Origin: a virus | Strand: one strand, 5' to 3' | IMG/VR virus record: IMGVR_UViG_3300046474_000372 | Span: 1 to 56,805 of that record | Length of the DNA stretch: 56,805 bases | Shown: one piece after another, positions 1-56,805 of the stretch | How the letters are laid out: each line of letters opens with the position of its first letter | How positions within the stretch are numbered: the first letter of the stretch is position 1 | The notes under the pieces: generated by a model | The model's database searches: none | The model's input: only the letters and a program-made list of their open reading frames with translations | What the model was told of the DNA's origin: nothing | Translations under genes and position numbers: made by a program

Positions 1-1586
1 GGAACTAGTGCGTAAAGACGATGGCCTTCAGCAAGTTCAAGAGCGGTTTCATAACCAATAAGGTCGTCGCTCGGTACTGCGATTACATTGATCTGAGTCG
101 TAGTATTTGCCATGCAAATTACTGAAGCCAGGCCAAGCGGGTTTTGATCTGAAGTATCACCAAGGATACCTTCGATGTCACCAGTTGTTGACAGAACTTG
201 GATAGCACCTGAAAGATCTGTGCGAAGAGCACGATACGCAAAGTGAACTTCACCGCTAACAACACGACCGAAGATTACGAACGGATTAGGTTCGATTGAG
301 ATTTGGCCTGTCGTAGGAGCATTTGAAGCATCGTAGTTAGCTGTGCTTGTGCTAGGATTTACAGCAGGAAGAAGCTGATTGTTATAAATCTTGCGAGTCT
401 TAACAGTGAACAGAGCCTTCTTGATTACTACTGCGCCTGCAGCTACTGCTGTACCTACGGCTGGGCTGATAGTAAGAACGTTTGTTGCAACGTTGCTTAC
501 TGATGCGACTAGATCTGCACCGTTAGCGCCTGCGCCACGGATAAGAACTGTGTCACCAACAACAATACCTGTTGCGAGTGCAACGGTAACTGAAGTAGCA
601 CCTACAGTAAGAGTACCAGGAACAGTAGTTTGAACGCTCATATCGCTAGGAAGAACGTCTGTGGTGTTCAGGGTGATCAGAGATGCAGTTGGGTTTACAA
701 CGCCAGTTACGGTTGTGCTGAATACATTAGCTACTGAGCTAGTATTCGTGTAGGCGATATCAATTGCGTCACCCGGTTCAACTAGAAGAGTTGAAGTCGT
801 TTGGTTAACGTTTGAAACAGTAGCCTTTGTGATTACGCCACCAGTTACAGCTGTACCAGCTTGAGCTGAAATTGTGAACGTTGTTCCTGAGATATTGCTA
901 ATCGTAGCAGTTAGAGAAGCACCTGCTGCGCCTGCGCCAGCGATAGTGATAACGTCACCGATAACGAAACGAGTAGCGTTGGTAACTGCAGTTACGCTTG
1001 CTGAACCAACTGAAGTTGTACCTGTGCCGCTAGGCGTAGAGATATCAAGTTGGTTTGAGCCTGAATAGCCCAGGAAGCCGCTTACTAGGGTTTCTACCTT
1101 GGCGTTGTTCAGATACACCTGAACTGAACTTGGCTCAACGACTTGGCCAGGTTGTGTTGAAGGAAGACCAAAGGTGTTCACTACACCTGAGTTGCTGATG
1201 ATAGCGGTCTTCGTTACTGATACGTTGCTTACAGTTGTGCCTGCAGCCGTATCTGTAGTGGCTGTTAGGCCTGATACTGAAAGTACCGTTGCGCTAAGCG
1301 TACTACCTGTTGTAGAAGCTCCGGGGATAAGTAGAACGTCACCAATAGCGAAAGGAACAGGCGTAGTGAAAGTAACTACGGCTGAACCGAGGGTCATGCT
1401 ACCGATTGCGCTTACTGCCGGAACTGCTGCGGTTTGGATAAGTGATGCGGTTGAACCTGCAACGTAGCTTACTACGTTGTATGCAGGACCAATCAGGCAT
1501 ACTTCCAGATCAGGAGTAACGTTAGCAACGCCGCCAGAGCTTTGGAGTTGTTGGTAAACGAGTACTGATGGGACGACATATGACAT
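1..1586 (-). CDS. Contractile tail sheath protein (3' end outside window)
   Basis: The gene starts at the ATG at 1586 and reads without a stop to the left edge, so about 528 residues are visible and the C-terminus is missing. It begins MSYVVPSVLVYQQLQ, the P-x-V-x-V-x-Q opening typical of myovirus sheath proteins, and contains several Thr/Ser/Val-rich beta-strand blocks with repeated G-D-x-(V/L)-(L/T)-I phrases. A second domain near the visible end ('SDDLIGYETALELAEGHR') resembles the sheath core region. The start is supported by AGGAAA about 8 nt upstream. Sheath monomers polymerise around the tail tube and contract on infection. It closes the capsid-to-tail series (capsid, connectors, neck, sheath) and has its own promoter and leader hairpin. 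Confidence 0.8.
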   Translation of the reverse strand, partial: MSYVVPSVLVYQQLQSSGGVANVTPDLEVCLIGPAYNVVSYVAGSTASLIQTAAVPAVSAIGSMTLGSAVVTFTTPVPFAIGDVLLIPGASTTGSTLSATVLSVSGLTATTDTAAGTTVSNVSVTKTAIISNSGVVNTFGLPSTQPGQVVEPSSVQVYLNNAKVETLVSGFLGYSGSNQLDISTPSGTGTTSVGSASVTAVTNATRFVIGDVITIAGAGAAGASLTATISNISGTTFTISAQAGTAVTGGVITKATVSNVNQTTSTLLVEPGDAIDIAYTNTSSVANVFSTTVTGVVNPTASLITLNTTDVLPSDMSVQTTVPGTLTVGATSVTVALATGIVVGDTVLIRGAGANGADLVASVSNVATNVLTISPAVGTAVAAGAVVIKKALFTVKTRKIYNNQLLPAVNPSTSTANYDASNAPTTGQISIEPNPFVIFGRVVSGEVHFAYRALRTDLSGAIQVLSTTGDIEGILGDTSDQNPLGLASVICMANTTTQINVIAVPSDDLIGYETALELAEGHRLYALV

Positions 1587-1613
1587 ATTTATTTCCTAAA
1601 AGGATTTTTGATA

Positions 1614-1635
1614 CTCGCAGTCACTTAACTACGAG
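1614..1635 (-). promoter_or_regulatory. Leader hairpin upstream of tail sheath gene
   Basis: On the minus-strand RNA, CUCGUAGU (1635-1628) pairs with ACUGCGAG (1621-1614) in an 8-bp stem with one G-U wobble and a 6-nt loop. It lies between the late promoter and the ribosome-binding site. No U-run follows directly, so a leader or mRNA-stability element is likelier than a terminator. Confidence 0.45.
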
Positions 1636-1660
1636 CCGAATTCTTGACACATTATGCTGA

Positions 1661-1667
1661 TATTTTA
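1661..1667 (-). promoter_or_regulatory. Late promoter motif TAAAATA, tail sheath
   Basis: Minus strand reads TTCTGC-TAAAATA, matching the motif found before other virion genes. It lies in the gap after the preceding gene and 75 nt upstream of the sheath start codon. Confidence 0.6.
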
Positions 1668-1673
1668 GCAGAA

Positions 1674-2261
1674 TTATTCAGGCTGAAGATTGAGAATGAA
1701 GTTCTTGATCTTGATACTGTCGTTCTTAACTGACCAGCGCTCTTCACGCATCCAAGGAATCGTTATGGTAACTCTGAATTTCTCTTTGCCTTCGCTTGAG
1801 GCATCAAGTTCACAGCTACTTACAGTCATTGGAGAAGCGAAGTCTTTGAAGCCTTGGGTACTGCACAGATACGGCCTTGTCCACAAAATAAAGTGTTGAG
1901 CCATATCAGTTACAATCTCACAACTACCAAGCTGAGTAGTTTCAATCACTACCTGTGCTTGACCGGTATACAGAATGAAGTTCTCAATGTCCCTCAGGCC
2001 CATTGTTTGATTCATGGTCTTTGCTGCTGACATATTATCCGTAAGAGAGAGTTTACTTACAGAGTATGAACCGCGATCAACCAGAATTCTGGGACGTTCA
2101 TTGAATGGAATCTTATGAAGATTATTCATATAGTCCAATTCAATCGTCCTCTTCTTTTCATCTGGGTCCCAAAAGAAAGTGGATCCAGCAGTGTACTGAG
2201 AGAAGTAATAACGCAGAGGTTGAAGAATCAGCTCATTTAAATCAACGGGGCTAAAAATCAT
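1674..2261 (-). CDS. Putative neck/tail completion protein
   Basis: A 195-aa protein with no family I can name. It overlaps the preceding gene by 4 nt (ATGA-type coupling), so the two are probably co-translated. Sequence features are a mix of aromatic and charged residues, no signal peptide and no membrane segment, with a C-terminal beta-rich part ('FRVTITIPWMREERW'). Directly upstream of the sheath in a capsid-connector-neck-sheath order, a tail terminator or neck role is the natural inference, but this rests on position only. Confidence 0.6.
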   Translation of the reverse strand: MIFSPVDLNELILQPLRYYFSQYTAGSTFFWDPDEKKRTIELDYMNNLHKIPFNERPRILVDRGSYSVSKLSLTDNMSAAKTMNQTMGLRDIENFILYTGQAQVVIETTQLGSCEIVTDMAQHFILWTRPYLCSTQGFKDFASPMTVSSCELDASSEGKEKFRVTITIPWMREERWSVKNDSIKIKNFILNLQPE

Positions 2262-3145
2262 GGTAAGTACGAATCCAAGTATTGTGACGGAAAGTCCGGT
2301 AGGTCTCTCGTCACGAGTTGGAACTCTACGGCTCCCTTGCTAAGCTGAGTAAGAGTCAACATCTGACGGACTACATTGCCCTGAAGCTCCGTAGTAGCAA
2401 TACGAGTAACCTCATATGCATTCCAATCTCCAGTACGGATTATAACATCTCCAAGACGGATATCAGGCATAGAAATTGTCCATGCTCCGATTACGTTTTC
2501 TTCGTCTTGTCCGATGTAGTTTTTGGTAAGGTTGTTTGGGGTTGGATCATACTGCAAGAAGATTTTTGCAGGAGTGAAGTATCCGCCTTCAAAACTAGTA
2601 CCGATACAATTAGGGCAATTATCGCGGGTCGTATGCTCGTGAACAGGATCCCAACAAGTCGTACAACGTTTACCATAGTTTTTGCGCCTAAAGAGATATG
2701 AACTAATACCAGCGAATCTAGATAGCAGCCAATACTCACGTCGTTGAATCTCAATTGCCCGAAGTGTTACCCAATCTCTTTGGAACGTTTTCCAGGTTGT
2801 AGGGTTGGATCTAAGGGCGACACCACCCTTGTCGAGAAGAAGTACTTCAACGACGTAGTATCCATGATTAAATTTGGACTCTTCTCTAAGAGTAGTGTCG
2901 ATGAAGTGGTTTCCGACGATTGGAGTTGCGTTGATTTTGACAAAATCTGAATCCTCTATTTGAGAGAAGTATACATCAAATACACAGTTACCCCACGAAG
3001 CCGGTATAGACCATTCTACGGTCGCCTGCTTATACCACTGTGGGTAGACCTTAACCTGGATAGCCGAAGCTCTCCTAGCGGTTGTAAGAGGCAACTGGCG
3101 GGTCTGAATAAGTAGACCTGGAGTGACTGAGAAGTTAAAGGACAT
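2258..3145 (-). CDS. Virion protein with fibronectin-III-like N-domain and zinc ribbon
   Basis: A 295-aa protein. Residues ~35-120 have the strand pattern of a fibronectin type III fold (W-S-I-P...C-V-F-D-V-Y-F...FVKINATP). Residues 161-180 carry C161-x2-C164 and C177-x2-C180, a likely structural zinc ribbon. The C-terminal third is beta-rich. It follows the connector-like gene and precedes the 195-aa neck gene, so a head-tail joining or neck role is inferred. Its TAAAATA promoter ends only 8 nt before the start codon, which gives a very short or absent leader. A second zinc-ribbon virion protein in the window is the portal. Confidence 0.6.
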   Translation of the reverse strand: MSFNFSVTPGLLIQTRQLPLTTARRASAIQVKVYPQWYKQATVEWSIPASWGNCVFDVYFSQIEDSDFVKINATPIVGNHFIDTTLREESKFNHGYYVVEVLLLDKGGVALRSNPTTWKTFQRDWVTLRAIEIQRREYWLLSRFAGISSYLFRRKNYGKRCTTCWDPVHEHTTRDNCPNCIGTSFEGGYFTPAKIFLQYDPTPNNLTKNYIGQDEENVIGAWTISMPDIRLGDVIIRTGDWNAYEVTRIATTELQGNVVRQMLTLTQLSKGAVEFQLVTRDLPDFPSQYLDSYLP

Positions 3146-3153
3146 AGTACCTG

Positions 3154-3160
3154 TATTTTA
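3154..3160 (-). promoter_or_regulatory. Late promoter motif TAAAATA, 8 nt before start codon
   Basis: Minus strand reads GCTTTTAAAATACAGGTACTATG. The motif lies between a terminator hairpin and the start at 3145. If it acts as a -10 element, the mRNA would begin within about 2 nt of the ATG. Confidence 0.5.
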
Positions 3161-3165
3161 AAAGC

Positions 3166-3185
3166 AAAAGCCTCCCGAAGGAGGC
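3166..3185 (-). terminator. Rho-independent terminator with UUCG tetraloop (minus strand)
   Basis: On the minus strand GCCTCC-TTCG-GGAGGC is followed by TTTTGCTTTT. The C(UUCG)G loop is the very stable tetraloop class. It separates the connector-like gene (ends 3208) from the next promoter and gene (starts 3145). Confidence 0.8.
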
Positions 3186-3207
3186 CTTGTTTGAAGCTGT
3201 GATTTGA

Positions 3208-3651
3208 TTACCAAACCGGCATAATCGCCAAATCGGAAGAGACGTGTCCCCAACCACTTTCCATATTCAACTGAATCTTCAACTTGGTAGCAGACTCAGT
3301 AAACTGTTGCTGGAAACCTGCCGCTAGAGTTTGGTATAACTGAGCACGTTCTTCGATTGGAATCTGAAGACCACCATCGCTATATTCCATTGTGTTACGA
3401 GCTAGAAGCAACGCTTTGCCCAAGTATGCATGCCATAAAGTTCCCCATAGAAGAACAGATTTTGACGGGAAGTTCTGCACACCGGCATTACCAATCGGAG
3501 GAATCGTATTGAACGAATCCACTGCAAGTGTCATTGAAAGAGAAATAAATGTGTCAGTCATCTCCTCACCTTCAATGAGGTAGTTGTTGACAGCATAGTC
3601 TGACGTATACTCTCTTACTTCTTGCGGGGTGAGGATTTGATTAACTGACAT
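3208..3651 (-). CDS. Putative head-tail connector protein
   Basis: A 147-aa, mostly alpha-helical protein opening 'SVNQILTPQEVREYTSDYAV'. The N-terminal 'LTPQEVREY' helix resembles the start of gp6-type connector/adaptor proteins. The rest shows amphipathic helices and no membrane segment. It sits between the capsid genes and the neck/sheath genes, where a connector is expected. Homology is suggestive rather than certain. It is followed by a strong terminator. Confidence 0.5.
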   Translation of the reverse strand: MSVNQILTPQEVREYTSDYAVNNYLIEGEEMTDTFISLSMTLAVDSFNTIPPIGNAGVQNFPSKSVLLWGTLWHAYLGKALLLARNTMEYSDGGLQIPIEERAQLYQTLAAGFQQQFTESATKLKIQLNMESGWGHVSSDLAIMPVW

Positions 3652-3655
3652 TTAA

Positions 3656-4099
3656 TTACTCTGCAGTCTTACGACCACGCTTAGCCTTCTCTACTTCTGC
3701 TACGCCATTTGCTTGTTCAGCTGTTTGACCGATCTGTGAAGCTGCTGCTTCTGAAACCTTCTCTACTGATTCAACGTTCTTGCCGATTGATTCTGAAGTC
3801 GCTGTGCTCTTCTTTTCCGGAGCCTTTGACGCATTCAGTTCATCTGCCGTCATGCCTTGGTAGCCTTCGTGTTCTACTACTAGCTGAGGAGCCTGGACCA
3901 ATTCGCTTACGTCTGGTTCTTCTGAGTGAACTTCTGCCCAACCATTATTTACCGCAGCCAGAATATCTGGGTGTTCTAGATCTGATTCAAGAATCTTTGC
4001 AAACGAACCTTGTTTAATAGTGATGTAACCTGCTTTCATCACAAGACCCGTTTGAAGCTTGTTGACCAGATAAAAATTCTTAAATACTACTTTAGACAT
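3656..4099 (-). CDS. Uncharacterised structural-region protein with acidic, Ala-rich tail
   Basis: A 147-aa protein. Residues 1-60 look folded ('FKNFYLVNKLQTGLVMKAG'); residues ~70-147 are rich in E, A, S and K and probably disordered, ending in a basic K-R-G-R-K motif. It is 4 nt from the downstream connector-like gene. No family is recognised; a small neck or head accessory protein is possible. Confidence 0.5.
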   Translation of the reverse strand: MSKVVFKNFYLVNKLQTGLVMKAGYITIKQGSFAKILESDLEHPDILAAVNNGWAEVHSEEPDVSELVQAPQLVVEHEGYQGMTADELNASKAPEKKSTATSESIGKNVESVEKVSEAAASQIGQTAEQANGVAEVEKAKRGRKTAE

Positions 4100-4121
4100 T
4101 TGCTATTCCTTTCTTAAAGAT

Positions 4122-4439
4122 TCAAGTATTGTAATTCTGCCCGTACAGTTTGTCAATTTTTTCCATGATCTTGCGATCTTGGTGCTGGAAGTATTTGTGA
4201 ACTCCAAACATACCTGTACCTATGGCTGCTGCTCCACCAACTCCAACCTTTACTCGTGACTGGAATGTGCGACCAGCTTCTACATGTGCCATGCGTTTAG
4301 CACGAAGAGCTGTAAGTCCCGTATCCTCAGCCTCACGCATAACACGAGCTTTTGTTGCCCATTCCTTTGCGCTCTTGCCTGATACCGTATCAAGCATTTT
4401 GAGGGTCTTAGATAGGTATTTGTTAAAACTACCTGCCAT
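4122..4439 (-). CDS. Small basic protein with divergent NKYL tag and one membrane segment
   Basis: A 105-aa protein starting MAGSFNKYLSKTLKML, a degenerate version of the NKYLEKIA tag found at the start of other head-region proteins. A glycine/alanine-rich hydrophobic stretch lies near residues 64-80 ('VGVGGAAAIGTGMFGV'), resembling the glycine-zipper segments in the tagged proteins at 7897-9658. The N-terminal half is basic. Preceded by a clear late promoter 27 nt upstream. I infer a virion internal or membrane-active protein; the function is unknown. Confidence 0.5.
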   Translation of the reverse strand: MAGSFNKYLSKTLKMLDTVSGKSAKEWATKARVMREAEDTGLTALRAKRMAHVEAGRTFQSRVKVGVGGAAAIGTGMFGVHKYFQHQDRKIMEKIDKLYGQNYNT

Positions 4440-4465
4440 GTTGGTTTCCTTTAATTTACAAAGAG

Positions 4466-4472
4466 TATTTTA
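4466..4472 (-). promoter_or_regulatory. Late promoter motif CTGTTAAAATA
   Basis: Minus strand reads TCTCTGT-TAAAATA-CTCTT, 27 nt upstream of the start at 4439. It is one of the best matches to the (C/T)TG(T/C)TAAAATA consensus, sharing TCTGTTAAAATA with the site at 18295. Confidence 0.65.
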
Positions 4473-4506
4473 ACAGAGATCAAGAAGTAATACATCAGGG
4501 TTCAGA

Positions 4507-4516
4507 TTGGTATAAG
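4507..4516 (+). promoter_or_regulatory. Plus-strand promoter TTGGTATAAG
   Basis: Exact TTGGTATAAG 28 nt before the small open reading frame at 4544. It is divergent from the late promoter at 4466-4472. Confidence 0.65.
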
Positions 4517-4543
4517 AAGTGTAAGAATAACAGAGGTTAAATC

Positions 4544-4639
4544 GTGCTTACAGAAGAAGAAATTATGACAGAAGCAGTTGCGGAGTTCTTGCGTATTTCA
4601 AAGATATACCTACTGGGGACTTCTTATGAAAATAAGTGA
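4544..4639 (+). CDS. Possible 31-aa leader-proximal peptide
   Basis: Open frame from GTG at 4544 preceded by AGAGG at 4531-4535, the first frame after the promoter. It encodes an acidic helix followed by a short hydrophobic part (contains LTEEEIMTEAVAEFLRIS). It overlaps the next gene by 14 nt, consistent with translational coupling. Short length makes it uncertain. Confidence 0.4.
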   Translation: MLTEEEIMTEAVAEFLRISKIYLLGTSYENK

Positions 4640-4895
4640 AATGACCGAGATTGTTAAGCGTACTCCACTCCCCATTCGTATGGCAATAGATCGGTGGGGT
4701 GAGAAAGATTCGGTAATCAAGAAACACGTAGTAGGCATTGACTACGCCTTGTCTAGCGGTATGAGTGATAAGGCTATACGTATCTTGATCGAGGATTTTC
4801 TGGATTACCTAGAGGCTAGATACTTCGTAAACCGTGAAAAGACTCGTGCAAAGATAGTGTTCTTCCTGGCAGACCAACGAAAGAAGGAGAAGTGA
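4626..4895 (+). CDS. Uncharacterised 89-aa helical protein
   Basis: Start chosen at the ATG at 4626 because GGGGA lies at the right distance; a longer frame from 4578 has no ribosome site. The protein is mostly helical and basic ('MKISEMTEIVKRTPLPIR'), with no membrane segment and no family I recognise. First full gene of a small plus-strand island under the 4507 promoter, inserted between head and tail genes on the opposite strand. Confidence 0.6.
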   Translation: MKISEMTEIVKRTPLPIRMAIDRWGEKDSVIKKHVVGIDYALSSGMSDKAIRILIEDFLDYLEARYFVNREKTRAKIVFFLADQRKKEK

Positions 4896-4896
4896 A

Positions 4897-4992
4897 ATGG
4901 AAGCTGAGGCGAAGAAAAGACGTATCAATCCGTTCCCGGTCCTGGCTCTGCTAGCGATCATTGCACTACTGGCTCCAAGAAGCAAGAAGTAA
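4897..4992 (+). CDS. 31-aa single-pass membrane peptide
   Basis: MEAEAKKRR leader, then a hydrophobic stretch (V-L-A-L-L-A-I-I-A-L-L-A) flanked by basic residues and ending R-S-K-K. A strong AAGGAG lies just upstream, within the end of the preceding gene. The arrangement predicts a small inner-membrane protein. Function unknown. Confidence 0.6.
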   Translation: MEAEAKKRRINPFPVLALLAIIALLAPRSKK

Positions 4993-5006
4993 ACCGGAGA
5001 CTCGAC

Positions 5007-5141
5007 ATGGAGCAGAAAGACAAAGACGATATCCGAGGTATAGTTGCTTCTCAAAACGAAGAGCTATATTCTCGGTTGGTAACTGTATCAATCATATCGG
5101 TATTTGTGGCGGTAGTGTCCATCGCAATGATGAGACGTTAA
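5007..5141 (+). CDS. 44-aa single-pass membrane protein
   Basis: An acidic N-terminus (MEQKDKDDIRG) is followed by a C-terminal hydrophobic helix ('LVTVSIISVFVAVVSIAMM') and a final R-R. GGAG lies 8 nt upstream of the start. It is the second of three adjacent small membrane protein genes (4897-5502). Function unknown; small phage membrane proteins of this kind can affect the host envelope or exclude other phages. Confidence 0.6.
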   Translation: MEQKDKDDIRGIVASQNEELYSRLVTVSIISVFVAVVSIAMMRR

Positions 5142-5148
5142 AGTCTAT

Positions 5149-5168
5149 GCCCGGTCAGTAAGACGGGC
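5149..5168 (+). repeat. Hairpin; left arm of an inverted repeat around the 104-aa membrane gene
   Basis: GCCCG-GTCAGTAAGA-CGGGC forms a 5-bp stem. The 14-mer GTCAGTAAGACGGG (5154-5167) recurs exactly as its reverse complement at 5516-5529, just after the next gene. No U-run follows, so it is at best a weak terminator. Confidence 0.5.
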
Positions 5169-5187
5169 TAACTCCAAAGGGGATTTC

Positions 5188-5502
5188 ATGCTACCAGCGG
5201 TATATACACTGTACGTAGTTTCAGTTCTTATAACTGCGTCTGTGTTAATAAAAATAGCTCCGTGGAAAAGAATGACACTAGCAAAATTAATTCCCAGGGC
5301 CGCAGGACTTGCGATCATTTCCTTAATTCCAATCTTCAATATCTTTCTAATAACTCTTATTCCATTTTTCAAAGAAGTGGATGCTGCAGTAAAACGGGCC
5401 AATCTGGCAAATGAAGACCAAGAAATAGAGTTCACCCAGGCGTACATAAAAACTAGAGTAATTAGGCATCTTTCCAAAATATTCAAGTTTGACAGATCTT
5501 AA
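5188..5502 (+). CDS. Two-pass membrane protein, LIPxFNIF family
   Basis: A 104-aa protein with hydrophobic segments at residues ~4-24 and ~38-60 and a polar, helical C-tail. The second segment contains SLIPIFNIFLI, matching GLIPVFNIFFV in the protein at 51954-52244, so the two look like distant paralogues. GGGGA precedes the ATG. The gene is bracketed by the inverted 14-mer repeat at 5154-5167 and 5516-5529. Function unknown. Confidence 0.65.
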   Translation: MLPAVYTLYVVSVLITASVLIKIAPWKRMTLAKLIPRAAGLAIISLIPIFNIFLITLIPFFKEVDAAVKRANLANEDQEIEFTQAYIKTRVIRHLSKIFKFDRS

Positions 5503-5515
5503 GGGCCAGACTAAT

Positions 5516-5540
5516 CCCGTCTTACTGACGGGTTTCTTTT
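5516..5540 (+). terminator. Rho-independent terminator (right arm of inverted repeat)
   Basis: CCCGTC-TTACT-GACGGG followed by TTTCTTTT. It ends the first plus-strand operon (4544-5502). Confidence 0.8.
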
Positions 5541-5558
5541 AAATTCTCAAAGTCCAAT

Positions 5559-5568
5559 CTGGTATAAG
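5559..5568 (+). promoter_or_regulatory. Plus-strand promoter CTGGTATAAG
   Basis: One mismatch to TTGGTATAAG. Followed by AATAG...CTATT, a short stem at the expected 5' end of the mRNA, and 46 nt before the gene at 5615. Confidence 0.6.
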
Positions 5569-5614
5569 AATAATAGAAACATCTATAACTATTCTATTTT
5601 TCAAGGACACTACC

Positions 5615-5944
5615 ATGAATAAGCAACTCGAAGTTCAAGTTCGTGAAAGAAACAAAGGTTTCGAAGTTGTAGTGGTTACGCCGAAACATGTTTTGAATCT
5701 TCTAGAAGAGCGTATTCCCGAAGGTTATACGGAAATCGTCTGGAATACGATCCGTCAACGTAGCTTCCAGCATTTGCAAAGCTGGCTTGCAGAAGAAGAA
5801 CAAGGATTCGGTGTTTTTGTTTACGAGGGGCGGTATTATGAATTTGACCGTCAAAATCGTATGTTTGTGAAGAACTGGCCTGAACCGACCCGCCGTGCTT
5901 TCGACTGGTTTCGCCGCTGTGTTCAGCCTGTACTTTCTAACTAA
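5615..5944 (+). CDS. Uncharacterised 109-aa protein
   Basis: A soluble protein starting MNKQLEVQVRERNKGF, with aromatic-rich C-terminal half ('AFDWFRRCVQPVLSN'). No known motif is visible. An AAGGA-like ribosome site precedes it. It is the first gene of a two-gene operon closed by the terminator at 6326. Confidence 0.6.
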   Translation: MNKQLEVQVRERNKGFEVVVVTPKHVLNLLEERIPEGYTEIVWNTIRQRSFQHLQSWLAEEEQGFGVFVYEGRYYEFDRQNRMFVKNWPEPTRRAFDWFRRCVQPVLSN

Positions 5945-5960
5945 AAGAGGAGTACGACCA

Positions 5961-6320
5961 ATGAAGACGATCAATGGCATTACCTACGCTCAGCTTCACA
6001 ATCTCTCGACTGAAGAGCTGAATGATTTTCAAGCCGTGTTCGCCGCTAATCAGGTTCGTTTGGCCATGATCGGCGCAGGTTTTCCGAAAGAGGTAGAAGA
6101 CAAGATTTCCGAAAAGTTCATGCCTATTGCTACGAAAAGAATGGCAGAGGTATTCCAGTTGCATCTCACCGACAGGCACTACGCTGCTCAGCGGATCTTG
6201 TACGACACGGAAGAAAGATTCGACCTTGCGGCTGATATGATGGTCGAAATGGGAAATGCATCAGCAATATCCAGTCAGATGATGCAGCTCATCCACGAGG
6301 ATCTCGCCAAGGATCTGTAA
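5961..6320 (+). CDS. Uncharacterised 119-aa helical protein
   Basis: The ATG at 5961 is chosen because AGAGGAG lies upstream; a longer frame from 5895 overlaps the previous gene and has no site. The protein is Met-rich and helical (contains DMMVEMGNASAISSQMMQ) without membrane segments. No family recognised. Confidence 0.6.
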   Translation: MKTINGITYAQLHNLSTEELNDFQAVFAANQVRLAMIGAGFPKEVEDKISEKFMPIATKRMAEVFQLHLTDRHYAAQRILYDTEERFDLAADMMVEMGNASAISSQMMQLIHEDLAKDL

Positions 6321-6325
6321 AATAA

Positions 6326-6354
6326 AAAGCCCAGCTAACAACTGGGCTTTTTTT
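6326..6354. terminator. Bidirectional-looking terminator
   Basis: AAAAGCCCAG-CTAACAA-CTGGGCTTTTTTT: a 6-bp GC stem extended by A-T pairs, with a T-run after it and an A-run before it. It ends the plus-strand operon and could also act on leftward transcripts. Confidence 0.8.
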
Positions 6355-6370
6355 AGACTTTCAGAAATGA

Positions 6371-6396
6371 GAAAAGCCAGGATTTTACCCTGGCTT
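6371..6396 (-). terminator. Terminator after major capsid gene (minus strand)
   Basis: On the minus strand AAGCCAGG-GTAAAAT-CCTGGCTT is followed by TTCTC. It is placed 50 nt after the capsid stop codon. Confidence 0.65.
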
Positions 6397-6445
6397 GTCT
6401 TAGATGGGATCACCTCCTCTCGGAAGTTCTAACCACGCTGGGTGA

Positions 6446-7339
6446 TTAGAAGTTTAGAACAACTGCACCATTTACGTTACCGATACCTGCGCCTACAGCT
6501 TCATAGGTGTGGAACTCGATAATGTCTGCTTCAGTCTTCAGGAAGACTGTAGGAGCTTGAAGCTCATAGAACTGACCTAGGTAGTTCTGAGGAGCAAAAA
6601 CAAGTGCTTGGTTCGTCGGGAGGATGTTAGCCTTGTTCGTGGTGATGATCTTGTAACCGAAGAAGTTATCAAGAGTCGCTTCGCCTTGGAACAGAGCTGA
6701 TGCTGCCGGTGAGCCTACGTCAGTTGCTGCAAAAGTCAGCAGGTCTGCGTACATTGATTGTGTCATAAGGATACAACCAACTGGTAGCTTGTTCAGAAGC
6801 ATGAACTTGATACCAGCCATCAGGTTAGCCTTAGTAAAGCCACCAGCGATGGTATGGACGTTGCTGTTTGCCGTAGCAATTGAGATGATGTTATTGTAGA
6901 AGTTAACGTCTTCTTGTTCCTGAATATCCTTAACGCTGTTTTCTTGAAGGATAGTACGAATGTCGGTACGGTATGTAGCTAGTTCGAACTTGCTCTTACG
7001 GAAGTCAGCTGATTGGATCTTTTGGAACGTAACTGGATAACGTTGGGTCTTCCAGTAACGAATTTCCGGACGGCCAAGGAACGGAGCAGTAGCTGCTACT
7101 GAATCAGGTTCCTTTTCAACGATAACCGTCGGTTCTTCCGTCAGTTGGCGATCAAGCTCTGAAGCTGTGATTTGAACTGGTGTAAGAATCTTACGGGTAA
7201 AGCCGTCTTCACGAAGCTTCTGACGTACGAAAGCTGACATTGCAGCTGAAGCTTCTTTTGTATGACCTTGGTCAATCTTATCTAGGAAAGATTGATTCAG
7301 GAATTGTACGTTTACGGTTTCTGTAGTGTATGCGCTCAT
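6446..7339 (-). CDS. Major capsid protein
   Basis: A 297-aa protein. Its N-terminal helical arm (residues 1-60) contains K28-E-A-S31, a sequence that recurs in neighbouring head proteins and may be a maturation cleavage site. The body has the mixed alpha/beta pattern of HK97-fold coat proteins, with a basic E-loop-like region (contains RYWKTQRYPVTFQKIQSADF) and a C-terminal 'YEAVGAGIGNVNGAVVLNF' resembling the end of A-domain strands. Position after protease, scaffold-like and decoration genes and before connectors is the classic location. AGGA lies before the ATG; no promoter separates it from the decoration gene 13 nt upstream. Confidence 0.75.
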   Translation of the reverse strand: MSAYTTETVNVQFLNQSFLDKIDQGHTKEASAAMSAFVRQKLREDGFTRKILTPVQITASELDRQLTEEPTVIVEKEPDSVAATAPFLGRPEIRYWKTQRYPVTFQKIQSADFRKSKFELATYRTDIRTILQENSVKDIQEQEDVNFYNNIISIATANSNVHTIAGGFTKANLMAGIKFMLLNKLPVGCILMTQSMYADLLTFAATDVGSPAASALFQGEATLDNFFGYKIITTNKANILPTNQALVFAPQNYLGQFYELQAPTVFLKTEADIIEFHTYEAVGAGIGNVNGAVVLNF

Positions 7340-7351
7340 TTTATTTTCCTA

Positions 7352-7774
7352 TTACGATACTTTGATTGTAAGATGAGCAGTTTGCGTTGAACTTGCTGCA
7401 ACAACGTCAAGTACGAAACCAATAACTGGATCAGTTGTACCATTCGCAAGTGCGATCTGACCAGACTTAGCAGTTACAGGTGAACCAGGAGCATATGCGC
7501 CTGCGGCATAGTTAGAGATACTTGCAATGAAGTTACCCCAAAGAACAACTGCCTTACCTGCGTACTGAGCTGAACTACTGTCGCCATTACCGACGATTAC
7601 TAGGCCTACTGCATTGCTTGCGGTTGCGCCGGATTTGTCGATGGTGTTGTCTGCCTGTTTGGCAATCCAGTCGCCATTCTGCAGAGTTGAACCTGACTTA
7701 ATCGGCTCGACACGCTCTAGAGAACCATCATACGGCCAGCCACGGATGATCTCTGCGTTACGTTCCATTAACAT
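7352..7774 (-). CDS. Head decoration protein
   Basis: A 140-aa, small-residue-rich beta protein. The C-terminal half ('GAYAPGSPVTAKSGQIALA...PVIGFVLDVVAAS') resembles capsid decoration/stabilisation proteins with a beta-tulip or beta-barrel fold. It lies directly upstream of the capsid gene in one transcript. Start at 7774 (MLMERN); the internal Met at 7768 is an alternative. Expressed from a late promoter 86 nt upstream through a leader hairpin. Confidence 0.7.
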   Translation of the reverse strand: MLMERNAEIIRGWPYDGSLERVEPIKSGSTLQNGDWIAKQADNTIDKSGATASNAVGLVIVGNGDSSSAQYAGKAVVLWGNFIASISNYAAGAYAPGSPVTAKSGQIALANGTTDPVIGFVLDVVAASSTQTAHLTIKVS

Positions 7775-7810
7775 ATTTATTTCCTTGTATATGTTCTATT
7801 TTTAAAAGAA

Positions 7811-7835
7811 CCGAGTAAAGACTATATCTACTCGG
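7811..7835 (-). promoter_or_regulatory. Leader hairpin with U-run upstream of decoration/capsid genes
   Basis: Minus-strand RNA forms CCGAGUA-(GAUAUAGUCUU)-UACUCGG, a 7-bp stem followed by UUCUUUU. It sits between the late promoter (7860) and the ribosome site of the decoration gene, so it would act either as an attenuator or as a stable 5' structure. Confidence 0.5.
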
Positions 7836-7859
7836 CTCAAAATTCTTTCACAACATTCC

Positions 7860-7866
7860 TATTTTA
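7860..7866 (-). promoter_or_regulatory. Late promoter motif TTAAAATA, capsid operon
   Basis: Minus strand reads CGCAT-TAAAATA-GGAAT in the intergenic gap between the glycine-zipper gene (ends 7897) and the decoration gene (starts 7774). Confidence 0.55.
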
Positions 7867-7896
7867 ATGCGGAAAAATAGTAGTGTGGGAATTTGG

Positions 7897-8154
7897 TTAT
7901 TTTTTATCGTTGCGATGCTTAATTTTTGAATAAAGCTTACCGCCAGCAAGACCGCCTAAATATCCGCCGACGCCTGCACCGACAACAGCTCCGACAGGAC
8001 CAGCAACACTACCTGCTGCACCGCCAAGTCCTAATCCAATACCGCCAGTAATAGTACCAGCTACAGTACCTCCCAACTTGTCGCCCTTCTTAGCACCGCG
8101 GTATCCGCCAATTACGTTAGTAATTGCAATTTTCTCTAGATATTTATTTCCCAT
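7897..8154 (-). CDS. NKYLEKIA-tagged glycine-zipper protein
   Basis: An 85-aa protein starting MGNKYLEKIAITN, the shared head-region tag. Residues ~27-75 form a long GxxxG-type glycine zipper ('GGTVAGTITGGIGLGLGGAA') and it ends basic (K-H-R-N-D-K-K). Glycine zippers insert into or span membranes. The tag and the location beside the capsid genes lead me to infer an internal head protein, perhaps ejected to help DNA cross the host envelope. Confidence 0.65.
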   Translation of the reverse strand: MGNKYLEKIAITNVIGGYRGAKKGDKLGGTVAGTITGGIGLGLGGAAGSVAGPVGAVVGAGVGGYLGGLAGGKLYSKIKHRNDKK

Positions 8155-8159
8155 GATTA

Positions 8160-8759
8160 TTAGCTCAGCATGAATTCAAGAAGCGGATCAGTCTTAGGAC
8201 GAGCCATACCTACACCATTGCCCATGCCCCAAGGTTCATCCATTGCTGAAGCAACTTTCTGAAGAACTGCTGGAGATACTTTTTGGAGTTGCTCTAGATC
8301 TTCTTGTGTAAACTGTGCTGCAGAAGCAAGCTTAGAAAGTTGCTCTGGAATCTCTATAGGCTGTTTGGTGGCTTCGATAAGTTCAGCTTGATGTTCGGAA
8401 GCTTGTTTCTCAATCTCAGCCTTTAGGCCTTCGATTTGAGCTTCTAGAGCATCAATGTATTCAGCTGTCTTGTTTAGAAGTTCAACTGTGGGATCTTCGT
8501 CAATTTCAAGAACGAAATTGGAGAGTTCAGCAACGTTAATGTTTGCTGCTTTAACAAGCTTTACAGCTTCTTCGTGATCAACGCCCTTCATGGCTAGAGC
8601 TGAAGTAGCCTCTTTTTCCATGATATGTTGAGCTACTTGATAACGAGCATCTGCATCGCTAAAACCAGCTTGCTTAAGGTGTTCGATTGCGACAGCTTCA
8701 GGAGTTGCCAGACGAACTGTTTCAGCGTGGTCTTTAAGGATTGTTGATAGTTTAGTCAT
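8160..8759 (-). CDS. Helical head-region protein with two FDxAVxxVKxA modules
   Basis: A 199-aa, acidic, alpha-helical protein. Residues ~24-50 ('IEHLKQAGFSDADARYQVAQ') and ~56-72 ('MKGVDHEEAVKLVKAAN') match a two-helix module repeated in the scaffold-like protein at 10036 and elsewhere. A coiled-coil-like segment ('YIDALEAQIEGLKAEIEKQA') follows. Several K-(E/Q/V)-A-(S/T) sequences occur. It lies 5 nt from the next gene and overlaps the previous one by 8 nt, so it belongs to the head operon. A core or scaffold accessory role is inferred. Confidence 0.6.
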   Translation of the reverse strand: MTKLSTILKDHAETVRLATPEAVAIEHLKQAGFSDADARYQVAQHIMEKEATSALAMKGVDHEEAVKLVKAANINVAELSNFVLEIDEDPTVELLNKTAEYIDALEAQIEGLKAEIEKQASEHQAELIEATKQPIEIPEQLSKLASAAQFTQEDLEQLQKVSPAVLQKVASAMDEPWGMGNGVGMARPKTDPLLEFMLS

Positions 8760-9243
8760 TTTGTTTACGTCTTTTCTCGATTACGCTTTTAGCGTGGTTG
8801 TGTCTGAAGTTATCAGCGTAAGCTGCGCCTGGAATAATACCTACTGCAGCTCCAGCAACTCCACCCATAGCTCTACCTGTATTTTGGGTTTTCTGTTTAA
8901 TCATGTCGTGAGCATACACTGCAAAGCCTTTTGCCTCACGTTCCGGAGTTTTACCACCTGCCATAAGAGTTCTATACGCCTCTGCACCGAACTTCTTACC
9001 TTGCTTGGCACCAATCTTTGCTCCGATTTTACTACCAAGCGTTGCTCCCGCATGATGTCCTAATCCAGCACCTAAGCCTACTACACCTATACCTAGAAGG
9101 CTTTTTCCAAAATTTTTAAGACTTGCACCACCAGCAGTGGCGTATTCTACGTCGTAGTCTCTCCTTTCTTTTCCGGACAGAGTCTTTTTATACTCTTTAC
9201 TCGGAAATAGAGAAGCAACTTTCTCTAGGTATTTATTGGACAT
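8752..9243 (-). CDS. NKYLEKIA-tagged glycine-zipper protein
   Basis: A 163-aa protein starting MSNKYLEKVASLFPS. It contains two Gly/Ala-rich hydrophobic regions (~residues 48-75 with 'LLGIGVVGLGAGLGHHAG', and ~127-143 'GGVAGAAVGIIPGAA') in a strongly basic background. It overlaps its upstream neighbour by 11 nt and its downstream neighbour by 8 nt. As for the other tagged proteins, an internal, ejected, membrane-interacting role is inferred from the tag and composition. Confidence 0.65.
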   Translation of the reverse strand: MSNKYLEKVASLFPSKEYKKTLSGKERRDYDVEYATAGGASLKNFGKSLLGIGVVGLGAGLGHHAGATLGSKIGAKIGAKQGKKFGAEAYRTLMAGGKTPEREAKGFAVYAHDMIKQKTQNTGRAMGGVAGAAVGIIPGAAYADNFRHNHAKSVIEKRRKQND

Positions 9244-9658
9244 GTTTGTTAATCTGTTTATTTAGTTTAACACCGGCATAATCTGCCGCTAGTCCAGCTG
9301 CCCCGCTCAATGCCATAATTTTAGCATTGTGGAACTTAGCTCCTTGACCAAACATTTTCGGTGCCGAGTTCATGGCTTTATGGGCAGCGAAGCCGGTTGC
9401 TGTACCTAGCCCTGCAATGACACCAGTATTGATCAATTCTTGTTTATGCGTTAAATCTTGCGCAGCTTTATGCAACGCTCTGGCAAAGAGAGACTTCGCT
9501 CCTCTGACCAGTTTTGAACCCGGAGCCGTGATTGGCGCAGGCTCTTTTACCTTCCCTAGGCTTACATCTTGCTTGACAGTCATACTAGCCGATTTGATTC
9601 GACCTTGACTATCTACATCAAAATTCAGACTAGCGATTTTTTCAAGATATTTATTCAT
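9233..9658 (-). CDS. NKYLEKIA-tagged basic protein
   Basis: A 141-aa protein starting MNKYLEKIASLNFD, then a polar linker and a basic region ('SKLVRGAKSLFARALHKAAQ'). Hydrophobic Ala/Gly helices lie at ~residues 80-95 and ~117-125. No enzyme motif. It is the first gene after a strong terminator, and the genes down to 7897 are tightly packed after it; no TAAAATA motif was seen just upstream, so its promoter is unclear. Confidence 0.65.
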   Translation of the reverse strand: MNKYLEKIASLNFDVDSQGRIKSASMTVKQDVSLGKVKEPAPITAPGSKLVRGAKSLFARALHKAAQDLTHKQELINTGVIAGLGTATGFAAHKAMNSAPKMFGQGAKFHNAKIMALSGAAGLAADYAGVKLNKQINKHVQ

Positions 9659-9670
9659 AGCCTAATATGC

Positions 9671-9705
9671 AAAAACCCCTCTACATCGAGGATACAGAGG
9701 GGTTT
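9671..9705 (-). terminator. Strong minus-strand terminator after the frameshift gene
   Basis: Minus strand: AAACCCCTCT...AGAGGGGTTT, a 10-bp perfect stem with a 13-nt loop followed by TT. It lies between the stop at 9722 and the start at 9658. Confidence 0.85.
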
Positions 9706-9721
9706 GTTCTTTATAAAAAAT

Positions 9722-10018
9722 TTACGCTAGTTCAGCGGCTTTCTTTTCTACTAGATCAACAGCGTTATCAAAGTCAACACCAGCTTCGACTAGAAGTCCG
9801 ACAGCGGCTTGTTTCTCTTGATCTTTGCTCTTACCTTTTGCGGCCAACACGCCCATACCAGCACCAACTGCTGCTGCACCTGCTACGCCTGCAGCAACTC
9901 TGGTCTTATTAAGTGAACGGGTTTCGCCAAGAATATTCTTTGTTGCGCCACCCGTACCTGGGATACGTGTTACCTTAGGAGCTAACGAAGTGCCTGCTAC
10001 TTTACCTGCCAGTTGCAA
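9722..10018 (-). CDS. -1 frame extension of the scaffold-like protein (or separate TTG-start protein)
   Basis: A 98-aa frame with no ATG; the only start is TTG at 10018 with a weak AGAAG site. The frame is open upstream to beyond the slippery sequence at 10045-10051, so a -1 ribosomal frameshift in the 10036-10896 gene would produce a 391-aa fusion. Content supports this: a Gly/Ala hydrophobic helix ('RVAAGVAGAAAVGAGMGVLA') and then a final copy of the FDxAVxxVKxA module ('LLVEAGVDFDNAVDLVEKKA') whose relatives end the upstream protein. Whether an independent protein is also made cannot be told. Confidence 0.7.
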   Translation of the reverse strand: MQLAGKVAGTSLAPKVTRIPGTGGATKNILGETRSLNKTRVAAGVAGAAAVGAGMGVLAAKGKSKDQEKQAAVGLLVEAGVDFDNAVDLVEKKAAELA

Positions 10019-10051
10019 GACACCCGCTTCTTTCGTTAGCCCAGCTTTTTT
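9981..10051 (-). promoter_or_regulatory. Predicted -1 programmed frameshift signal
   Basis: On the minus strand the last sense codons before the stop read GTA-AAA-AAG-CTG-GGC-TAA, giving the heptamer A_AAA_AAG (10051-10045) in the correct zero-frame phase, as in E. coli dnaX. Four nucleotides later GCTAACGAA (10040-10032) can pair with TTCGTTAGC (9989-9981): a 9-bp stem, extendable by a G-U and a G-C pair, enclosing a 42-nt loop. Slipping bypasses the zero-frame stop at 10036 and enters the long -1 frame. Confidence 0.75.
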
Positions 10052-10896
10052 ACCAAGTTTACTGCCGTTTCAAAATCGAAACCAGCACCGATGAAGTGCG
10101 AAAGAGCAGCTTGCTTAATTTGTGAAGCTTCTTCACGTTCGATCTCAGCAGCAGCTTCCTTGACCATGTTTACTGCGTCTTCGAAGTCGAAGCCTTGGCC
10201 TACGAGTTCTGAAACTGCAGCAGCCTTTTCTTGGCCAGCCGTTACCCAACCACCAGTTTGAACTTGGTTAGGAGCTTGATCATTGATAGCGCCTTCGTCT
10301 TTAGCAACGCCAGGAGCAGGGTTTTGATCAACGGGAGCAGCGCCGCGAGCCATTGCGTCAGCAACGATTGCGTCGAAAATTTGGTTGATAGTACCGCCAT
10401 TGCCCTTACCGTCTGTGCCGGGTTGGTTCTGAATGACAGCATCTTGTTCAGCTACTTGAGCTGCAAGATCAATTTGAGTCTTGTTGGGTACAGCATTGCC
10501 AATACCATTCATGGTATTTTGGTCACCTACTGAAGCCAGCTTCTCAAGAAGAGCTTCGGCTAGTGCCTTGCCTGCGTCAGCAGCTTGTTTGTTCATAGTA
10601 TCCTCTGGTTTTACTTGATCAAGTTTAATGGATGCAACTTTTTGCATTACTTCTTTTGCTAAGTCAGCGCCTTTAGCCGCAGCTTCTTTGACACGTTCAT
10701 CAGCATCGTTCTTCTCTTTAGCGTCCTTGACTTCTTCCTTAGCTTCCTTTACATCTTTGTCAGCTTTGTCGATAGCCTTTTCAGCCTTATCTTCATCTTT
10801 CTTTTCTTCTTTCTCTGTATCTTCACTAGCTACTTTATGTAGACCAGCTTCAGTTTCCAGATCTTTAAGAAGACCGTCTAGAGTGAAACTCATCAT
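10036..10896 (-). CDS. Scaffold/core-like acidic protein, zero-frame product
   Basis: A 286-aa protein. Residues 25-80 are an extremely charged helix (repeated K, E, D, A), then a Gln/Asn/Gly-rich middle, and two C-terminal modules: residues ~226-247 ('VSELVGQGFDFEDAVNMVKE') and ~262-284 ('ALSHFIGAGFDFETAVNLVK'). Many K-(E/Q/V/L)-A-(S/A) sites punctuate it (HKVASE, QKVASI, NKQAAD, EKLASV). Start at the first of two Met codons, 8 nt after AAGGA. Location just after the protease and before decoration/capsid genes, and the acidic helical composition, fit a scaffold or prohead core protein. The 3' end carries the frameshift signal. Confidence 0.65.
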   Translation of the reverse strand: MMSFTLDGLLKDLETEAGLHKVASEDTEKEEKKDEDKAEKAIDKADKDVKEAKEEVKDAKEKNDADERVKEAAAKGADLAKEVMQKVASIKLDQVKPEDTMNKQAADAGKALAEALLEKLASVGDQNTMNGIGNAVPNKTQIDLAAQVAEQDAVIQNQPGTDGKGNGGTINQIFDAIVADAMARGAAPVDQNPAPGVAKDEGAINDQAPNQVQTGGWVTAGQEKAAAVSELVGQGFDFEDAVNMVKEAAAEIEREEASQIKQAALSHFIGAGFDFETAVNLVKKLG

Positions 10897-10917
10897 GACT
10901 AATATCCTTTTTAACGA

Positions 10918-10936
10918 GGCTACGTGGATTGTAGCC
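10918..10936 (-). other. Intergenic hairpin between protease and scaffold-like gene
   Basis: GGCTAC-GTGGATT-GTAGCC, 6 bp (7 with A-T). No U-run follows on the minus strand, so it may be an RNA processing or stability element rather than a terminator. Confidence 0.35.
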
Positions 10937-10952
10937 TTTTGAAAATCTTAGG

Positions 10953-12467
10953 TCAATTCTTTTTCTTCTGAACCAACTTAAGCATCGCTGTTTTTGCGAG
11001 TTTGTAAGTTAGCTTATAGTCAGAAGCAGATTTAACTAAAACTATTTTAACACCATCTGAAGTCTTGTTCAATTCTTGTTCTTTCATTTTACGTTCGATA
11101 ACTTGCGTAATATACCACTTTGCTGCGAGGGCAGCGCCACCGATGGCAGCAATGGCAGAAAGAACCTTCATTAGACCTGACTTGTTCTCTTCTTCTGACT
11201 TCAGGTTTTGTTCACGGAACTTCTCATACATAGTAGGTTCAATGTGTGGGCCATTGCCTACATAACCTACATTAGTTCCTTGCATAAATCCATAAGTCGA
11301 AGCTTGTTTGTTCAACGATACACGCTCTTCCACATACTGAGGTAGATACGAGGAATCCTGCATATGAGGAAGCATAGCGTGAACGATACCGATATTTGGT
11401 TCTGTTATTTCGCCAAAATCACGGTCGAATTCGGGGAGTGAGCTAATACCAGCACGGTCAAAGTACGCAGCAGCCATTGGGCCAATACCACGTCCCTCTT
11501 CACCCATTAGTTTACGTCCAATTAGTTCAGCAAGAAAACCAATCGAAGGGCTAATACCAAGATGAGCAAAGGTACTAAAAGTTTCATTAAGCTTATAATT
11601 TCGGAGAACGTCAATGACGTCACCTTGCGGATCACTAACTCGTGATACAAGATTATCAAGACTAGGATCGATAGATACAACATCGCCGTCAATCTCCTTC
11701 GTTAATTCTGAAAGCTTTTTGAGAGTAGCGCTCTTTTGAAGAGGCAGATCGTTAAGACCAGCCATGAGTGCTTCATCAACAGATCCAACAACTGCGCTTT
11801 CAGATGCTATTTTTTGTAGAACGGCGCTAGTTACGTCAGCTGGACGAAACACAATAGAAATGTCGAAAAATCGTAATGGAGCCAGGTTTAGAGCCATGAC
11901 CTTACGACCATCAGGGAATACCTTACCAAGCTGTTCGCTCAAGTGTTCACAATACTGTTCACGAGTCTTTGCCTTGTTACCGCAAATAGAGCATACGTCG
12001 AATGGAGTACGGCAAGCCATTGAAGTCTTAGGCCAGTCCCCGCTCTCGATACGATCAACGATGTCAGGGGCTTTGTCATTCCATAGTTCAGCGATAAGTT
12101 CAACACGGTGCATTCTATCGTTATAGACAGAGTACACAACTTGACCTATGGCGATTTCTGGATTTTTGTTTACGTGGTTACGGAAAATATGGGCAGGAGC
12201 CGTCTCAAAGGTATTGTGATAATCAATGAGGTTGCTTTCTGGAAAGTAGTCGGCATTACGATTGGCACCGTAATACTCTCCTGCGCCCATAGCAAGAATG
12301 TGAAGATACGTCTTACCCTGTACTGGGGTAATTTTGGAAGCGAATTCTTGGATGCGAGAATCCGTAGCCTGTTTGATAAGACTGCCTGTAAGATCCTTAG
12401 GATCGAGAATAGTTACCTGTGGTTCGTCACGGTAAAAAGAAGACGTATCGATTAGTTTTGTTAGCAT
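10953..12467 (-). CDS. Prohead (head maturation) protease with C-terminal extension
   Basis: A 504-aa protein. Residues ~50-215 have the layout of the T4 gp21/HK97 prohead protease fold: H98 in 'HIFRNHVNKNPEIAIGQV', S149 in 'GDWPKTSMACRTPFDVC' and 'FFDISIVFRPADVTS' (201-213), typical of the family's 'F-D-I-S-x-V-x-x-P-A' strand. H98 and S149 are the likely catalytic pair. A Cys cluster follows the serine (C159-x2-C162, C173), possibly binding zinc, which is unusual. 'LQKIAS' at 217-222 right after the core could be an autocleavage site. Residues ~435-455 form a hydrophobic helix. It processes scaffold and tagged internal proteins in the prohead by family analogy. Confidence 0.75.
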   Translation of the reverse strand: MLTKLIDTSSFYRDEPQVTILDPKDLTGSLIKQATDSRIQEFASKITPVQGKTYLHILAMGAGEYYGANRNADYFPESNLIDYHNTFETAPAHIFRNHVNKNPEIAIGQVVYSVYNDRMHRVELIAELWNDKAPDIVDRIESGDWPKTSMACRTPFDVCSICGNKAKTREQYCEHLSEQLGKVFPDGRKVMALNLAPLRFFDISIVFRPADVTSAVLQKIASESAVVGSVDEALMAGLNDLPLQKSATLKKLSELTKEIDGDVVSIDPSLDNLVSRVSDPQGDVIDVLRNYKLNETFSTFAHLGISPSIGFLAELIGRKLMGEEGRGIGPMAAAYFDRAGISSLPEFDRDFGEITEPNIGIVHAMLPHMQDSSYLPQYVEERVSLNKQASTYGFMQGTNVGYVGNGPHIEPTMYEKFREQNLKSEEENKSGLMKVLSAIAAIGGAALAAKWYITQVIERKMKEQELNKTSDGVKIVLVKSASDYKLTYKLAKTAMLKLVQKKKN

Positions 12468-12472
12468 AATTC

Positions 12473-12479
12473 TATTTTA
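12473..12479 (-). promoter_or_regulatory. Late promoter motif GTAAAATA, 5 nt before protease ATG
   Basis: Minus strand reads CCTG-TAAAATA-GAATT-ATG. If this is a -10 element the protease mRNA would be leaderless. Confidence 0.5.
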
Positions 12480-12491
12480 CAGGCAGTGCGT

Positions 12492-13022
12492 TTAATTACG
12501 AATGTATTTGTTATAACCGTGTTCTAATACTGTCCCTACTGCTGCTCCAGCGACACCGCCAACGATAGTGTTCTTAACGCCTCTAAGACCAACTCCAACT
12601 AAAGATTCATTATTTTTACGAGTAGTCTTATTGACGCCCTCTAACGCACCTGCTGCCGTACCTACTGAAACAATGGGGCGCTGTTTTGCAAAATGCAACG
12701 CATCTCTAGCAGCTCGTGCAACGCTGGCTTGTTTTTCTTGAGAAGGAGTAAGTTTAAGGTTTACAGTTACCTTAGGTTTCTTTTTCAGCGCTTCTGAGAT
12801 ACCCTTAAGTTCATTCAAAGACTGAGCTTCTATTACACTGCGATGTTTATTATCTTGCTTATTCTCTAGACTATTTGCATAATTAGCAGCACCAAGAGTA
12901 AGACCAGTAGCAGACATGCCTAGACCAATTTTTGAAGTGGTAGAGCTTCTGTTCCAACCTTTTGCGAAGCTCTTTCCGAAATTGGAGATAGAGGCGATTT
13001 TTTCTAGGTACTTATTTTCCAT
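12492..13022 (-). CDS. NKYLEKIA-tagged basic internal-protein candidate
   Basis: A 176-aa protein starting MENKYLEKIASISNFG. It is basic, with Gly/Ala helices ('SKIGLGMSATGLTLGAANY' at ~31-49 and 'NTIVGGVAGAAVGTVLEHG' near the C-terminus) and an 'EKQASVARAAR' segment. It overlaps the upstream ADP-ribosyltransferase-like gene by 11 nt. Inferred to be packaged in the head; no enzymatic motif. Confidence 0.65.
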   Translation of the reverse strand: MENKYLEKIASISNFGKSFAKGWNRSSTTSKIGLGMSATGLTLGAANYANSLENKQDNKHRSVIEAQSLNELKGISEALKKKPKVTVNLKLTPSQEKQASVARAARDALHFAKQRPIVSVGTAAGALEGVNKTTRKNNESLVGVGLRGVKNTIVGGVAGAAVGTVLEHGYNKYIRN

Positions 13023-13794
13023 GTTTTTTAAATTGGTTAGCGGCGTAGGCTAAACCTCCACCGATCATTGCAGCGCCCATTGCAGCCTTACCAGTACCCT
13101 TCAAGAAACGTTTAGTATTCGCTTTCGCAAATTCTCTAATTTCACCAAGAGAATTCTTCTGATACGCCTTAGAACCCTCCATATACTTGTTTGAAACGTT
13201 GCCTTTATTGGTAAAGACTTCTTTTTCAAGTGTTGAGTATATAGTGCGCTTCTGTTGAGTTTTTGCAAACTTGGGAGAGAAGGCGTCTTCGTTTACCGTT
13301 TTGAAACTTGTTTTTACTTCAGGGTTCCGTACCTTACGAAATTCGTCTTTTTTCCAAGTAGGAGCGTTGATATTAATTACACCCTTAGAACTTTCTTTAC
13401 CAGGAATAGCATCTTTAAGACGTCCCACCATATCGTGTATGTTAAAAGTACCATTCTCAATACGTGATGCTTGATTCGCATAGCTGTGTGCTTGCATTTT
13501 ACTTCTAGTCATAAACGTTAAGTTGTCTGACTTTAAATTTTGGCCTGTCGCATCTTGAGCGATATCGATAATACCTTTCTTCGCTCTTGGTTTAAGACCG
13601 TCTTTAAGAATTTGTTCTTTATTAGCAGCAGAGGTTCCGTGGTAAAGAGTCTCACGGCCAGTTATATGGCCACCGTGGTACTGCTTATTAACTACAGACG
13701 CACCGAGAACAGCAGCTCCACCACCAGCTGCTGTTTTCTGCTTTTTAGAAAAATGCTCTTTATCAGCGGCTATTTTTTCTAAATACTTATTCAT
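13012..13794 (-). CDS. NKYLEKIA-tagged putative ADP-ribosyltransferase
   Basis: A 260-aa protein. Residues 1-10 are the tag MNKYLEKIAA. Residues ~49-70 ('ETLYHGTSAANKEQILKDGL') match the first conserved block of ADP-ribosyltransferase folds (H52 of Y-H-G-T), and 'LTFMTRSKMQAHSYANQA' (~92-109, Y105) matches the second block, as in H-Y-type enzymes. A third catalytic residue (Glu) cannot be assigned by eye. The C-terminus has a Gly/Ala hydrophobic helix. T4 packages an ADP-ribosyltransferase (Alt) by an N-terminal capsid-targeting peptide, so an Alt-like injected enzyme acting on host proteins is the working inference. Homology is moderate and needs profile searching. Confidence 0.6.
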   Translation of the reverse strand: MNKYLEKIAADKEHFSKKQKTAAGGGAAVLGASVVNKQYHGGHITGRETLYHGTSAANKEQILKDGLKPRAKKGIIDIAQDATGQNLKSDNLTFMTRSKMQAHSYANQASRIENGTFNIHDMVGRLKDAIPGKESSKGVININAPTWKKDEFRKVRNPEVKTSFKTVNEDAFSPKFAKTQQKRTIYSTLEKEVFTNKGNVSNKYMEGSKAYQKNSLGEIREFAKANTKRFLKGTGKAAMGAAMIGGGLAYAANQFKKHGK

Positions 13795-13796
13795 GT

Positions 13797-14324
13797 TTAT
13801 ACAAACGACTTAGGTGAGAATGAAGTGTTATCTTTCCAACGACCTTCTAGATCCGTAAGGCTCTTGATAGTCATAATATCTACGCCATCGCCGTGAACGG
13901 CATTGGTGAGAACAGATTGTAGCAGATTCGGATCAGTTGCAACCATAGGTGCAAATTGATAAATCGTGTTAGCATAATTTTCAACCTTGGCACGAGGCGC
14001 AGATTGAAGAATATGTGAGCTATTAATTGCTTGGTGTAGGGATTGTAGAAAACGATTGTAGCGGAAATGGTCAACTACGTACTTACCTGTATTAGCCAAC
14101 ATCCAAAGCCCGCCGCCTACTGCGAGACCACCAGTTGCTTTACCAGCCTCACGAAAGAAACTTTGTGCAACTTCGTGTTTTGGATCAAATACATTCTTGT
14201 CTGTTTTATCAGCAGCTTCTTTTTCTAGCAATACTTGTGTAACGAAACCCGCTACAAATTGCTCAGCTAGATCTTCGTCTCCAGCAAACTTCTCAAGACC
14301 CAGTTGTTTAACTTCGTTTAACAT
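13797..14324 (-). CDS. Head-region protein with divergent tag
   Basis: A 175-aa protein starting MLNEVKQLGLEKFAGDED, a loose variant of the tag (LEKFA for LEKIA). A hydrophobic segment lies near residues 62-80 ('GGLAVGGGLWMLANTGKYVV'). It also contains 'LLEKEAADK', one of the recurring K-E-A sites. It lies 2 nt from the downstream ADP-ribosyltransferase-like gene, so it is in the same operon. An internal virion protein is inferred. Confidence 0.55.
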   Translation of the reverse strand: MLNEVKQLGLEKFAGDEDLAEQFVAGFVTQVLLEKEAADKTDKNVFDPKHEVAQSFFREAGKATGGLAVGGGLWMLANTGKYVVDHFRYNRFLQSLHQAINSSHILQSAPRAKVENYANTIYQFAPMVATDPNLLQSVLTNAVHGDGVDIMTIKSLTDLEGRWKDNTSFSPKSFV

Positions 14325-14351
14325 TTTATGTTGTTCCTTTAATCAATCTTA

Positions 14352-15434
14352 TTAATCACGCTGGAGAGCGCTCCAGACATCGTTACTTCTTCCAGTTGTT
14401 TTATCTGTGCCTGGATCGTAGAATGCTGCATCTAAAACTGGGCCACCTGCTCTGATAACACCCGATACAGCGCTTGCTGAAGTTCTACCGATAGCCTTTG
14501 CTGTGTTCTTAGCTGTTGGCTTACCTAGAGCTGCAATGTTATTCTTAACAGAGTTGTTAATTGCCTTTCCAGCTGCTGCCGCTGCTCTGAATGGTGTAGA
14601 CGCTGCAACACCAATAGCCTTACCAGCTACATAAGCAGGGTTTGCTTTTTGAGCTGCATTCATTGCAGACTTAGCACCACCTTGCATCGCCTTATTGAAG
14701 ATATTAGATTTTACACCTTGAGCAGCATCTGCTGCACGTTTCTGAAGCTCTGAACGTTCACGTTGTTCACGGACCAGTGCACGAGCCTGTTTGTACAGTT
14801 CTGCAAATCCAGTAGCTTCTTTAAGTTGTGCAACTTTAAACAGTCCAAGCTCTCCAAGTTCACGGTATCCCTTAACCTCGCCAGAAACGAGGATAGAAAG
14901 CTCTGAGAAGGTCTTCTCATCCGTGACACATGCCAGCTTATCCATCCAAGCGTCATCCTTACCAAGAGCCTTTGCGGCCTTCACAAGCATATCCGCTACT
15001 ACAATACTATCCATTTCAATACGTTCAAGAGCTTCTTTGTTAGCTGAAGCCGACTTGATGAGGTATGTAAGCTGTTCTGCTTCGACCAATTGAAGGTCTG
15101 TTGCCGATGCTTCTTTTTCTAGTTCTGCCTTCAGTTCTTCGGTAGTTACTTGGGCAACCTTCTCCTGGAAATTATCAGGAATAGTAGCGGCTGACATAAC
15201 TTCTGCAAACTTAGCTAGTGGGAATTCTACTGTACGATCTTCTGCGTGCTGAAGAATTTTCAAATAAGCAATATTATTCGTTGATTCTACTGCCCGCTTT
15301 ACTTGTTCTACATTCAGTTCATAAGCGGCTGCTTGTTTAGCTAGACCTTTGCTCAGAGGAACTTTGTTATTCAGGAAATCTTCAACTGCTTGAACTGAGA
15401 TATCCCGAAGAAGTTCAGGGGTTACGTTTGCCAT
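14352..15434 (-). CDS. Ala-rich helical internal head protein
   Basis: A 360-aa protein. The start is taken as the ATG at 15434 (MANVTPELL) because GGAG lies 6 nt upstream, inside an earlier in-frame ATG at 15446. The N-terminal 240 residues are helical and carry many K-(E/Q/V)-A sites (LAKQAAAY, QEKVAQ, LEKEASAT, LFKVAQ). The C-terminal third is Ala/Gly/Lys-rich ('PFRAAAAAGKAINNSVKNNI') and could bind DNA or membrane. It overlaps the 56-aa basic gene by 20 nt. A prohead core protein cut during maturation is plausible. Confidence 0.6.
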   Translation of the reverse strand: MANVTPELLRDISVQAVEDFLNNKVPLSKGLAKQAAAYELNVEQVKRAVESTNNIAYLKILQHAEDRTVEFPLAKFAEVMSAATIPDNFQEKVAQVTTEELKAELEKEASATDLQLVEAEQLTYLIKSASANKEALERIEMDSIVVADMLVKAAKALGKDDAWMDKLACVTDEKTFSELSILVSGEVKGYRELGELGLFKVAQLKEATGFAELYKQARALVREQRERSELQKRAADAAQGVKSNIFNKAMQGGAKSAMNAAQKANPAYVAGKAIGVAASTPFRAAAAAGKAINNSVKNNIAALGKPTAKNTAKAIGRTSASAVSGVIRAGGPVLDAAFYDPGTDKTTGRSNDVWSALQRD

Positions 15435-15585
15435 TTTTGGCTCCATGTTTCTGTGACTTTATTTTAACCTTGGCAGACAAGGAGACAAAAGGCTTCTTAG
15501 GGTGCTTAATAGGCTTTTGACCAGCACGCATAGTAAGCTGACCACTCTTCTTCTTTGATGCGATTTTTTCTAGATACTTATTCAT
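15415..15585 (-). CDS. 56-aa very basic NKYLEKIA-tagged protein
   Basis: Starts MNKYLEKIASKKKSGQL and continues with a Lys/Arg/His-rich, Pro-containing tail (contains KPIKHPKKPF and VKIKSQKHG, ends KRNP). No acidic residue occurs after the tag. It lies between the 229-aa gene (ends 15588) and the 360-aa gene, overlapping the latter by 20 nt. The identical tag makes it convincing despite its length. Composition suggests nucleic-acid binding, like the small basic internal proteins of T4 heads. Confidence 0.75.
   Translation of the reverse strand: MNKYLEKIASKKKSGQLTMRAGQKPIKHPKKPFVSLSAKVKIKSQKHGAKNGKRNP
15460..15466 (-). promoter_or_regulatory. Late promoter motif GTTAAAATA within the basic gene
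   Basis: Minus strand reads CAAGGT-TAAAATA-AAGTC, 26 nt upstream of the start at 15434, the same spacing as at 4466, 20973 and 37226. Confidence 0.55.
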
Positions 15586-15587
15586 AA

Positions 15588-16277
15588 TTAGTCGTTACTA
15601 TCTGAGTCAACCTTATATAGATCGCCATTCAACTCTGCCATACTAAAACCTTCCAGACTCTCAAAACCCTCGAAATCAGGTACCACTTCTCTAATAGCGA
15701 TTTCAAGATCTTTCTTAGCTGCGCCAGCATCCGTTGTCCAAATCTTAAGAAGACGTGCTATGTCCATTGACAGCTTCGTCCACTTAGTAGCTTCTCGACT
15801 AGATTCCGATGCGTTTTGGCTGAACATGGCCTCACGGCTCTTGTACACGCATGTCGTGAAGAGATCGACCAAACCTTCAACAGGAGAAATAGTTACTTGT
15901 TTACCCATTCTCCATGAGATGAATGGTAAACCTTGACTGAGCGCCCAAGTTTTAAGAGCAGCTTCTGTTTTGTCACGCACATCCAAGAGTTCCATCTTAC
16001 TTAGCTTATCCAGTTCCATAACATCATAAAAGATGTCGTTGTACATTTGGATAACTTCCGCTGGAATTTCAAGGATGTGGGAAATAGCGTTTACGTCGTT
16101 GCTGCAAAGAAGACTAGCTTCGACGTAACCCTTTTTTAGCTTCGATTCTTTTAAAGGTATGGCTTTCAGATAGGCGGTACGCTCCGGACAATCTTCTCCG
16201 GATAGTATCTTGTCAACTAGCGGGTCAGCCCCGCTAACTTCGTTACGGATGTGTAATTCTCTCTGATTAACGCGCAT
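15588..16277 (-). CDS. Uncharacterised 229-aa structural-region protein
   Basis: A soluble, helical, acidic protein ('FEGFESLEGFSMAELNGD' near the C-terminus). No membrane segment and no recognised motif. It lies 10 nt downstream of the 655-aa gene and 2 nt before the basic tagged gene, so it is part of the head operon. Confidence 0.55.
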   Translation of the reverse strand: MRVNQRELHIRNEVSGADPLVDKILSGEDCPERTAYLKAIPLKESKLKKGYVEASLLCSNDVNAISHILEIPAEVIQMYNDIFYDVMELDKLSKMELLDVRDKTEAALKTWALSQGLPFISWRMGKQVTISPVEGLVDLFTTCVYKSREAMFSQNASESSREATKWTKLSMDIARLLKIWTTDAGAAKKDLEIAIREVVPDFEGFESLEGFSMAELNGDLYKVDSDSND

Positions 16278-16287
16278 ATCTTCATGT

Positions 16288-18255
16288 TTACTCTTTTACC
16301 GACATTTGTTTGCCGGGTGCTTCCGTATCGATAGAATCGCTGACAGCAGCTAGTTCCTTCAGTTTAATGAAGTTATCGCCAAGTAAGCGGTATACGGTCT
16401 TAAGTGAAGCCAAGAATGCATAAACCTGATCTGCATCATTTGCCTCTGCAAGACGACTGATGTGTACACGGGCCATGAATAGAGTACGACCAAGCTTATC
16501 AATCGCTTCTTCAATGTCTGGCAGATATTCTGAAATCTGTTCGAACATGTCAGGCGCTTGTAGAAGCTCAGAAATAATCGTAGCTTCAGTTACCTGAGCA
16601 TCTCCAGCTTTCAGAGACTCTTGAACGTTAGAAACCATGCTGCCATTTGGCTTGTAAGCACCGTTCATCGTAACTTCATCTGGCTCGATACCTGTTAGGT
16701 CTTCTTCGCCGTAGTTAGGAATATTGCCGTCTGCTGAATCAGTCGTGAAACCAGCACGCTTAGTCATGTAGATCTTTGTGAACTTGACTTCCTTAGCCTG
16801 CTTTACAAATGATGCAGCATGTTCCGGATCAATACCCTCCCCTACTACTAGGCGCTTCATTACATCAGCTTCGAAACCAGCAGTCTTACCGTTGATAGCA
16901 AATTCGATGCCATCATAGCCGAGATTCATCTCTTCGCCAAGCCACTGAATATCTGTAAGCTTACGTTTGTGAGCTGCTGCGTTTACGTTTACTTCTAGCT
17001 CACCAGTAATGTCTCTACGCAGTTTGAGAATAACCGAATTATGCGGAATAAAGATCTCATGCTTAGAGCCCTTACCGCAAATACTAATTTCACCTGCAAC
17101 ATTACGATAGCCGTACACAGTTACTGCACCATACCCTGTTTGGTATGAAGAACCAGTTGCTTCTACGCCTAGGCTACTCAGAGCCACACGGTTAATAGAA
17201 ATCGGACCCAGGAACTTACCTGAGTTAAGCACGATTGCGATTTTATCACCAGATTCTACATCTTTCAACATTACTGGTGGATTATATTCGAAAAGAGTTT
17301 TTAAGACTTCTTTCCTGTCAAGATTGTCGCCTACCGTAATAAAGCTACCTGAAAGTGCATAGTCGCCTGATGTAAAAATTGCTAGTGACGAAGTAGGATC
17401 CTCGTAACTGCGACCATAACTTGTACTTACACCTCTTGGGCTAGAACCCACAGTATACATTTTCGGAACGTACGCATCACGAGACGAGCCATTAGTAAGC
17501 ATAATTTCAAAATCTTTATCTCCGTCAAGATTTGTGATGTTACGGAAGGTCCCTGAAGAATTGAAATCATGGATACATACAGCCACGCGTGAAGAAGGTT
17601 GCTCACCAGAGATATGATAACCGTCGTTCAGGATTGAGGAGATCTGATCTGGGGTCATGCTTGGGTTTGCATCTGTTACTACTGAGATCGGAACCTCGTT
17701 AGTAGCAGCAGCCATACTTTCCGGCTTTTTCTTTAGAACATCAAAGATCGCCTTCAGTCCATACATCTGATCGAGCGAGTCGTATACTGACTTTTCTGCT
17801 GCGATCTTTTCCATAGTAACCTGCTTTAGATAGTCAGGCATACTGGCTAGAAACTCAGTCAGACGACTGGTACTAGCATAAACATGTTTACCAGTGCGCG
17901 GGGGATTAATCATGTCCGCAACACTAGGATTACCAACGACAGTCTTCGGAATCTCCGTAGGCTTGCCTTGTTCGAGTTGGCTTGAGGCAACGACAAGCGT
18001 TACCGTCTTCTTTGTCAGAGGGAAGAATTTCTTGTCTGTATCAAAGAAGATTGAATCAATAGGGAATACGTTATCGTTTTTAGCTACAACTGGGATGAAG
18101 AAGATTTCGGTTCCGACTCTCAATACGAAAACGCCGACTTGAATGCCGGTGTCGTCTTGAAGTTCATCAGAAACATCCTTAAACGTAATAATGTAATTTC
18201 CTAGCTCCGGAACAGTTTGAAGCAGTTTGGCGAGAGCGATGTCGGAGAAATCCAT
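16288..18255 (-). CDS. Large virion protein, 655 aa
   Basis: Residues ~1-130 are beta-rich; ~135-165 include 'LKQVTMEKIAAEKSVYD', an internal tag-like EKIA sequence; the middle (~190-450) is beta-rich with Gly/Ser/Tyr; ~465-490 contain 'MKRLVVGEGIDPEHAASFVK', a further copy of the FDxAVxxVKxA module; the C-terminal 130 residues are helical. No enzyme motif is seen. Its promoter lies 40 nt upstream. A multidomain head or tail protein, possibly processed near the EKIA site, is inferred. Confidence 0.6.
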   Translation of the reverse strand: MDFSDIALAKLLQTVPELGNYIITFKDVSDELQDDTGIQVGVFVLRVGTEIFFIPVVAKNDNVFPIDSIFFDTDKKFFPLTKKTVTLVVASSQLEQGKPTEIPKTVVGNPSVADMINPPRTGKHVYASTSRLTEFLASMPDYLKQVTMEKIAAEKSVYDSLDQMYGLKAIFDVLKKKPESMAAATNEVPISVVTDANPSMTPDQISSILNDGYHISGEQPSSRVAVCIHDFNSSGTFRNITNLDGDKDFEIMLTNGSSRDAYVPKMYTVGSSPRGVSTSYGRSYEDPTSSLAIFTSGDYALSGSFITVGDNLDRKEVLKTLFEYNPPVMLKDVESGDKIAIVLNSGKFLGPISINRVALSSLGVEATGSSYQTGYGAVTVYGYRNVAGEISICGKGSKHEIFIPHNSVILKLRRDITGELEVNVNAAAHKRKLTDIQWLGEEMNLGYDGIEFAINGKTAGFEADVMKRLVVGEGIDPEHAASFVKQAKEVKFTKIYMTKRAGFTTDSADGNIPNYGEEDLTGIEPDEVTMNGAYKPNGSMVSNVQESLKAGDAQVTEATIISELLQAPDMFEQISEYLPDIEEAIDKLGRTLFMARVHISRLAEANDADQVYAFLASLKTVYRLLGDNFIKLKELAAVSDSIDTEAPGKQMSVKE

Positions 18256-18294
18256 TTATAACAGTCCTTTGAAATATAAGCTCAATTATGCAGA

Positions 18295-18301
18295 TATTTT
18301 A
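18295..18301 (-). promoter_or_regulatory. Late promoter motif CTGTTAAAATA
   Basis: Minus strand reads TTCTGT-TAAAATA-TCTGC, 40 nt before the start at 18255. Confidence 0.65.
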
Positions 18302-18334
18302 ACAGAATAAGCTGCATTTAGTCTACGTTTGATT

Positions 18335-19120
18335 TTAGCACCCAGGTGGATGCTGATTGTCACCTGAAGCTACGGTAATTGTCGGGCCAGCTGCTGCACC
18401 ATTAGCGTCCTTGTTTGCAACTGCTACTCCGCCTGGACCATTAGCGCTGGTGAAGGATGAACCGTAATAAACAGCAGCTACGTAAGCCTCTGCAGAACTA
18501 CCATTACCCTTATCATTAGAAGCTAGACCAATATAGCCTCTGAATGTTGCTTGCATACGACTATCATACGTAAATTGTCCGATCGTAAACTTGTTTCCTG
18601 CTTGCTTTACAAGCTTGTATTTCTGTTCAAGAATAACTAGTCCAGCAAGAATTTGATCTTCGACAGTGTTTTGACCATTGAACTTAGCTGACAAGCTCTC
18701 ACCAGGGTTTACGCAAAGTCTTGAAACCAAGTCTGGCCTTGCTATTTCAATTACGCACTTACCGAGTTTTTGAGATCCACCCTTTACATGATTCCAACCC
18801 ATACTCTGCATAACGCCCCAAGCCCGTAAGCCCTGATCAACGTTAATAGATTGTTGGCCAATACCTTTCCCTAATACAGATTGCACAGCACTAGCGTTGA
18901 TATAATCCCTTGCTCCAGATGAATTAATGGGTTTTAGAGCAGGGCCTTGGGCATTAACGTTGAAATGGCTCTCATGCTGGATTTGAGCCATTAGCAACTT
19001 AACAATGTCTGTTTCTTTACCCAAGGTATTAGCAAAAAACTGGTTCAGTAAATTGCTAAGCGTAGTGCTACAAATCTGTTTAATCGACGTATCGATAACT
19101 GATCCTGTAGCTGATGCCAT
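18335..19120 (-). CDS. Virion lytic transglycosylase (SLT-like)
   Basis: A 261-aa protein with the soluble lytic transglycosylase signature: catalytic E50 in 'LLMAQIQHESHFN' and 'AWGVMQS' (100-106) for the G-x-M-Q motif. The family cleaves the MurNAc-GlcNAc bond of peptidoglycan. No signal peptide is present, and it lies in the late virion block directly after beta-prime C (1-nt overlap), so a tail-associated enzyme that opens the cell wall at entry is more likely than an endolysin. The C-terminal 50 residues are Gly/Ala/Ser-rich. Confidence 0.7.
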   Translation of the reverse strand: MASATGSVIDTSIKQICSTTLSNLLNQFFANTLGKETDIVKLLMAQIQHESHFNVNAQGPALKPINSSGARDYINASAVQSVLGKGIGQQSINVDQGLRAWGVMQSMGWNHVKGGSQKLGKCVIEIARPDLVSRLCVNPGESLSAKFNGQNTVEDQILAGLVILEQKYKLVKQAGNKFTIGQFTYDSRMQATFRGYIGLASNDKGNGSSAEAYVAAVYYGSSFTSANGPGGVAVANKDANGAAAGPTITVASGDNQHPPGC

Positions 19121-20946
19121 TAATACTGTCCTCCAGGACCTTCACCGAATTCACTACCGAGAATGTACGGAGTGATAGGCTCTGTACTGTGTACGTCTGA
19201 TTCAGCACCTACTGCAGCACTTTCACGAATTGTATTCTTAAGACCTGAGAAGGAAAGCTTTGAAACCCAGTTTTCATCAAGTAGCTTGGCTGTCTTAAGA
19301 CCTGGAACGATCGGAGTTACTGTGAGTCCAGTATTAGCTACGTGAACTGTCTTAACGCCGTGACCCTTAAGTTCATTGATGTGGTTGCCATCAAGAAGAG
19401 TACCTGCTGTAAGTTCTAACACACCCTTTGCGAGTAACTTACCTTCAGCCTTTTCAAGAGGCACTTCACCAGCCGTATTTGTCAGGTATTTTTGAATAGT
19501 GTTTACATCAACCTTCTGGCCCGGTAGAAAGCCTGTCTCACCTGGATCTTGAACTTCTACGTGCTTAATAAGATTCTTAGCAATCATTTCGAAGTGACGG
19601 GGATCAAGGTCAGAACCATAGATACCACGAAGTTCGTGGGCCATGTGAATGCGACCGGCACCAAGGCCTTTCAATGCAACTAACTTACGTGGATTTACAA
19701 CTCCAGTTGAAAGAGTATCGCCCTTAAGAACGTTGTCCCCAACAGCTACTTTAAGATTTTGAACTCGTGGGACGAAGTGCATTTGTTCATTAACAAATAC
19801 CTGATGGTCACCAAGAGGCGTTTGCTTAATTGCTGAAACTACGCCATTGATACCAGTAATCGTGGCTTCATCTTTAAAGTTCTCAGCTGGGTTACGGAGC
19901 AGGTTTGAAGCCTGTTCGTATGAGTTACCCTTACGAGCACCAACTGATGCCTTGTGCTTCGTTGAAAGCATTGACTGAGTCAGAACTTCAGAAACAGATT
20001 GGGCAGCGATTACGCCCACATTTTCACCTATCTCAGCTGGCTTACCATTTCCCATTAGACCATAACATTTCTTGCAAACACCTTGGTGAGCTTCACATGT
20101 AAGTGCGCTGCGAACCTTTATGTTTTTATGACCTGAGCTAACCAGTTCCTTATAATAGGCTTCATCGATGAGATGATTTGTACCTGCCTCGTATCTTCCA
20201 ACAGCACCCTTCTTATCAACGATGGGAAGCAGAATACCATTGGTAGTTCCGCAGTCATCAATCGTGATAGTTTCGTGGAATACCGTTGGGGAAAGTTCCT
20301 TGAACAGAGCACCTGGAAGCGCAGTTGAAAGCTGTGAAAGCACAGTACTACCTCTTCCCATGTAACTCATTGCGAGCATCTCAGCAGGAGACATGCCTTT
20401 TGCAAATGATGACTTAATTACGTATGGGACTAGCTCGCCCTTCAAGTTAATTGACATTAGCGGCGTTGAAGTACCAGTAGCAAGCTGTGTAGGATTACCA
20501 CGAGCGCCTGTACGAGCCATCTTGGCTGCAGTCGATCCTTTGGACAAAAGATGTTCCAGATTTTGCTTTTCTATCTTACCGTTGTATTCCCCGGTCAATG
20601 CACCAAGCTCATCATTTTCTTTAGTTTTCGGAAGTTTCTTTGCAAAAATTTGATGAACCTTTGTTTCAAATTCATCGATAATAGCTTGTCTGTCGTCGCT
20701 TTCGTTAATGTAGTCAGTTAACGGTGTAGTAGCGCCAATTTCAGTAGCCTTGTTAAAGAACTTCTTGCCGAGATCATTAATAACCTCGTGACTATTTTCG
20801 CCACCGTGTTTCAGAAGCACATTTACTAGATCTGAAATACCTTTCTTATCTAGAGGCCTATATAGGTCGTAGTTGTCTCTAGCTTCTTTGGTTGGCAGTT
20901 CGCTTTTTAGCTTTAGTGCCCCGGCTGTTGTGTATTTTTCTGACAT
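19120..20946 (-). CDS. RNA polymerase beta-prime subunit, C-terminal part
   Basis: A 608-aa protein covering the bacterial beta-prime from the region before the bridge helix to near the C-terminus. Visible signatures: 'MARTGARGNPTQLA' (~143-156), 'ITIDDCGT', the second zinc site 'TCEAHQGVCKKCYG' (~283-296) and the bridge/trigger-loop core 'GENVGVIAAQSVSE' followed by LTQSMLSTKHKAS. It completes a beta-prime whose catalytic N-part is at 27503. Jumbo phages such as phiKZ and AR9/PBS1 also carry split RNAP subunits. It has its own late promoter 27 nt upstream. Confidence 0.9.
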   Translation of the reverse strand: MSEKYTTAGALKLKSELPTKEARDNYDLYRPLDKKGISDLVNVLLKHGGENSHEVINDLGKKFFNKATEIGATTPLTDYINESDDRQAIIDEFETKVHQIFAKKLPKTKENDELGALTGEYNGKIEKQNLEHLLSKGSTAAKMARTGARGNPTQLATGTSTPLMSINLKGELVPYVIKSSFAKGMSPAEMLAMSYMGRGSTVLSQLSTALPGALFKELSPTVFHETITIDDCGTTNGILLPIVDKKGAVGRYEAGTNHLIDEAYYKELVSSGHKNIKVRSALTCEAHQGVCKKCYGLMGNGKPAEIGENVGVIAAQSVSEVLTQSMLSTKHKASVGARKGNSYEQASNLLRNPAENFKDEATITGINGVVSAIKQTPLGDHQVFVNEQMHFVPRVQNLKVAVGDNVLKGDTLSTGVVNPRKLVALKGLGAGRIHMAHELRGIYGSDLDPRHFEMIAKNLIKHVEVQDPGETGFLPGQKVDVNTIQKYLTNTAGEVPLEKAEGKLLAKGVLELTAGTLLDGNHINELKGHGVKTVHVANTGLTVTPIVPGLKTAKLLDENWVSKLSFSGLKNTIRESAAVGAESDVHSTEPITPYILGSEFGEGPGGQY

Positions 20947-20972
20947 GGATTTAGAGGTTAAAATTCAATTCC

Positions 20973-20979
20973 TATTTTA
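20973..20979 (-). promoter_or_regulatory. Late promoter motif GCTAAAATA, beta-prime C
   Basis: Minus strand reads TATAGC-TAAAATA-GGAAT, 27 nt before the start at 20946. Only 9 nt separate it from the divergent plus-strand promoter at 20989, so the two cannot easily be occupied together. Confidence 0.6.
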
Positions 20980-20988
20980 GCTATAACC

Positions 20989-20998
20989 TTGGTATAAG
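20989..20998 (+). promoter_or_regulatory. Plus-strand promoter TTGGTATAAG with 5' hairpin
   Basis: Exact motif. The RNA start region folds as AAAGTA-tG-GAAC-aca-GTTC-tg-TACTTT (21000-21026), placing a hairpin at the 5' end just before the ribosome site TAGGAG. Confidence 0.7.
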
Positions 20999-21038
20999 TA
21001 AAGTATGGAACACAGTTCTGTACTTTTAGGAGCCGAGC

Positions 21039-21176
21039 ATGTACAAAGTGGATTATGAGTTTGGAAACTTTTTTGTGTACAAACGCGGGAAGCGTCTTCC
21101 CAAACCTTTCACTTCCTTTAAAGAAGCTGAAGATCACATGGAGGAGCTGAAAAATGTTGGCAGCATACAGAGTTGA
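21039..21176 (+). CDS. Uncharacterised 45-aa protein
   Basis: ATG preceded by TAGGAG. Encodes a basic, aromatic-containing peptide starting MYKVDYEFGNFFVYKRGK. It overlaps the next gene by 23 nt, indicating coupled translation. No family recognised. Confidence 0.55.
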   Translation: MYKVDYEFGNFFVYKRGKRLPKPFTSFKEAEDHMEELKNVGSIQS

Positions 21177-21426
21177 AATGACAGAGTCTGAAGCTGGATG
21201 GGGTCAGCGTCCGGATGGCTATATCTATAGTCTGTCGAAAGAAAAGCTTCAAGTGAGACTGAAAGAGATCGATGCAGCAAAAGAGTACGAAGAGTACTCG
21301 TTCCCTTCCAGCGACGTAGTTCTTGTCGAAATCACCCCTGAATTTCAAGAGTTTTTGGAACTCGGAGATAAAGATCCGTATTGGACCCCTGTCGGCAAGC
21401 ACGCTGGCGACCTCACCCGCAAGTAA
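21154..21426 (+). CDS. Uncharacterised 90-aa protein, tandem paralogue 1
   Basis: Begins MLAAYRVEMTESEAGWGQR, then DGYIYSLSKEKL. The next gene opens with the same plan (MYAVYRVCMKEY...GWVDDGCIYSTQEH), so the two are a tandem duplicate pair of small alpha/beta proteins. GGAG lies upstream. Function unknown. Confidence 0.6.
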   Translation: MLAAYRVEMTESEAGWGQRPDGYIYSLSKEKLQVRLKEIDAAKEYEEYSFPSSDVVLVEITPEFQEFLELGDKDPYWTPVGKHAGDLTRK

Positions 21427-21448
21427 CTTCACATCATAGGGACAAGCT

Positions 21449-21817
21449 ATGTACGCAGTTTACCGTGTTTGCATGAAAGAGTACATTCCCGGCGTAGGTT
21501 GGGTCGATGACGGATGCATTTATTCCACGCAGGAACATGTGGTAGAACAAGAGCGTGATCGTCGCAAGAATCTCTTCTATCAAGAGTCCGGTAACGCTCA
21601 TGGAAGCATTGCCGAAATCGTAATCGTCCACGAATCGTTTTTGCGGGATCTTCACGTTCATCCCATTCTTTCCACTATGAAGGGTCCGCATCCCGCAGAT
21701 CAAGGTCTGTTGAGCGAACACACGGCCAAAGTCAAAGCAGCACAAAGCCTTTATAAGGTTTCTCGCACGGCTGCTCAACGTGCAAGAAATACCAATGTCC
21801 TTTCACCGGTTCTGTAG
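21449..21817 (+). CDS. Uncharacterised 122-aa protein, tandem paralogue 2
   Basis: Shares its first ~45 residues' pattern with the preceding gene and adds a basic helical tail (contains KVKAAQSLYKVSRTAAQRAR). GGGACA precedes the start. The last 86 nt overlap the convergent minus-strand gene at 21732. Confidence 0.6.
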   Translation: MYAVYRVCMKEYIPGVGWVDDGCIYSTQEHVVEQERDRRKNLFYQESGNAHGSIAEIVIVHESFLRDLHVHPILSTMKGPHPADQGLLSEHTAKVKAAQSLYKVSRTAAQRARNTNVLSPVL

Positions 21818-22157
21818 CTTCACATAGCTTGTAGTTCTTTTCCCAGGCAGGGCTGAGCGGGGTCAGATACACACGATCCCCCAGCCCGTACTTTTTCAGT
21901 AAAACTGGAAGGTGTTGGTATAAAGACTTAAATATCCCCTTACCTTTATTTTTACTCTTTGCAAGACTTTTTGCAGTTCCGCCAAACTCTCCAACAGCGT
22001 TTAATACAAGGTATCCTTTATAAATAGCAATGTCGATTGGGATTCCAGCTATCCAAGCTGTTCCTGGCAGCATCGTTGCATCTTTGAATTCTATCGACGT
22101 ATTGGCAAGCTTCGCCCAATCTCTAAGGAATTCATTATCTTTGATAAGTAGACTCAT
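21732..22157 (-). CDS. Uncharacterised protein, possibly acetyltransferase-like
   Basis: A 141-aa protein. 'SKNKGKGIFKSLYQHLPVLL' followed by 'LGDRVYLTPLSPAWEKNYKL' resembles the cofactor-loop helix and final strand of small N-acetyltransferases, but the match is weak. Its ATG is the reverse half of the palindrome CATATG shared with the divergent gene at 22158, and its 3' end overlaps the convergent neighbour by 86 nt. No promoter motif is seen. Confidence 0.5.
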   Translation of the reverse strand: MSLLIKDNEFLRDWAKLANTSIEFKDATMLPGTAWIAGIPIDIAIYKGYLVLNAVGEFGGTAKSLAKSKNKGKGIFKSLYQHLPVLLKKYGLGDRVYLTPLSPAWEKNYKLCEATEPVKGHWYFLHVEQPCEKPYKGFVLL

Positions 22158-23297
22158 ATGGTTAATCTTTCTTCAACTGTAACACCAGTAAGTTCTGCAT
22201 CTGACGAATACTGGACGCAAATCCCTAAGACTTACGACGAACGCAGACAAATCAAGACCCGTCTTGCCAGAGCTTTTCGAGACTGTTTGACCCAAGTCAA
22301 GTTAAGTGGAAATGTTCGTGAACTTAAATCGTATTATAAGCCTAACGAGCAAGCTTATGTAGAATCCATAGAAATGACAATGGATAACTACTCATATAAC
22401 CGTAGCAATAACGAAGATGTTATCAATGCGTTTCTCGTACATATAGGAGCACAAAATTCTGAGCGTAACGAGAAAACTCAAAACTATACTACCTTTATGT
22501 TCGATGGGGTTAAGGTAACGTTATGGCACGTAACTGATGGCAGGCATGCTACAAATAGTAGAGCAGGCGGATACTTAGATGCCCAAGCTCAGATTTTATT
22601 TTTCGGTTACGGAGGTTTGTATAAACTTCTGAATATTGTACTTAAGGAATCGGGCTTTTATCTTTCCGAGGACGTTTGTGTCAAATATGCTGGGGACAAT
22701 GGAAACGGAGTCACAAGTGAGTTTATTGTATCTTCCTCAGGAGACTGTTCAGTAAGATTGCTTGGGATGAGTAATAGGGCGTATTCCGACGCCACCTACG
22801 CAAACTTCAGAAATATCGGAGATATCGTAACGTGGATCCTTAAAGGAAAATACGTTTCATTTTCTGATTTCCACATGAACGAGGCTAAACAGTACACGGG
22901 TCCAGATGATTATTTTGGATGCGACATGTTCCGCCAAGCAGTAGAGTTTCTCAGAACAGCTGACTGGGAAAGTCTCACAACTCCTACTTCACTACCAGTG
23001 ACTTCTAATAAACACAGACTTAAACTGTGGGAAGGCTGGAACCCTGGGTCATATAGAGAATACACGACAATGAGCGAGAATCGTGTAAAGTATTCTCTCA
23101 TCGGCGCTAAGTACAATGATGCTGTGATTCAAGAAGTGACAGGACTAGACTCTGATACTATCCCGTTCAAGACGTTCAAACCTGCATTCGAAGCAGAGAT
23201 TTCTGCAAAGCAAGACTTCGAGTTCTTCTTGCTGAGTTCTTCCGAAGAAACTATTAAAAGCAAAATCCAAGAGACGTACCAGAGACTTACGGCTTAA
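22158..23297 (+). CDS. Uncharacterised 379-aa protein
   Basis: A large soluble protein with mixed alpha/beta pattern and no motif I recognise. 'AFLVHIGAQNSERNEKTQNYTTFMF' and 'VKVTLWHVTDGRHATNSR' are conserved-looking cores, and a C-terminal helix carries many acidic residues. The annotated ATG has no clear ribosome site. It is followed by a strong terminator, so it is transcribed separately from the repair genes downstream. Confidence 0.55.
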   Translation: MVNLSSTVTPVSSASDEYWTQIPKTYDERRQIKTRLARAFRDCLTQVKLSGNVRELKSYYKPNEQAYVESIEMTMDNYSYNRSNNEDVINAFLVHIGAQNSERNEKTQNYTTFMFDGVKVTLWHVTDGRHATNSRAGGYLDAQAQILFFGYGGLYKLLNIVLKESGFYLSEDVCVKYAGDNGNGVTSEFIVSSSGDCSVRLLGMSNRAYSDATYANFRNIGDIVTWILKGKYVSFSDFHMNEAKQYTGPDDYFGCDMFRQAVEFLRTADWESLTTPTSLPVTSNKHRLKLWEGWNPGSYREYTTMSENRVKYSLIGAKYNDAVIQEVTGLDSDTIPFKTFKPAFEAEISAKQDFEFFLLSSSEETIKSKIQETYQRLTA

Positions 23298-23307
23298 GTT
23301 TTAAAAT

Positions 23308-23343
23308 AGCTTAGACATGTTATAATGTGTCTAGGCTTTTTTT
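23308..23343 (+). terminator. Strong Rho-independent terminator
   Basis: AGCTTAGACA pairs with TGTCTAGGCT (10 bp, one G-U) around a 10-nt loop, followed by TTTTTTT. It separates the 379-aa gene from the repair helicase. Confidence 0.85.
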
Positions 23344-23369
23344 AGCTTTTCAAAGGCGTCACTACAAGA

Positions 23370-25304
23370 ATGTTACAACCAAACGACGAATTCCTCTTCA
23401 CCCGTCAGCGGCACGAAGCCGACGTAATGGGCACTCACTACGATCTAAGACTTGTTCATGGAGACAAAGCTTATTCTTTTGCAACGCTTAAAGATATGCC
23501 AAAGCCGGGTGAAATCATTGGCGTATTTGAACAGCCGGTCCATGACCGTGCATACGCATTGAGTAAAAAGGTTGTAATTCCAAAAGGCCAATATGGCGCT
23601 GGAACTACGTATCTAGATTGGGTTCGTAAGGCGATTGTAGCACCACACAGCACAGAGACTATGCTGGTAATCTTCACCAAAGACGGTGAGAAGTTTTTGT
23701 TGAAGAAGTCCCCTACGAAAGATGCCCCTACTTCTTGGATATTTCGAAACATTACCGGAATGGGTAAGAGTCAAAGTCCATATCTCACACGTAAGACTTC
23801 TCTCGAAAAGAAGGCTTGGGCGCTTGACGATTATGCTGGTGGTAACGTATATCTAGAAAAGATTGCCAAGAAGAAACAGGAACAGAAAAGTGACCTACAG
23901 CCTCACCAAATTGACGCTCTTGACCATTTGGATAAAGAAAAAGGCGTTGTCCTTCATCACAGCCTTGGCAGCGGCAAGACAAAGACGTTTCTTAAGGCAG
24001 TACAGAAGTATCAAGAACAGTACCCTAAAAAGAGGGCGCTGGTCATTGCTCCTGCCAGTCTCGTCACGAACGTTGATAAAGAACTTAAGAAGCACAAGAT
24101 TAACTTGGACAGAAATCGACTGGATGTAATGTCCTACGAAAAAGCTGTTAACGATGCACACAAACTACGTAAAAATGATTACTCCATCGCAGTTGCTGAC
24201 GAAGCTCACAGGCTCCGTAACACGAACACTAAACGTACTAGAGAACTCCGAGACATTATCAGCGGTGCTGATCGTCGTTTACTTGCAACTGCTACTGGCA
24301 ATTACAATAAGCTCTCTGATATATCAGCTCTTGTAAACATTGCTGCAAATGATAATGTTCTTCCGGAAGAAGCCAAGAAGATGGAAGATCGTTACACGAA
24401 AGAAGAAATCATTAAGCCAGGTTTCAAAGATAGACTTCTTGGAGCCAAGCCTGAAGCAGTGCGTAGACTCGACCGTAGGAAAGAGCTTAAGGAAATTCTC
24501 AATCAATACGTAAGTTTCTATGACAGTCAGGATGACCCTGCAGCTGCAAAGCACTTCCCGAAGAAGACTGAAAAGATAGTAGAAGTGGAAATGTCTAAGG
24601 AACAGCAGAAGTATTACAAGTTTGCTGAAGGGAAATTACCATTTCTATTACGGATGAAATTGAGGCACAATATGCCTATGGACAAGAAAGAAATGGCAAG
24701 TCTTAATTCATTCTCTGCTGGCGTAAGACAGGTTTCTAACGGTCACAGGCACTTGACGTTAGACGGTAAGGCTGAGTACTCACCTAAGATCCTGAAGGCC
24801 GTAGAGAGCTTACAGAAGGGTATGGCAGAGGATAAGAACTTCAAGGCACTTGTATATTCGAACTACCTCGATGCTGGCCTGCGAGACTATTCTAGAAAAC
24901 TGAAAGAAGCCAAGATTGACCATGCTATCTATGATGGGTCACTGTCAAGAGCAGAGAAGGATCACTTGGTCAAAGAATACAACTCAGGTAAGAAGAAGGT
25001 TCTGCTGATTTCATCTTCAGGTTCAGAGGGGTTGGATTCCAAGGGGACAAAGCGAGTGCAAGTGCTAGAACCTCACTTCAACCCCAGTAAAATCAACCAG
25101 GTAGTTGGGCGTGCTGTACGATTTGGTTCACACGAACATCTGCCAGAAGCGGAGCGCAATGTGCTAGTCGAGCATTTCCACAGCGTACATCCGAAGCCTA
25201 TGTGGGGCAAGACTCCGTATTCGATTGATAAGTATTTGTCAGAGAATTCAGATACTAAAGAAGAACTGTTTGATGAAGTAAAAGGACTAATGAAAAATGA
25301 CTAA
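23370..25304 (+). CDS. LigD-type 3'-phosphoesterase fused to SF2 helicase, internal NKYLEKIA-like tag
   Basis: A 644-aa fusion. Residues 5-80 match the 3'-phosphoesterase (PE) domain of bacterial LigD: H15, 'THYDLRL' (H23, D25, R27), K41, 'VHDRAY' (H58, Y62) and 'IPKGQYGAGT' (70-79). PE domains clean 3' ends by removing phosphate or ribonucleotides. Residues 159-166 read NVYLEKIA, a copy of the head-protein tag. Residues 176-600 are an SF2/SNF2-like helicase: LQPHQ (176-180), GSGKT (200-204), DEAH (277-280), 'LLATATGN' (motif III) and 'VVGRAVRFGS' (motif VI). Its last codons overlap the ligase gene, so both act together in DNA end repair. Confidence 0.8.
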   Translation: MLQPNDEFLFTRQRHEADVMGTHYDLRLVHGDKAYSFATLKDMPKPGEIIGVFEQPVHDRAYALSKKVVIPKGQYGAGTTYLDWVRKAIVAPHSTETMLVIFTKDGEKFLLKKSPTKDAPTSWIFRNITGMGKSQSPYLTRKTSLEKKAWALDDYAGGNVYLEKIAKKKQEQKSDLQPHQIDALDHLDKEKGVVLHHSLGSGKTKTFLKAVQKYQEQYPKKRALVIAPASLVTNVDKELKKHKINLDRNRLDVMSYEKAVNDAHKLRKNDYSIAVADEAHRLRNTNTKRTRELRDIISGADRRLLATATGNYNKLSDISALVNIAANDNVLPEEAKKMEDRYTKEEIIKPGFKDRLLGAKPEAVRRLDRRKELKEILNQYVSFYDSQDDPAAAKHFPKKTEKIVEVEMSKEQQKYYKFAEGKLPFLLRMKLRHNMPMDKKEMASLNSFSAGVRQVSNGHRHLTLDGKAEYSPKILKAVESLQKGMAEDKNFKALVYSNYLDAGLRDYSRKLKEAKIDHAIYDGSLSRAEKDHLVKEYNSGKKKVLLISSSGSEGLDSKGTKRVQVLEPHFNPSKINQVVGRAVRFGSHEHLPEAERNVLVEHFHSVHPKPMWGKTPYSIDKYLSENSDTKEELFDEVKGLMKND

Positions 25305-26661
25305 CAAGTACCTAGAGAAAATGGCAGCTCAGCTTAAAGAACCGGCAAGTCCGGAAAGTCTAGGCTTTGACTTGTCAAAAGGTGATGAGAAAGAACTGTA
25401 CAAGTGGATGACAGCCGTCACTCTTTTCTCTAGGCCTATTCAACGTTCAGTCGCATCTTTAGCTGCTAAACACATGGCTTCGAAGGGGTTTTATTCCCCG
25501 GAAGCTGTTGAGTCTGCAGGCTGGGAAAATCTACGTGATGCATTAGTTCAAGGCCATTACGGACGTTTCGATGAGTCAACAGCTACTACGATGCTTGCTC
25601 AGGCCAAACACCTGAGAGAGAAGTACGGGACTATTAATAATCTGATAGATAATCATACTCCTGAAGAAATTCGTGCTGAGATTCAGTCCTTCAGAGGTAT
25701 TGGTCCTTTGGGGAGTCAGTTGTTTGTAGAAGGTATCAATCCGTACCTTAGTCAAATTCAGAAGCAAGCTTCAATCGACACATACGTCAGACACAAATAC
25801 GTAGAAGGCGATTGGACAGCACTCGAACATCCAGTTGCATCAAAGAAATGGGACGGGGCCCACTTTGTGCTTACCGTACAGCCTGATGGCTCTTTAACTT
25901 ACCATTCACGTAGGCCAAGTGTAAAAGGTGGATTCCCAGAGCGTTCAGCACAGCTTCCACATCTGGCTAAACCAATGCCAGAATACGTTGGTAACCAGTT
26001 TGCGGTAGAGCTTGTACACACCGGACTTGCAAAGTCTGAAACCGAGTCGCACCCTACAGTTTCAGGTATTCTTAATTCTCTACCTCCGAGATCTATTGCA
26101 ACTCAAGCTGAGAAAGGCCCAGTACGTGCTGTGCTAATTGACGTTAAGAATCCGAATCTCGCAACATACAAAGATAAAGTTGAGTATCTTCAAAAGTTCG
26201 AAAAGGACTACGGAAATTCTGATTTGATGTTTGCACCTCACTTAGAGTACGGGGTAGATGCGATCAACAAATACCTAGATACTATCAAGAGCCAGAAAGG
26301 CGAAGGCTTAATAGTTGCGGACTACGCTAAGCCTGAGACAGAATCAGTACGATACAAAGTAAAGAACTACGTAACGTATAATCTGAAGGTTATTGGCCAG
26401 CAACAAGAAATCGACATCAAGGGCAACCCAAAAGATAGTATGGGTGCATTGATTTTGGCTGATGCCTCAGGACGTATGGTAGGAAAGGTTGGAACTGGGT
26501 TTGATAGAGACACTAGAATCCAAGCCTGGAAGAATCCAGCCATGTTTAATGAGAAGCTAATTCAAGTAAAAGCGTATCCTCCTAGCGTTCCAGGTGGTCA
26601 AATCAGATTCCCAGTTTACAATGGGTTTTCTGATGGGGACCTTGACCGAGTAAATCTCTAA
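25297..26661 (+). CDS. HhH-GPD glycosylase-like domain fused to ATP-dependent DNA ligase, NKYLEKMA-tagged
   Basis: A 454-aa protein. Residues 1-10 are MTNKYLEKMA, the head-protein tag. Residues ~30-170 look like an HhH-GPD (EndoIII/AlkA-type) domain: 'FRGIGPLGSQLFVEG' hairpin at 132-146 and 'SIDTYVRHKYV' (159-169), whose D161 fits the catalytic Asp of V-D-T-H; the EndoIII lysine is replaced, so a monofunctional glycosylase or a non-catalytic DNA reader is likely. Residues ~176-454 are a nucleotidyltransferase ligase: K184-W-D-G187 (motif I), 'FAVELVHTG' (III), 'EGLIVADY' (IV), 'RYKVKNY' (V). Overlaps the helicase gene by 8 nt. Confidence 0.8.
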   Translation: MTNKYLEKMAAQLKEPASPESLGFDLSKGDEKELYKWMTAVTLFSRPIQRSVASLAAKHMASKGFYSPEAVESAGWENLRDALVQGHYGRFDESTATTMLAQAKHLREKYGTINNLIDNHTPEEIRAEIQSFRGIGPLGSQLFVEGINPYLSQIQKQASIDTYVRHKYVEGDWTALEHPVASKKWDGAHFVLTVQPDGSLTYHSRRPSVKGGFPERSAQLPHLAKPMPEYVGNQFAVELVHTGLAKSETESHPTVSGILNSLPPRSIATQAEKGPVRAVLIDVKNPNLATYKDKVEYLQKFEKDYGNSDLMFAPHLEYGVDAINKYLDTIKSQKGEGLIVADYAKPETESVRYKVKNYVTYNLKVIGQQQEIDIKGNPKDSMGALILADASGRMVGKVGTGFDRDTRIQAWKNPAMFNEKLIQVKAYPPSVPGGQIRFPVYNGFSDGDLDRVNL

Positions 26662-26683
26662 AATCCACAATTGGTCCTTCGAA

Positions 26684-26693
26684 TTGGTATAAG
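26684..26693 (+). promoter_or_regulatory. Plus-strand promoter TTGGTATAAG with 5' hairpin
   Basis: Exact motif, followed by GTAGAG-GAAATTCAT-CTCTAC (26700-26720) at the expected RNA start. Confidence 0.7.
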
Positions 26694-26753
26694 AATAATG
26701 TAGAGGAAATTCATCTCTACTAAAAACAATTCTACTTCGTAAGGACCAGTACC

Positions 26754-27401
26754 ATGAACCAGCTTTTTGCAGCCCCGAAACAGTCTACAGCAAGCTATGA
26801 CGGTCAAGGGTGGCTCGTTCAACCCAAGAACTTTTCCCATGCTGTTTATTTGGTCATCGAGGCAGAGCCGGGTCTCAAGCAGTCCGAGATTCGCAATGTT
26901 TTGAAAGCTCTCGGTAACTCTGTAAACAATTTGCATCAAGCAATAAACGACCTTTTCAAGGGTGGATACATCGCATACTCGAACATTAAGGGTGCGATGC
27001 ATGACCCTGATGATCGTTTGAAGTTCCGTTGGCGAGTCACCGATAAGCTGTACAAGCCGAAGGCGATCATGAAGAAGATCAAGCCCCTGCCCGTCACAGA
27101 AAACGCACCTTCTCTCCCAAGAATCGATGAAATCAAACCGGAAAAGCGTACGCCAGAGCTTCATATCGTTCAAGGCATTGCAACGGTTGACGCAGGTCAT
27201 CCTCAGTTCGGAAAGATTGCGAAAACCATTCTCGACGCAACCAAGTCGGATCCGGCTCCGGTCGCGACTGAGACTCCCAAGGTAGAAGAGAAACGTCTCA
27301 TCACCGGGATTTTCATCGACATCGATGAGAAGGGAATTGTGTTGACTCCGGAGCAGTTCATGAAACTGTTCAAGGAAATGAAGACACTGATCGAAGGATA
27401 A
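26754..27401 (+). CDS. Winged-helix-like protein
   Basis: A 215-aa protein. Residues ~28-85 read as a helix-turn-helix with wing: 'AVYLVIEAEPGLKQSEIRNV' then 'NLHQAINDLFKGGYIAYSNI', as in MarR/replication-initiator winged helices. The middle is Pro/Lys/Glu-rich and flexible; the C-terminal ~35 residues form a small folded tail. It likely binds DNA; whether as regulator or accessory factor is unknown. Monocistronic: own promoter, own terminator. Confidence 0.55.
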   Translation: MNQLFAAPKQSTASYDGQGWLVQPKNFSHAVYLVIEAEPGLKQSEIRNVLKALGNSVNNLHQAINDLFKGGYIAYSNIKGAMHDPDDRLKFRWRVTDKLYKPKAIMKKIKPLPVTENAPSLPRIDEIKPEKRTPELHIVQGIATVDAGHPQFGKIAKTILDATKSDPAPVATETPKVEEKRLITGIFIDIDEKGIVLTPEQFMKLFKEMKTLIEG

Positions 27402-27457
27402 GTACAGCGCAAGGACTGACTGCGCTTATCCCCCAGGTAGGCGTGGTCGGGAGGTTT

Positions 27458-27500
27458 AGGAGAGCACCGGACAACCCTGCGGGTGTCTCTCCTCTTTTTT
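27458..27500 (+). terminator. Rho-independent terminator
   Basis: AGGAGAG-CACC pairs with GGTG-(T)-CTCTCCT, 11 bp with one bulge, followed by CTTTTTT. It faces the convergent beta-prime gene ending at 27503. Confidence 0.85.
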
Positions 27501-27502
27501 GA

Positions 27503-28672
27503 TTAGCCGTGGCTAGTGATTTTTAGCGGAGTGTTCTCGTTGATTTCGCCCTTGCGTAGAGCTTCGAGAGCATCTTCTTCTGTTGCGAATTCACGAGGAG
27601 CTTGAGTTGTATCAGGTTCAGTAATTGCCATAGAACCAATAACGGCTTCGTGGCCAGGTGCTACCATTGATGCGCCTTGGCCTTTACGATAGTCGTAAAT
27701 GTGTTGTTGTGGCAGAAGCTTTTGTTTAGCTTCTTCAACTGCTTCTGGGGTCATCGGTACGTGCAACGTTAAAGCATCGCCATCGAAGTCACCTGCATAC
27801 ATAGGAAGATGCAGAGGATTGATACCAAGTGTCTTGCCCTCAATAGGCACAGGGAAGTGAGCCGTAATGTTGGTTCTCATTAGAGTAGGAGCCCGGTTAA
27901 GAATAACAGGAACCTGCTTAATCATCTTGTTAAAGCTGTTCGTTGCAGCTACATCCCTATTTTCTACAGCTTTTCTGGCAGCAATCAAATCATAGCCGTT
28001 ACGAACCAAGTCACGAATGATGTGGAACTCATACATTGTCCACAGCATATCCTTTGGTGCAGCAACTTCGTTGAAGCCAAGATTAGGCTCTGCATAAATA
28101 GTTGCTCTACCTGAGAAGTCTTGTTTCTTCTTAAGAAGTTTGTTGTGGAAGAATCCGCCTTTAGGCCCAGTATCTCCAGAGATTTGCTGGATGTAACCTT
28201 TTAGTTCCTTTCCTCGTGCGCTCCCAGATACGGCATCACCGAGACCGAAAATAGCTTTGACGCCATTATAAGCATCTTTGCGTTCATTAACCAATTGATC
28301 ATGAGTAAGGTCATCCTTGATATCCTTTAGAGAATTGTTGATGGTCATATGGTCACGGTAAAGAGTATTCACATCAGCGAACTCAATACGATTACCACCC
28401 ATAGGAATACTAGGACGAACTAATGGAGGTGTTACTGGAATATTGTGAAGCACATAAGCTGACTCAGGGTTCAAGCCCACTTTTTTTAGCCCAGCTAAGT
28501 ACTTGATTTTTTTAACAATTGCGTCTCTCTTAGACGGAGACTTAGTTTCTTTGATCTCAGCCTTAAGCGCATTAATTTGCGATTCTACATCGATGCTTGA
28601 TAGCATTTGATGGAATGCATCACCTGAAACTGCTAGAGTTTCTGGATCTACGGGTTCATTTGGTTTGCTCAT
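27503..28672 (-). CDS. RNA polymerase beta-prime subunit, catalytic N-terminal part
   Basis: A 389-aa protein with the active-site magnesium loop: 'YAGDFDGDALTLHVP', D295, D297 and D299. Upstream are 'IPVTPPLVRPSIPMGGNR', 'KKKQDFSGRATI' and 'VPVILNRAPTLMR', all core beta-prime blocks; downstream is 'MVAPGHEAVIGSMAIT'. It begins at the equivalent of about E. coli residue 300, so the first zinc finger and much of the clamp are absent and no gene in this window supplies them. It continues functionally in the gene at 19120. A TTAAAATTT sequence 8 nt before the ATG is a weak late-promoter variant. Confidence 0.9.
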   Translation of the reverse strand: MSKPNEPVDPETLAVSGDAFHQMLSSIDVESQINALKAEIKETKSPSKRDAIVKKIKYLAGLKKVGLNPESAYVLHNIPVTPPLVRPSIPMGGNRIEFADVNTLYRDHMTINNSLKDIKDDLTHDQLVNERKDAYNGVKAIFGLGDAVSGSARGKELKGYIQQISGDTGPKGGFFHNKLLKKKQDFSGRATIYAEPNLGFNEVAAPKDMLWTMYEFHIIRDLVRNGYDLIAARKAVENRDVAATNSFNKMIKQVPVILNRAPTLMRTNITAHFPVPIEGKTLGINPLHLPMYAGDFDGDALTLHVPMTPEAVEEAKQKLLPQQHIYDYRKGQGASMVAPGHEAVIGSMAITEPDTTQAPREFATEEDALEALRKGEINENTPLKITSHG

Positions 28673-28690
28673 GATTCAAATTTTAAGATG

Positions 28691-29320
28691 TTAGCCGTTC
28701 ATCATTAGTGTTCTTCTTGCTCTAGCAGGGCCTGTGTACGCTGCATTCAAGTACTTTGCTGCACCTATCCATACATTACCTCCTCCTCCTGAATCAGTCT
28801 GAGTAAGAGTTATATCTAATTTCAAAGTTTGCTTTGGAGAATTTGCACTGTAAGTAATGGTGGAAAACCAATATCCAGTGTTTTGTGTCAATGCCTGGTT
28901 TTGAGTAAGCACTGGAGTACTTCCGTCAGAAAGAGTAGCTACTAATCTTGAAGCTCCACTTGAAACTCCCCAATATATAACTGCTGTTCTAGGAGTAGTG
29001 TCTGCCGGAAATGAAATGCTAAACCCTTGACCCGGTATAGAGTCGCTTGCAGGAGATACGAAAGTACCTTCACGTTTAGAAGTTCCCGATGCTAGAGGGG
29101 TTCCTCCAGTCCAAGTATAGCCTAAGCCGAAATTGAAGCCAGCAAAGGAAGCGCTTGTACCCAGAATAGTCGGTAAGCTTATTGTTGAGCCTGCACCGCT
29201 CTTACGATTAGGCGCCGTAGCAGATTGAGGAAATTCTATCCAGTCTGTTTGAGCAGGAGTTGTAAGATTGAATACCTCAGTTCCAGTACAAGCTGTAACC
29301 GATCCGCTTAAAGTACCCAT
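28691..29320 (-). CDS. Fibre-region beta-sandwich protein
   Basis: A 209-aa, Ser/Thr/Gly-rich beta protein without signal peptide. Residues ~80-190 ('QGFSISFPADTTPRTAVIYW...YWFSTITYSANSPKQTLKLDI') have the strand pattern of a jelly-roll or carbohydrate-binding sandwich. It overlaps its upstream neighbour by 1 nt. Location in a run of fibre-like genes suggests a tail fibre tip or capsid surface protein that meets the host surface. Confidence 0.55.
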   Translation of the reverse strand: MGTLSGSVTACTGTEVFNLTTPAQTDWIEFPQSATAPNRKSGAGSTISLPTILGTSASFAGFNFGLGYTWTGGTPLASGTSKREGTFVSPASDSIPGQGFSISFPADTTPRTAVIYWGVSSGASRLVATLSDGSTPVLTQNQALTQNTGYWFSTITYSANSPKQTLKLDITLTQTDSGGGGNVWIGAAKYLNAAYTGPARARRTLMMNG

Positions 29321-29853
29321 TATGATAGAGTTCCTAGAAGGTTAAATCTGACGTTTGCAAGAGTAGCATCAGCCGATATAGGGCCTACTATTTCAAATAC
29401 GTCACCTATTGCAAAACTTACTGCAGAAACAAAAGTTAAAGTAGCTACTGTTCCACTGGCTGCGAATACAGCAGTACCAATCGAAGAACCGTTTTTAGTA
29501 AAAGTGATAGTTGTTGATGCCGTAGCAGCAGTTTTAGAATCAACTCTACTTCCCGTTAATCCAGATGGGAAAGAGAATGCTCGACGTATATTTATAGATG
29601 CTAGTGTTTCGGTATTTGCAAAACTTCCCTGCACGAACAAAATAACATCGAACGGTACGCTGCCACCACCTCCAGCTGTATTTATAGTTACGTCCCCAGT
29701 TCCTTCATCAGCGCCTGTCCAACTAAAAGTAATACCAGTACCAGCTATTACCTTAGTAATAAGCGCGCTTCCTGCCGTAGTAGTGTTTAAATCAGTTCTA
29801 AGTACTGTTCCATCTGCGCCTTGTGCCCCAAGATTAAGCTGTGTACGTGCCAT
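29320..29853 (-). CDS. Fibre-like protein
   Basis: A 177-aa protein opening with 'LNLGAQGADGTVLRTDLNTT' and 'TGITFSWTGADEGTGDVTIN', sequences typical of the thin repetitive shafts of tail fibres. The C-terminal half ('TKNGSSIGTAVFAASGTV') is a small beta domain. Co-transcribed with its neighbours. Confidence 0.6.
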   Translation of the reverse strand: MARTQLNLGAQGADGTVLRTDLNTTTAGSALITKVIAGTGITFSWTGADEGTGDVTINTAGGGGSVPFDVILFVQGSFANTETLASINIRRAFSFPSGLTGSRVDSKTAATASTTITFTKNGSSIGTAVFAASGTVATLTFVSAVSFAIGDVFEIVGPISADATLANVRFNLLGTLS

Positions 29854-30093
29854 TTATTTTCTCGTTTTACGTTCAGGCTGAATCATCTCTTTCAGCTCTG
29901 TATTAGACTCTTCTAATTTTAGAATTCTTTCCTTGAGAAGGCTGATTAACTCAGCATCCTGTAGAACTCTTTGTGTAAGACGTTCTTTCTGAATTTCTAA
30001 CATCCATACGTTAGAATATAAAACGCCCAGCTCGTTTTGCATCTTTCCGAGCCAGGCGCTTTGTTCTGGTACAACTTGAGTGTTATCTGTCAT
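29854..30093 (-). CDS. Small coiled-coil protein
   Basis: A 79-aa protein. Residues ~20-75 form one long helix with heptad spacing of Leu ('LISLLKERILKLEESNTELK'), predicted as a coiled coil. It overlaps the upstream fibre gene by 4 nt (ATGA) and the downstream fibre gene starts adjacent to it. It could be a fibre assembly chaperone or oligomerisation protein. Confidence 0.55.
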   Translation of the reverse strand: MTDNTQVVPEQSAWLGKMQNELGVLYSNVWMLEIQKERLTQRVLQDAELISLLKERILKLEESNTELKEMIQPERKTRK

Positions 30094-31187
30094 TTCCAGT
30101 AATATGCTCTTAGCTTGTCTCCGGTCAACGGAGCGAACAGCATAGTGATAGCCGTCCCGCTAATAGTATAATCGTTTCCTGCACCAGGTTCAAGTAGCAT
30201 ACCATTCAAGAACAGTTCAAGCGATAAAACTTGAGGGGCATTTGCAAGAGCAAACGAAGTGTTTACACCGTTAATAGTTCCAGTCGGAGTCTCGTTATTT
30301 ACTTGATTGCCATATTTCAGGAATCCAGTACCTGCATTATTATTGACGGTCATTGCACCAGCGGTAGAAATAGTTACATCACCTGAAGCGCTTACCCAAG
30401 TAGGCTGGTTAGAACCATTTGATACGATAAGCTGTGCAGAAGTGCTTGAGGCAGAAATACCGACTCCGCCAGCAGCTACAGTTAGTAGGCCACCAGATGC
30501 AGCAACTACTTGAACGTTGTTAGAACCATCGAAGCCAATACCATTACCGTTTTTAACAGCAAATGAAGAACCAGTTAGGCTAAGACCTTGACCGTTGCTG
30601 TAAGATGCGCCTGAAGTGTCTTGTGACCAGGTATTAGACGTAGTATCGACTGTTACGTTTGTAACTGTGGTACAGAACCACTTTGAGTTCTTATATGTCG
30701 TGCCTTCTGGTTCAACTAGAACGTAAGCCCCTTCTTTTTGAACACTTGCTGCCGCCCAGTCAGTAGGACGAGTCCAAGCAGTGCTTTGAACAACCCAAAG
30801 ACCATTCTGCGAACCTGTTGTTTGAGCAGTTGCAAGAACACGGTCACCAGATACGAGGGAAACTCCGTCGATAGTCTGCGTGCCGCTAAGTGTAATATTT
30901 GAAGCTGCAAGTGCTCTAACTGCGTTTTTGAAACTTAGACCATTAGCTAGAGCATCAACATATGATTTGCTAGCTACGTCAGTTCCGTTTGTAGGTGTAC
31001 CAACGTTGGTAATTGAGAAGCCACCCATATTAAGGGAAGCAGCCATAGAGACAGTACCGGTTGAACGAATAAACGAAGCACCGTCTTGAAGTTGAGATGT
31101 TGGAAGATTTAGACCGGAGACTAGCGCTGATGCTGGAATAGATCCAGCCATTATCTGAGAACCGCCCCGAATTAGTGTTTGAGCCAT
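30090..31187 (-). CDS. Tail fibre protein
   Basis: A 365-aa protein. Residues ~1-75 ('NMGGFSITNVGTPTNGTDVA...YVDALANG') match the phage fibre motif in which 'I-x-N-V-x-x-P-x-x-x-T-D-A-x-x-K-x-Y-V-D' recurs. Residues ~85-190 are a conserved fibre domain ('VSLVSGDRVLATAQTTGSQN'); the rest is repetitive beta shaft with a C-terminal 'VLSLELFLNGMLL' head domain also seen in the gene at 31260. Likely a host-recognition or baseplate-attached fibre. Transcribed from 31245 through a hairpin leader. Confidence 0.7.
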   Translation of the reverse strand: MAQTLIRGGSQIMAGSIPASALVSGLNLPTSQLQDGASFIRSTGTVSMAASLNMGGFSITNVGTPTNGTDVASKSYVDALANGLSFKNAVRALAASNITLSGTQTIDGVSLVSGDRVLATAQTTGSQNGLWVVQSTAWTRPTDWAAASVQKEGAYVLVEPEGTTYKNSKWFCTTVTNVTVDTTSNTWSQDTSGASYSNGQGLSLTGSSFAVKNGNGIGFDGSNNVQVVAASGGLLTVAAGGVGISASSTSAQLIVSNGSNQPTWVSASGDVTISTAGAMTVNNNAGTGFLKYGNQVNNETPTGTINGVNTSFALANAPQVLSLELFLNGMLLEPGAGNDYTISGTAITMLFAPLTGDKLRAYYWK

Positions 31188-31203
31188 TTGTGGCTCTCCT
31201 TTT

Positions 31204-31230
31204 AAAAGAGGCCCGATAGTAGCTGGACCT
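31204..31230 (-). promoter_or_regulatory. Leader hairpin with U-run before fibre gene
   Basis: Minus-strand RNA AGGUCC-(AGCUACUAUC)-GGGCCU, 6 bp with one U-G pair, followed by CUUUU and then the ribosome site AAAAGGAGAG. Same arrangement as the leader before the decoration gene: promoter, hairpin with U-run, then Shine-Dalgarno. Confidence 0.5.
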
Positions 31231-31244
31231 TAGCTTACAAAATG

Positions 31245-31251
31245 TATTTTA
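31245..31251 (-). promoter_or_regulatory. Late promoter motif GTTAAAATA, fibre gene
   Basis: Minus strand reads AAAAGT-TAAAATA-CATTT, 58 nt before the start at 31187 and just after the upstream stop codon. Confidence 0.6.
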
Positions 31252-31259
31252 ACTTTTGC

Positions 31260-31631
31260 TTATTTTATATAAGTCAGCATGATAAGGTCATCGGTATACA
31301 GATCTAAAGACTCTGGCAATACCAATACATTATTTATGACTTCATAAGCCGTTCTGGATTGGAGAAATCCATTTATAAACAGCATTGTTCCCGCCGTCGG
31401 GGAATCAGGTAAGGATAGGTTTTGAGCACCGTCTGCAGACAGAGTAAACTCTGCTTGCTCTAGGGTAAACGATGATGGTTCAGACCTATCTCCAGCTGAT
31501 GTCGGTGGAGCTACAACCCCTACCGGAGTGGCAGGAGGTGTAGTTACTATCTGATCTATATCGTATTCATCATCTACGATTTCAGCAAGGTCAGATAGTC
31601 CCCGTATAAACCTATTGGGATTCGTGATCAT
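31260..31631 (-). CDS. Small fibre/virion protein
   Basis: A 123-aa protein. The C-terminal 50 residues ('GTMLFINGFLQSRTAYEVIN...DLYTDDLIMLTYIK') resemble the small beta domain ending the adjacent fibre ('LELFLNGMLLEPGAGNDYTI'). The N-terminal half is acidic and Pro-rich. It overlaps the end of RNAP beta by 20 nt, so it is coupled to it. Confidence 0.55.
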   Translation of the reverse strand: MITNPNRFIRGLSDLAEIVDDEYDIDQIVTTPPATPVGVVAPPTSAGDRSEPSSFTLEQAEFTLSADGAQNLSLPDSPTAGTMLFINGFLQSRTAYEVINNVLVLPESLDLYTDDLIMLTYIK

Positions 31632-34600
31632 TATGCCCTTCCGCTTCGCTACTTATGTTAGCACTATTCACTTTTATAGTTTTAATGTGCTGACCGTTCG
31701 ACGTATTGTGCAGAGCAAATGAACCATCATCCAACTTCTTGATACCGATTGAGCCTTGGATAATACCGTCGAACTCGCTTGACTTCAGGCCTAGAAGACT
31801 CTTAATAGGCCGTTCAAACACTGGGTTTGGTAAGGATTCTGCTAGTTCGTAGTGTGTCCACTGCTTACCTCTTAATCCACCTGTCGTACCTGGATCGTAC
31901 AAACCACCCTTTTCAGGTTCAAGATTCTTGGCACTCAGAAGTTCTGGTGAAAGAATCTTGCCATTTGACATACCTAGAATGTCTTGGTCTGTCATAGGAG
32001 ATATTGTCAGCTTACCGTCTTTAATGCTTGTCTTGATACCAGACCCACTCAGATAATCAAAGAACTTCTGAGTTGAAAATGTCATCTTAGGTTTTGGCAA
32101 AGCTTGACCAGATCTAAACTTAGCCCAGTACTCTGAGTTTTCCTGTGACTTAAGCGTCGAGATTTCCTTAAGGTTCTTACGAGCATTTGAGCCAAGAAGA
32201 CCAAGCATTTCCATGTACCCAACTGACTTAGAGCCTTCTTCACCGCCCTTCGTAGGTTGAAGTACATTATCGTAGCTTCCAACGTTACGAGCTGACCAGT
32301 TTTGGTCGGTAGTCTTGTACAGCTTCAGAAAGTACTGAGGGCCTGTAAGAATCTTGCCTAGATCTTTACCAGTCTTAGGATCCACCATCATATCAGTGTC
32401 GCTTACGCCTAGTTTATCAAGTTCACTCTTAAGCTGAGAAACGTTGCTTGACTTGGCAAAGTTATGCACAAAGTAAGGTTTCCCAGTCACCTTAGCAATC
32501 TTGCCAGCAGCAGTTTCCATAAGCTGACCCAAGTTAATACGTGAAGTTACTGAAGCGGGGTTAAGCAGAATATCAACCGGAGCGCCAGTCTCTTTCTTGA
32601 ACGGCATTTCGTTATCAGAAAGAATCAGTGAAACAATACCTTTATTACCATGAAGTCCTGTTAACTTATCGCCAATCTCAAGCGGCTTAACTGAACGTAC
32701 TAGAAGACGAATATTCTTGCCTTCAGTATGTGCATCTACTACAGTACCATTCTCTTCATGAGTCCAAGCTTCGCTAACTACTCGGTAAGGATTTACCAGC
32801 GATTTGTGAAGACGTGCAAGCATTCGGTCTTCTGACGTAGGCTCACGTTTTTCAAGCACAGCATACACTGGATCGCCGTGATTCATAGTTGCACCCACCT
32901 TAGCAAAGCCACGTTCATCTAGTTTCTCAAGCTGTTCTTTAGTGAACCTGCCCGGGAAGTGGCGAGCTAGCAAAGTCTTGCTCATAGTTGAGATAGGCTG
33001 TACTGCATAGTCAACCTTATATGCGTGATGGCTGCTTAGACTATCAGCACATGAACGGCTAATTACCAAACCGTCTTCGTGGTTGTAGCCCTTATACGGC
33101 ATGTACGCAACTTCAAGATTTTTACCCAGCGCTAGTTCTCCGTCAACTGTGTAGTTGTTATCAGAAATAGGCTGACCATCTGCAACTCTATCGCCAACCT
33201 TAACGAGAGGCTTTTCATCATCAAGGAAACCCTTCATGTTGAACGGTAGATTTTTAACTAGATCTACTTTGTGAGTACGGCCATCTACGTCGTCTTTGAT
33301 ATGGATTTGTGACTTGGTGACGTTTGTGATTGTTCCAGCTACAGGTGCAATCGTGCTAATAACGTTGCCGATTGCCTTAGTGAAACTTACTCCACCACCA
33401 GTAACAGTCTGTACAAGAGGCTTCTCACGATTAACAAGTGAAAGCGCCTGGGGAATAGCTTTACCTGCCATCGTTAGACGGCCAGGGTGATTACTATTCA
33501 AGAACGGTACGAGGTTAGTCGTAATCGTGTACATGTCTGTCGTATCTGCAAGCCAGTAATCTACTTGGTTTACAGGAACTTCTTTAAGCGCACCCCGAAC
33601 CTGAGCTTGTACTGTTTTCTTGCCTTCTTGATGTGGAAAGCCGATTGTGCTTGTCATCATTTCCTGCACTGACAGGTAATGTTGCTTTCCTTGTTTATCA
33701 AGAACTCGTGAATACAGATTTCCACTATCATCACGACGAGCGGAAATAGTGAAACGTTGGTCAATACCAGCGTGACCTGATTCCGGCGTACGGCTAGGAT
33801 CGATAATGCCAAGGTGAGATGGGTCGATATCTCGTGCTGACATAGGTACGCCACGGTCTGAAGCAATACCGCCTTCACCGGCACCTAGTACAGTGACCTT
33901 TCCGACGCTTTCCAGGCTCTCTAGCGGGTTCGTTTCCGAAGGAGTAGATACCAGGTTAGAATCGATGATGTAGCCCGTCATAACCTTGTTATAGGGCTTG
34001 CTGACCACTACGTCACGCAGGGATGGATTCTTGGTCTTGTCAAGGCCTGCTAGAAGCTTACGACGGATGCTTGGGAGCATTTCGTGCTTGCTGAAACGAG
34101 TACGGATGAAGTCGGGCAGATTCTGAACACGTTTAAATTGCAGAGAATCTCGATTATCTTCTTCACGGTCACCTGCGTGTACTTGAACAAGGTTCTTCAT
34201 AGCACGTAGAATCGATTCAGAATTAACTGAACCAAGTGACTTTCCTAGCGTAACCAAAGTTGTTTGCGGAGAAAGAGACGATGCTTCCATTGATTCACGG
34301 AGTTGCATGATCTTTTCTTCTGTACTGGCTGTTGGCTTTTGCTTACCAGTTGACACTAGCTTGCTGTATAGATCATTGATGATCTTTTGCTCTTTCCCTG
34401 CTGAGGAAGCAAGGTTGGCTTCCCAAACCTGCGCAGGAACATACTGACTTACTTCTTTGGGACCAATGCCAAAAACTCTTGAGACCAACGGTCCAAGAGG
34501 AATAGTTGAAGACGAGCTTGCAGGATGTACTGAAAACTGGAATGTCTGTGGATCAAGCGTAATGGAGAAGCTTCGACCTGAGCCAGTGTTGAAGTGAGAC

Positions 34601-35016
34601 TCTAGTTCGCCAGTTTCTTTACTACGAGTATAAACTCCAGGGTTAAGCTGGAGCTGATTTGCTACTGAGTAGTTATTACCCTTATAAAGCATCGTGTGCT
34701 TTGGAGTAATGTGGAATGCATCCATCAAAGAGAAATTCTTATTCTCATCAATTACTTTGCCAGTAGCCTTGTCGATCAGTTTGATGTGACCACGAATAGG
34801 ATATGCAAGAGACTTTGATTTAAGAATCGCATCTTTCTCATCAAGGTGAGTGAACTCTTTTGGTTCGGTGCGAATATCTTCAAGAGTAAGAACATAATTC
34901 TTACCCTCGATAGGGAATTGAGAAGCGATGCCTTGCATTAAGGAAGCATCCACACGTTGGCGAATTTCCTTAGGCGATGAAAAGATAAGTTGTAGATTAT
35001 CGGCTGGTGTCGGCAT
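31612..35016 (-). CDS. RNA polymerase beta subunit
   Basis: An 1134-aa protein (E. coli beta is 1342). Diagnostic blocks: 'YKGYNHEDGLVISRS' (~640-654) and 'GDKLTGLHGNKGIVS' (~781-795), the beta sequences lining the active centre, and 'VDILLNPASVTSRINLGQLM' close after. It is unsplit, unlike the beta of phiKZ-like phages, while its partner beta-prime is split. No NKYLEKIA tag. It lies between portal and fibre genes, coupled to a 98-aa gene by a 20-nt overlap. With beta-prime and the sigma-like factor at 54350 it would form a phage polymerase that could read the TAAAATA or TTGGTATAAG promoters. Confidence 0.92.
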   Translation of the reverse strand: MPTPADNLQLIFSSPKEIRQRVDASLMQGIASQFPIEGKNYVLTLEDIRTEPKEFTHLDEKDAILKSKSLAYPIRGHIKLIDKATGKVIDENKNFSLMDAFHITPKHTMLYKGNNYSVANQLQLNPGVYTRSKETGELESHFNTGSGRSFSITLDPQTFQFSVHPASSSSTIPLGPLVSRVFGIGPKEVSQYVPAQVWEANLASSAGKEQKIINDLYSKLVSTGKQKPTASTEEKIMQLRESMEASSLSPQTTLVTLGKSLGSVNSESILRAMKNLVQVHAGDREEDNRDSLQFKRVQNLPDFIRTRFSKHEMLPSIRRKLLAGLDKTKNPSLRDVVVSKPYNKVMTGYIIDSNLVSTPSETNPLESLESVGKVTVLGAGEGGIASDRGVPMSARDIDPSHLGIIDPSRTPESGHAGIDQRFTISARRDDSGNLYSRVLDKQGKQHYLSVQEMMTSTIGFPHQEGKKTVQAQVRGALKEVPVNQVDYWLADTTDMYTITTNLVPFLNSNHPGRLTMAGKAIPQALSLVNREKPLVQTVTGGGVSFTKAIGNVISTIAPVAGTITNVTKSQIHIKDDVDGRTHKVDLVKNLPFNMKGFLDDEKPLVKVGDRVADGQPISDNNYTVDGELALGKNLEVAYMPYKGYNHEDGLVISRSCADSLSSHHAYKVDYAVQPISTMSKTLLARHFPGRFTKEQLEKLDERGFAKVGATMNHGDPVYAVLEKREPTSEDRMLARLHKSLVNPYRVVSEAWTHEENGTVVDAHTEGKNIRLLVRSVKPLEIGDKLTGLHGNKGIVSLILSDNEMPFKKETGAPVDILLNPASVTSRINLGQLMETAAGKIAKVTGKPYFVHNFAKSSNVSQLKSELDKLGVSDTDMMVDPKTGKDLGKILTGPQYFLKLYKTTDQNWSARNVGSYDNVLQPTKGGEEGSKSVGYMEMLGLLGSNARKNLKEISTLKSQENSEYWAKFRSGQALPKPKMTFSTQKFFDYLSGSGIKTSIKDGKLTISPMTDQDILGMSNGKILSPELLSAKNLEPEKGGLYDPGTTGGLRGKQWTHYELAESLPNPVFERPIKSLLGLKSSEFDGIIQGSIGIKKLDDGSFALHNTSNGQHIKTIKVNSANISSEAEGHNDHESQ

Positions 35017-35293
35017 CTCGTGTCTCTAATTGCAGGTAGCTCACTACCATATAGTATTTGTCCATAAAGGTAAATTTATCCTTAGTCAGAATAATAATAC
35101 CTTGTCCTTTAACTGCTTTGGTTTCTATGATTTCAAGCTCAGCTCGTGAGCCTGGATCCATAATGTCGATCTGTGCGTATTTTACTGAATAGTTCTTGAA
35201 ATCACTTTCATCGACCGGTTTCGGGCCGAAGCCCGGAAACGCCATTGGTTCAGCTGTGATGATTCCATTTGTAACGCCATCTTTTGAAGCCAT
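34997..35293 (-). CDS. Uncharacterised 98-aa protein coupled to RNAP beta
   Basis: A small alpha/beta protein ('GQGIIILTKDKFTFMDKYYM') between portal and RNAP beta, overlapping beta by 20 nt. No motif known to me. A small head protein or RNAP-associated factor are both possible. Confidence 0.55.
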   Translation of the reverse strand: MASKDGVTNGIITAEPMAFPGFGPKPVDESDFKNYSVKYAQIDIMDPGSRAELEIIETKAVKGQGIIILTKDKFTFMDKYYMVVSYLQLETRDADTSR

Positions 35294-35303
35294 TTAATTT
35301 CCT

Positions 35304-37199
35304 TTACTGTTGCGCAGCAGGGCCGCTGGAAGTATCATTTTGCTTCTCTTCGCCAGAGCCATTTTGGTGTTCTGGTTGCCCTGCTCCGTTAGTGGGTTCG
35401 TCAGCAGAATCTTCCTCTCCGCCTGGAGCACCTGGAGCTTGACCAGGCTGTCCTGGGATCGGTTTGCCATCCGGACCAACCTGTTGCATAGCCATTTGTG
35501 CCTGCTGGTTTTCTGCGTACTCTTCTAGAAGCTTAGCGACTAACATGAACATCGCATAATCTTCTAATTTTAGACGGTTAAGTATAGCACGTTTTGTACC
35601 ATCATCAGCAGTATAAAGCTGTTCAGCGATTTGTTGAGCCTTAGCCAGAGCCGTCTTGTAATCATTGTTACGGTCGAAGCTGTCTCCTGTTTCACGAGCG
35701 GCCAAGTACGTACTTTGATCTACTTCTAGCTTCGTCTTGACTTCGCTAACTGCACGACTAATAGCGTCTTCCCTCATTTTGTCCAGTTCTTCTGAAAAGT
35801 TCATACCAAAAGATTCGTACAGACTAGACAGTGATCCATTATTACTTTGGACAGCTTGGATAAGCATTTGCTGTAAGTTAAGATCATCAGTAAGCTTGAA
35901 CGGCGCAAGGTCTACTTCACAAGTTTCAAGGTTCAAGTACTTCGATACACGAGACATAATCCATGAAATTAAGTCACCGATCTGCCCTGTGTAGCAAAGC
36001 ATAGTATTTTCTAGAAGACGTAGTCCAGTAGTTGAACTTGTCCAGTTAGTCGTACCTGCTAGCAATTCTCGTGAAACGCCAAGAGCCAGAAGAATCGAAT
36101 CTTCAGCTTGTTGAATCTCTGAAGCTACTAGAAGACTCTTACCCTCACCGCTAATTGCTTGATATCCAATAGGAACAGGCGCTACTACAACGTGATTATT
36201 ATCTTGCTTATGCTTGACCAAATTAGCCTGCATACGCTCAACGAAGTTACGTAGACTGATCTGTGAAACAGGATCGCTGTTTGCTGTCTGAGCTTGCGGG
36301 AAAATCACACGAAGCGGAGACATAAAGTCAGTTGCTACAGACTCGTTAGCCTTTCTTAGCGTTGCTTGATAGAAAACAAGATAGAACAGAGAGATAAGCG
36401 GTGGAACTGCAACGCCGTTAATCTGCTGACCTGCTGAGAGATTTTGCAGATGGAACAGATTATTTCTATCGAACTTAAAGTCTTGATTATTCTCTACAGC
36501 TTCTACGAAACCCCAAGGTACACTATTTACAAAAAGCTTATCACCTTCTCTAATTTTGCGTTTAACGTCGTTAGGGATCTTGTAGTAGTACTCGTATTCA
36601 CCAGTAATAGGGTTGAAGTTAACGTTGATATTGATCGGATCCCATTGAATCAGATTCATGTCTTCAACATTGTTTGACTTAGCATCTCTACGAGTAAACG
36701 TTACTCCCTTGGCTCCACAATGAGGGCAATCACCCACGAATTTATATGTTTTGAATTTTGTGAATTCAGCGTTCTTAGCATTGAAACCTTGACTGCAAGA
36801 TGGGCAATGCAGGGTTCTATGAATAGGAAAGTAAATCGAGATAAATACGTTACCGATGGTGTAGTATTCGAATCCGATATTGTGAAGCGCTGATTTAAGC
36901 TTGAAGCTTTTGAATACTTCTTCGTACTTTCGTTTTGTAGCTTCTGATTTTGTACGTACAACGAACTCTGTAATAGGGTACGTTGCAAATTTACGTATGA
37001 CTTCAGTCGTCACCGGTGATTGAACGGTGATGTATTTAGCCCATCTGATTACATCATGTAGATTTCTTGGTAGAAACTGATTTGATACTGAGAACCACGG
37101 ACTTCCGGCAGTTGCGAAATTGCCTGCTCCCGGTAGGCCACCGGAAGTTCCAGGAATAGGAGGAGGTTGATATGGTGTGTAAAAGCCGTTATTTGACAT
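35304..37199 (-). CDS. Portal protein with inserted zinc ribbon
   Basis: A 631-aa protein. The overall plan fits myovirus portals: N-terminal 'VIRWAKYITVQSPVTTEVIR', a long core with 'ILLALGVSRELLAGTTNWTS', a stem/crown helical region and an acidic, Gln/Pro/Gly-rich tail (~590-631). An insertion at ~130-170 carries C132-x2-C135 and C158-x2-C161, a zinc ribbon not usual in portals. The portal forms the dodecameric DNA gate at one vertex. First gene of the main late block, with a promoter 27 nt upstream. Confidence 0.8.
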   Translation of the reverse strand: MSNNGFYTPYQPPPIPGTSGGLPGAGNFATAGSPWFSVSNQFLPRNLHDVIRWAKYITVQSPVTTEVIRKFATYPITEFVVRTKSEATKRKYEEVFKSFKLKSALHNIGFEYYTIGNVFISIYFPIHRTLHCPSCSQGFNAKNAEFTKFKTYKFVGDCPHCGAKGVTFTRRDAKSNNVEDMNLIQWDPININVNFNPITGEYEYYYKIPNDVKRKIREGDKLFVNSVPWGFVEAVENNQDFKFDRNNLFHLQNLSAGQQINGVAVPPLISLFYLVFYQATLRKANESVATDFMSPLRVIFPQAQTANSDPVSQISLRNFVERMQANLVKHKQDNNHVVVAPVPIGYQAISGEGKSLLVASEIQQAEDSILLALGVSRELLAGTTNWTSSTTGLRLLENTMLCYTGQIGDLISWIMSRVSKYLNLETCEVDLAPFKLTDDLNLQQMLIQAVQSNNGSLSSLYESFGMNFSEELDKMREDAISRAVSEVKTKLEVDQSTYLAARETGDSFDRNNDYKTALAKAQQIAEQLYTADDGTKRAILNRLKLEDYAMFMLVAKLLEEYAENQQAQMAMQQVGPDGKPIPGQPGQAPGAPGGEEDSADEPTNGAGQPEHQNGSGEEKQNDTSSGPAAQQ

Positions 37200-37225
37200 G
37201 TCGGGGCCAGATTAATTGATAACCG

Positions 37226-37232
37226 TATTTTA
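37226..37232 (-). promoter_or_regulatory. Late promoter motif TTTAAAATA, portal
   Basis: Minus strand reads TCAGTT-TAAAATA-CGGTT, 27 nt before the portal start. Confidence 0.65.
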
Positions 37233-37287
37233 AACTGACCCCTGGTTCAAGTCAATTGGTAAAAATTCAATTTTTTGAGGTCGATCT

Positions 37288-37297
37288 TGGTATAAGT
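37288..37297 (+). promoter_or_regulatory. Plus-strand promoter TTGGTATAAG (tandem copy 1)
   Basis: Exact motif preceded by ATTCAATTTTTTGAGGTCGATC. A very similar segment precedes the copy 75 bp downstream. No gene lies between the two. Confidence 0.65.
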
Positions 37298-37362
37298 AAA
37301 GTACCGGAAAGACATACTGTTTTTGGCCATCAGAAGCGGTATTCAATTTTCAGGGTCGCAGC

Positions 37363-37372
37363 TTGGTATAAG
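37363..37372 (+). promoter_or_regulatory. Plus-strand promoter TTGGTATAAG (tandem copy 2)
   Basis: Exact motif preceded by ATTCAATTTTCAGGGTCGCAGC; the ~32-bp repeat with copy 1 suggests a duplication that strengthens expression of the gene at 37429. Confidence 0.7.
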
Positions 37373-37428
37373 TGCTGTGTAATAATAGGTAGGTTCCTCC
37401 CATTCAAATCCTTTCAAGGAGCATCACC

Positions 37429-37803
37429 ATGACGACGCAAAAACACGAAGCAGGCAAGCCGGAAAGCAACAAGACGGAAAACGAAGGCGTGGCCGACGAA
37501 GTTCGTATGGCCCGTGAACGTGCAGAAGAGCTGGAACTCGAAAACCGCCGTCTCCATCAAGAAGCCCGTCAAGCCAAGAAGGCTGCCGGTCGCTACGAAG
37601 ACGCTGCGGCAATCGTGGAAGGCGAAGGTCGTGTCGGAGCATTCTTCCGCCACATGAACCGCACTGTCCTGGCTGCAGCTGGTCTGGCAGCGGGTGCAGC
37701 TCTCGGTGTCGGTGGCACGCTGCTCGTGCAAAGCCGCATGAACCGCACGGCAGTCGGTAGCACCGGTACGGACCACGCCGATATCCATATCGACGCGGAG
37801 TGA
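37429..37803 (+). CDS. Coiled-coil membrane-anchored protein, GC-rich codons
   Basis: A 124-aa protein: polar N-terminus, a charged helix ('RMARERAEELELENRRLHQE'), then a single Ala/Gly-rich membrane helix near residues 82-100 ('LAAAGLAAGAALGVGGTLLV') and a short tail. AAGGAG precedes the ATG. Codons are visibly GC-rich at third positions compared with the structural genes, which suggests either strong expression tuned to a GC-rich host or recent acquisition. Two tandem promoters and a double-hairpin terminator mark it as a strongly expressed single-gene unit. Confidence 0.65.
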   Translation: MTTQKHEAGKPESNKTENEGVADEVRMARERAEELELENRRLHQEARQAKKAAGRYEDAAAIVEGEGRVGAFFRHMNRTVLAAAGLAAGAALGVGGTLLVQSRMNRTAVGSTGTDHADIHIDAE

Positions 37804-37809
37804 GCAGTA

Positions 37810-37876
37810 CAGGGACGCTGGAGAAATCCAGCTCCCTCCCTTCACCGGGAAACCGGGAACCTCGACCCGGTTTTTT
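37810..37876 (+). terminator. Double-hairpin terminator
   Basis: A first hairpin AGGGA-CG-CTGGA-GAAA-TCCAG-C-TCCCT is followed by ACCGGG-AACCTCGA-CCCGGT and TTTTT. The second is a standard Rho-independent terminator. Confidence 0.85.
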
Positions 37877-37900
37877 AGTTTCCTCAAATAAGGTCGATTA

Positions 37901-37910
37901 TTGGTATAAG
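37901..37910 (+). promoter_or_regulatory. Plus-strand promoter TTGGTATAAG with 110-nt structured leader
   Basis: Exact motif followed by TATATTGTAG. The leader to 38020 contains ACGAATA (37941-37947) pairing with TATTCGT (37992-37998) around an inner GCGG-ATT-CCGC hairpin (37969-37979). Confidence 0.65.
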
Positions 37911-38020
37911 TATATTGTAGTAAGTATTAGATAACTAAAAACGAATAAAACCCTTACTTTTAAAAGGTGCGGATTCCGCTCAACATTCAAGTATTCGTTT
38001 CACTTATTTAGGAGTTAGTC

Positions 38021-38185
38021 ATGTCCCAACACAAGCCCCGAACCACAGATAAAGAGGCACAGTCATCGAGAGTTATTGGCAGCGTCTTCAAAGAGATGGT
38101 TCACTCTGCTGGAGTTGTTGTTGGTGGGCTCTTAATTTCTGTGCTGCTTGTCTCCCAGGAAGGGCGCACATTGAGACACCACTAA
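38021..38185 (+). CDS. 54-aa single-pass membrane protein
   Basis: ATG preceded by TAGGAG. Polar N-terminus (MSQHKPRTTDKEAQSS), then a hydrophobic helix ('SAGVVVGGLLISVLLVS') and a short basic tail. It is the first of three small membrane protein genes sharing one promoter. Function unknown. Confidence 0.6.
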   Translation: MSQHKPRTTDKEAQSSRVIGSVFKEMVHSAGVVVGGLLISVLLVSQEGRTLRHH

Positions 38186-38280
38186 TAATTCTAAACAGGC
38201 CATGTATGGGCGGATTCAATGAAGAGTCCGCTCATCACACAAGTTTCACAACGGGTGTAGTTTCATCTGGAGTTTTAAAA

Positions 38281-38496
38281 ATGGCGTACAAAGAAAAGCC
38301 GTTCATCGATGAAGAGTTCGGGGATGAACTCAACGCGGAGAAAGTAGTGGGTGGTTTCTTGAAAGGTGTTCTCACCGTAGCGGGGGTTGCGTTGATGGCC
38401 GTCATTGCCGGTTACAGCGCCGGTATCGCCCAGGAGAATTACCGGGCGTCGAGAGCCAAGGCGAGTGGTCTTGACTCTGCCCGCTCACAGAGGTAG
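38281..38496 (+). CDS. 71-aa membrane protein
   Basis: Start set at 38281 because GGAG lies 8 nt upstream; an in-frame ATG at 38206 has no ribosome site. Acidic N-terminus (MAYKEKPFIDEEFGDE), then a hydrophobic helix ('GVLTVAGVALMAVIAGYSAG') and a basic tail. Function unknown. Confidence 0.6.
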   Translation: MAYKEKPFIDEEFGDELNAEKVVGGFLKGVLTVAGVALMAVIAGYSAGIAQENYRASRAKASGLDSARSQR

Positions 38497-38555
38497 GGGC
38501 CACCCTGACATATATGAACCACAGGAACTCGAAAATCAACAAGCCGAGGCCGACT

Positions 38556-39206
38556 ATGTCAGGGGTTTCAAATCAATCTCAAGATTGGCAAGACCAGCTT
38601 TTGGAAATTGGAAGCGTCCTTGGTAAACGAGATCGAGATGCAATCGGCGGTTATGTCTCAAACCGTCACGTCCGTCGTAAGGAAAGGAGGAACCCCGAAC
38701 CTAATCCGTTCGAGGGTGTAGTATTCCAGGCAGTAGATGTAGAGGTGGACGTACCTGTTGTAAGCAGTGTAGGTAACCTATACGATGCACACCACGAGGC
38801 GGGGATATACCCGAGGGGCATCGGAGTTGAAGCTGTAAGTAGTAACGAAGACGGCCAGCTTCAGGTTATGTGCAGTGATGAAAAAGGTGAAGAGGCTGAT
38901 ATGAGTTTAAAGAGCGAAGACCCATTTCTTCCAGCCGGTAGAAATGCAAACCAAGATAAATCTCCTAAGGGGAAATATAGCGGCTCACGCAATGCCGCAA
39001 AAAATGATGACGATCATGGCGAAGAGGTAGGCCTTACGGAAGAAGAGCAAGAAGAGCTTGACCGTAAGCATAAACATGGCGAACGAGTAAAGAAGACGGT
39101 GGCAATGTCAATCTTGACCGTTGCAACGTGCGCAATCGTTGGCGGCGTTGCCGTAGCGATTACGGGCTTGCTTGGAAATCACAAGTCCAATATCATGAAC
39201 CTCTAA
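38556..39206 (+). CDS. Acidic tail-anchored membrane protein
   Basis: A 216-aa protein when started at the ATG at 38556, which has GAGG 6 nt upstream; the frame opens earlier at 38514. Long polar, acidic domain ('GLTEEEQEELDRKHKHGERV'), then one hydrophobic helix near the C-terminus ('SILTVATCAIVGGVAVAITG'). This gives a tail-anchored layout with the bulk in the cytoplasm or virion. No family recognised. Confidence 0.55.
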   Translation: MSGVSNQSQDWQDQLLEIGSVLGKRDRDAIGGYVSNRHVRRKERRNPEPNPFEGVVFQAVDVEVDVPVVSSVGNLYDAHHEAGIYPRGIGVEAVSSNEDGQLQVMCSDEKGEEADMSLKSEDPFLPAGRNANQDKSPKGKYSGSRNAAKNDDDHGEEVGLTEEEQEELDRKHKHGERVKKTVAMSILTVATCAIVGGVAVAITGLLGNHKSNIMNL

Positions 39207-39221
39207 ACTAATTATTCTAAA

Positions 39222-39248
39222 GGCCCGTGCCCCACACGGGTCTTTCTT
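39222..39248 (+). terminator. Rho-independent terminator
   Basis: GGCCCGTG-CCCCA-CACGGGTC (8 bp with a G-U) followed by TTTCTT, ending the small membrane protein operon. Confidence 0.8.
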
Positions 39249-39275
39249 AAACTAAGGATATTACCGGACAAAATA

Positions 39276-39623
39276 ATGGCATTAGCAGATTTCAGTTTTA
39301 AGAACCCACAGATCCTTAACTACTTCAAAGGATCTGATTCATATGTTCCCTCATCGGAACTTATTTTTATCCATTCACACCCTCTCGTGAAGCCTAATTT
39401 TTTAGATGAGATGGAGGCTATGATTCTTCGAACAAGCCAGCTCATAGATCAAAAGAACATCAGAGGCGCTGTAATCGATAAGCTAGGTAAGCTTGCAATG
39501 AAATTCGGGGCTGAACTCCCGACTATCAATCAAGAGAACGCCCCGACTATTCTGTCTCACTTACGAGACATCTATAAGGTGTGTGACGGCTTACTGAAAA
39601 ACAACAATATCGTGAATACGTAA
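39276..39623 (+). CDS. Uncharacterised 115-aa protein
   Basis: A soluble helical protein starting MALADFSFKNPQILNYFKG. Its last 33 nt overlap the convergent fibre-like gene. No promoter motif is seen between the terminator and this gene, so read-through may express it. Function unknown. Confidence 0.5.
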   Translation: MALADFSFKNPQILNYFKGSDSYVPSSELIFIHSHPLVKPNFLDEMEAMILRTSQLIDQKNIRGAVIDKLGKLAMKFGAELPTINQENAPTILSHLRDIYKVCDGLLKNNNIVNT

Positions 39624-40778
39624 ATTGCCAGTGTTGGTATCAGCAGCGTTTGAGCCAAGTCTATTCAGTGTAACGAACAACTTCTCTTTGTTGATTACCC
39701 ACTGGTTATTAACGAAGCCTGAGAAAGCAGTTGAAGGAATGATAGCAGTTGCAGTTGCATATGTTTGAGCTGCGTTTGCTGAAACATTCATTGCTACTGT
39801 TTCGATAGTTGTAGTCGTAAGACCAGCAGTCGTACTGTCACCAACTCCAACAGCTAAATATGAAAGCTGTAGAGCAAAATTGTTACCAGCAACGTCGCCT
39901 GAAAAAGCAATACGAAGCTTAATAGGTACGTATGGATTGGTGTTCTGACTGCGCAGTGGCATAGGTACGGCAACTCCTTGAGTAGCCGCATCTGCGAAGT
40001 TCCAAACTGGAACACCTGCAACTGCTACTTGTGTAGCTGAGTTGCTAAGAAGTGCAGCAGGAGTTACTGATTGGTTAATACCCTTAATAAACGGTGCTGC
40101 AGCATTTGCAAATACCGTAGGATTAGTGACACCGAACGTAACAACGATTGTGTACAGCGGGAACCAGCCAGCATCAATAGAAGGTTCTACTTGAGTTCCT
40201 GTAGGAGCCTGAGTACCTGCCTTTAGCTGAAGCTTCAGTTCTTTGTTCAGAAGCAAACAAGGTAGGAATGTATTCGTAGAATCTAGGAATGAAGCAGGAA
40301 GCCCTGAAGAGGCCATATTCACTGATGACAAATCTGAGAACTGAGCTTCAACGACGTAAGCAATTGAAGTTCCAGCGTTTGACGGGGAAACAAGGTTAAA
40401 GCTTACAGGAGCGAATAGTAGAGCCTGCTTAATAGTCGTTTGGGCAATGCTATCGTTCGTTGCTTGAGCTTGGTAAACAGCGCCAGGATTTACAGTGATA
40501 ATGTTTGAGCCTGGGAAACTTACTGTTAACCCGGAGATAACCATTGAGTTGTTTGCGTTGGAGAACAGATCTTGAAAGACAGACGCCATAGCAAGCTCAT
40601 TGATAAGCACAGCACGCCTAGCAGAGTCGCCACCGCCCGAACCGATAGTTGAGATGTTAGCAGCTAGATCCGTTAGAGGTCTGTTATCGACTGCGTAATG
40701 ATATGGGTCGAACTGAGTGAAGTAACGCACTGGTGTCAGTGAATTGCTATCCTGAGCGACGAAACCTGGTGTAGACAT
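39591..40778 (-). CDS. Fibre-like or baseplate virion protein
   Basis: A 395-aa protein. Its opening 'LTPVRYFTQFDPYHYAVDNR' with 'PLTDLAANIS' resembles the N-terminal attachment segment found in several myovirus fibre/baseplate proteins. The remainder is Ala/Val/Thr-rich beta structure with 'GSNIITVNPGAVYQ' typical of fibre shaft domains. It is the first minus-strand gene upstream of the portal and has its own promoter 44 nt upstream. Confidence 0.6.
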   Translation of the reverse strand: MSTPGFVAQDSNSLTPVRYFTQFDPYHYAVDNRPLTDLAANISTIGSGGGDSARRAVLINELAMASVFQDLFSNANNSMVISGLTVSFPGSNIITVNPGAVYQAQATNDSIAQTTIKQALLFAPVSFNLVSPSNAGTSIAYVVEAQFSDLSSVNMASSGLPASFLDSTNTFLPCLLLNKELKLQLKAGTQAPTGTQVEPSIDAGWFPLYTIVVTFGVTNPTVFANAAAPFIKGINQSVTPAALLSNSATQVAVAGVPVWNFADAATQGVAVPMPLRSQNTNPYVPIKLRIAFSGDVAGNNFALQLSYLAVGVGDSTTAGLTTTTIETVAMNVSANAAQTYATATAIIPSTAFSGFVNNQWVINKEKLFVTLNRLGSNAADTNTGNLRIHDIVVFQ

Positions 40779-40821
40779 ATTTGTTTAATTCCGATTGAGT
40801 TATGGTACAATATCTATGGCT

Positions 40822-40828
40822 TATTTTA
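40822..40828 (-). promoter_or_regulatory. Late promoter motif CTGTAAAATA
   Basis: Minus strand reads TTGCTG-TAAAATA-AGCC, 44 nt before the start at 40778. Confidence 0.6.
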
Positions 40829-40853
40829 CAGCAATTATTTTTAGTCTTCAACT

Positions 40854-41318
40854 ATGAAACTCACAGAAAACGGCATTGTCTACGAATATCACGGAGACAC
40901 TATTACAAGGCGTTGGCCCTGGCGTGATCGTCATGGCTCAAAGTATTTCAGCCAGCAGTACTCTATGTACTTCAATAGCTTCAATACATATTGGAGACAT
41001 GTAGGCATTGCCGAGTCTGCGTTTGTAAAGTCTGATAGCAAGCTTGAAGGCTTTTCATATGCAGAAGTATTGGGACAGTGGGTGCGAGTTCAGTATCCTC
41101 ATGAAAGCGTTGTTGTTCTCAAAGACATTAATGCTCAAGAGAGAGGAATTTCATTTTGGGCCAAAATTCCCAAAGAGAAGATTGAGCACATTCAGAAAGA
41201 CGTTATTGTACTTCGCTGTGGAAGTAAAGAAAAAGCCTGCGAAATCGTAGACTCTATTGAACCAGCCTTCGCTGAAGCATTTGCATTCGCAGGCGGTATT
41301 TTAATTAATTACAACTGA
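40854..41318 (+). CDS. Uncharacterised 154-aa protein
   Basis: A soluble alpha/beta protein rich in Trp and Tyr in its first half ('TRRWPWRDRHGSKYFSQQYS'). It ends with a helix-strand unit ('PAFAEAFAFAGGILINYN'). The stop and the next start overlap by one base (TGATG), so it is coupled to the helicase operon. A TATGGTACAATA sequence at ~40802 may be a degenerate promoter. Confidence 0.55.
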   Translation: MKLTENGIVYEYHGDTITRRWPWRDRHGSKYFSQQYSMYFNSFNTYWRHVGIAESAFVKSDSKLEGFSYAEVLGQWVRVQYPHESVVVLKDINAQERGISFWAKIPKEKIEHIQKDVIVLRCGSKEKACEIVDSIEPAFAEAFAFAGGILINYN

Positions 41319-41581
41319 TGAAAGGATACGCTTTTTTAGACGCTGACGGTAGAATGCAATACCGTTCACAAGAATATATCGACGTTGATAATCCGTTCTT
41401 CTGGCAACAGAATAGATACGACATTCTACGTAAATGGAAGTTCGATACAGAAGATATGGCCTCGATGTTATTCATGTTTCGTCATTTACGAGACTTGAGG
41501 CTTAGCGCAGATTTAGTAATGGAATTCTGTACGATGATAAACTTTGATGTTGAAACACTGAAGAATGCTAATAAAGTTTAA
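41318..41581 (+). CDS. Uncharacterised 87-aa protein
   Basis: A small protein starting MKGYAFLDADGRMQYRS, with an aromatic-rich centre and a helical C-terminus. It overlaps the helicase gene by 17 nt, so it may be a helicase partner. No motif is recognised. Confidence 0.55.
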   Translation: MKGYAFLDADGRMQYRSQEYIDVDNPFFWQQNRYDILRKWKFDTEDMASMLFMFRHLRDLRLSADLVMEFCTMINFDVETLKNANKV

Positions 41582-43367
41582 CCAGAATAAAACAAGAGTT
41601 CTATTCATAAATGAAGATATTAAAGAATATAAGAAGCTAATGGACTTCCCGGCCTTTCTACGTGAAGGGCCTTACTTCTATGTTCCCGCAAAATGGGGTG
41701 CTGCTCGTAATGTGTACATGCGCATGAGAAGCGAATTCCCCAAGATGAAATTCTTAATCGATAAAGATGTTCATGAATTTCTGACTTCAACTCCCAAGCT
41801 TAGAGAAATCCCAGAATCGTTCAGGTTCTTTACAGAGCCTATGGACTTCCAACGCATTGCTTTGCGCTATTTATATACAGTTGGAAGCGGGGGTATTCTT
41901 TTAGATCCAGGTATGGGTAAATCTAAGGTTACTCTGGACTACATTGCTCTAATGGGATTTAAGAAGGTTGTAATCGTATGTCCTAAACCTCTTCTATTCG
42001 TATGGGAAGATGAAATCAAGTTTCACCGTCCCGACCTTAACTATTACACTGTTAAAAGCACTGATTGGGCGAAGGAAAAAGAAGGGATCGAAAAGCACCA
42101 AGTTACAATCATCAATTACAACAAGGCTGTAGCGTTTGAAGAGAACCTAAAAGAAGTTGGATATGAATATATCCACTTGGATGAGTTTCTAATCAAGGAT
42201 CCAAAGACTACGAGAACTAAGTCTTTGACAGAGTTGTCCAGAGTGATTAACTATCGTTCTGGCGGATCTGGTACTTTGATAAATAACTCCATTATGGATG
42301 TGTATTGTCCAGTGCGGTTTTTGGAGCCAGCATTAGTTGGACTTAACTATCGAAACTTTTTGGATCGACATACCGTAAAGAAGCTTATCAAGAAAGAAGA
42401 TAACTCCGCTGTAAACGCTATTGTTGCATTTAAAGGTATGAATATTGCAAGGTCAATTCTTGAGTCATGCTGTATCGTAATGACTAAAGAAGAATGGCTT
42501 AAAGGCAAGATTCCGGAAAAGGTATTTCATGACGTTTATGTAACGCCTTCTCAAGAACAGAAAGACGTTTATGACTCGCTTGTAAGAAACTACATTGCTG
42601 AGTTCAAAGGCAATTTTATCGAGATTGATAATCCACTGGTTATGCTGAGTAAGCTGTATCAGATTTCAAATGGATTTTTATACAAGACTGAAAAGGCCGA
42701 GACTGATCTCAAGCAGAATGACGCATACGCTGCGAATGACATGGATGATCTTCTCCAAGATGGTAAGGAGCGCAAGCGTAAACCAAAGCGTGAAACTCTG
42801 TTTTTCGAGAATCAACCGAAGATTGAAGCTCTCAGAAAGATCTGTGTAGAGAAGATTCCAACCAAGAAAGCGATTATCTGGTTTAATATGTCAGCCGAGC
42901 TTGAGCTTATCGAAACGATGCTTAAAGCGGAGGATAAGACGTATTCAGTTATCAAAGGTGGAGAGTCAAATATCGGCAAAAAGGTTCGTGAATATAATGC
43001 GAATCCTGCAATCCAGTATTTAGTCTGTCAAGCTAAGGCGGTTAACTACGGCATTACCGTTCTTGGAACTACGCTTGAGAAATTGGAGGACTCGGAGAAT
43101 GAATATGAGATGATGCCTAACATCAATCCCGAAGTTCACACCGAAATCTTCTACAGTATGAACTTTAGCTTAGAAGTATATCTGCAACAACAAGACCGTA
43201 TTCACCGAATCGGTCAAAAACACGTATGTGAGTATTATCGTATATTCGCAAACACAACCGTTGAACATCAAATCAGAAAAGCAGCCATTGATAAGATGAG
43301 CATTCGAGAAGAACTCCTCGTTGATATCGCTCATAAACTTAGAGAATTAGATACGAATTTGGTATAA
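41565..43367 (+). CDS. SNF2-like SF2 DNA helicase/translocase
   Basis: A 600-aa protein. 'PMDFQRIAL' (92-100) is the Q-like motif; 'LLDPGMGKSKVTLDYI' (112-127) is Walker A; 'IHLDEFLIKDPKTTRTK' carries D206-E207, a DEFL variant of the DEAH box with the SNF2-type I-K-D/N following; 'QQQDRIHRIGQ' is motif VI as in SNF2/RapA proteins. Such enzymes translocate on duplex DNA, remodelling protein-DNA complexes or aiding recombination and replication restart. Its stop codon TAA is formed by the TTGGTATAAG promoter of the next gene. Confidence 0.85.
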   Translation: MLIKFNQNKTRVLFINEDIKEYKKLMDFPAFLREGPYFYVPAKWGAARNVYMRMRSEFPKMKFLIDKDVHEFLTSTPKLREIPESFRFFTEPMDFQRIALRYLYTVGSGGILLDPGMGKSKVTLDYIALMGFKKVVIVCPKPLLFVWEDEIKFHRPDLNYYTVKSTDWAKEKEGIEKHQVTIINYNKAVAFEENLKEVGYEYIHLDEFLIKDPKTTRTKSLTELSRVINYRSGGSGTLINNSIMDVYCPVRFLEPALVGLNYRNFLDRHTVKKLIKKEDNSAVNAIVAFKGMNIARSILESCCIVMTKEEWLKGKIPEKVFHDVYVTPSQEQKDVYDSLVRNYIAEFKGNFIEIDNPLVMLSKLYQISNGFLYKTEKAETDLKQNDAYAANDMDDLLQDGKERKRKPKRETLFFENQPKIEALRKICVEKIPTKKAIIWFNMSAELELIETMLKAEDKTYSVIKGGESNIGKKVREYNANPAIQYLVCQAKAVNYGITVLGTTLEKLEDSENEYEMMPNINPEVHTEIFYSMNFSLEVYLQQQDRIHRIGQKHVCEYYRIFANTTVEHQIRKAAIDKMSIREELLVDIAHKLRELDTNLV

Positions 43368-43368
43368 G
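43359..43368 (+). promoter_or_regulatory. Plus-strand promoter TTGGTATAAG overlapping helicase stop codon
   Basis: The motif is read in frame as Leu-Val-stop at the end of the helicase. A GGTAA/TTACC stem (43376-43397) lies at the expected RNA start. Confidence 0.65.
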
Positions 43369-43407
43369 GTTATTGGGTAAACCTGTAACTTTTTACCGGA
43401 TTTCAAA

Positions 43408-43647
43408 ATGTGGATCTGCGTTCCCTGTCTTAAGCAGGCCAGTAAGAAAGTTCCTAAAAACTTGCTTATTCGTGCCTGCGATATCTGCCATACACCAGCA
43501 GTTGAATGTGCTATCGAGCAGTCAAAAGTCAATATTGAAGCTCCGAATTGGCATAAGTATTCTGAGAGCAAGGATAGTTTTTCCAGTCCGGATCCTTTCA
43601 AGATCCCTGATAACGGCTTGTATCTCTGGCTTAGACCACAACACTAA
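43408..43647 (+). CDS. Small zinc-ribbon protein
   Basis: A 79-aa protein beginning MWICVPCLKQASKKVPKN with C4-x2-C7 and a second pair in 'ACDICHTPAVEC', making a four-Cys zinc ribbon. The C-terminal half is Pro/Ser-rich. No ribosome site is obvious, so the exact start is not certain. Likely a nucleic-acid or protein-binding adaptor. Confidence 0.6.
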   Translation: MWICVPCLKQASKKVPKNLLIRACDICHTPAVECAIEQSKVNIEAPNWHKYSESKDSFSSPDPFKIPDNGLYLWLRPQH

Positions 43648-43683
43648 CACGTAGTAAGACCTACCAAAGAAAGGTAAAGAACA

Positions 43684-44301
43684 ATGAACGCTCCCGAAGC
43701 ACGCACCCTTTTCGATGAATCGTCGGCTCACAACCAAATCACTGCAGCAGTGAATGGTTGGATTTCGAAAAATCCCCAGCATACCCGCGAGGCTCTTGCC
43801 GAAGCTGAGGCAGAAATTCGCAGCCGCATTCTCGAAAGTCGCAGCAAGGGCAAGTACCTGAACTCCAAACCTGTCCGTGATCTTCGCAAGTCCGGAGTTG
43901 CAACGCTGATCGCTGAACACGGCTGGGAATACGTCACGGTGAAACAGACCGTGGAAGTAAAGGGCTCTGGACGAAATCAAGAAGCGCCGCGCAATGTATT
44001 CGAAGCGTTTCTGTACGAAATGATTTCTGACTTCGACACGCACTTCGTGGATCGCACAGTGTCGTTCCTGTTCCACAAGTCCAGTGCCGGTAAGGCTTTC
44101 TGCCTGGAGTATGCAATTGCTCTGCAGAACCCGGCTGACACTCCGGACAGCCTCGTAGCAAAAGAACTCGTTGTGACGCGGATGCTGGAAGGCAAGACGA
44201 TCAAGATGTACATGAAGGACGACAGCTCGGCAATGTCCGACGCTGCGCAGTTCCTGATCGAGAACGGTGCGCTGGAGTTGTACTCGCAAGCGTATCTGTA
44301 A
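43684..44301 (+). CDS. Uncharacterised 205-aa protein
   Basis: A soluble helical protein preceded by AAAGGTAAAG. 'EAEAEIRSRILESRSKGKYL' is a charged helix; 'VFEAFLYEMISDFDTHFVDR' a conserved-looking core. Codon use is richer in G/C than that of the upstream helicase, and this continues through 46242. No domain recognised. Confidence 0.55.
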   Translation: MNAPEARTLFDESSAHNQITAAVNGWISKNPQHTREALAEAEAEIRSRILESRSKGKYLNSKPVRDLRKSGVATLIAEHGWEYVTVKQTVEVKGSGRNQEAPRNVFEAFLYEMISDFDTHFVDRTVSFLFHKSSAGKAFCLEYAIALQNPADTPDSLVAKELVVTRMLEGKTIKMYMKDDSSAMSDAAQFLIENGALELYSQAYL

Positions 44302-44439
44302 AAACCGTATTCCCGGGGGCCGTGCTAAACCCACGGCAGTGAATACTCAAGTAGATGGCCAACCTACAAGAGTGTAGTCTCCTATTGGCAAAACCAATCG
44401 CAGTATCAAAAACCAACCAATCAGTAAAGGAGCAACACC

Positions 44440-44982
44440 ATGAAACGCAACCTCATCGCTGCAGCAATCCTGTCCTTCGCTTCGATCGCAGCTTTCGCCG
44501 GTAACGGCAATGGCAACGGCAACAACAACGGTGGCGCAGTCTCGGGCGGCGTCGCCGGTCAAGCAGAAATCGGCGGTCAGATCACGGTCGGTCAAGTCAA
44601 CGCAGGTCTGTCGGCTTCGAGCCAAACCAGCGGCAACGCCGTGTCGTCCACGAAGGTCTTCGGCCCGAATGCGTACAGCACGCAATCGACGATCTCGACC
44701 GGTGCGGGTACGACCACTGCAAGCGTCGATGTCAAGCCCAACAGCGTGACGGCCACAACCTCGCAAGGTGCGGTCTCGAACGTCGTGTCGAACTCGAACC
44801 AGTCGTCGCAACTGCCGACGCTGGACGACAAGGGTCTGCTGATCAACGGCACCGCTGGCGTGGCTCAAGTGCAGAACACCGCCGCAGCCGCAGCAACGCA
44901 AACCATCGTCGGCGTGACGGGCATGGCTGGCATCGAAGGCTCGGCAGGTCTGTCGGCAATCGGCCACGTTGCTGGCTTCTAA
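44440..44982 (+). CDS. Secreted Gly/Asn/Ser-rich protein, host-like codon use
   Basis: A 180-aa protein with a Sec signal peptide (MKRNLIAAAILSFASIAAFA, cleavage after A-F-A) and a mature part starting with a Gly-Asn run, then low-complexity Ser/Thr/Ala/Gly/Val beta-like sequence. Codons are strongly GC-rich (many AAC, GGC, TCG, ACG), unlike the structural genes. AAAGGAG precedes the ATG. It would be exported to the periplasm or cell surface. Host-acquired gene or surface-modifying factor are both possible; a fibre-forming repeat protein is a third option. Confidence 0.65.
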   Translation: MKRNLIAAAILSFASIAAFAGNGNGNGNNNGGAVSGGVAGQAEIGGQITVGQVNAGLSASSQTSGNAVSSTKVFGPNAYSTQSTISTGAGTTTASVDVKPNSVTATTSQGAVSNVVSNSNQSSQLPTLDDKGLLINGTAGVAQVQNTAAAAATQTIVGVTGMAGIEGSAGLSAIGHVAGF

Positions 44983-45020
44983 GCAGCGAGTAGTAGAAGT
45001 ACCGTAGTAAAAGGCCACAG

Positions 45021-45054
45021 GTAGGGGCGTACTGATGGGGTACGCTCCGCCTAC
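45021..45054 (+). other. Intergenic hairpin between the two secreted-protein genes
   Basis: GTAGG pairs with CCTAC and CGTAC with GTACG around TGATGGG. No U-run follows, so it is more likely an mRNA processing/stability element than a terminator. Confidence 0.45.
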
Positions 45055-45084
45055 ATAACGATACTAAATTCTGGGGTAGTTAAC

Positions 45085-45810
45085 ATGAAACGCTTTGCAC
45101 GAGTTATCCTGAGCACTGCTCTGGGATTGGTAATAGCTTCGACCGCAATGGCTCAGAACAGAGTCAACGCGGATGTGAATAGCACGAACACCAGCAATGC
45201 TGTCTCGCAGACCGAGGCGAGCAATCAAGGTGTCAGCGCTACGAACAACTTCAACACGACTTCGCCGGAACATACCTCCACCGATGTGCATTACTCCGGT
45301 GTTACGGGTTCGAACACGGCAGTCGGCCTGGGATCGTTCTCCAGCTCATTCTCATCGGACTATTGCGGCGGTACGCAACAGGCCGGTATCAGCGTCCCTT
45401 ACGCAACACTGGCCGCTGGTGGGCCGGTGCTGAAGGAGCCAGGCGTAGCTTGTGTGAACACACGTGCAGCAGTACACACGATGGAGTTCTCGGCAACGTA
45501 TGGCAACGCCGCAGCACGTGCATTGGCTCTGGCGGATGAAGCCAAGAAGCGCAACGATGCACAAGCTGCTGCAGAGTATCAAAACAGCGCTGCGGGGTAT
45601 GCAGCAATGTCGGGGAAGTTGGCTCAAGCTTCGGTAAACATGTTGTGCAATTTGTCAGACGATGTGCGTCAAGCGTATCGTGATGCAGGAGTTTCGTGCC
45701 CGGAGACCAAGCAGGAAAAAGTTGCTGCAGAAAAGCAACAAGCAGTAGCTCATAACGAACCGACGGATCCATTCGTCCGGGAACGTATGGGCCTTGCGTC
45801 GCTGAAGTAA
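45085..45810 (+). CDS. Secreted protein with four conserved-looking cysteines
   Basis: A 241-aa protein. Signal peptide MKRFARVILSTALGLVIAST ending A-M-A. The mature N-terminus (~25-85) is Asn/Ser/Thr-rich like the preceding protein; then C93 ('SDYCGGTQQAG'), 'EPGVACVN', 'SVNMLCNL' and 'GVSCPET' give four Cys, enough for two disulfides in the periplasm. A helical segment ('ALALADEAKKRNDAQAAAEY') follows. It shares the signal and Asn/Ser region with its neighbour, so the two may work together. Function unknown. Confidence 0.65.
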   Translation: MKRFARVILSTALGLVIASTAMAQNRVNADVNSTNTSNAVSQTEASNQGVSATNNFNTTSPEHTSTDVHYSGVTGSNTAVGLGSFSSSFSSDYCGGTQQAGISVPYATLAAGGPVLKEPGVACVNTRAAVHTMEFSATYGNAAARALALADEAKKRNDAQAAAEYQNSAAGYAAMSGKLAQASVNMLCNLSDDVRQAYRDAGVSCPETKQEKVAAEKQQAVAHNEPTDPFVRERMGLASLK

Positions 45811-45879
45811 ACCTGGACAGAGGGCGAGGCTTAGGCTTCGCTCTCTACCACGTATAACCAAAAAAAGGAAAACGCCAAA

Positions 45880-46242
45880 ATGAACTTCGTTCAAGCACTC
45901 AAGAAACTGTTTCAAAACAAGTCGATGCTCACACAAGGAGAAGCGTCGGCAGACGTGAAAGTTGAACCTCTCCCTCTTGACATCTATCAGGACTTGCCAG
46001 ACATCGGTGAGCACCGCCAGCAGATCATGGAAATGATCGCCAAGATGCATCCGGAAGTGGTTTACGCAGAGCAGGCGACGATTCGTCACAATCGCCGTGC
46101 GGAATACAAATCGATACACTTCTTACGCACTGAAAGCAAGCGCAAGTGGGCGTACGATGTCAAGGTTGCAAAAGGCGAATACACTACGGACAAGCTCGTA
46201 CGAGTTGCGCCGCAGCAACGTCGTACTTTGCAAGCAGTCTGA
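45880..46242 (+). CDS. Uncharacterised basic 120-aa protein
   Basis: A soluble protein, acidic in the middle and basic at the C-terminus ('ESKRKWAYDVKVAKGEYTTD'). AAAAGGA precedes the start. Last gene before a strong terminator. No family recognised. Confidence 0.55.
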   Translation: MNFVQALKKLFQNKSMLTQGEASADVKVEPLPLDIYQDLPDIGEHRQQIMEMIAKMHPEVVYAEQATIRHNRRAEYKSIHFLRTESKRKWAYDVKVAKGEYTTDKLVRVAPQQRRTLQAV

Positions 46243-46260
46243 TTGAGGTTAAACTCAGTC

Positions 46261-46297
46261 AAAGGGCTTCTCGATTCACTTCGAGCAGCCTTTTTTT
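46261..46297 (+). terminator. Rho-independent terminator
   Basis: AAGGGCTTCTCGA...TTCGAGCAGCCTT, ~10 bp with one mismatch, followed by TTTTT. Confidence 0.8.
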
Positions 46298-46322
46298 ACT
46301 TTTAAATGGAGGTTTTACACAC

Positions 46323-46982
46323 ATGGCTTATATTCACCGATGGGTAGGAAAGTTCTTCCCCGCACTAGTTGTAACGGTGCTACTCTCGGCGTGCGGCTCT
46401 CAAGAAGTCAAATTTGATAATTCAATCAATACGCCTGTTTTAGCAACCACACCCGCACGGGAATCCACTGTCTTAAATGCTGCGTTACAGCAACAAGATA
46501 CTTTCTCTTTATATGAGTTCGTAGGCTCAGACGAACCACAAGAGACGAAAGATCAGAGAAGCGCAAAACTGATCAAATTTGTTGCAAGTAGATTCAAGAA
46601 ACCTGAATGGTTCATTGAAAAGATCGTGGAAGCTGCCAAGAAGTATTCTCGGCCAGATTTTCCAACAGCATATGATATTCTTGCAATCATTGCTGTAGAG
46701 TCTACTTACAACACAAATGCGCAGCACAGAGGATCGTGGGGCTTGATGCAAATAGAGGCTAAATCTCATCGTGCAAAGACGCGTGGTGAAAGTCTTAAAA
46801 ACATCGACACCAACATTCGTGTAGGAACGGAGGTTCTAAGCGAGTATTATAGTATCACACATAGTAGGTCAGGAGCAATTCAGGCTTACAATATCGGAAT
46901 CGGTAATTTCTTGGCTGGTGGTCGAGCCAAAACGTACCTGTCAAAAGTTAACAAAGAGAAGTCTGTCATCAACTCGATTTAG
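46323..46982 (+). CDS. Lipoprotein lytic transglycosylase (lysis candidate)
   Basis: A 219-aa protein. Start at 46323 with GGAGG upstream; the frame opens earlier but lacks a site and runs through a terminator. Residues 1-24 are a lipoprotein signal with lipobox L-S-A-C24. Residues ~105-215 are an SLT domain: catalytic E126 in 'ILAIIAVESTYN', 'SWGLMQIEAKSH' (138-149) and 'GAIQAYNIGIGNFL'. It would be anchored to a membrane and cut peptidoglycan. With two small membrane proteins and a hydrolase next to it, a role in lysis or wall remodelling is likely. Confidence 0.75.
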   Translation: MAYIHRWVGKFFPALVVTVLLSACGSQEVKFDNSINTPVLATTPARESTVLNAALQQQDTFSLYEFVGSDEPQETKDQRSAKLIKFVASRFKKPEWFIEKIVEAAKKYSRPDFPTAYDILAIIAVESTYNTNAQHRGSWGLMQIEAKSHRAKTRGESLKNIDTNIRVGTEVLSEYYSITHSRSGAIQAYNIGIGNFLAGGRAKTYLSKVNKEKSVINSI

Positions 46983-47002
46983 CTCAATTCACAAGTCATA
47001 AC

Positions 47003-47012
47003 TTGGTATAAG
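47003..47012 (+). promoter_or_regulatory. Plus-strand promoter TTGGTATAAG
   Basis: Exact motif followed by AGAATTGGGTAA, similar to the downstream part of the 43359 promoter (GTTATTGGGTAA). 42 nt before the gene at 47055. Confidence 0.7.
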
Positions 47013-47054
47013 AGAATTGGGTAAAACAATCTTTTTTGGAAGGACAAGTTCCAA

Positions 47055-47219
47055 ATGAAAAACATCGATATGCGGCACATGCTCACTGAGCAAAAAGTAA
47101 TAGCGGACAAGGAAGATCTGAAGGTTTTCGGCGGCTTGATTGTGATGGTTGTTGCTATCACGATTCTGGCTTCGCTCACCATTCAATCCTTCTGCTCAGG
47201 GTCCAACGTCTGCATGTAA
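47055..47219 (+). CDS. 54-aa single-pass membrane protein (holin-like candidate)
   Basis: Charged N-terminus (MKNIDMRHMLTEQKV), one hydrophobic helix ('VFGGLIVMVVAITILASLTI') and a short tail with two Cys. AAGGA lies upstream. Small size, one membrane helix and its position after a lytic transglycosylase make a holin or pinholin possible, but nothing proves it. Confidence 0.5.
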   Translation: MKNIDMRHMLTEQKVIADKEDLKVFGGLIVMVVAITILASLTIQSFCSGSNVCM

Positions 47220-47240
47220 CGCTCCATTCGGAGGTGTGAC

Positions 47241-47387
47241 ATGTTTGTGTTCCTGTTCAAAGCGTCCGTCCTAATCCTGACTGCAGCGGTTCTAATCATG
47301 ATCTTGATTGCAGTCATAGTCTCTGGAGTAGTCGGAGCTATCCAAGGAGCAGTCGAAGGGATCAAGGAAGGGAAGAAGAAGGAATGA
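47241..47387 (+). CDS. 48-aa membrane protein (holin-like candidate)
   Basis: Starts MFVFLFKASVLILTAAVL with a hydrophobic helix of ~30 residues, then a charged tail (contains GIKEGKKKE). GGAGG lies 6 nt before the ATG. It shares the promoter at 47003 and ends at a strong terminator. It may form a pair with the preceding small membrane protein. Confidence 0.5.
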   Translation: MFVFLFKASVLILTAAVLIMILIAVIVSGVVGAIQGAVEGIKEGKKKE

Positions 47388-47390
47388 AAG

Positions 47391-47421
47391 AGGCGCTCCG
47401 AAACTTGGAGCGTCTTTTTTT
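47391..47421 (+). terminator. Rho-independent terminator
   Basis: AGGCGCTCC-GAAACTT-GGAGCGTCT (9 bp, one G-U) followed by TTTTTT. Confidence 0.85.
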
Positions 47422-47490
47422 ACGTTTCGAAAGTGAGTCGCTTTTTTTAGATTAATAACCAATTAGGGGAGCGACTTTGGAATTACAAAC

Positions 47491-47817
47491 ATGGACAAAA
47501 TTAAAAGACCGGTTTACAATAAATTACCTAATCAGGTACGGGTACTAGGTAAGATTTTCAAGATTAGGTTTATGAAGGACGATGAGTGGGAAGATGCTGA
47601 TGGCATCATGGAGCTTGATTCTCAGAACATTTTAGTCAGAGAGAAGAAAGCGTTGGCGTATATGCAAGACACGTTACTTCACGAAACCATTCACGCTATC
47701 GATGAAACCCTAATTACAGGGATGACTGAACAGCAAGTAAGTAATATCGCAAGCGTGTTACTAGCGGTGCTTAAAGATAATCCTGAATTCACCAGCTGGA
47801 TACTACAAAATGAGTAA
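47491..47817 (+). CDS. Zinc metallopeptidase-like protein (HExxH)
   Basis: A 108-aa protein with H64-E65-T-I-H68 in 'QDTLLHETIHAIDETLITGM', the zincin catalytic motif; the second His of family relatives and a downstream Glu (E71) could complete the site. Short single-domain zincins of this size occur in phages and mobile elements (SprT/ImmA-like), where substrates are mostly unknown. It overlaps the alpha/beta hydrolase gene by 8 nt. Confidence 0.65.
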   Translation: MDKIKRPVYNKLPNQVRVLGKIFKIRFMKDDEWEDADGIMELDSQNILVREKKALAYMQDTLLHETIHAIDETLITGMTEQQVSNIASVLLAVLKDNPEFTSWILQNE

Positions 47818-48502
47818 TGAACTAACACACGTGAAGAGACCTTCTATTTGGTTTATCCACGGGGCTAACGCAACACCTACTTCTTTCTCTGCTATTCAAA
47901 CCAAACTTCACGAGTTTGAAGAAATGAACGGAGCAGAGTTTGTAAATGTACGGTATGACTGTCAAGAACCTATTGCAGCTACTGTCGAAATAATCGCTGA
48001 GTCACTTCCTTCAGACAGACCTATTTATTTGATCGGTCATAGCCTAGGCGGGGTTTTAGCAGTAGCAGTTTCACAAAGAGTTAAACACTTTGAATTAAAC
48101 AAAGACATTAAAGGTATTATCACTATGGCTTCACCGATTGGTGGATGCGAAGGTGCTGATTATCTTCAATGGCTATTTCCACACTATCATCTTTTCAAAA
48201 ACATTTCTACAAAGAATAGAGTAGTCAATGACATTAGGGCCGTAGGCGCTGTAGTACCTACACTTAACTTCATTACAACTTCTGGTAACAATCCTATTTA
48301 TCCAGAAGCTAACGATGGCGTAGTAACAGTCAATTCTCAGCGAGCGCTTAAGGGTGCAAAGAAAATCGAGGTTGCATATAATCACTTCGAGGTTCTTCTT
48401 AGCGATACCGTTGTGTCACATATCAAATCAGCAATTTTCAATCCAGACCAAATCTTTGGAATAGAGTTTAGCGTTCAAGCAGTTCAAACTTCTGCTGATT
48501 AA
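47810..48502 (+). CDS. Alpha/beta hydrolase (lipase/esterase-like)
   Basis: A 230-aa protein. 'PSIWFIHGANATP' (11-23) supplies the oxyanion region, 'IYLIGHSLGGVLAV' has nucleophile S78 in G-x-S-x-G, D169 in 'EANDGVVTVN' and H192 in 'AYNHFEVL' complete a Ser-Asp-His triad. No signal peptide. Substrate unknown: lipid, ester or acyl group. Downstream of lysis-like genes, an envelope-lipid role is possible, as for LysB esterases of actinophages, though this protein is not evidently LysB. Confidence 0.75.
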   Translation: MSNELTHVKRPSIWFIHGANATPTSFSAIQTKLHEFEEMNGAEFVNVRYDCQEPIAATVEIIAESLPSDRPIYLIGHSLGGVLAVAVSQRVKHFELNKDIKGIITMASPIGGCEGADYLQWLFPHYHLFKNISTKNRVVNDIRAVGAVVPTLNFITTSGNNPIYPEANDGVVTVNSQRALKGAKKIEVAYNHFEVLLSDTVVSHIKSAIFNPDQIFGIEFSVQAVQTSAD

Positions 48503-48517
48503 ACTAACCGTTTTTCT

Positions 48518-48527
48518 TTGGTATAAG
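48518..48527 (+). promoter_or_regulatory. Plus-strand promoter TTGGTATAAG with SD-sequestering hairpin
   Basis: Exact motif. Immediately downstream CCTCTTA...(AAAGATATCTTT)...TAGGAGG (48528-48556) can fold so that the Shine-Dalgarno AGGAGG is paired with the 5' CCTC. Confidence 0.65.
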
Positions 48528-48561
48528 CCTCTTAGTAAAGATATCTTTTTAGGAGGCTTAA

Positions 48562-49389
48562 TTGTACCAAGCTAGTAGAATAGACTTTTGTGTTCAGGCA
48601 GACTCAGAGTCTAACGCCGATCTCATTATCGGAACTCCAGAATATAACAAACTCAGATACCCAAAAAGTCCATTCGAAGGGTCAGGTAAACCTTCTTGGA
48701 AGCATACTATTGAACGTGAGTTGAAGTTGAAGGCAGATAGGAAGTGGAAATACTCAAGAGGCTCTCACGGCAATGTATACCATGTTGCGAGTGGCTTTTT
48801 CAGTAATGATGTTTCTCATTGTATTTCTTTGAATCTCCATCTTAAAACTAAGTCGTTCGAGTATCTTCCTAAAACTGGACAGATCTTTTTATACGGTCAA
48901 TATGTAGCTTCCGTAAGAAAGGACAACAATAGGTTAGGATCTTTTACGTTAAGACATATAAATACCAAAGAGACTAGGTATAGGTTGTCTTCTTTGGGCG
49001 TGAACCTTGTTTCTAGAAAAGGTAAAACATACTGGAAGATGAAATTTCCAGGTGATTACTTAGAATCAGTAATGGCTGACTATGGCGGAGAAGAAAGGCT
49101 CCAACAAGCATTCAAAAGTATCTTTCCAAAGATAGGAATCAAGAAGAGCGACGACGCCGGAACACTTTCTGACTACCCAGTGTATTTCGTAGAGTGTGAA
49201 CTTCTGACTAACGTAGAATATCCTATATATCAAAACGAGTATTACAATCTCAGTCATTACTGTTCGACTACTTACGTAAGTATTCCGTCAGATATCTTTG
49301 AGTATAGTAGAATTAGAAAGGGTTTACAGAATGAGCAATTGCAGTTAGAATTTGAAAATGAAGATGAAGTAACATTTGAGTCTTGGTGA
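48562..49389 (+). CDS. Uncharacterised 275-aa protein with TTG start
   Basis: The TTG at 48562 is chosen because a perfect AGGAGG lies 5 nt upstream. The protein has a Lys/Tyr/Ser-rich beta pattern ('YWKMKFPGDYLESVMADYGG') and an acidic C-terminus ('LQLEFENEDEVTFESW'). No domain is recognised. Weak start codon plus a strong but hairpin-sequestered ribosome site suggests translation is held low or regulated. Confidence 0.55.
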   Translation: MYQASRIDFCVQADSESNADLIIGTPEYNKLRYPKSPFEGSGKPSWKHTIERELKLKADRKWKYSRGSHGNVYHVASGFFSNDVSHCISLNLHLKTKSFEYLPKTGQIFLYGQYVASVRKDNNRLGSFTLRHINTKETRYRLSSLGVNLVSRKGKTYWKMKFPGDYLESVMADYGGEERLQQAFKSIFPKIGIKKSDDAGTLSDYPVYFVECELLTNVEYPIYQNEYYNLSHYCSTTYVSIPSDIFEYSRIRKGLQNEQLQLEFENEDEVTFESW

Positions 49390-49390
49390 A

Positions 49391-49903
49391 ATGGAAGAAA
49401 TTGAAAAATTGAAGGTTGTAGCTCTTGATCAGTATTTAGGAGATCAGAACTATGCTCAGGTAGAAGATTTGCTGGCAACGTGTTCATTGAACCTGTCAGT
49501 AGCTCTATCTAGCATTCTACTGAAGGTATACGAAGTAAGAGGCACTGGCAAGAATCCAGACCTAGATTCTATAGCTAAAGATTTGAGAACTATCATCCAG
49601 CATGTTGCTGTAATGGCTCATTGCTTGGATCTCTACGTTCCTGAACTAGAAGAGTTAGAGGAATTCATCGAGGATGAGTTCGATGATGACAGTCTAATGG
49701 ACACTACGATGTGCGCTCTCAGCATTCAGCACATCTACTCGAATATGATTCTAGATCACTATGCTGGAGGATTTGATTCAGACAATCCTGACATGGTTGA
49801 TCTGGATATGATGCAAGTTGGAATCATAGATATGCTAGCTAGTACGCTTGCTATCTGCAATCGCTACAAACTTAACTTTATACAAGTCATTGTCTACGGG
49901 TAA
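49391..49903 (+). CDS. Uncharacterised acidic helical protein
   Basis: A 170-aa, very acidic, all-helical protein ('ELEELEEFIEDEFDDDSLMD'). Started at the ATG at 49391, just after the preceding stop; TTG at 49376 is an alternative. The negative surface could mimic DNA, as phage anti-restriction or anti-nuclease proteins do, but this is speculation from composition. Confidence 0.5.
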   Translation: MEEIEKLKVVALDQYLGDQNYAQVEDLLATCSLNLSVALSSILLKVYEVRGTGKNPDLDSIAKDLRTIIQHVAVMAHCLDLYVPELEELEEFIEDEFDDDSLMDTTMCALSIQHIYSNMILDHYAGGFDSDNPDMVDLDMMQVGIIDMLASTLAICNRYKLNFIQVIVYG

Positions 49904-49917
49904 TAATTCGTGGGTTT

Positions 49918-49927
49918 TTGGTATAAG
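49918..49927 (+). promoter_or_regulatory. Plus-strand promoter TTGGTATAAG
   Basis: Exact motif followed by AGTATTGAGG. It drives the structured leader and the XPD/DinG-like helicase. Confidence 0.7.
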
Positions 49928-49928
49928 A

Positions 49929-50025
49929 GTATTGAGGAAGATTGCATTGTTGTCGCTAAAGAGACGTACTTGTCCTACGTCACTTTCCAGCTCCAAACGG
50001 TGAAGGCCAATCTTCCTCCCTCTCA
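49929..50025 (+). ncRNA. Structured leader RNA (~97 nt)
   Basis: GAGGAAGATTG (49934-49944) is the exact reverse complement of CAATCTTCCTC (50008-50018), an 11-bp stem that would begin a few bases after the transcription start. Inside it GACGTA-CTTGTCC-TACGTC forms a second hairpin (~49963-49981). No open reading frame of note lies within. The helicase ATG follows 27 nt after the stem. It may be a riboregulator, a 5' stability element or a small RNA. Confidence 0.5.
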
Positions 50026-50045
50026 ATTAATTTGGTGAAACAGCC

Positions 50046-51674
50046 ATGCAGGAAGAATACAAAAGCGACATCCTTTCTTTTTTCCCCTTGAAAGAAGCGA
50101 GGCCTACACAAAAAGTAACGTTGCTAGAAATAGACAAAGCGTTTCATGAAGGTAAGAAATTCGTAATTCTTGAAGCGCCAGTTGGATCTGGCAAATCAGC
50201 AAACGCCATGACTTTCGCTAAGAAGTTCATGGACTCCCACTTAATCACTCCTCAGAAATCCCTACAGAATCAGTATTACGAAGACTTCTCAGACGACACA
50301 GTTCTGATGAAAGGCCGTAATGCGTATCCTTGTACTCGAAGCAAGAGTCGCAAGATTTATCTGAAGGTGATTAATGATATCAATAAAGGTCAGGTAAGAC
50401 AGCCTGCTCAAGGCGAAGACAATTGTGCTACAGCTCCGTGTCGCAATAGTGAGACTGTGTACAAGATGTGTGTTGAGCATCAAGGCCCCTGTCCTTACAC
50501 AGCAGCAATCGAAGTAGCGCAGCAGCATCACACTGTAATTCACAATGTTCATTCGTTTATTTTTCAGACGAATTTCGGTGAGAAATTTCAGAAACGTAAG
50601 TTGATTGTTATCGATGAAGCTCACACAATCGAAGATATCGTACGAGATTTCATCACGAAGAAGGTGACGCTCAAAGGTCTGGTTGGAGCTGAGTCTACTC
50701 CCGGCGAACCGTCTATCGATAAGTGGTGCGATTTCTTTATGTCAGACAAGTTTCTGCCAGAAGTAAGCGCCTCTGAGAGGGCAATGAAGGAACTGGATGA
50801 AAACTATCTCACAGAACGTGACAAGTACTTAGAGCAGATTCTGTCGTTCAAAGATAAAGCCGAGTATTACGGAGAAGCATTTACTGTCAAACGTACTCCG
50901 AATTATCTTGGAGATCGATGCATCAACACTGCTTTTGAGTTCATTCCTCATAACGTAGGTAATGCTCCGTCTAAGCTGATGTTCGATTATGGTGAGCATG
51001 TGCTTCTGATGTCAGGTACTATTTATGACAAGAACATGTATTGCAAGAGCATCGGTATCAGACCTGAAGATGCGTACTTCATTCGTGTTCCGTCATCGTT
51101 TCCGGTGAAGTCTAGACCGATCATTGTAAAACCGGAGTATCAAGTTGATACTTCATTCGCAAACTGGAATGATAACTTCAAAGACATGATCGGCAAGATC
51201 AATAAGATTTTGAATATCTTCCACGACGTTAAAGGGTTGATTCATGTTCCTTCCTATCAAGCGGCTGAAGAAATTGCAAGCTGGTTGCCACCCGGAAGAG
51301 TTATATGGCACGATAAGTCTAATGTCCAAGAGAGGTTGTCTGAGTTCTACGCCTCCGATGAGCCCAAGGTTTTCCTGTCTCCGGTCTGTCAACAAGGTGT
51401 TGACTTCAAATACGATAGATCGAGGTTCCAGATCATTCTTCGTGTACCGTACCTTAATACGTCGGATGAGTTCGTAAATTACAAAGTCAAAAACGACTTT
51501 CCCTGGTACAATTATAAAGCACTAGTAGTCTTCGGCCAGCAGATTGGCCGGGTTAATCGTGCTGAAGATGACTTCGGGGTTACGTTCTTGATGGATTCTC
51601 GTTTTAACAACTTTCTAACGAAGAATTCAACCAAGCTTCCGAAGTGGTTGAAAGACTCATTTGTTTACAAATAA
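50046..51674 (+). CDS. XPD/DinG-like iron-sulfur SF2 helicase
   Basis: A 542-aa protein. 'EAPVGSGKSANAM' (43-55) is Walker A; five Cys follow at 96, 127, 132, 142 and 149 ('HQGPCPYTAA'), where XPD/DinG proteins bind a 4Fe-4S cluster with four; 'LIVIDEAHTIED' is the DEAH box; 'GQQIGRVNRAEDDFG' is motif VI. The family unwinds DNA 5' to 3', removing R-loops and roadblocks. It overlaps the next frame slightly and is expressed from its own structured leader. Confidence 0.85.
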   Translation: MQEEYKSDILSFFPLKEARPTQKVTLLEIDKAFHEGKKFVILEAPVGSGKSANAMTFAKKFMDSHLITPQKSLQNQYYEDFSDDTVLMKGRNAYPCTRSKSRKIYLKVINDINKGQVRQPAQGEDNCATAPCRNSETVYKMCVEHQGPCPYTAAIEVAQQHHTVIHNVHSFIFQTNFGEKFQKRKLIVIDEAHTIEDIVRDFITKKVTLKGLVGAESTPGEPSIDKWCDFFMSDKFLPEVSASERAMKELDENYLTERDKYLEQILSFKDKAEYYGEAFTVKRTPNYLGDRCINTAFEFIPHNVGNAPSKLMFDYGEHVLLMSGTIYDKNMYCKSIGIRPEDAYFIRVPSSFPVKSRPIIVKPEYQVDTSFANWNDNFKDMIGKINKILNIFHDVKGLIHVPSYQAAEEIASWLPPGRVIWHDKSNVQERLSEFYASDEPKVFLSPVCQQGVDFKYDRSRFQIILRVPYLNTSDEFVNYKVKNDFPWYNYKALVVFGQQIGRVNRAEDDFGVTFLMDSRFNNFLTKNSTKLPKWLKDSFVYK

Positions 51675-51681
51675 GGAAGGT

Positions 51682-51945
51682 ATGTTTTTCCATATCAATG
51701 AAAAGACTCTCAAAGATGTAATTGAAAACCAGAAGAAGAGAGACGAAGAAGCTTTCGGAAAGTCTGGTACACAAAAACAAGGCCCTGAATATGATGGCCA
51801 TGCACTTCGATTCCTAACGGGGTTTGACGGTTCGATCATTATCGATGCAGAACCCTCTCTCGTTAAAGAAGTTGAAGGAGACAAAAACGCCCCACCAGAA
51901 CCGGTCGATACGTTGACTAATCTTGGCTGGATTAGAAAATCGTAG
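51682..51945 (+). CDS. Uncharacterised 87-aa protein
   Basis: Start at the ATG at 51682, after AAGGAAGG; an upstream TTG at 51661 lies inside the helicase gene. Begins MFFHINEKTLKDVIENQ and is acidic/polar. It follows the helicase by 7 nt and may be a partner. No family recognised. Confidence 0.5.
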   Translation: MFFHINEKTLKDVIENQKKRDEEAFGKSGTQKQGPEYDGHALRFLTGFDGSIIIDAEPSLVKEVEGDKNAPPEPVDTLTNLGWIRKS

Positions 51946-51953
51946 AGAGCGGT

Positions 51954-52244
51954 ATGAATGTAATGTTTGTGATTTACCTTGTTGCCCTAGGGTTGTGTAC
52001 TTGGTTTGGTCCCAAGGTTTCAGCTGTGCTCGACAGCTACAATGTTGAAAAAGAGAGTACTAACAGGGATGCGTTCGTTGCTTTCACTATTGGACTCATT
52101 CCTGTATTCAACATTTTCTTCGTATTCTTCGGAGCTTGGCTTTTGACTGACATTCTTCGTGTCATGAAAGAGTCAAAGAATGGTAACACAGAAGCAGTTA
52201 AAGAATTTAATAAGAAATTGAAGGAGTTGTTCCCTGAGCAATAA
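51954..52244 (+). CDS. Two-pass membrane protein, LIPxFNIF family
   Basis: A 96-aa protein with hydrophobic segments at ~1-20 and ~40-66. The second contains TIGLIPVFNIFFVFFG, close to the sequence in the gene at 5188-5502, so they are likely distant paralogues. The C-terminal part is a charged helix. Function unknown. Confidence 0.6.
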   Translation: MNVMFVIYLVALGLCTWFGPKVSAVLDSYNVEKESTNRDAFVAFTIGLIPVFNIFFVFFGAWLLTDILRVMKESKNGNTEAVKEFNKKLKELFPEQ

Positions 52245-52257
52245 TCACTCTAAGCAT

Positions 52258-52674
52258 ATGGCTCATGCAAAGTTCATTGGGGACTTGTATAGCAAGGATC
52301 GTTCCACTAAAGTAGGAGCAGTCGTAGTAGGAGAAGAAGGGGAAATTCTCTCCTTGGGATATAACGGATTCTGTAGAGGATTTGACGATACTGCAGATGA
52401 AAATCATGAGCGTCCTCTTAAATATTTACTGGTATCACATGCTGAAGTTAATGCTATATACAATGCCGCTAGGACTGGAGCAAAACTGCTTAATAGTTCT
52501 ATTTTCGTATCTTCTCTACCTACATGTATAGATTGCACTAAGGCAATTATTCAGGCTGGTATTAAGACGGTATACATACAGAAAGAAGCTCTAGAGTCAG
52601 GTCGATGGCAAGACAACTGGGAACTTAGTAAAAAAATGTACTCAGATTGTGGAGTAATATTGGAAGTTTTATAG
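52258..52674 (+). CDS. dCMP deaminase family protein
   Basis: A 138-aa cytidine/deoxycytidylate deaminase: 'STKVGAVVVGEEGEILSLGY' N-terminal strand pair, 'HAEVNAI' with zinc-binding His and catalytic Glu, and 'PTCIDCTKAI' with two zinc Cys. It makes dUMP from dCMP for thymidylate synthesis, typical of phages. The ATG has no ribosome site; AAGGAG lies 7 nt before an in-frame CTG at 52234 that would add SNNHSKH-like residues and restore the family's usual N-terminal helix. Stop and next start overlap (TAGTG). Confidence 0.85.
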   Translation: MAHAKFIGDLYSKDRSTKVGAVVVGEEGEILSLGYNGFCRGFDDTADENHERPLKYLLVSHAEVNAIYNAARTGAKLLNSSIFVSSLPTCIDCTKAIIQAGIKTVYIQKEALESGRWQDNWELSKKMYSDCGVILEVL

Positions 52675-53068
52675 TGGGAAAACACATAGATTTATCAGGC
52701 TCCGTTTTTGGAAGATTAACAGTTCTTAAGCGAGAAGGTACCAGAGTAACTCCTAATGGTACAGTTAGGCCTCTTTGGAAGTGTGCTTGTGTTTGTGGCA
52801 ATACAGTATTCATTCAAACAACTTCTTTAAAAAGTGGCAACACAACTTCTTGTGGATGTTTCCAAAGGGAAAATACGAACCGTCTAATTGTAAGTGGTCT
52901 TCTTCTAAAGTACAGGCTAGGAATACCTCTAGAACAAGGTTGATAACTTGGAGCGGAAAAACACAATGTATGAACGATTGGGCTGTAGAACTTGGAATAA
53001 CAGGGAAGGCCCTTGCTTATAGATTGAAGCACTGGGGATTAGATAAAGCTATGACTTTCAAACCTTAA
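52674..53068 (+). pseudogene. Frameshifted zinc-finger/AP2-associated phage gene
   Basis: Two halves of one known phage protein type lie in different frames. The N-half (GTG at 52674) has 'LSGSVFGRLTVLKREG' and 'WKCACVCGN...SGNTTSCGCFQREN', a four-Cys zinc domain. The C-half (frame ending 53068) has 'LITWSGKTQCMNDWAVELGI' and 'YRLKHWGLDKAMTFK', which is normally the end of the same protein. The frame changes by -1 between ~52880 and 52940. No slippery heptamer is in phase, so disruption is likelier than programmed frameshifting. These genes are often linked to homing endonucleases. Confidence 0.6.
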
Positions 53069-53076
53069 AGGTAGAT

Positions 53077-53694
53077 ATGGATAAACCGATCCACTATGAA
53101 ATTCATGTAACAGTAAGAACAACAGAAGTACAACGGTTTATTGATATGTGTGATGAGATCGGCGTGAAGCCTATCGTCTTAGATTTACAGAAGAAAGATG
53201 GTTCCGGTTCCATCCAAGATGTAATGACTTCTTCGAAACTAACCGGCGATGATGCAGACGCGTGGAACAAAATGAAAGACGTTGTCTGGTATCTTTCAGC
53301 AAAAGGATTTGAAGTTGTTAGACAAAAGATCGAAACCGTTCCTTGGCATCCGAAGGCGGTTGTATATGATCCGGATACGGATAAAGATGGCTACTTTGAA
53401 GCACACATTCCAATCATTGTAGCTTCTGAAGACGAGAAGACTTTTCTCTCTGGTGTCTGTCAGAGTCAAGGTCTGCATCTGAGCAGAAATCCGTTTAAGA
53501 CTTTTGATAATGGTACGTACGTTCAGTTCATCACGTTGCGCAGAAAAATTCAGGCTGATAAATTCAAGCAACTGGTATCAACGGTTGTGCTAGGATTTCT
53601 ACGGAATGGCATTTCAATAAGCGGTTCACCTGAAGTAGAGTACGCTCTCTACGATTCAAATGTTAACCATGACGCTGCTTGGATCAGTTCATAA
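53077..53694 (+). CDS. Uncharacterised 205-aa protein
   Basis: A soluble alpha/beta protein starting MDKPIHYEIHVTVRTTEV. 'FIDMCDEIGVKPIVLDLQ' and 'QDVMTSSKLTGDDADAWNKM' look conserved, and the same strand-helix pattern seems repeated in the second half ('AHIPIIVASEDEKTFLSGVC'), suggesting a duplicated domain. Preceded by AAAGGTAG. Function unknown. Confidence 0.55.
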   Translation: MDKPIHYEIHVTVRTTEVQRFIDMCDEIGVKPIVLDLQKKDGSGSIQDVMTSSKLTGDDADAWNKMKDVVWYLSAKGFEVVRQKIETVPWHPKAVVYDPDTDKDGYFEAHIPIIVASEDEKTFLSGVCQSQGLHLSRNPFKTFDNGTYVQFITLRRKIQADKFKQLVSTVVLGFLRNGISISGSPEVEYALYDSNVNHDAAWISS

Positions 53695-53707
53695 TCAGTG
53701 TCAGAAA

Positions 53708-53717
53708 TTGGTATAAG
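53708..53717 (+). promoter_or_regulatory. Plus-strand promoter TTGGTATAAG
   Basis: Exact motif followed by TATATTGTGG, almost identical to the 37901 promoter (TATATTGTAG). Confidence 0.7.
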
Positions 53718-53723
53718 TATATT

Positions 53724-54266
53724 GTGGAAGTAAATAACACTCAAAAAGTTTCGTCTATTCTTTACCCTGAACAAGAGCAAAAGACCAATGAGCAACCAAG
53801 AAAGCGCGGTAGACCAAGGAAAGTCGTTTCCCCTGAACCCGTTGTCGAAGCAGAATCAAAGCCAGTCCCATACGTCTGGCCGTTTCCGAGGTTTGCGTTC
53901 TCTCCGGAAATCACCAGCAAAACTACATCTTTTGACACGTCACGTATCAGTAGTTCTGGATCACACGGAAAGGTCGGAAAAGCCGATAGTGACAAGCTGG
54001 CTTCTGCCAACGAGTCTAGAGGAAGTGGAGTCGGATTTCCCGTTCTTGGTGATGAGCCAAAACGGCGCCGAGGACGACCACCAAAAAACGCAAGAGTATT
54101 GGATAAATCGGGGAGCGTATCGGTAACAGCCAGTCTGTCTGAAGCTATCAAAGTTCAGACGGATACCGAAAACACTGCGGAAACTTTAGCCATTCAAAGC
54201 CCACCTGGAGATCAGCCTGTCAAAAAGAGAAGAGGCAGGCCACCTAAAGTAAAGACTCTGGACTGA
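53724..54266 (+). CDS. AT-hook DNA-binding protein
   Basis: Up to 180 aa with three AT-hook motifs: 'PRKRGRPRK', 'KRRRGRPPK' and 'KKRRGRPPK' at the very end; linkers are Ser/Lys/Glu-rich and disordered. AT-hooks bind the minor groove of A/T-rich DNA. The start is uncertain: the frame opens before the promoter, and the first start codon after it is GTG at 53724, within a few bases of the likely transcription start. It could act as a nucleoid-type protein or transcription cofactor of the AT-rich phage DNA. Confidence 0.6.
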   Translation: MEVNNTQKVSSILYPEQEQKTNEQPRKRGRPRKVVSPEPVVEAESKPVPYVWPFPRFAFSPEITSKTTSFDTSRISSSGSHGKVGKADSDKLASANESRGSGVGFPVLGDEPKRRRGRPPKNARVLDKSGSVSVTASLSEAIKVQTDTENTAETLAIQSPPGDQPVKKRRGRPPKVKTLD

Positions 54267-54304
54267 CGGAAAGAGATTTTAGTTTTAACTAGTAGGTAGA
54301 GAAA

Positions 54305-54349
54305 ATGCCCTGGAATTGGGACCACTGGCCTGTGCCCCCGACGAAGTGA
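54305..54349 (+). CDS. Possible 14-aa Trp/Pro-rich microprotein
   Basis: MPWNWDHWPVPPTK after GGTAGAGAAA; its stop codon abuts the convergent sigma gene. Three Trp and three Pro in 14 residues are unusual. Too short to support by sequence alone. Confidence 0.25.
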   Translation: MPWNWDHWPVPPTK

Positions 54350-55135
54350 TTACCTTACGGGTACAAGCTTCTCTTTGAGCATGTCCATTGCTTCACGCTT
54401 GTATGACCTAAGCTGGTCCTTGGAAATGTTCAAAGTCTTTGCCATCTCTGCATGAGTCTTGTCATCTCCGTCTTTTAAACCATAAGACATGATGATGATA
54501 TCTTTGTGTGGGCTGGGCAGATCGTCTATCATTTGATGGATGCGCTCTTTATCAATTCTCTGCTCTACCTCGGTCGCAATAGGATCGATTTCGAACTCGG
54601 GACTATCCGTGTTCATATCCTCAATATAGTATGTGAGGAACTTAGTTTCAGATAACTCCCTGAGGTCTTTTTCCGAGACCTTGGGGAACTTTTCTTTTAG
54701 CGTTTCGAAAGAGCAATTATCAGGGTTTGCCTCTATATACTTTTGAATTTGTTGTCCGATCTGCTGCTTCCAAATCGGCAGGGCTACAATTCGCATTTTG
54801 GACATGGTATATAGAATTCTTTGTTGAATCCACCACCCCCCATAAGAAAGAAATCTCACTTCTGGTGTAGGTTTGTATTTTTCAAATCCTACTAGTAATC
54901 CTTCATTGGCAGCTCCAATAAGTTCTTCAAATAGATATAGATCTCCTCCACTAAAGTACTTGGCTTGTTTAAACGAAAACCTCAGATTTGAATTGATGAT
55001 TTTTTGTTTGATAGCGGCTTTCTTAGCTGGAGTAGCTGCCGGGTCTTGGTATTCCAGGAAGAGGTCATATTCCTCTTCTCGATTAAGCATAGGGTGCTTG
55101 CAAATTTCTTCGTAGTATTTCGAGAGGTCTGTCAT
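54350..55135 (-). CDS. Sigma-70 family RNA polymerase sigma factor
   Basis: A 261-aa protein. Residues ~30-110 match sigma region 2: 'INSNLRFSFKQAKYFSGGDL', 'ELIGAANEGLLVGFEKY' and 'RFLSYGGWWIQQRILY' (region 2.3-2.4, promoter melting and -10 reading). Residues ~205-258 match region 4: 'MIDDLPSPHKDIIIMSYGLK' and the HTH 'THAEMAKTLNISKDQLRSYK'. It probably directs either host or phage RNAP to phage promoters. It is the only minus-strand gene in the right third and has no TAAAATA motif, so it may use a different promoter. Confidence 0.85.
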   Translation of the reverse strand: MTDLSKYYEEICKHPMLNREEEYDLFLEYQDPAATPAKKAAIKQKIINSNLRFSFKQAKYFSGGDLYLFEELIGAANEGLLVGFEKYKPTPEVRFLSYGGWWIQQRILYTMSKMRIVALPIWKQQIGQQIQKYIEANPDNCSFETLKEKFPKVSEKDLRELSETKFLTYYIEDMNTDSPEFEIDPIATEVEQRIDKERIHQMIDDLPSPHKDIIIMSYGLKDGDDKTHAEMAKTLNISKDQLRSYKREAMDMLKEKLVPVR

Positions 55136-55215
55136 GTATAATTCCGTTCGAGACCGCTTAAGTCTCCTTTAGGTAGAGAGTATCACGAAGTATCAATATT
55201 AATCAAGTAGTAAGA

Positions 55216-55770
55216 ATGGAAGTAATTAGTAATATAGAAGCTATAGCAAGGGGTCTGAAAAAGTACTTTACTGGAAAGCCTTGTATAAAAGGACATATCG
55301 CTCAAAGATATGTTATAAATGGTACATGCGTCATATGCAACCTAGAAAAAGGCCAGTCCATACGAAAAGCAGATCCTCAAAAGTATAAAGACTACGACAA
55401 GGCGTATGCTCAGAGGAATATGCAAAAGAAAGTATATCAGATACGAGCTAGAAGAAAAGCTGATCCAGAAAAATATAAGGCTGGATATAAAGCATATAGT
55501 ATTAAGGCTAGACCTCAAATACTTGCAAGGGTTAATCAACGTAAAGCTGACAAACTCAAAGCAACGCCCTTCTGGTCAGATCTGGAACAGATAAAAGGTA
55601 TCTACGAAGAAGCTGCAATGTTTGATATCCTCTTCCGGCGTAAACATCACGTCGATCATATCGTTCCTTTGAAGCATAAGTTAGTTTGTGGTTTACATGT
55701 TCCGGCTAACCTGCGTATAATTACAGCAGAAGAAAACTTAGCCAAGAACAACAAGTTTGAGATAGAATGA
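55216..55770 (+). CDS. HNH endonuclease
   Basis: A 184-aa protein. C-terminal 'RKHHVDHIVPLKHKLVCGLH' and 'ANLRIITAEENLAKNNKF' form the HNH metal site; N-terminal C-x-x-G-H and C-x-x-C ('GTCVICNLEKG') plus a Lys/Tyr-rich helix bind zinc and DNA. Such free-standing HNH genes are common mobile (homing) elements in phages. It overlaps the guanylate kinase start by 4 nt (ATGA), so it has become part of the operon. Confidence 0.8.
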   Translation: MEVISNIEAIARGLKKYFTGKPCIKGHIAQRYVINGTCVICNLEKGQSIRKADPQKYKDYDKAYAQRNMQKKVYQIRARRKADPEKYKAGYKAYSIKARPQILARVNQRKADKLKATPFWSDLEQIKGIYEEAAMFDILFRRKHHVDHIVPLKHKLVCGLHVPANLRIITAEENLAKNNKFEIE

Positions 55771-56375
55771 AACATTTAATAACAATCACAGGTCCTTCTG
55801 GATCTGGCAAAAGCGAATTGCTTAACAAGCTCCTGGCATCAGGTAAGTTTGCAAAGCTACTAAGCGTAACAACACGTCAACCACGTGAAGGAGAAAAGGA
55901 TGGAGTGGACTATCGATTCACTACCGATTCTATCTTCAATCGACTTCTTGAAGAAGACCAGTTCGTCCAGACTGTCAAATTTAGAGATAAGCAATATGGA
56001 ACTCTCAAGACTGACGCAGAAGAAGCAGTTAGCTCAGGAGTTGTGCCCGTATGCATCGTTGAGCCATCAGGGATATTTCAGTTTCAAAAATTCTCTGCAG
56101 CGAATGGTTATACATTACTCACGATTTTCGTCCAAGCCAGCTTTGACGTTTTGGTACATCGCTACCTCTCTAGGCTTGCTCCCTCAGATTTCGAAAGCGC
56201 TGAACGAATCGAATATCATTCCAAGCGTATAGCCGGTATTCATGATGAACACTCGACTTGGGGTGATGCTGTACGATATAATTGTACATTCATAAATTCA
56301 GGCAACGATCTTAACTACATTGAAGAAATGGCTAAGATGATCGAACTATACGTGGAGAACAAGAGTGAGCGTTAA
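55767..56375 (+). CDS. gmk: Guanylate kinase
   Basis: A 202-aa protein of normal length. P-loop 'ITGPSGSGKSELLNKLL' and 'LSVTTRQPREGEKDGVDYRF', the GMP-binding block, are intact; 'RYLSRLAPSDFESAERIEYH' is the lid/helix region with the catalytic Arg residues. It converts GMP/dGMP to GDP/dGDP with ATP, supplying nucleotides for replication alongside the dCMP deaminase. Confidence 0.9.
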   Translation: MKHLITITGPSGSGKSELLNKLLASGKFAKLLSVTTRQPREGEKDGVDYRFTTDSIFNRLLEEDQFVQTVKFRDKQYGTLKTDAEEAVSSGVVPVCIVEPSGIFQFQKFSAANGYTLLTIFVQASFDVLVHRYLSRLAPSDFESAERIEYHSKRIAGIHDEHSTWGDAVRYNCTFINSGNDLNYIEEMAKMIELYVENKSER

Positions 56376-56550
56376 GGTAGAAATGGAAGTAAACGAAGAG
56401 AAGAAAATGGTCGCTCTTTCGTTTGAATGCAATTCAGAAAAAGACCATGAAATTCTGGATGCTATCCGTACAGCTATGTTCGGAGACTTCGAAAAACGTG
56501 GTGGTTATGTAAGTTCTAACCAACTAGTAGTCCAGGTTAAGACCGAGTAA
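56365..56550 (+). CDS. Uncharacterised 61-aa protein
   Basis: GTG start at 56365, overlapping the kinase by 11 nt. A small alpha/beta protein ('KMVALSFECNSEKDHEILDA'). No motif known. Confidence 0.55.
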   Translation: MSVKVEMEVNEEKKMVALSFECNSEKDHEILDAIRTAMFGDFEKRGGYVSSNQLVVQVKTE

Positions 56551-56565
56551 ACAAATTGAGAATTT

Positions 56566-56575
56566 TTGGTATAAC
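56566..56575 (+). promoter_or_regulatory. Plus-strand promoter TTGGTATAAC
   Basis: One mismatch to TTGGTATAAG, followed by AGTATTGAGAC as at 49918. 17 nt before the gene at 56593. Confidence 0.6.
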
Positions 56576-56592
56576 AGTATTGAGACAACGAT

Positions 56593-56760
56593 ATGCTTGA
56601 AAAACAAGGTAAAGTCGTCTTGACCGATGAGGATCTAAACCTGTATAATAAGGGTCAAGTATCCGAACGGATTAAAGAAACGTGGGGTCTCTCTTTTAGC
56701 GACCTCGAAGAAGTAGTGGCCTCACATAGTTACACAATTATTAAAACCAAGGAAGTATAA
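56593..56760 (+). CDS. Uncharacterised 55-aa protein
   Basis: Starts MLEKQGKVVLTDEDLNLYNK; a helical, charged peptide. First gene after the promoter at 56566. Function unknown. Confidence 0.5.
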   Translation: MLEKQGKVVLTDEDLNLYNKGQVSERIKETWGLSFSDLEEVVASHSYTIIKTKEV

Positions 56761-56764
56761 GTTA

Positions 56765-56805
56765 ATGAATCTCGATTCACTTAAAGTATTGGCAGCTGCA
56801 CTACC
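56765..56805 (+). CDS. Start of a gene continuing beyond the window
   Basis: ATG 4 nt after the preceding stop; MNLDSLKVLAAAL is visible. Too short to identify. Confidence 0.4.
   Translation, partial: MNLDSLKVLAAAL

What the first reader, a model, noticed from the sequence alone, without database searches (positions are those of the whole stretch)
19120..35016. Phage multisubunit RNA polymerase with unsplit beta, beta-prime cut in two, and no visible beta-prime clamp segment
Beta is one 1134-aa gene, while beta-prime is divided after the active-site loop region (27503-28672 and 19120-20946), with 6.5 kb and several unrelated genes between. The N-part starts at the equivalent of about E. coli residue 300. 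The first zinc finger and clamp are not encoded anywhere in this window. This differs from phiKZ-like sets, where beta is split too. It could represent another lineage of phage polymerase.
Basis: partly seen in the sequence, partly recalled or inferred. Interest (0 to 1): 0.7.

Follow-up and report, generated by a model that had tools for sequence, protein, structure and literature searches.

The report
Phage RNA polymerase split from fused ancestor
This virus encodes its own cell-like RNA polymerase in three separate genes; relatives make the same enzyme as one long protein chain, so the pieces are broken parts of a fused enzyme, and the part thought to be missing is joined to the end of the first piece.

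Summary
The three ORFs are real and are RNA polymerase (RNAP) subunits, but the headline claim, no beta-prime clamp segment, is wrong. The last ~130 residues of the 1134-aa 'beta' ORF are the N-terminal clamp segment of beta-prime, without its zinc finger (profile-profile probability 97.4; controls 0.6 or less). The 389-aa piece starts near E. coli residue 176, not 300. In Salmonella phage Arash and Vibrio phage D69 the window's 'beta' and its 389-aa piece are one ~1525-aa ORF. In 74 of 119 family contigs, beta and the whole of beta-prime are one ORF of 2016-2649 aa. The window's pieces sum to 2131 aa; the fused median is 2125. Trees place the three-piece set as one clade inside two-piece relatives, with fused ones outside. 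Best reading: an alpha-less phage core RNAP, once a single chain, split twice and now reassembled from three chains, probably used with the phage's own sigma factor. AR9-type polymerase falls outside the family. It belongs to the wider phage RNAP assemblage described in 2020 (mReC), but fails that study's capsid, motif and length markers. I found no report of the fused or permuted-split forms in the papers searched. Activity is inferred, not shown.

The parts
31612..35016 (-). 1134-aa ORF: complete beta core (res 1-985) followed in frame by the N-terminal clamp segment of beta-prime
   Evidence: Pfam Rpb2_2/3/6; relatives 51-54%; AF2 model pLDDT 82.8, res 9-935 match bacterial beta chains, Z 32-35
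31615..32061 (-). beta-prime N-terminal clamp segment (E. coli beta-prime ~2-155, zinc finger deleted) as the C-terminal tail of the beta ORF
   Evidence: PF04997 hit 31891-32013; hhalign prob 97.4, controls; homologous segment in L022 model superposes on E. coli beta-prime from residue 17
27503..28672 (-). 389-aa beta-prime N piece (E. coli ~176-555): rest of clamp, DPBB with DFDGD
   Evidence: PF00623, PF04997 157-266; numbering; one ORF with the beta piece in Arash and D69
19120..20946 (-). 608-aa beta-prime C piece (E. coli ~556-1407): four-cysteine zinc site (232, 284, 291, 294), altered trigger loop, C-terminus
   Evidence: PF04998; separate 611-616 aa ORF in the other 3-piece contigs where it is complete
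28691..31631 (-). structural-type genes lying between the two halves of what is one gene in Arash
   Evidence: PHROG head decoration / tail fibre hits, DUF4183; sequence; no Rfam intron
22158..26661 (+). opposite-strand genes (helicase, ligase and a 379-aa ORF) between the beta-prime N and C pieces, which argue against co-transcription
54350..55135 (-). 261-aa phage sigma factor (regions 2 and 4), likely partner of the polymerase (inferred)
   Evidence: PF04542 and PF04545 over cut-off; PHROG sigma E 9.5e-25
35304..37199 (-). portal protein upstream of the beta ORF (context, as in Arash)
   Evidence: PHROG portal 5.7e-7; Arash gp204

Best explanation
The window carries a complete phage-encoded, alpha-less core RNAP whose beta and beta-prime were once one polypeptide. 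In an ancestor shared with Arash and the Vibrio phages the chain was cut between the DPBB part and the C part of beta-prime (near E. coli 555/556). In the window's own clade it was cut again inside the clamp (near E. coli 155-176). The cut therefore leaves the first clamp segment attached to beta. The three chains (1134 + 389 + 608 = 2131 aa) are expected to fold together non-covalently into the same enzyme, probably directed to phage promoters by the phage's own sigma factor. Shown: homology, order, join and split points, branching order, no alpha gene detected, a sigma gene. Inferred: activity, non-covalent assembly, the sigma partnership.
For: Arash gp206 and D69_0261 hold beta + tail + beta-prime N in one ORF. 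74 of 119 distinct family contigs hold all four segments in one complete ORF, median 2125 aa; this set was drawn partly with a fused query. L025 carries Rpb2_2, 2_3, 2_6, Rpb1_1, 1_2, 1_3, 1_5 in order on 2045 aa. Tail vs bacterial beta-prime: prob 97.4; vs bacterial beta 0.3; five column shuffles 0.6 or less. The L022 model of tail plus beta-prime N superposes on E. coli beta-prime 17-551, Z 23.6. C20 tree: the five labels need 4 changes, the minimum; three-piece one clade (99*). L016 and L021 have only 63 nt between pieces, with a terminator-like hairpin (sequences; scan of L021). The C piece is a separate ORF in 14 of 14 records searched. Alpha PF01193: 0 of 13 records, controls 13 of 14. 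Sigma: 11 of 13. DFDGD, the beta GDK..HGNKG motif and four zinc cysteines are kept.
Against: The window tail alone, without its family, aligns only weakly (prob 4.3, E 0.0095). The trigger loop has lost the residues at E. coli R933 and G938/G939, and DFDGD is preceded by AG rather than NA, so catalysis may be altered. Some deep nodes among fused lineages are weak (80-92; 7.7 and 8.8). The terminator-like scan finds no more sites in the L021 region than shuffles do (3 against a mean of 3.9). The window record is an incomplete linear contig. No expression or protein data.
Confidence: 0.85

Rival explanations
1. One reading: unsplit beta plus a beta-prime that truly lacks its clamp N-part, the clamp being absent or replaced.
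For: No cysteine-bearing first zinc finger in the family.
Against: Tail homology, structure match and one-ORF continuity in relatives.
Confidence: 0.02
2. The pieces are rejoined after synthesis or transcription by a group I intron, split intein or ribosome bypassing, so the mature enzyme is not in three chains.
For: A group I intron sits in the beta gene of Vibrio phage D181; LAGLIDADG inserts occur in fused relatives; the L016/L021 spacer keeps frame (63 nt).
Against: No Rfam match in the window; the spacer holds coding genes and opposite-strand genes lie before the C piece; the pieces end and start with too few extra residues for canonical intein halves (inferred); the L021 spacer holds a terminator-like hairpin.
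Confidence: 0.04
3. The pieces are decaying remnants and the phage uses host RNAP with its sigma factor.
For: Altered trigger loop and AGDFDGD; many phages with a sigma gene use host RNAP (recalled).
Against: Open full-length frames in the three-piece contigs, 49-54% identity to Arash and the Vibrio phages, metal-binding and zinc residues kept.
Confidence: 0.08
4. It is a phiKZ/AR9-type polymerase with a variant split.
For: AR9 joins the family at 83 in one quick tree; beta-prime is also cut after its DPBB.
Against: Family is a clade without AR9 (98*); beta unsplit; sigma present; AR9 branch 3.25 makes its place unsure.
Confidence: 0.05

Closest known systems
RNAP of Salmonella phage Arash (OQ632216) and Vibrio phages D69, D148, D181
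   Same: All three pieces homologous at about 49-54%; C piece separate
   Different: Beta, clamp segment and beta-prime N are one ORF in Arash and D69; interrupted by a group I intron in D181
mReC (multimeric RNAP-encoding Caudovirales), PMC7481178
   Same: Deep phage RNAP clade apart from Bacteria; probably overlaps this family's fused members (73 of 81 fused carry NADxDGD, counted from the table)
   Different: mReC capsid marker PF07068 not found in 13 of 13 family records but found in 3 of 8 of the other phage lineage; the window fails the NADxDGD and 800-aa criteria (passages); fusion and splits not described in the parts read
phiKZ / AR9 jumbo-phage virion and non-virion RNAPs
   Same: Several chains, no alpha, beta-prime cut after the DPBB (PMC7598289 passages)
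   Different: Their beta is split and their clamp lies in the beta-prime N subunit (PMC8287921 passages); no sigma; AR9 outside this family
Cyanobacterial/plastid split beta-prime (rpoC1/rpoC2)
   Same: Break after the DPBB; tail plus beta-prime N superposes on gamma 8-558, Z 23.6 (9dvs_D)
   Different: The gamma chain has 617 modelled residues, so the phage break is roughly 60 residues earlier; gamma has its own N-terminus
Natural rpoB-rpoC fusions (Helicobacter, Wolbachia; recalled)
   Same: Beta C-end joined to beta-prime N-end
   Different: Cellular, with alpha and zinc finger; not split again

Membership tests
Multisubunit (two-barrel) DNA-dependent RNAP | DFDGD in beta-prime and conserved beta GDK..HGNKG lysine motif | tested here: met
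   YAGDFDGD and GDKLTGLHGNKG; Pfam domains
This phage family (fused or split beta/beta-prime) | Beta C-end joined in frame to the zinc-finger-less beta-prime clamp segment | tested here: met
phiKZ/AR9-type RNAP | Beta split into two or more chains | tested here: not met
   Beta core in one ORF
phiKZ/AR9-type RNAP | Beta-prime split after the DPBB | tested here: met
   Break near E. coli 555/556; exact site compared only roughly
phiKZ/AR9-type RNAP | No recognisable sigma factor | tested here: not met
   Sigma regions 2 and 4 at 54350-55135
phiKZ/AR9-type RNAP | Branches with AR9 | tested here: inconclusive
   Family a clade at 98*; AR9 next to it at 83 on a very long branch
mReC | RNAP clade distinct from Bacteria | tested here: met
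   Bacteria 99.5, phage side 100; 100*/100*
mReC | Major capsid protein of PF07068 | tested here: not met
   0 of 13 family records; the search works in 3 of 8 others; window head protein is phrog_2522 with no Pfam hit
mReC | NADxDGD motif and subunits of at least 800 aa | tested here: not met
   AGDFDGD; beta-prime pieces 389 and 608 aa (criteria)
Cellular RNAP core | Alpha subunit | tested here: not met
   PF01193 0 of 13 records, controls 13 of 14; omega not tested

The most novel reading that the evidence does not exclude
Multi-piece phage RNAPs in general, phiKZ/AR9 included, are not primordial multi-part enzymes but products of repeated gene fission of a single-chain beta/beta-prime phage polymerase; this family preserves the one-, two- and three-piece stages, and AR9 is its sister.
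Probability: 0.15. Interest if true: 0.85.

Novelty: new variant of a known kind. Interest (0 to 1): 0.62.

Why it matters
Whether the many-piece polymerases of large phages are relics from before beta and beta-prime existed (argued in PMC7824862, passages read) or later breakages is open. Here one family shows the same enzyme as one, two and three chains, and the tree reads as a series of breakages within it. One break lies in the same inter-domain region as the cyanobacterial and phiKZ breaks, so a shared break there is weak evidence of shared descent. It also gives a natural single-chain cell-type RNAP of about 2100 residues, attractive for structure and engineering, and cultured relatives (Arash, Vibrio D69) in which to test it.

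Tried and rejected
Missing clamp: rejected (tail homology). Group I intron or intein rejoining in the window: no Rfam match, spacer holds genes. phiKZ membership: not met. Filing under mReC: capsid, motif and length markers fail, though part of the fused clade may have been in that study; its contig lists are in supplements I could not open. L057 first looked like an independent split, but its two internal stops are both TGA in one frame, so it may be recoded; it was left out of the second tree. Whether the rudder is present was looked at in the alignment and left open. PHROG families 24349/25354 (best hits) are unannotated and were not traced further. AR9's C subunit did not align well enough to place its break exactly.

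Rows dropped before counts: L059-L065 (other lineage), L001-L002 (window itself), L073-L076 (cellular-record fragments), and 16 loci that repeat a contig already counted. The second viral scan kept the best 80 of 373 relatives of a fused query, so the 74 of 119 overstates the share of fused forms. In the second tree 12 of 54 rows were left out for time, for long branches and for L057. In one search the script's last line misprints the NADxDGD count as 0; the table above it gives 41 + 32 = 73 of 81. Searches for a print report of fused forms found none; subscription journals are mostly not held.
Full report
What is there. The record is a 56.8-kb linear virus contig. It encodes 1134-aa, 389-aa and 608-aa ORFs on the minus strand at the stated places, with RNAP domains in order: Rpb2_2/3/6; Rpb1_1 (part) and 1_2; Rpb1_5. 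The two beta-prime ORFs are 6,556 nt apart, and the ORFs between them include opposite-strand helicase and ligase genes, so they are unlikely to be co-transcribed.

The missing clamp is not missing. A whole-record scan with PF04997 hit twice: profile 157-266 in the 389-aa ORF, and profile 6-46 near the end of the 'beta' ORF (31891-32013, E 4e-4, under the cut-off). A profile of 134 family tails (duplicate loci included) aligns with the bacterial beta-prime N-terminus at probability 97.4, E 3.6e-11. Against whole beta-prime it finds the same place (95.8); against bacterial beta it gives 0.3; five column shuffles give 0.6 or less. The window tail alone is weak (4.3), so the case rests on the family. 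In E. coli numbers the tail spans about 2 to 155-175 with the zinc-finger stretch deleted; the 389-aa piece about 176-555; the 608-aa piece 556-1407. A model of tail plus beta-prime N from relative L022 (pLDDT 84) superposes on E. coli beta-prime 17-551 (8pid_J, Z 23.6, rmsd 16.3, 484 aligned) and on cyanobacterial gamma 8-558 (9dvs_D, Z 23.6, rmsd 16.7, 477 aligned). The high rmsd reflects domain movement, I infer. The window's own beta model (pLDDT 82.8) matches bacterial beta over residues 9-935 (9dvs_C, Z 34.4, rmsd 4.2, 879 aligned); its tail was not covered by those rows.

Relatives. tblastn found four phages with about 49-54% identity for every piece: Salmonella phage Arash and Vibrio phages D69, D148, D181. 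In Arash and D69 the 1134- and 389-aa pieces are one ORF of about 1525 aa, with a separate C piece. IMG/VR gave 59 relatives with the window query and 373 with a four-member profile, 80 kept. In 119 distinct contigs: 74 have all four segments in one complete ORF (2016-2649 aa); 9 more are the same but cut by a contig end; 13 are of the window's three-piece type (the C piece of most lies outside the held locus but was found on the contig); 5 are two-piece, with 3 more probable (L034, L051, L072); the rest are fragments or special cases (D181, L057). The window's pieces sum to 2131 aa, Arash's to 2131, and the fused median is 2125.

Order of events. The beta/clamp join is shared by the fused, two-piece and three-piece forms, and cellular beta-prime is continuous at both later breaks, so the fusion came first and both breaks are derived. 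Trees agree. With LG+C20, the labels fused, two, three, cell and other phage need four changes, the least possible; the three-piece set is one clade (99*), the family one clade (100*), and fused lineages branch outside. Some deep nodes are weak (80-92, or 7.7 and 8.8). In L016 and L021 the second break is only 63 nt and holds a terminator-like hairpin; in the window it is 2.9 kb with tail-fibre-like genes, in L013 8 kb. The break therefore came before, or independently of, the inserted genes. The clamp break lies near where Thermus beta-prime carries a long extra domain (recalled; Thermus ranges are about 285 residues longer), so it is probably a tolerant site.

How it likely works. Metal-binding DFDGD, the beta GDK..HGNKG motif and four zinc cysteines are kept. 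No alpha gene was detected in any of 13 records, as in phiKZ-type enzymes. A sigma factor with regions 2 and 4 lies at 54350-55135, and 11 of 13 records have one. The simplest mechanism is a three-chain core that folds as one enzyme and is guided by the phage sigma; the sigma link is inferred. The split lineage has a changed trigger loop (SEVLTQSMLSTKH in the window, GERATQLAMKAFH in fused L025), keeping the histidine but losing the residues at E. coli R933 and G938/G939, so its chemistry may differ.

Compared with what is known. phiKZ/AR9 enzymes have a split beta, their clamp in the beta-prime N subunit and no sigma (PMC7598289, PMC8287921, PMC7824862: passages). AR9 falls outside the family in a tree with a very long AR9 branch. 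The nearest described group is mReC (PMC7481178: abstract, section 3 parts 1-2, passages). Our trees reproduce its phage clade apart from Bacteria, but its capsid marker was found in none of 13 family records and in 3 of 8 of the sister lineage. Its filters (800 aa, NADxDGD) would exclude the window type and admit most fused ORFs. That paper mentions fusion only for crAssphage (term search of its main text). A hydrothermal virus RNAP 'at the base' of mReC (PMC10159854, passages) may be a relative; this was not tested.

Verdict.

Noticed in passing
L163:4533-4813 (Vibrio phage D181): Group I intron (RF00028, 100.7 bits) followed by a homing endonuclease gene inside the beta part of the RNAP gene.
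   Followed up: yes
L041, L048, L051, L054 RNAP ORFs: In-frame inserts of about 320-640 aa with LAGLIDADG domains (L041 also an intein splicing domain, below cut-off; its insert lies close to the catalytic motif).
   Followed up: partly
L179:610-1461 (sister contig of the window's phage): 283-aa protein with a stretch resembling the beta-prime second zinc-finger region (E about 4e-7), no Pfam or PHROG match; perhaps an RNAP domain co-opted for another use.
   Followed up: partly
L057:10109-16018: Fused RNAP frame broken only by two in-frame TGA codons; possible stop-codon recoding.
   Followed up: partly
L059-L065, L005, L006: A second phage RNAP lineage with separate beta-prime and beta genes, beta-prime upstream of beta where both are held; some carry the mReC capsid marker PF07068.
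   Followed up: partly
L072 (Desulfovibrio sp. An276 contig): Two-piece family RNAP in a bacterial assembly, with its C piece on another contig: a host clue.
   Followed up: partly
window upstream of 35016, 28672, 20946: No clear Shine-Dalgarno sequence before the three RNAP starts, although a neighbouring structural gene (start 31187) has one.
   Followed up: no

Follow-up and report, generated by a model that had tools for sequence, protein, structure and literature searches.

A phage cassette of LigD-type phosphoesterase, Snf2-family ATPase and ATP-dependent ligase as a candidate virion-targeted, protease-processed DNA end-repair kit

Why should a pair of genes for DNA end repair carry the same short peptide as the head-module proteins of a phage? 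The question was raised by a 56.8-kb IMG/VR fragment (IMGVR_UViG_3300046474_000372), the whole 56,805 nt of which is called the window here. Its middle is a minus-strand head module, and a plus-strand two-gene cassette is located between both parts of RNA polymerase (RNAP) beta'. The two ORFs were found at the coordinates originally predicted, with an overlap of 8 nt (25297-25304). The layout was as follows:

35304-37199, minus strand: portal, head module
31612-35016, minus strand: RNAP beta, head module
27503..28672, minus strand: RNA polymerase beta' N-terminal part, flanking the cassette
19120..20946, minus strand: RNA polymerase beta' C-terminal part, flanking the cassette
23370..25304, plus strand: gene 1, 644 aa, with a phosphoesterase (PE) domain, a tag-bearing linker and a Snf2-family ATPase
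25297..26661, plus strand: gene 2, 454 aa, with a tag, a helical domain, a junction site and an ATP-dependent DNA ligase

The following features were assigned in gene 1:

23385..23753, plus strand: LigD-type 3'-phosphoesterase domain, residues ~6-128, with H15, H23, D25, R27, H58 and Y62
23802..23816, plus strand: [LIVM]xKxA site LEKKA, residues 145-149, past the PE domain in a low-confidence linker
23844..23867, plus strand: internal tag NVYLEKIA, residues 159-166
23877..25289, plus strand: Snf2-family ATPase/translocase, residues 170-640

By its sequence, the N-terminus of gene 1 is a LigD-type 3'-phosphoesterase domain with predicted catalytic activity. Residues 13-81 matched Pfam LigD_N with E=4.6e-7 and 30.4 bits, which is 0.7 bits below the cut-off of 31.1, while the PE domains of relatives scored above it. 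As originally predicted, the domain matched the profile of the LigD PE family, and a profile of the PE family matched solved PE domains in the PDB (3p43, E=4.9e-9; 3p4h; 3n9b). The residues H15, H23, D25, R27, H58 and Y62 were invariant in 12 PE sequences with identity down to 43-47%, and we take them to be the active-site His/Asp/Arg/His/Tyr set, by the positions in P. aeruginosa LigD. The fold assignment rests on sequence, because the matches in a structure search with the PE-Snf2 model were all Snf2 chains. The PE of LigD heals 3' ends, giving 3'-OH (PMC8656161). No PE domain was found at E<0.01 in 50,697 isolate phage records, and a literature search returned no paper on phage PE domains. 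In the predicted structure, the linker after the PE (residues 132-173) had a pLDDT under 50.

The C-terminal part of gene 1 is a Snf2-family ATPase with a Snf2 core and helicase motifs. It matched SNF2-rel_dom (E=9.6e-20) and Helicase_C (3.3e-15) in Pfam, and the closest fold to the model of residues 170-640 was SNF2h (Z 27.2, rmsd 3.7, 396 residues). The original description as an SF2 helicase was corrected to a Snf2-family translocase. Translocases of this family travel along duplex DNA without unwinding it. A homologue with 40% identity was found in Salmonella phage Arash, encoded directly after beta'C. The Snf2 gene of the window likewise adjoins RNAP genes, which is compatible with a role in transcription.

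The following features were assigned in gene 2:

25303..25326, plus strand: N-terminal tag NKYLEKMA, residues 3-10
25387..25746, plus strand: helical domain, possible helix-hairpin-helix (FRGIGPLG), a separate tagged gene in relative L061 and without the conserved glycosylase Asp
25756..25770, plus strand: [LIVM]xKxA site IQKQA, residues 154-158, at the helical-domain/ligase junction
25777..26652, plus strand: ATP-dependent DNA ligase, residues 161-452, with a KWDG motif at K184

The C-terminal part of gene 2 is an ATP-dependent DNA ligase by its predicted fold and the KxDG nucleotidyl lysine, with predicted activity. The original ligase call was confirmed by a match to the PHROG ATP ligase (E=7.7e-18) and by the predicted structure, since T4 DNA ligase was closest to the model of residues 161-454 (Z 20.7, rmsd 3.4, 276 residues). 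K184, D186 and G187 were kept in every aligned row with a ligase domain. Motif I is KxDGA(H/N) or a close variant of it, compared with the usual KxDGxR, so that its Arg is replaced. A scan of bacterial genomes with the ligase profile gave no relatives. The junction in front of the ligase (residues 157-165) was of low confidence in the predicted structure.

The helical domain had been proposed to be an HhH-GPD-like glycosylase acting in lesion recognition, and this reading was rejected as far as the activity is concerned. Residues ~25-150 had no Pfam or PDB sequence match to the HhH-GPD family; a weak HHH_5 hint appeared in one relative (best E=0.0036), and the structure search with the whole gene 2 model was dominated by matches of the ligase domain. 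The supposed catalytic Asp is not conserved: IDTYV in gene 2 is AENYQ or IEDYV in relatives. This position also lies outside the helical domain, and the stand-alone homologue in L061 (5998-6483) stops short of it. Taken as a whole, the original prediction largely held, with both ORFs, the PE, the helicase, the ligase and the tag retained and the glycosylase removed.

The tag was present in both genes as predicted, as NKYLEKMA at the N-terminus of the ligase protein and as NVYLEKIA between the domains of the PE-Snf2 protein. Six more tagged ORFs were found in the window, all within the head module:

13012..13794, minus strand: tagged ORF with weak ADP-ribosyltransferase (ART)/Tpt1-like similarity
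12492..13022, minus strand: tagged ORF, MENKYLEKIA
15415..15585, minus strand: tagged ORF, 56 aa
9233..9658, minus strand: tagged ORF
8752..9243, minus strand: tagged ORF
7897..8154, minus strand: tagged ORF, MGNKYLEKIA

Five relatives of 73-181 kb were then searched for the tag, written as a degenerate DNA pattern, with the reversed tag as a control. All 41 matches (6-9 in each relative) lay inside the structural gene block, for example at 30.6-53.5 kb of a 181-kb contig, and the reversed tag gave zero matches in the same relatives. The third codon positions of the tag vary freely, and it is therefore conserved as a peptide; this synonymous-site variation ruled out a DNA or translation signal. 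A scan of 2.9 million viral contigs found the exact ATG-tag in 52 stretches. Among 13 stretches examined from newly met contigs, 12 carried homologues of this structural module, and the thirteenth was merely 2 kb long. The distinct tagged ORFs numbered 110, in about 40 sequence families. Like a T4-type propeptide, the tag is short, occurs on diverse head-module proteins and has a putative head-protease site, cleavage being read from the motif only. From these sequences, a peptide for head targeting and processing is the best explanation of the tag, whose bearers would be packaged and cleaved.

The second half of the tag, LEKIA(S), contains a wider motif, [LIVM]xKxA. This motif ranked first among 400 gapped pairs in the head modules of the window, two relatives and Arash (z 10-13), and it was again at the top near the capsid gene in four contigs with a 32-42% identical capsid protein. 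The head-core proteins contained 35 copies against 6.8 expected in the window and 32 against 4.3 in Arash, while no enrichment was found in the RNAP/portal region of either genome or in unrelated regions. Ser was enriched 4-7x after the Ala of the motif. Shuffles and reversed or similar control motifs ruled out a composition effect. The main carriers in the window were as follows (a slash marks the putative cut):

6446..7339, minus strand: major capsid protein, KEA/S near the N-terminus, with KxA kept at the same position in relatives
8160..8759, minus strand: core-like protein, 6 [LIVM]xKxA sites against 0.57 expected
10036..10896, minus strand: scaffold/core-like protein, 5 [LIVM]xKxA sites
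10953..12467, minus strand: head maturation protease, [LIVM]xKxA at residues 30-34 and 217-221
14352..15446, minus strand: core-like protein, 9 [LIVM]xKxA sites against 1.65 expected

At the same N-terminal position, the capsid protein reads GHTKEA/S in the window, GLVKEA/G in Arash and IKEA, IKTA or QKDA in others. The two sites flanking the protease domain kept K and A in 9 of 9 proteases compared, at identities down to 28%. The protease class rests on a PHROG match and the conserved H98/S149, because a PDB profile search with the protein gave nothing significant. The enrichment in the head module, the capsid N-terminus and the conservation around the protease together indicate that [LIVM]xKxA is very probably the cleavage site of the phage's own head protease. 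The head proteases of T4, phiKZ and SPN3US cleave after Glu (PMC9026906, PMC10052503), and none of the papers located described a KxA head-protease motif.

The placement of the motif in the cargo enzymes was evaluated in 28 PE, helicase and ligase proteins, with domain limits drawn from BLAST coverage. Outside domains, 50 motifs were counted against 13.1 expected, about fourfold (0 of 500 shuffles), and inside domains 2 against 13.8, although these counts overstate independence because the sequences share ancestry. The untagged distant proteins alone gave 20 motifs outside domains against 5.8 expected. The control motifs AxKxh, hxAxK, hxRxA and hxExA showed no such linker/domain pattern. In the fused chains of L090 and L092, motifs lay ahead of and just past the Snf2 domain, with a further one just past the ligase in L092, while none was present between PE and ligase.

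The domains of the cassette were fused and split in various ways in relatives. In L007-L009 and L010, PE and helicase were on separate genes and the helicase started with MNKYLEKIA; the helicase genes of L007 and L010 start at this tag, which is thus internal in the window and N-terminal, in a protein of its own, in relatives. The helical domain of L061 was a separate tagged protein beside an untagged ligase, the helical-domain/ligase junction of the fused gene in L010 was a full tag (NKYLQKAA), and the ligase of L074 carried its own N-terminal tag. The PE was followed by the helicase in the window, L071 and L074, by an ART-like domain in L061/L084, by a ferritin-like domain in L079, by an unknown 260-aa domain in L007, L058, L060 and L062, and by a stop in L010 and in L059 (with NKYLEKLSHYA). 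The motif or tag occurred at the end of the PE whether a helicase, another domain or a stop came next. In 20 of 21 close loci (L065-L085) it lay no more than a few dozen residues from the PE, and in L077 about 100 residues past the PE domain. This proximity is not a selection effect, because the PE scan was queried with PE patterns and not with tag patterns; the ligase scan used the tag as a query and is biased.

Among distant relatives, Snf2, PE and ligase were present in a single chain in L090 and L092. PE and ligase were fused in L086-L089, L093, L095, L096 and L099, and the Snf2 gene came after the PE-ligase gene in L095. The same capsid-protein family was found in 10 of 10 distant contigs tested. 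These fusions support the view of PE, Snf2 motor and ligase as a single linked repair unit, and the sequences suggest that in this lineage the three were built as head cargo. The rearrangement of LigD parts that had been proposed fits this evolutionary picture, and of the rebuilt repair pathway the linked module of PE, Snf2 and ligase stands and the lesion recognition by a glycosylase does not. The ligase gene was untagged in about 11 distant contigs, so its packaging would not be universal. No Ku was detected in 13 contigs, fragments among them, and end joining would therefore need another route of synapsis.

We consider it rather probable that the cassette is a virion-targeted, protease-processed DNA end-repair kit, with packaging, the use of the motif by the protease, cleavage, timing and substrate predicted from the genes. 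NKYLEKIA would be a short propeptide for targeting, comparable in function to the capsid targeting sequence of T4, and LEKIA/S as a cleavage site of the head-maturation protease, which would recognize [L/M/I/V]-x-K-x-A and cut past the Ala. The prohead core would take in the tagged proteins, and the protease would trim the tag and cut the fused cargo at the interdomain motifs, releasing the PE domain, the Snf2 translocase, a helical DNA-binding domain and the ligase. Once ejected, the PE would turn 3'-phosphate or 3'-ribonucleotide ends into 3'-OH, the Snf2 motor would travel on duplex DNA and strip it of bound proteins, and nicks or ends would be sealed by the ligase, so that the incoming genome might be mended or circularised. 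We hold more tentatively that the fused enzymes are a polyprotein cargo with head-protease sites as joints, which would be cut in the prohead and injected, the genome being sealed without Ku.

Phage ATP ligases normally serve replication (PMC7824862) and the ligases of most distant relatives are untagged, as would be expected of an ordinary intracellular repair or replication cassette that works on phage DNA as it replicates, late in infection, and is not packaged, its tag coming from gene fusion and being neutral or a minor head contaminant. This seems unlikely, since the tag or motif is kept soon past the PE in nearly all close loci whatever comes next, the motif is rare in domains and retained at junctions, and a ligase with its own N-terminal tag occurs. 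The location between two beta' genes, and the position of the Arash Snf2 gene, would also fit a RapA-like partner of the phage RNAP in recycling or early transcription, with PE and ligase as passengers; a jumbo-phage survey proposed such action for Snf2 genes adjoining beta'C (PMC7824862). We judge this improbable: in L090 and L092 Snf2 shares a chain with PE and ligase, in the window, L071 and L074 it is joined to PE only, and in L095 its gene follows the PE-ligase gene. Shared short N-terminal peptides can act in import, and the tag could accordingly direct proteins to an intracellular compartment of the phage instead of into heads. Its confinement to the structural gene block and its construction on a motif that scaffold, protease and capsid propeptide also carry make this very improbable.

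If the reading as a virion-targeted repair kit is true, some large phages carry a LigD-like repair kit in the particle, and a function can be given to some of the protein cargo in large heads. NKYLEKIA and [LIVM]xKxA would then be a readable code that lists the cargo of an uncultured phage group from sequence alone, and would suggest a natural way in which capsids could be loaded with fused enzymes that are then released.

Compared with known systems, the cassette shares PE and ATP-ligase modules with bacterial LigD of non-homologous end joining (NHEJ), and these are fused in distant relatives. However, PE and ligase are on separate chains in the window, joined to Snf2 and to the helical domain. 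The locus is not a LigD NHEJ system, which has PE, ligase and polymerase in one chain, plus Ku; no match to a LigD-type polymerase domain was obtained in the window. Arash (OQ632216), on which no paper was found, is the only isolate with a syntenic head module; it shares a 55% identical capsid protein, the motif and the Snf2 homologue, but lacks the PE on its Snf2 protein and the NKYLEKIA tag. Multi-domain injected (polyvalent) proteins are a known theme that includes Snf2 ATPases, with proteolytic release proposed, and in phage P1 the head protein DarB contains Snf2 and protects incoming DNA (PMC5512222). The architecture here is similar and injection would be so too, whereas a PE and ligase set is not described and LigD is not mentioned in PMC5512222, and for release the head protease, cutting at a short motif, would take the place of an embedded peptidase. 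In T4, a 10-residue propeptide with targeting and processing parts, cleaved by gp21, is carried by the internal proteins and Alt, which are ejected into the host (PMC9026906). The short N-terminal peptide common to unrelated, putatively internal proteins here resembles it, and the tagged ART-like ORF of the window parallels Alt. In contrast to the Glu-ending sites of T4, phiKZ and SPN3US, the motif here is [LIVM]xKxA; moreover, tags also stand between the domains of fused enzymes, and the putative cargo includes enzymes of DNA repair.

RNAP beta' is encoded by two genes in the window, and these are separated by the opposite-strand cassette carrying the LigD-type 3'-phosphoesterase (PE)-Snf2 and helical-domain-ligase genes, an arrangement kept in relatives. 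In Salmonella phage Arash (OQ632216), the beta ORF of 1525 aa exceeds its part matching the window beta by about 380 aa, and this extra length is perhaps a fused beta' N. The features concerned, in the window and in related contigs (L-numbers), were as follows.

Window 19120-28672, two RNAP beta' genes and the intervening cassette on the opposite strand
L097 5608-11229, PE-ligase-Snf2 protein, 1874 aa
L007 8445-9269, conserved domain of ~260 aa, C-terminal part of the PE protein
Window 55216-55770, L002 2440-3063, L004 2349-2831, L056 5384-5995 and 7431-7940, L074 8999-9916, related ORFs

The Snf2 domain of the L097 protein is interrupted by an intein-like insertion (Pfam Intein_splicing, E=1e-7). 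In L007, L058, L060 and L062, the PE is followed by the NKYLEKIA-type tag and then by the conserved C-terminal domain. The related ORFs occupy varying positions in or near the cassette among relatives, as mobile genes would, and are perhaps of the HNH type.

Further tagged proteins were found as follows.

L049 14021-14293, tagged ORF, 90 aa
L008 10851-11066, L079 6001-6699, L056 3171-3941 (by eye only), tag with ferritin/rubrerythrin/EncFtn-like domain
Window 13012-13794, minus strand, tagged ADP-ribosyltransferase/Tpt1-like ORF (weak Pfam matches)

In this one relative, the L049 ORF lies past the capsid gene amid tail/neck-type genes, outside the core head block. The ferritin-type fusions may be cargo protecting against iron or oxidation. 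The minus-strand window ORF showed weak similarity to PTS_2-RNA (E=0.0011) and PARP (E=0.012), and is a possible counterpart of T4 Alt.
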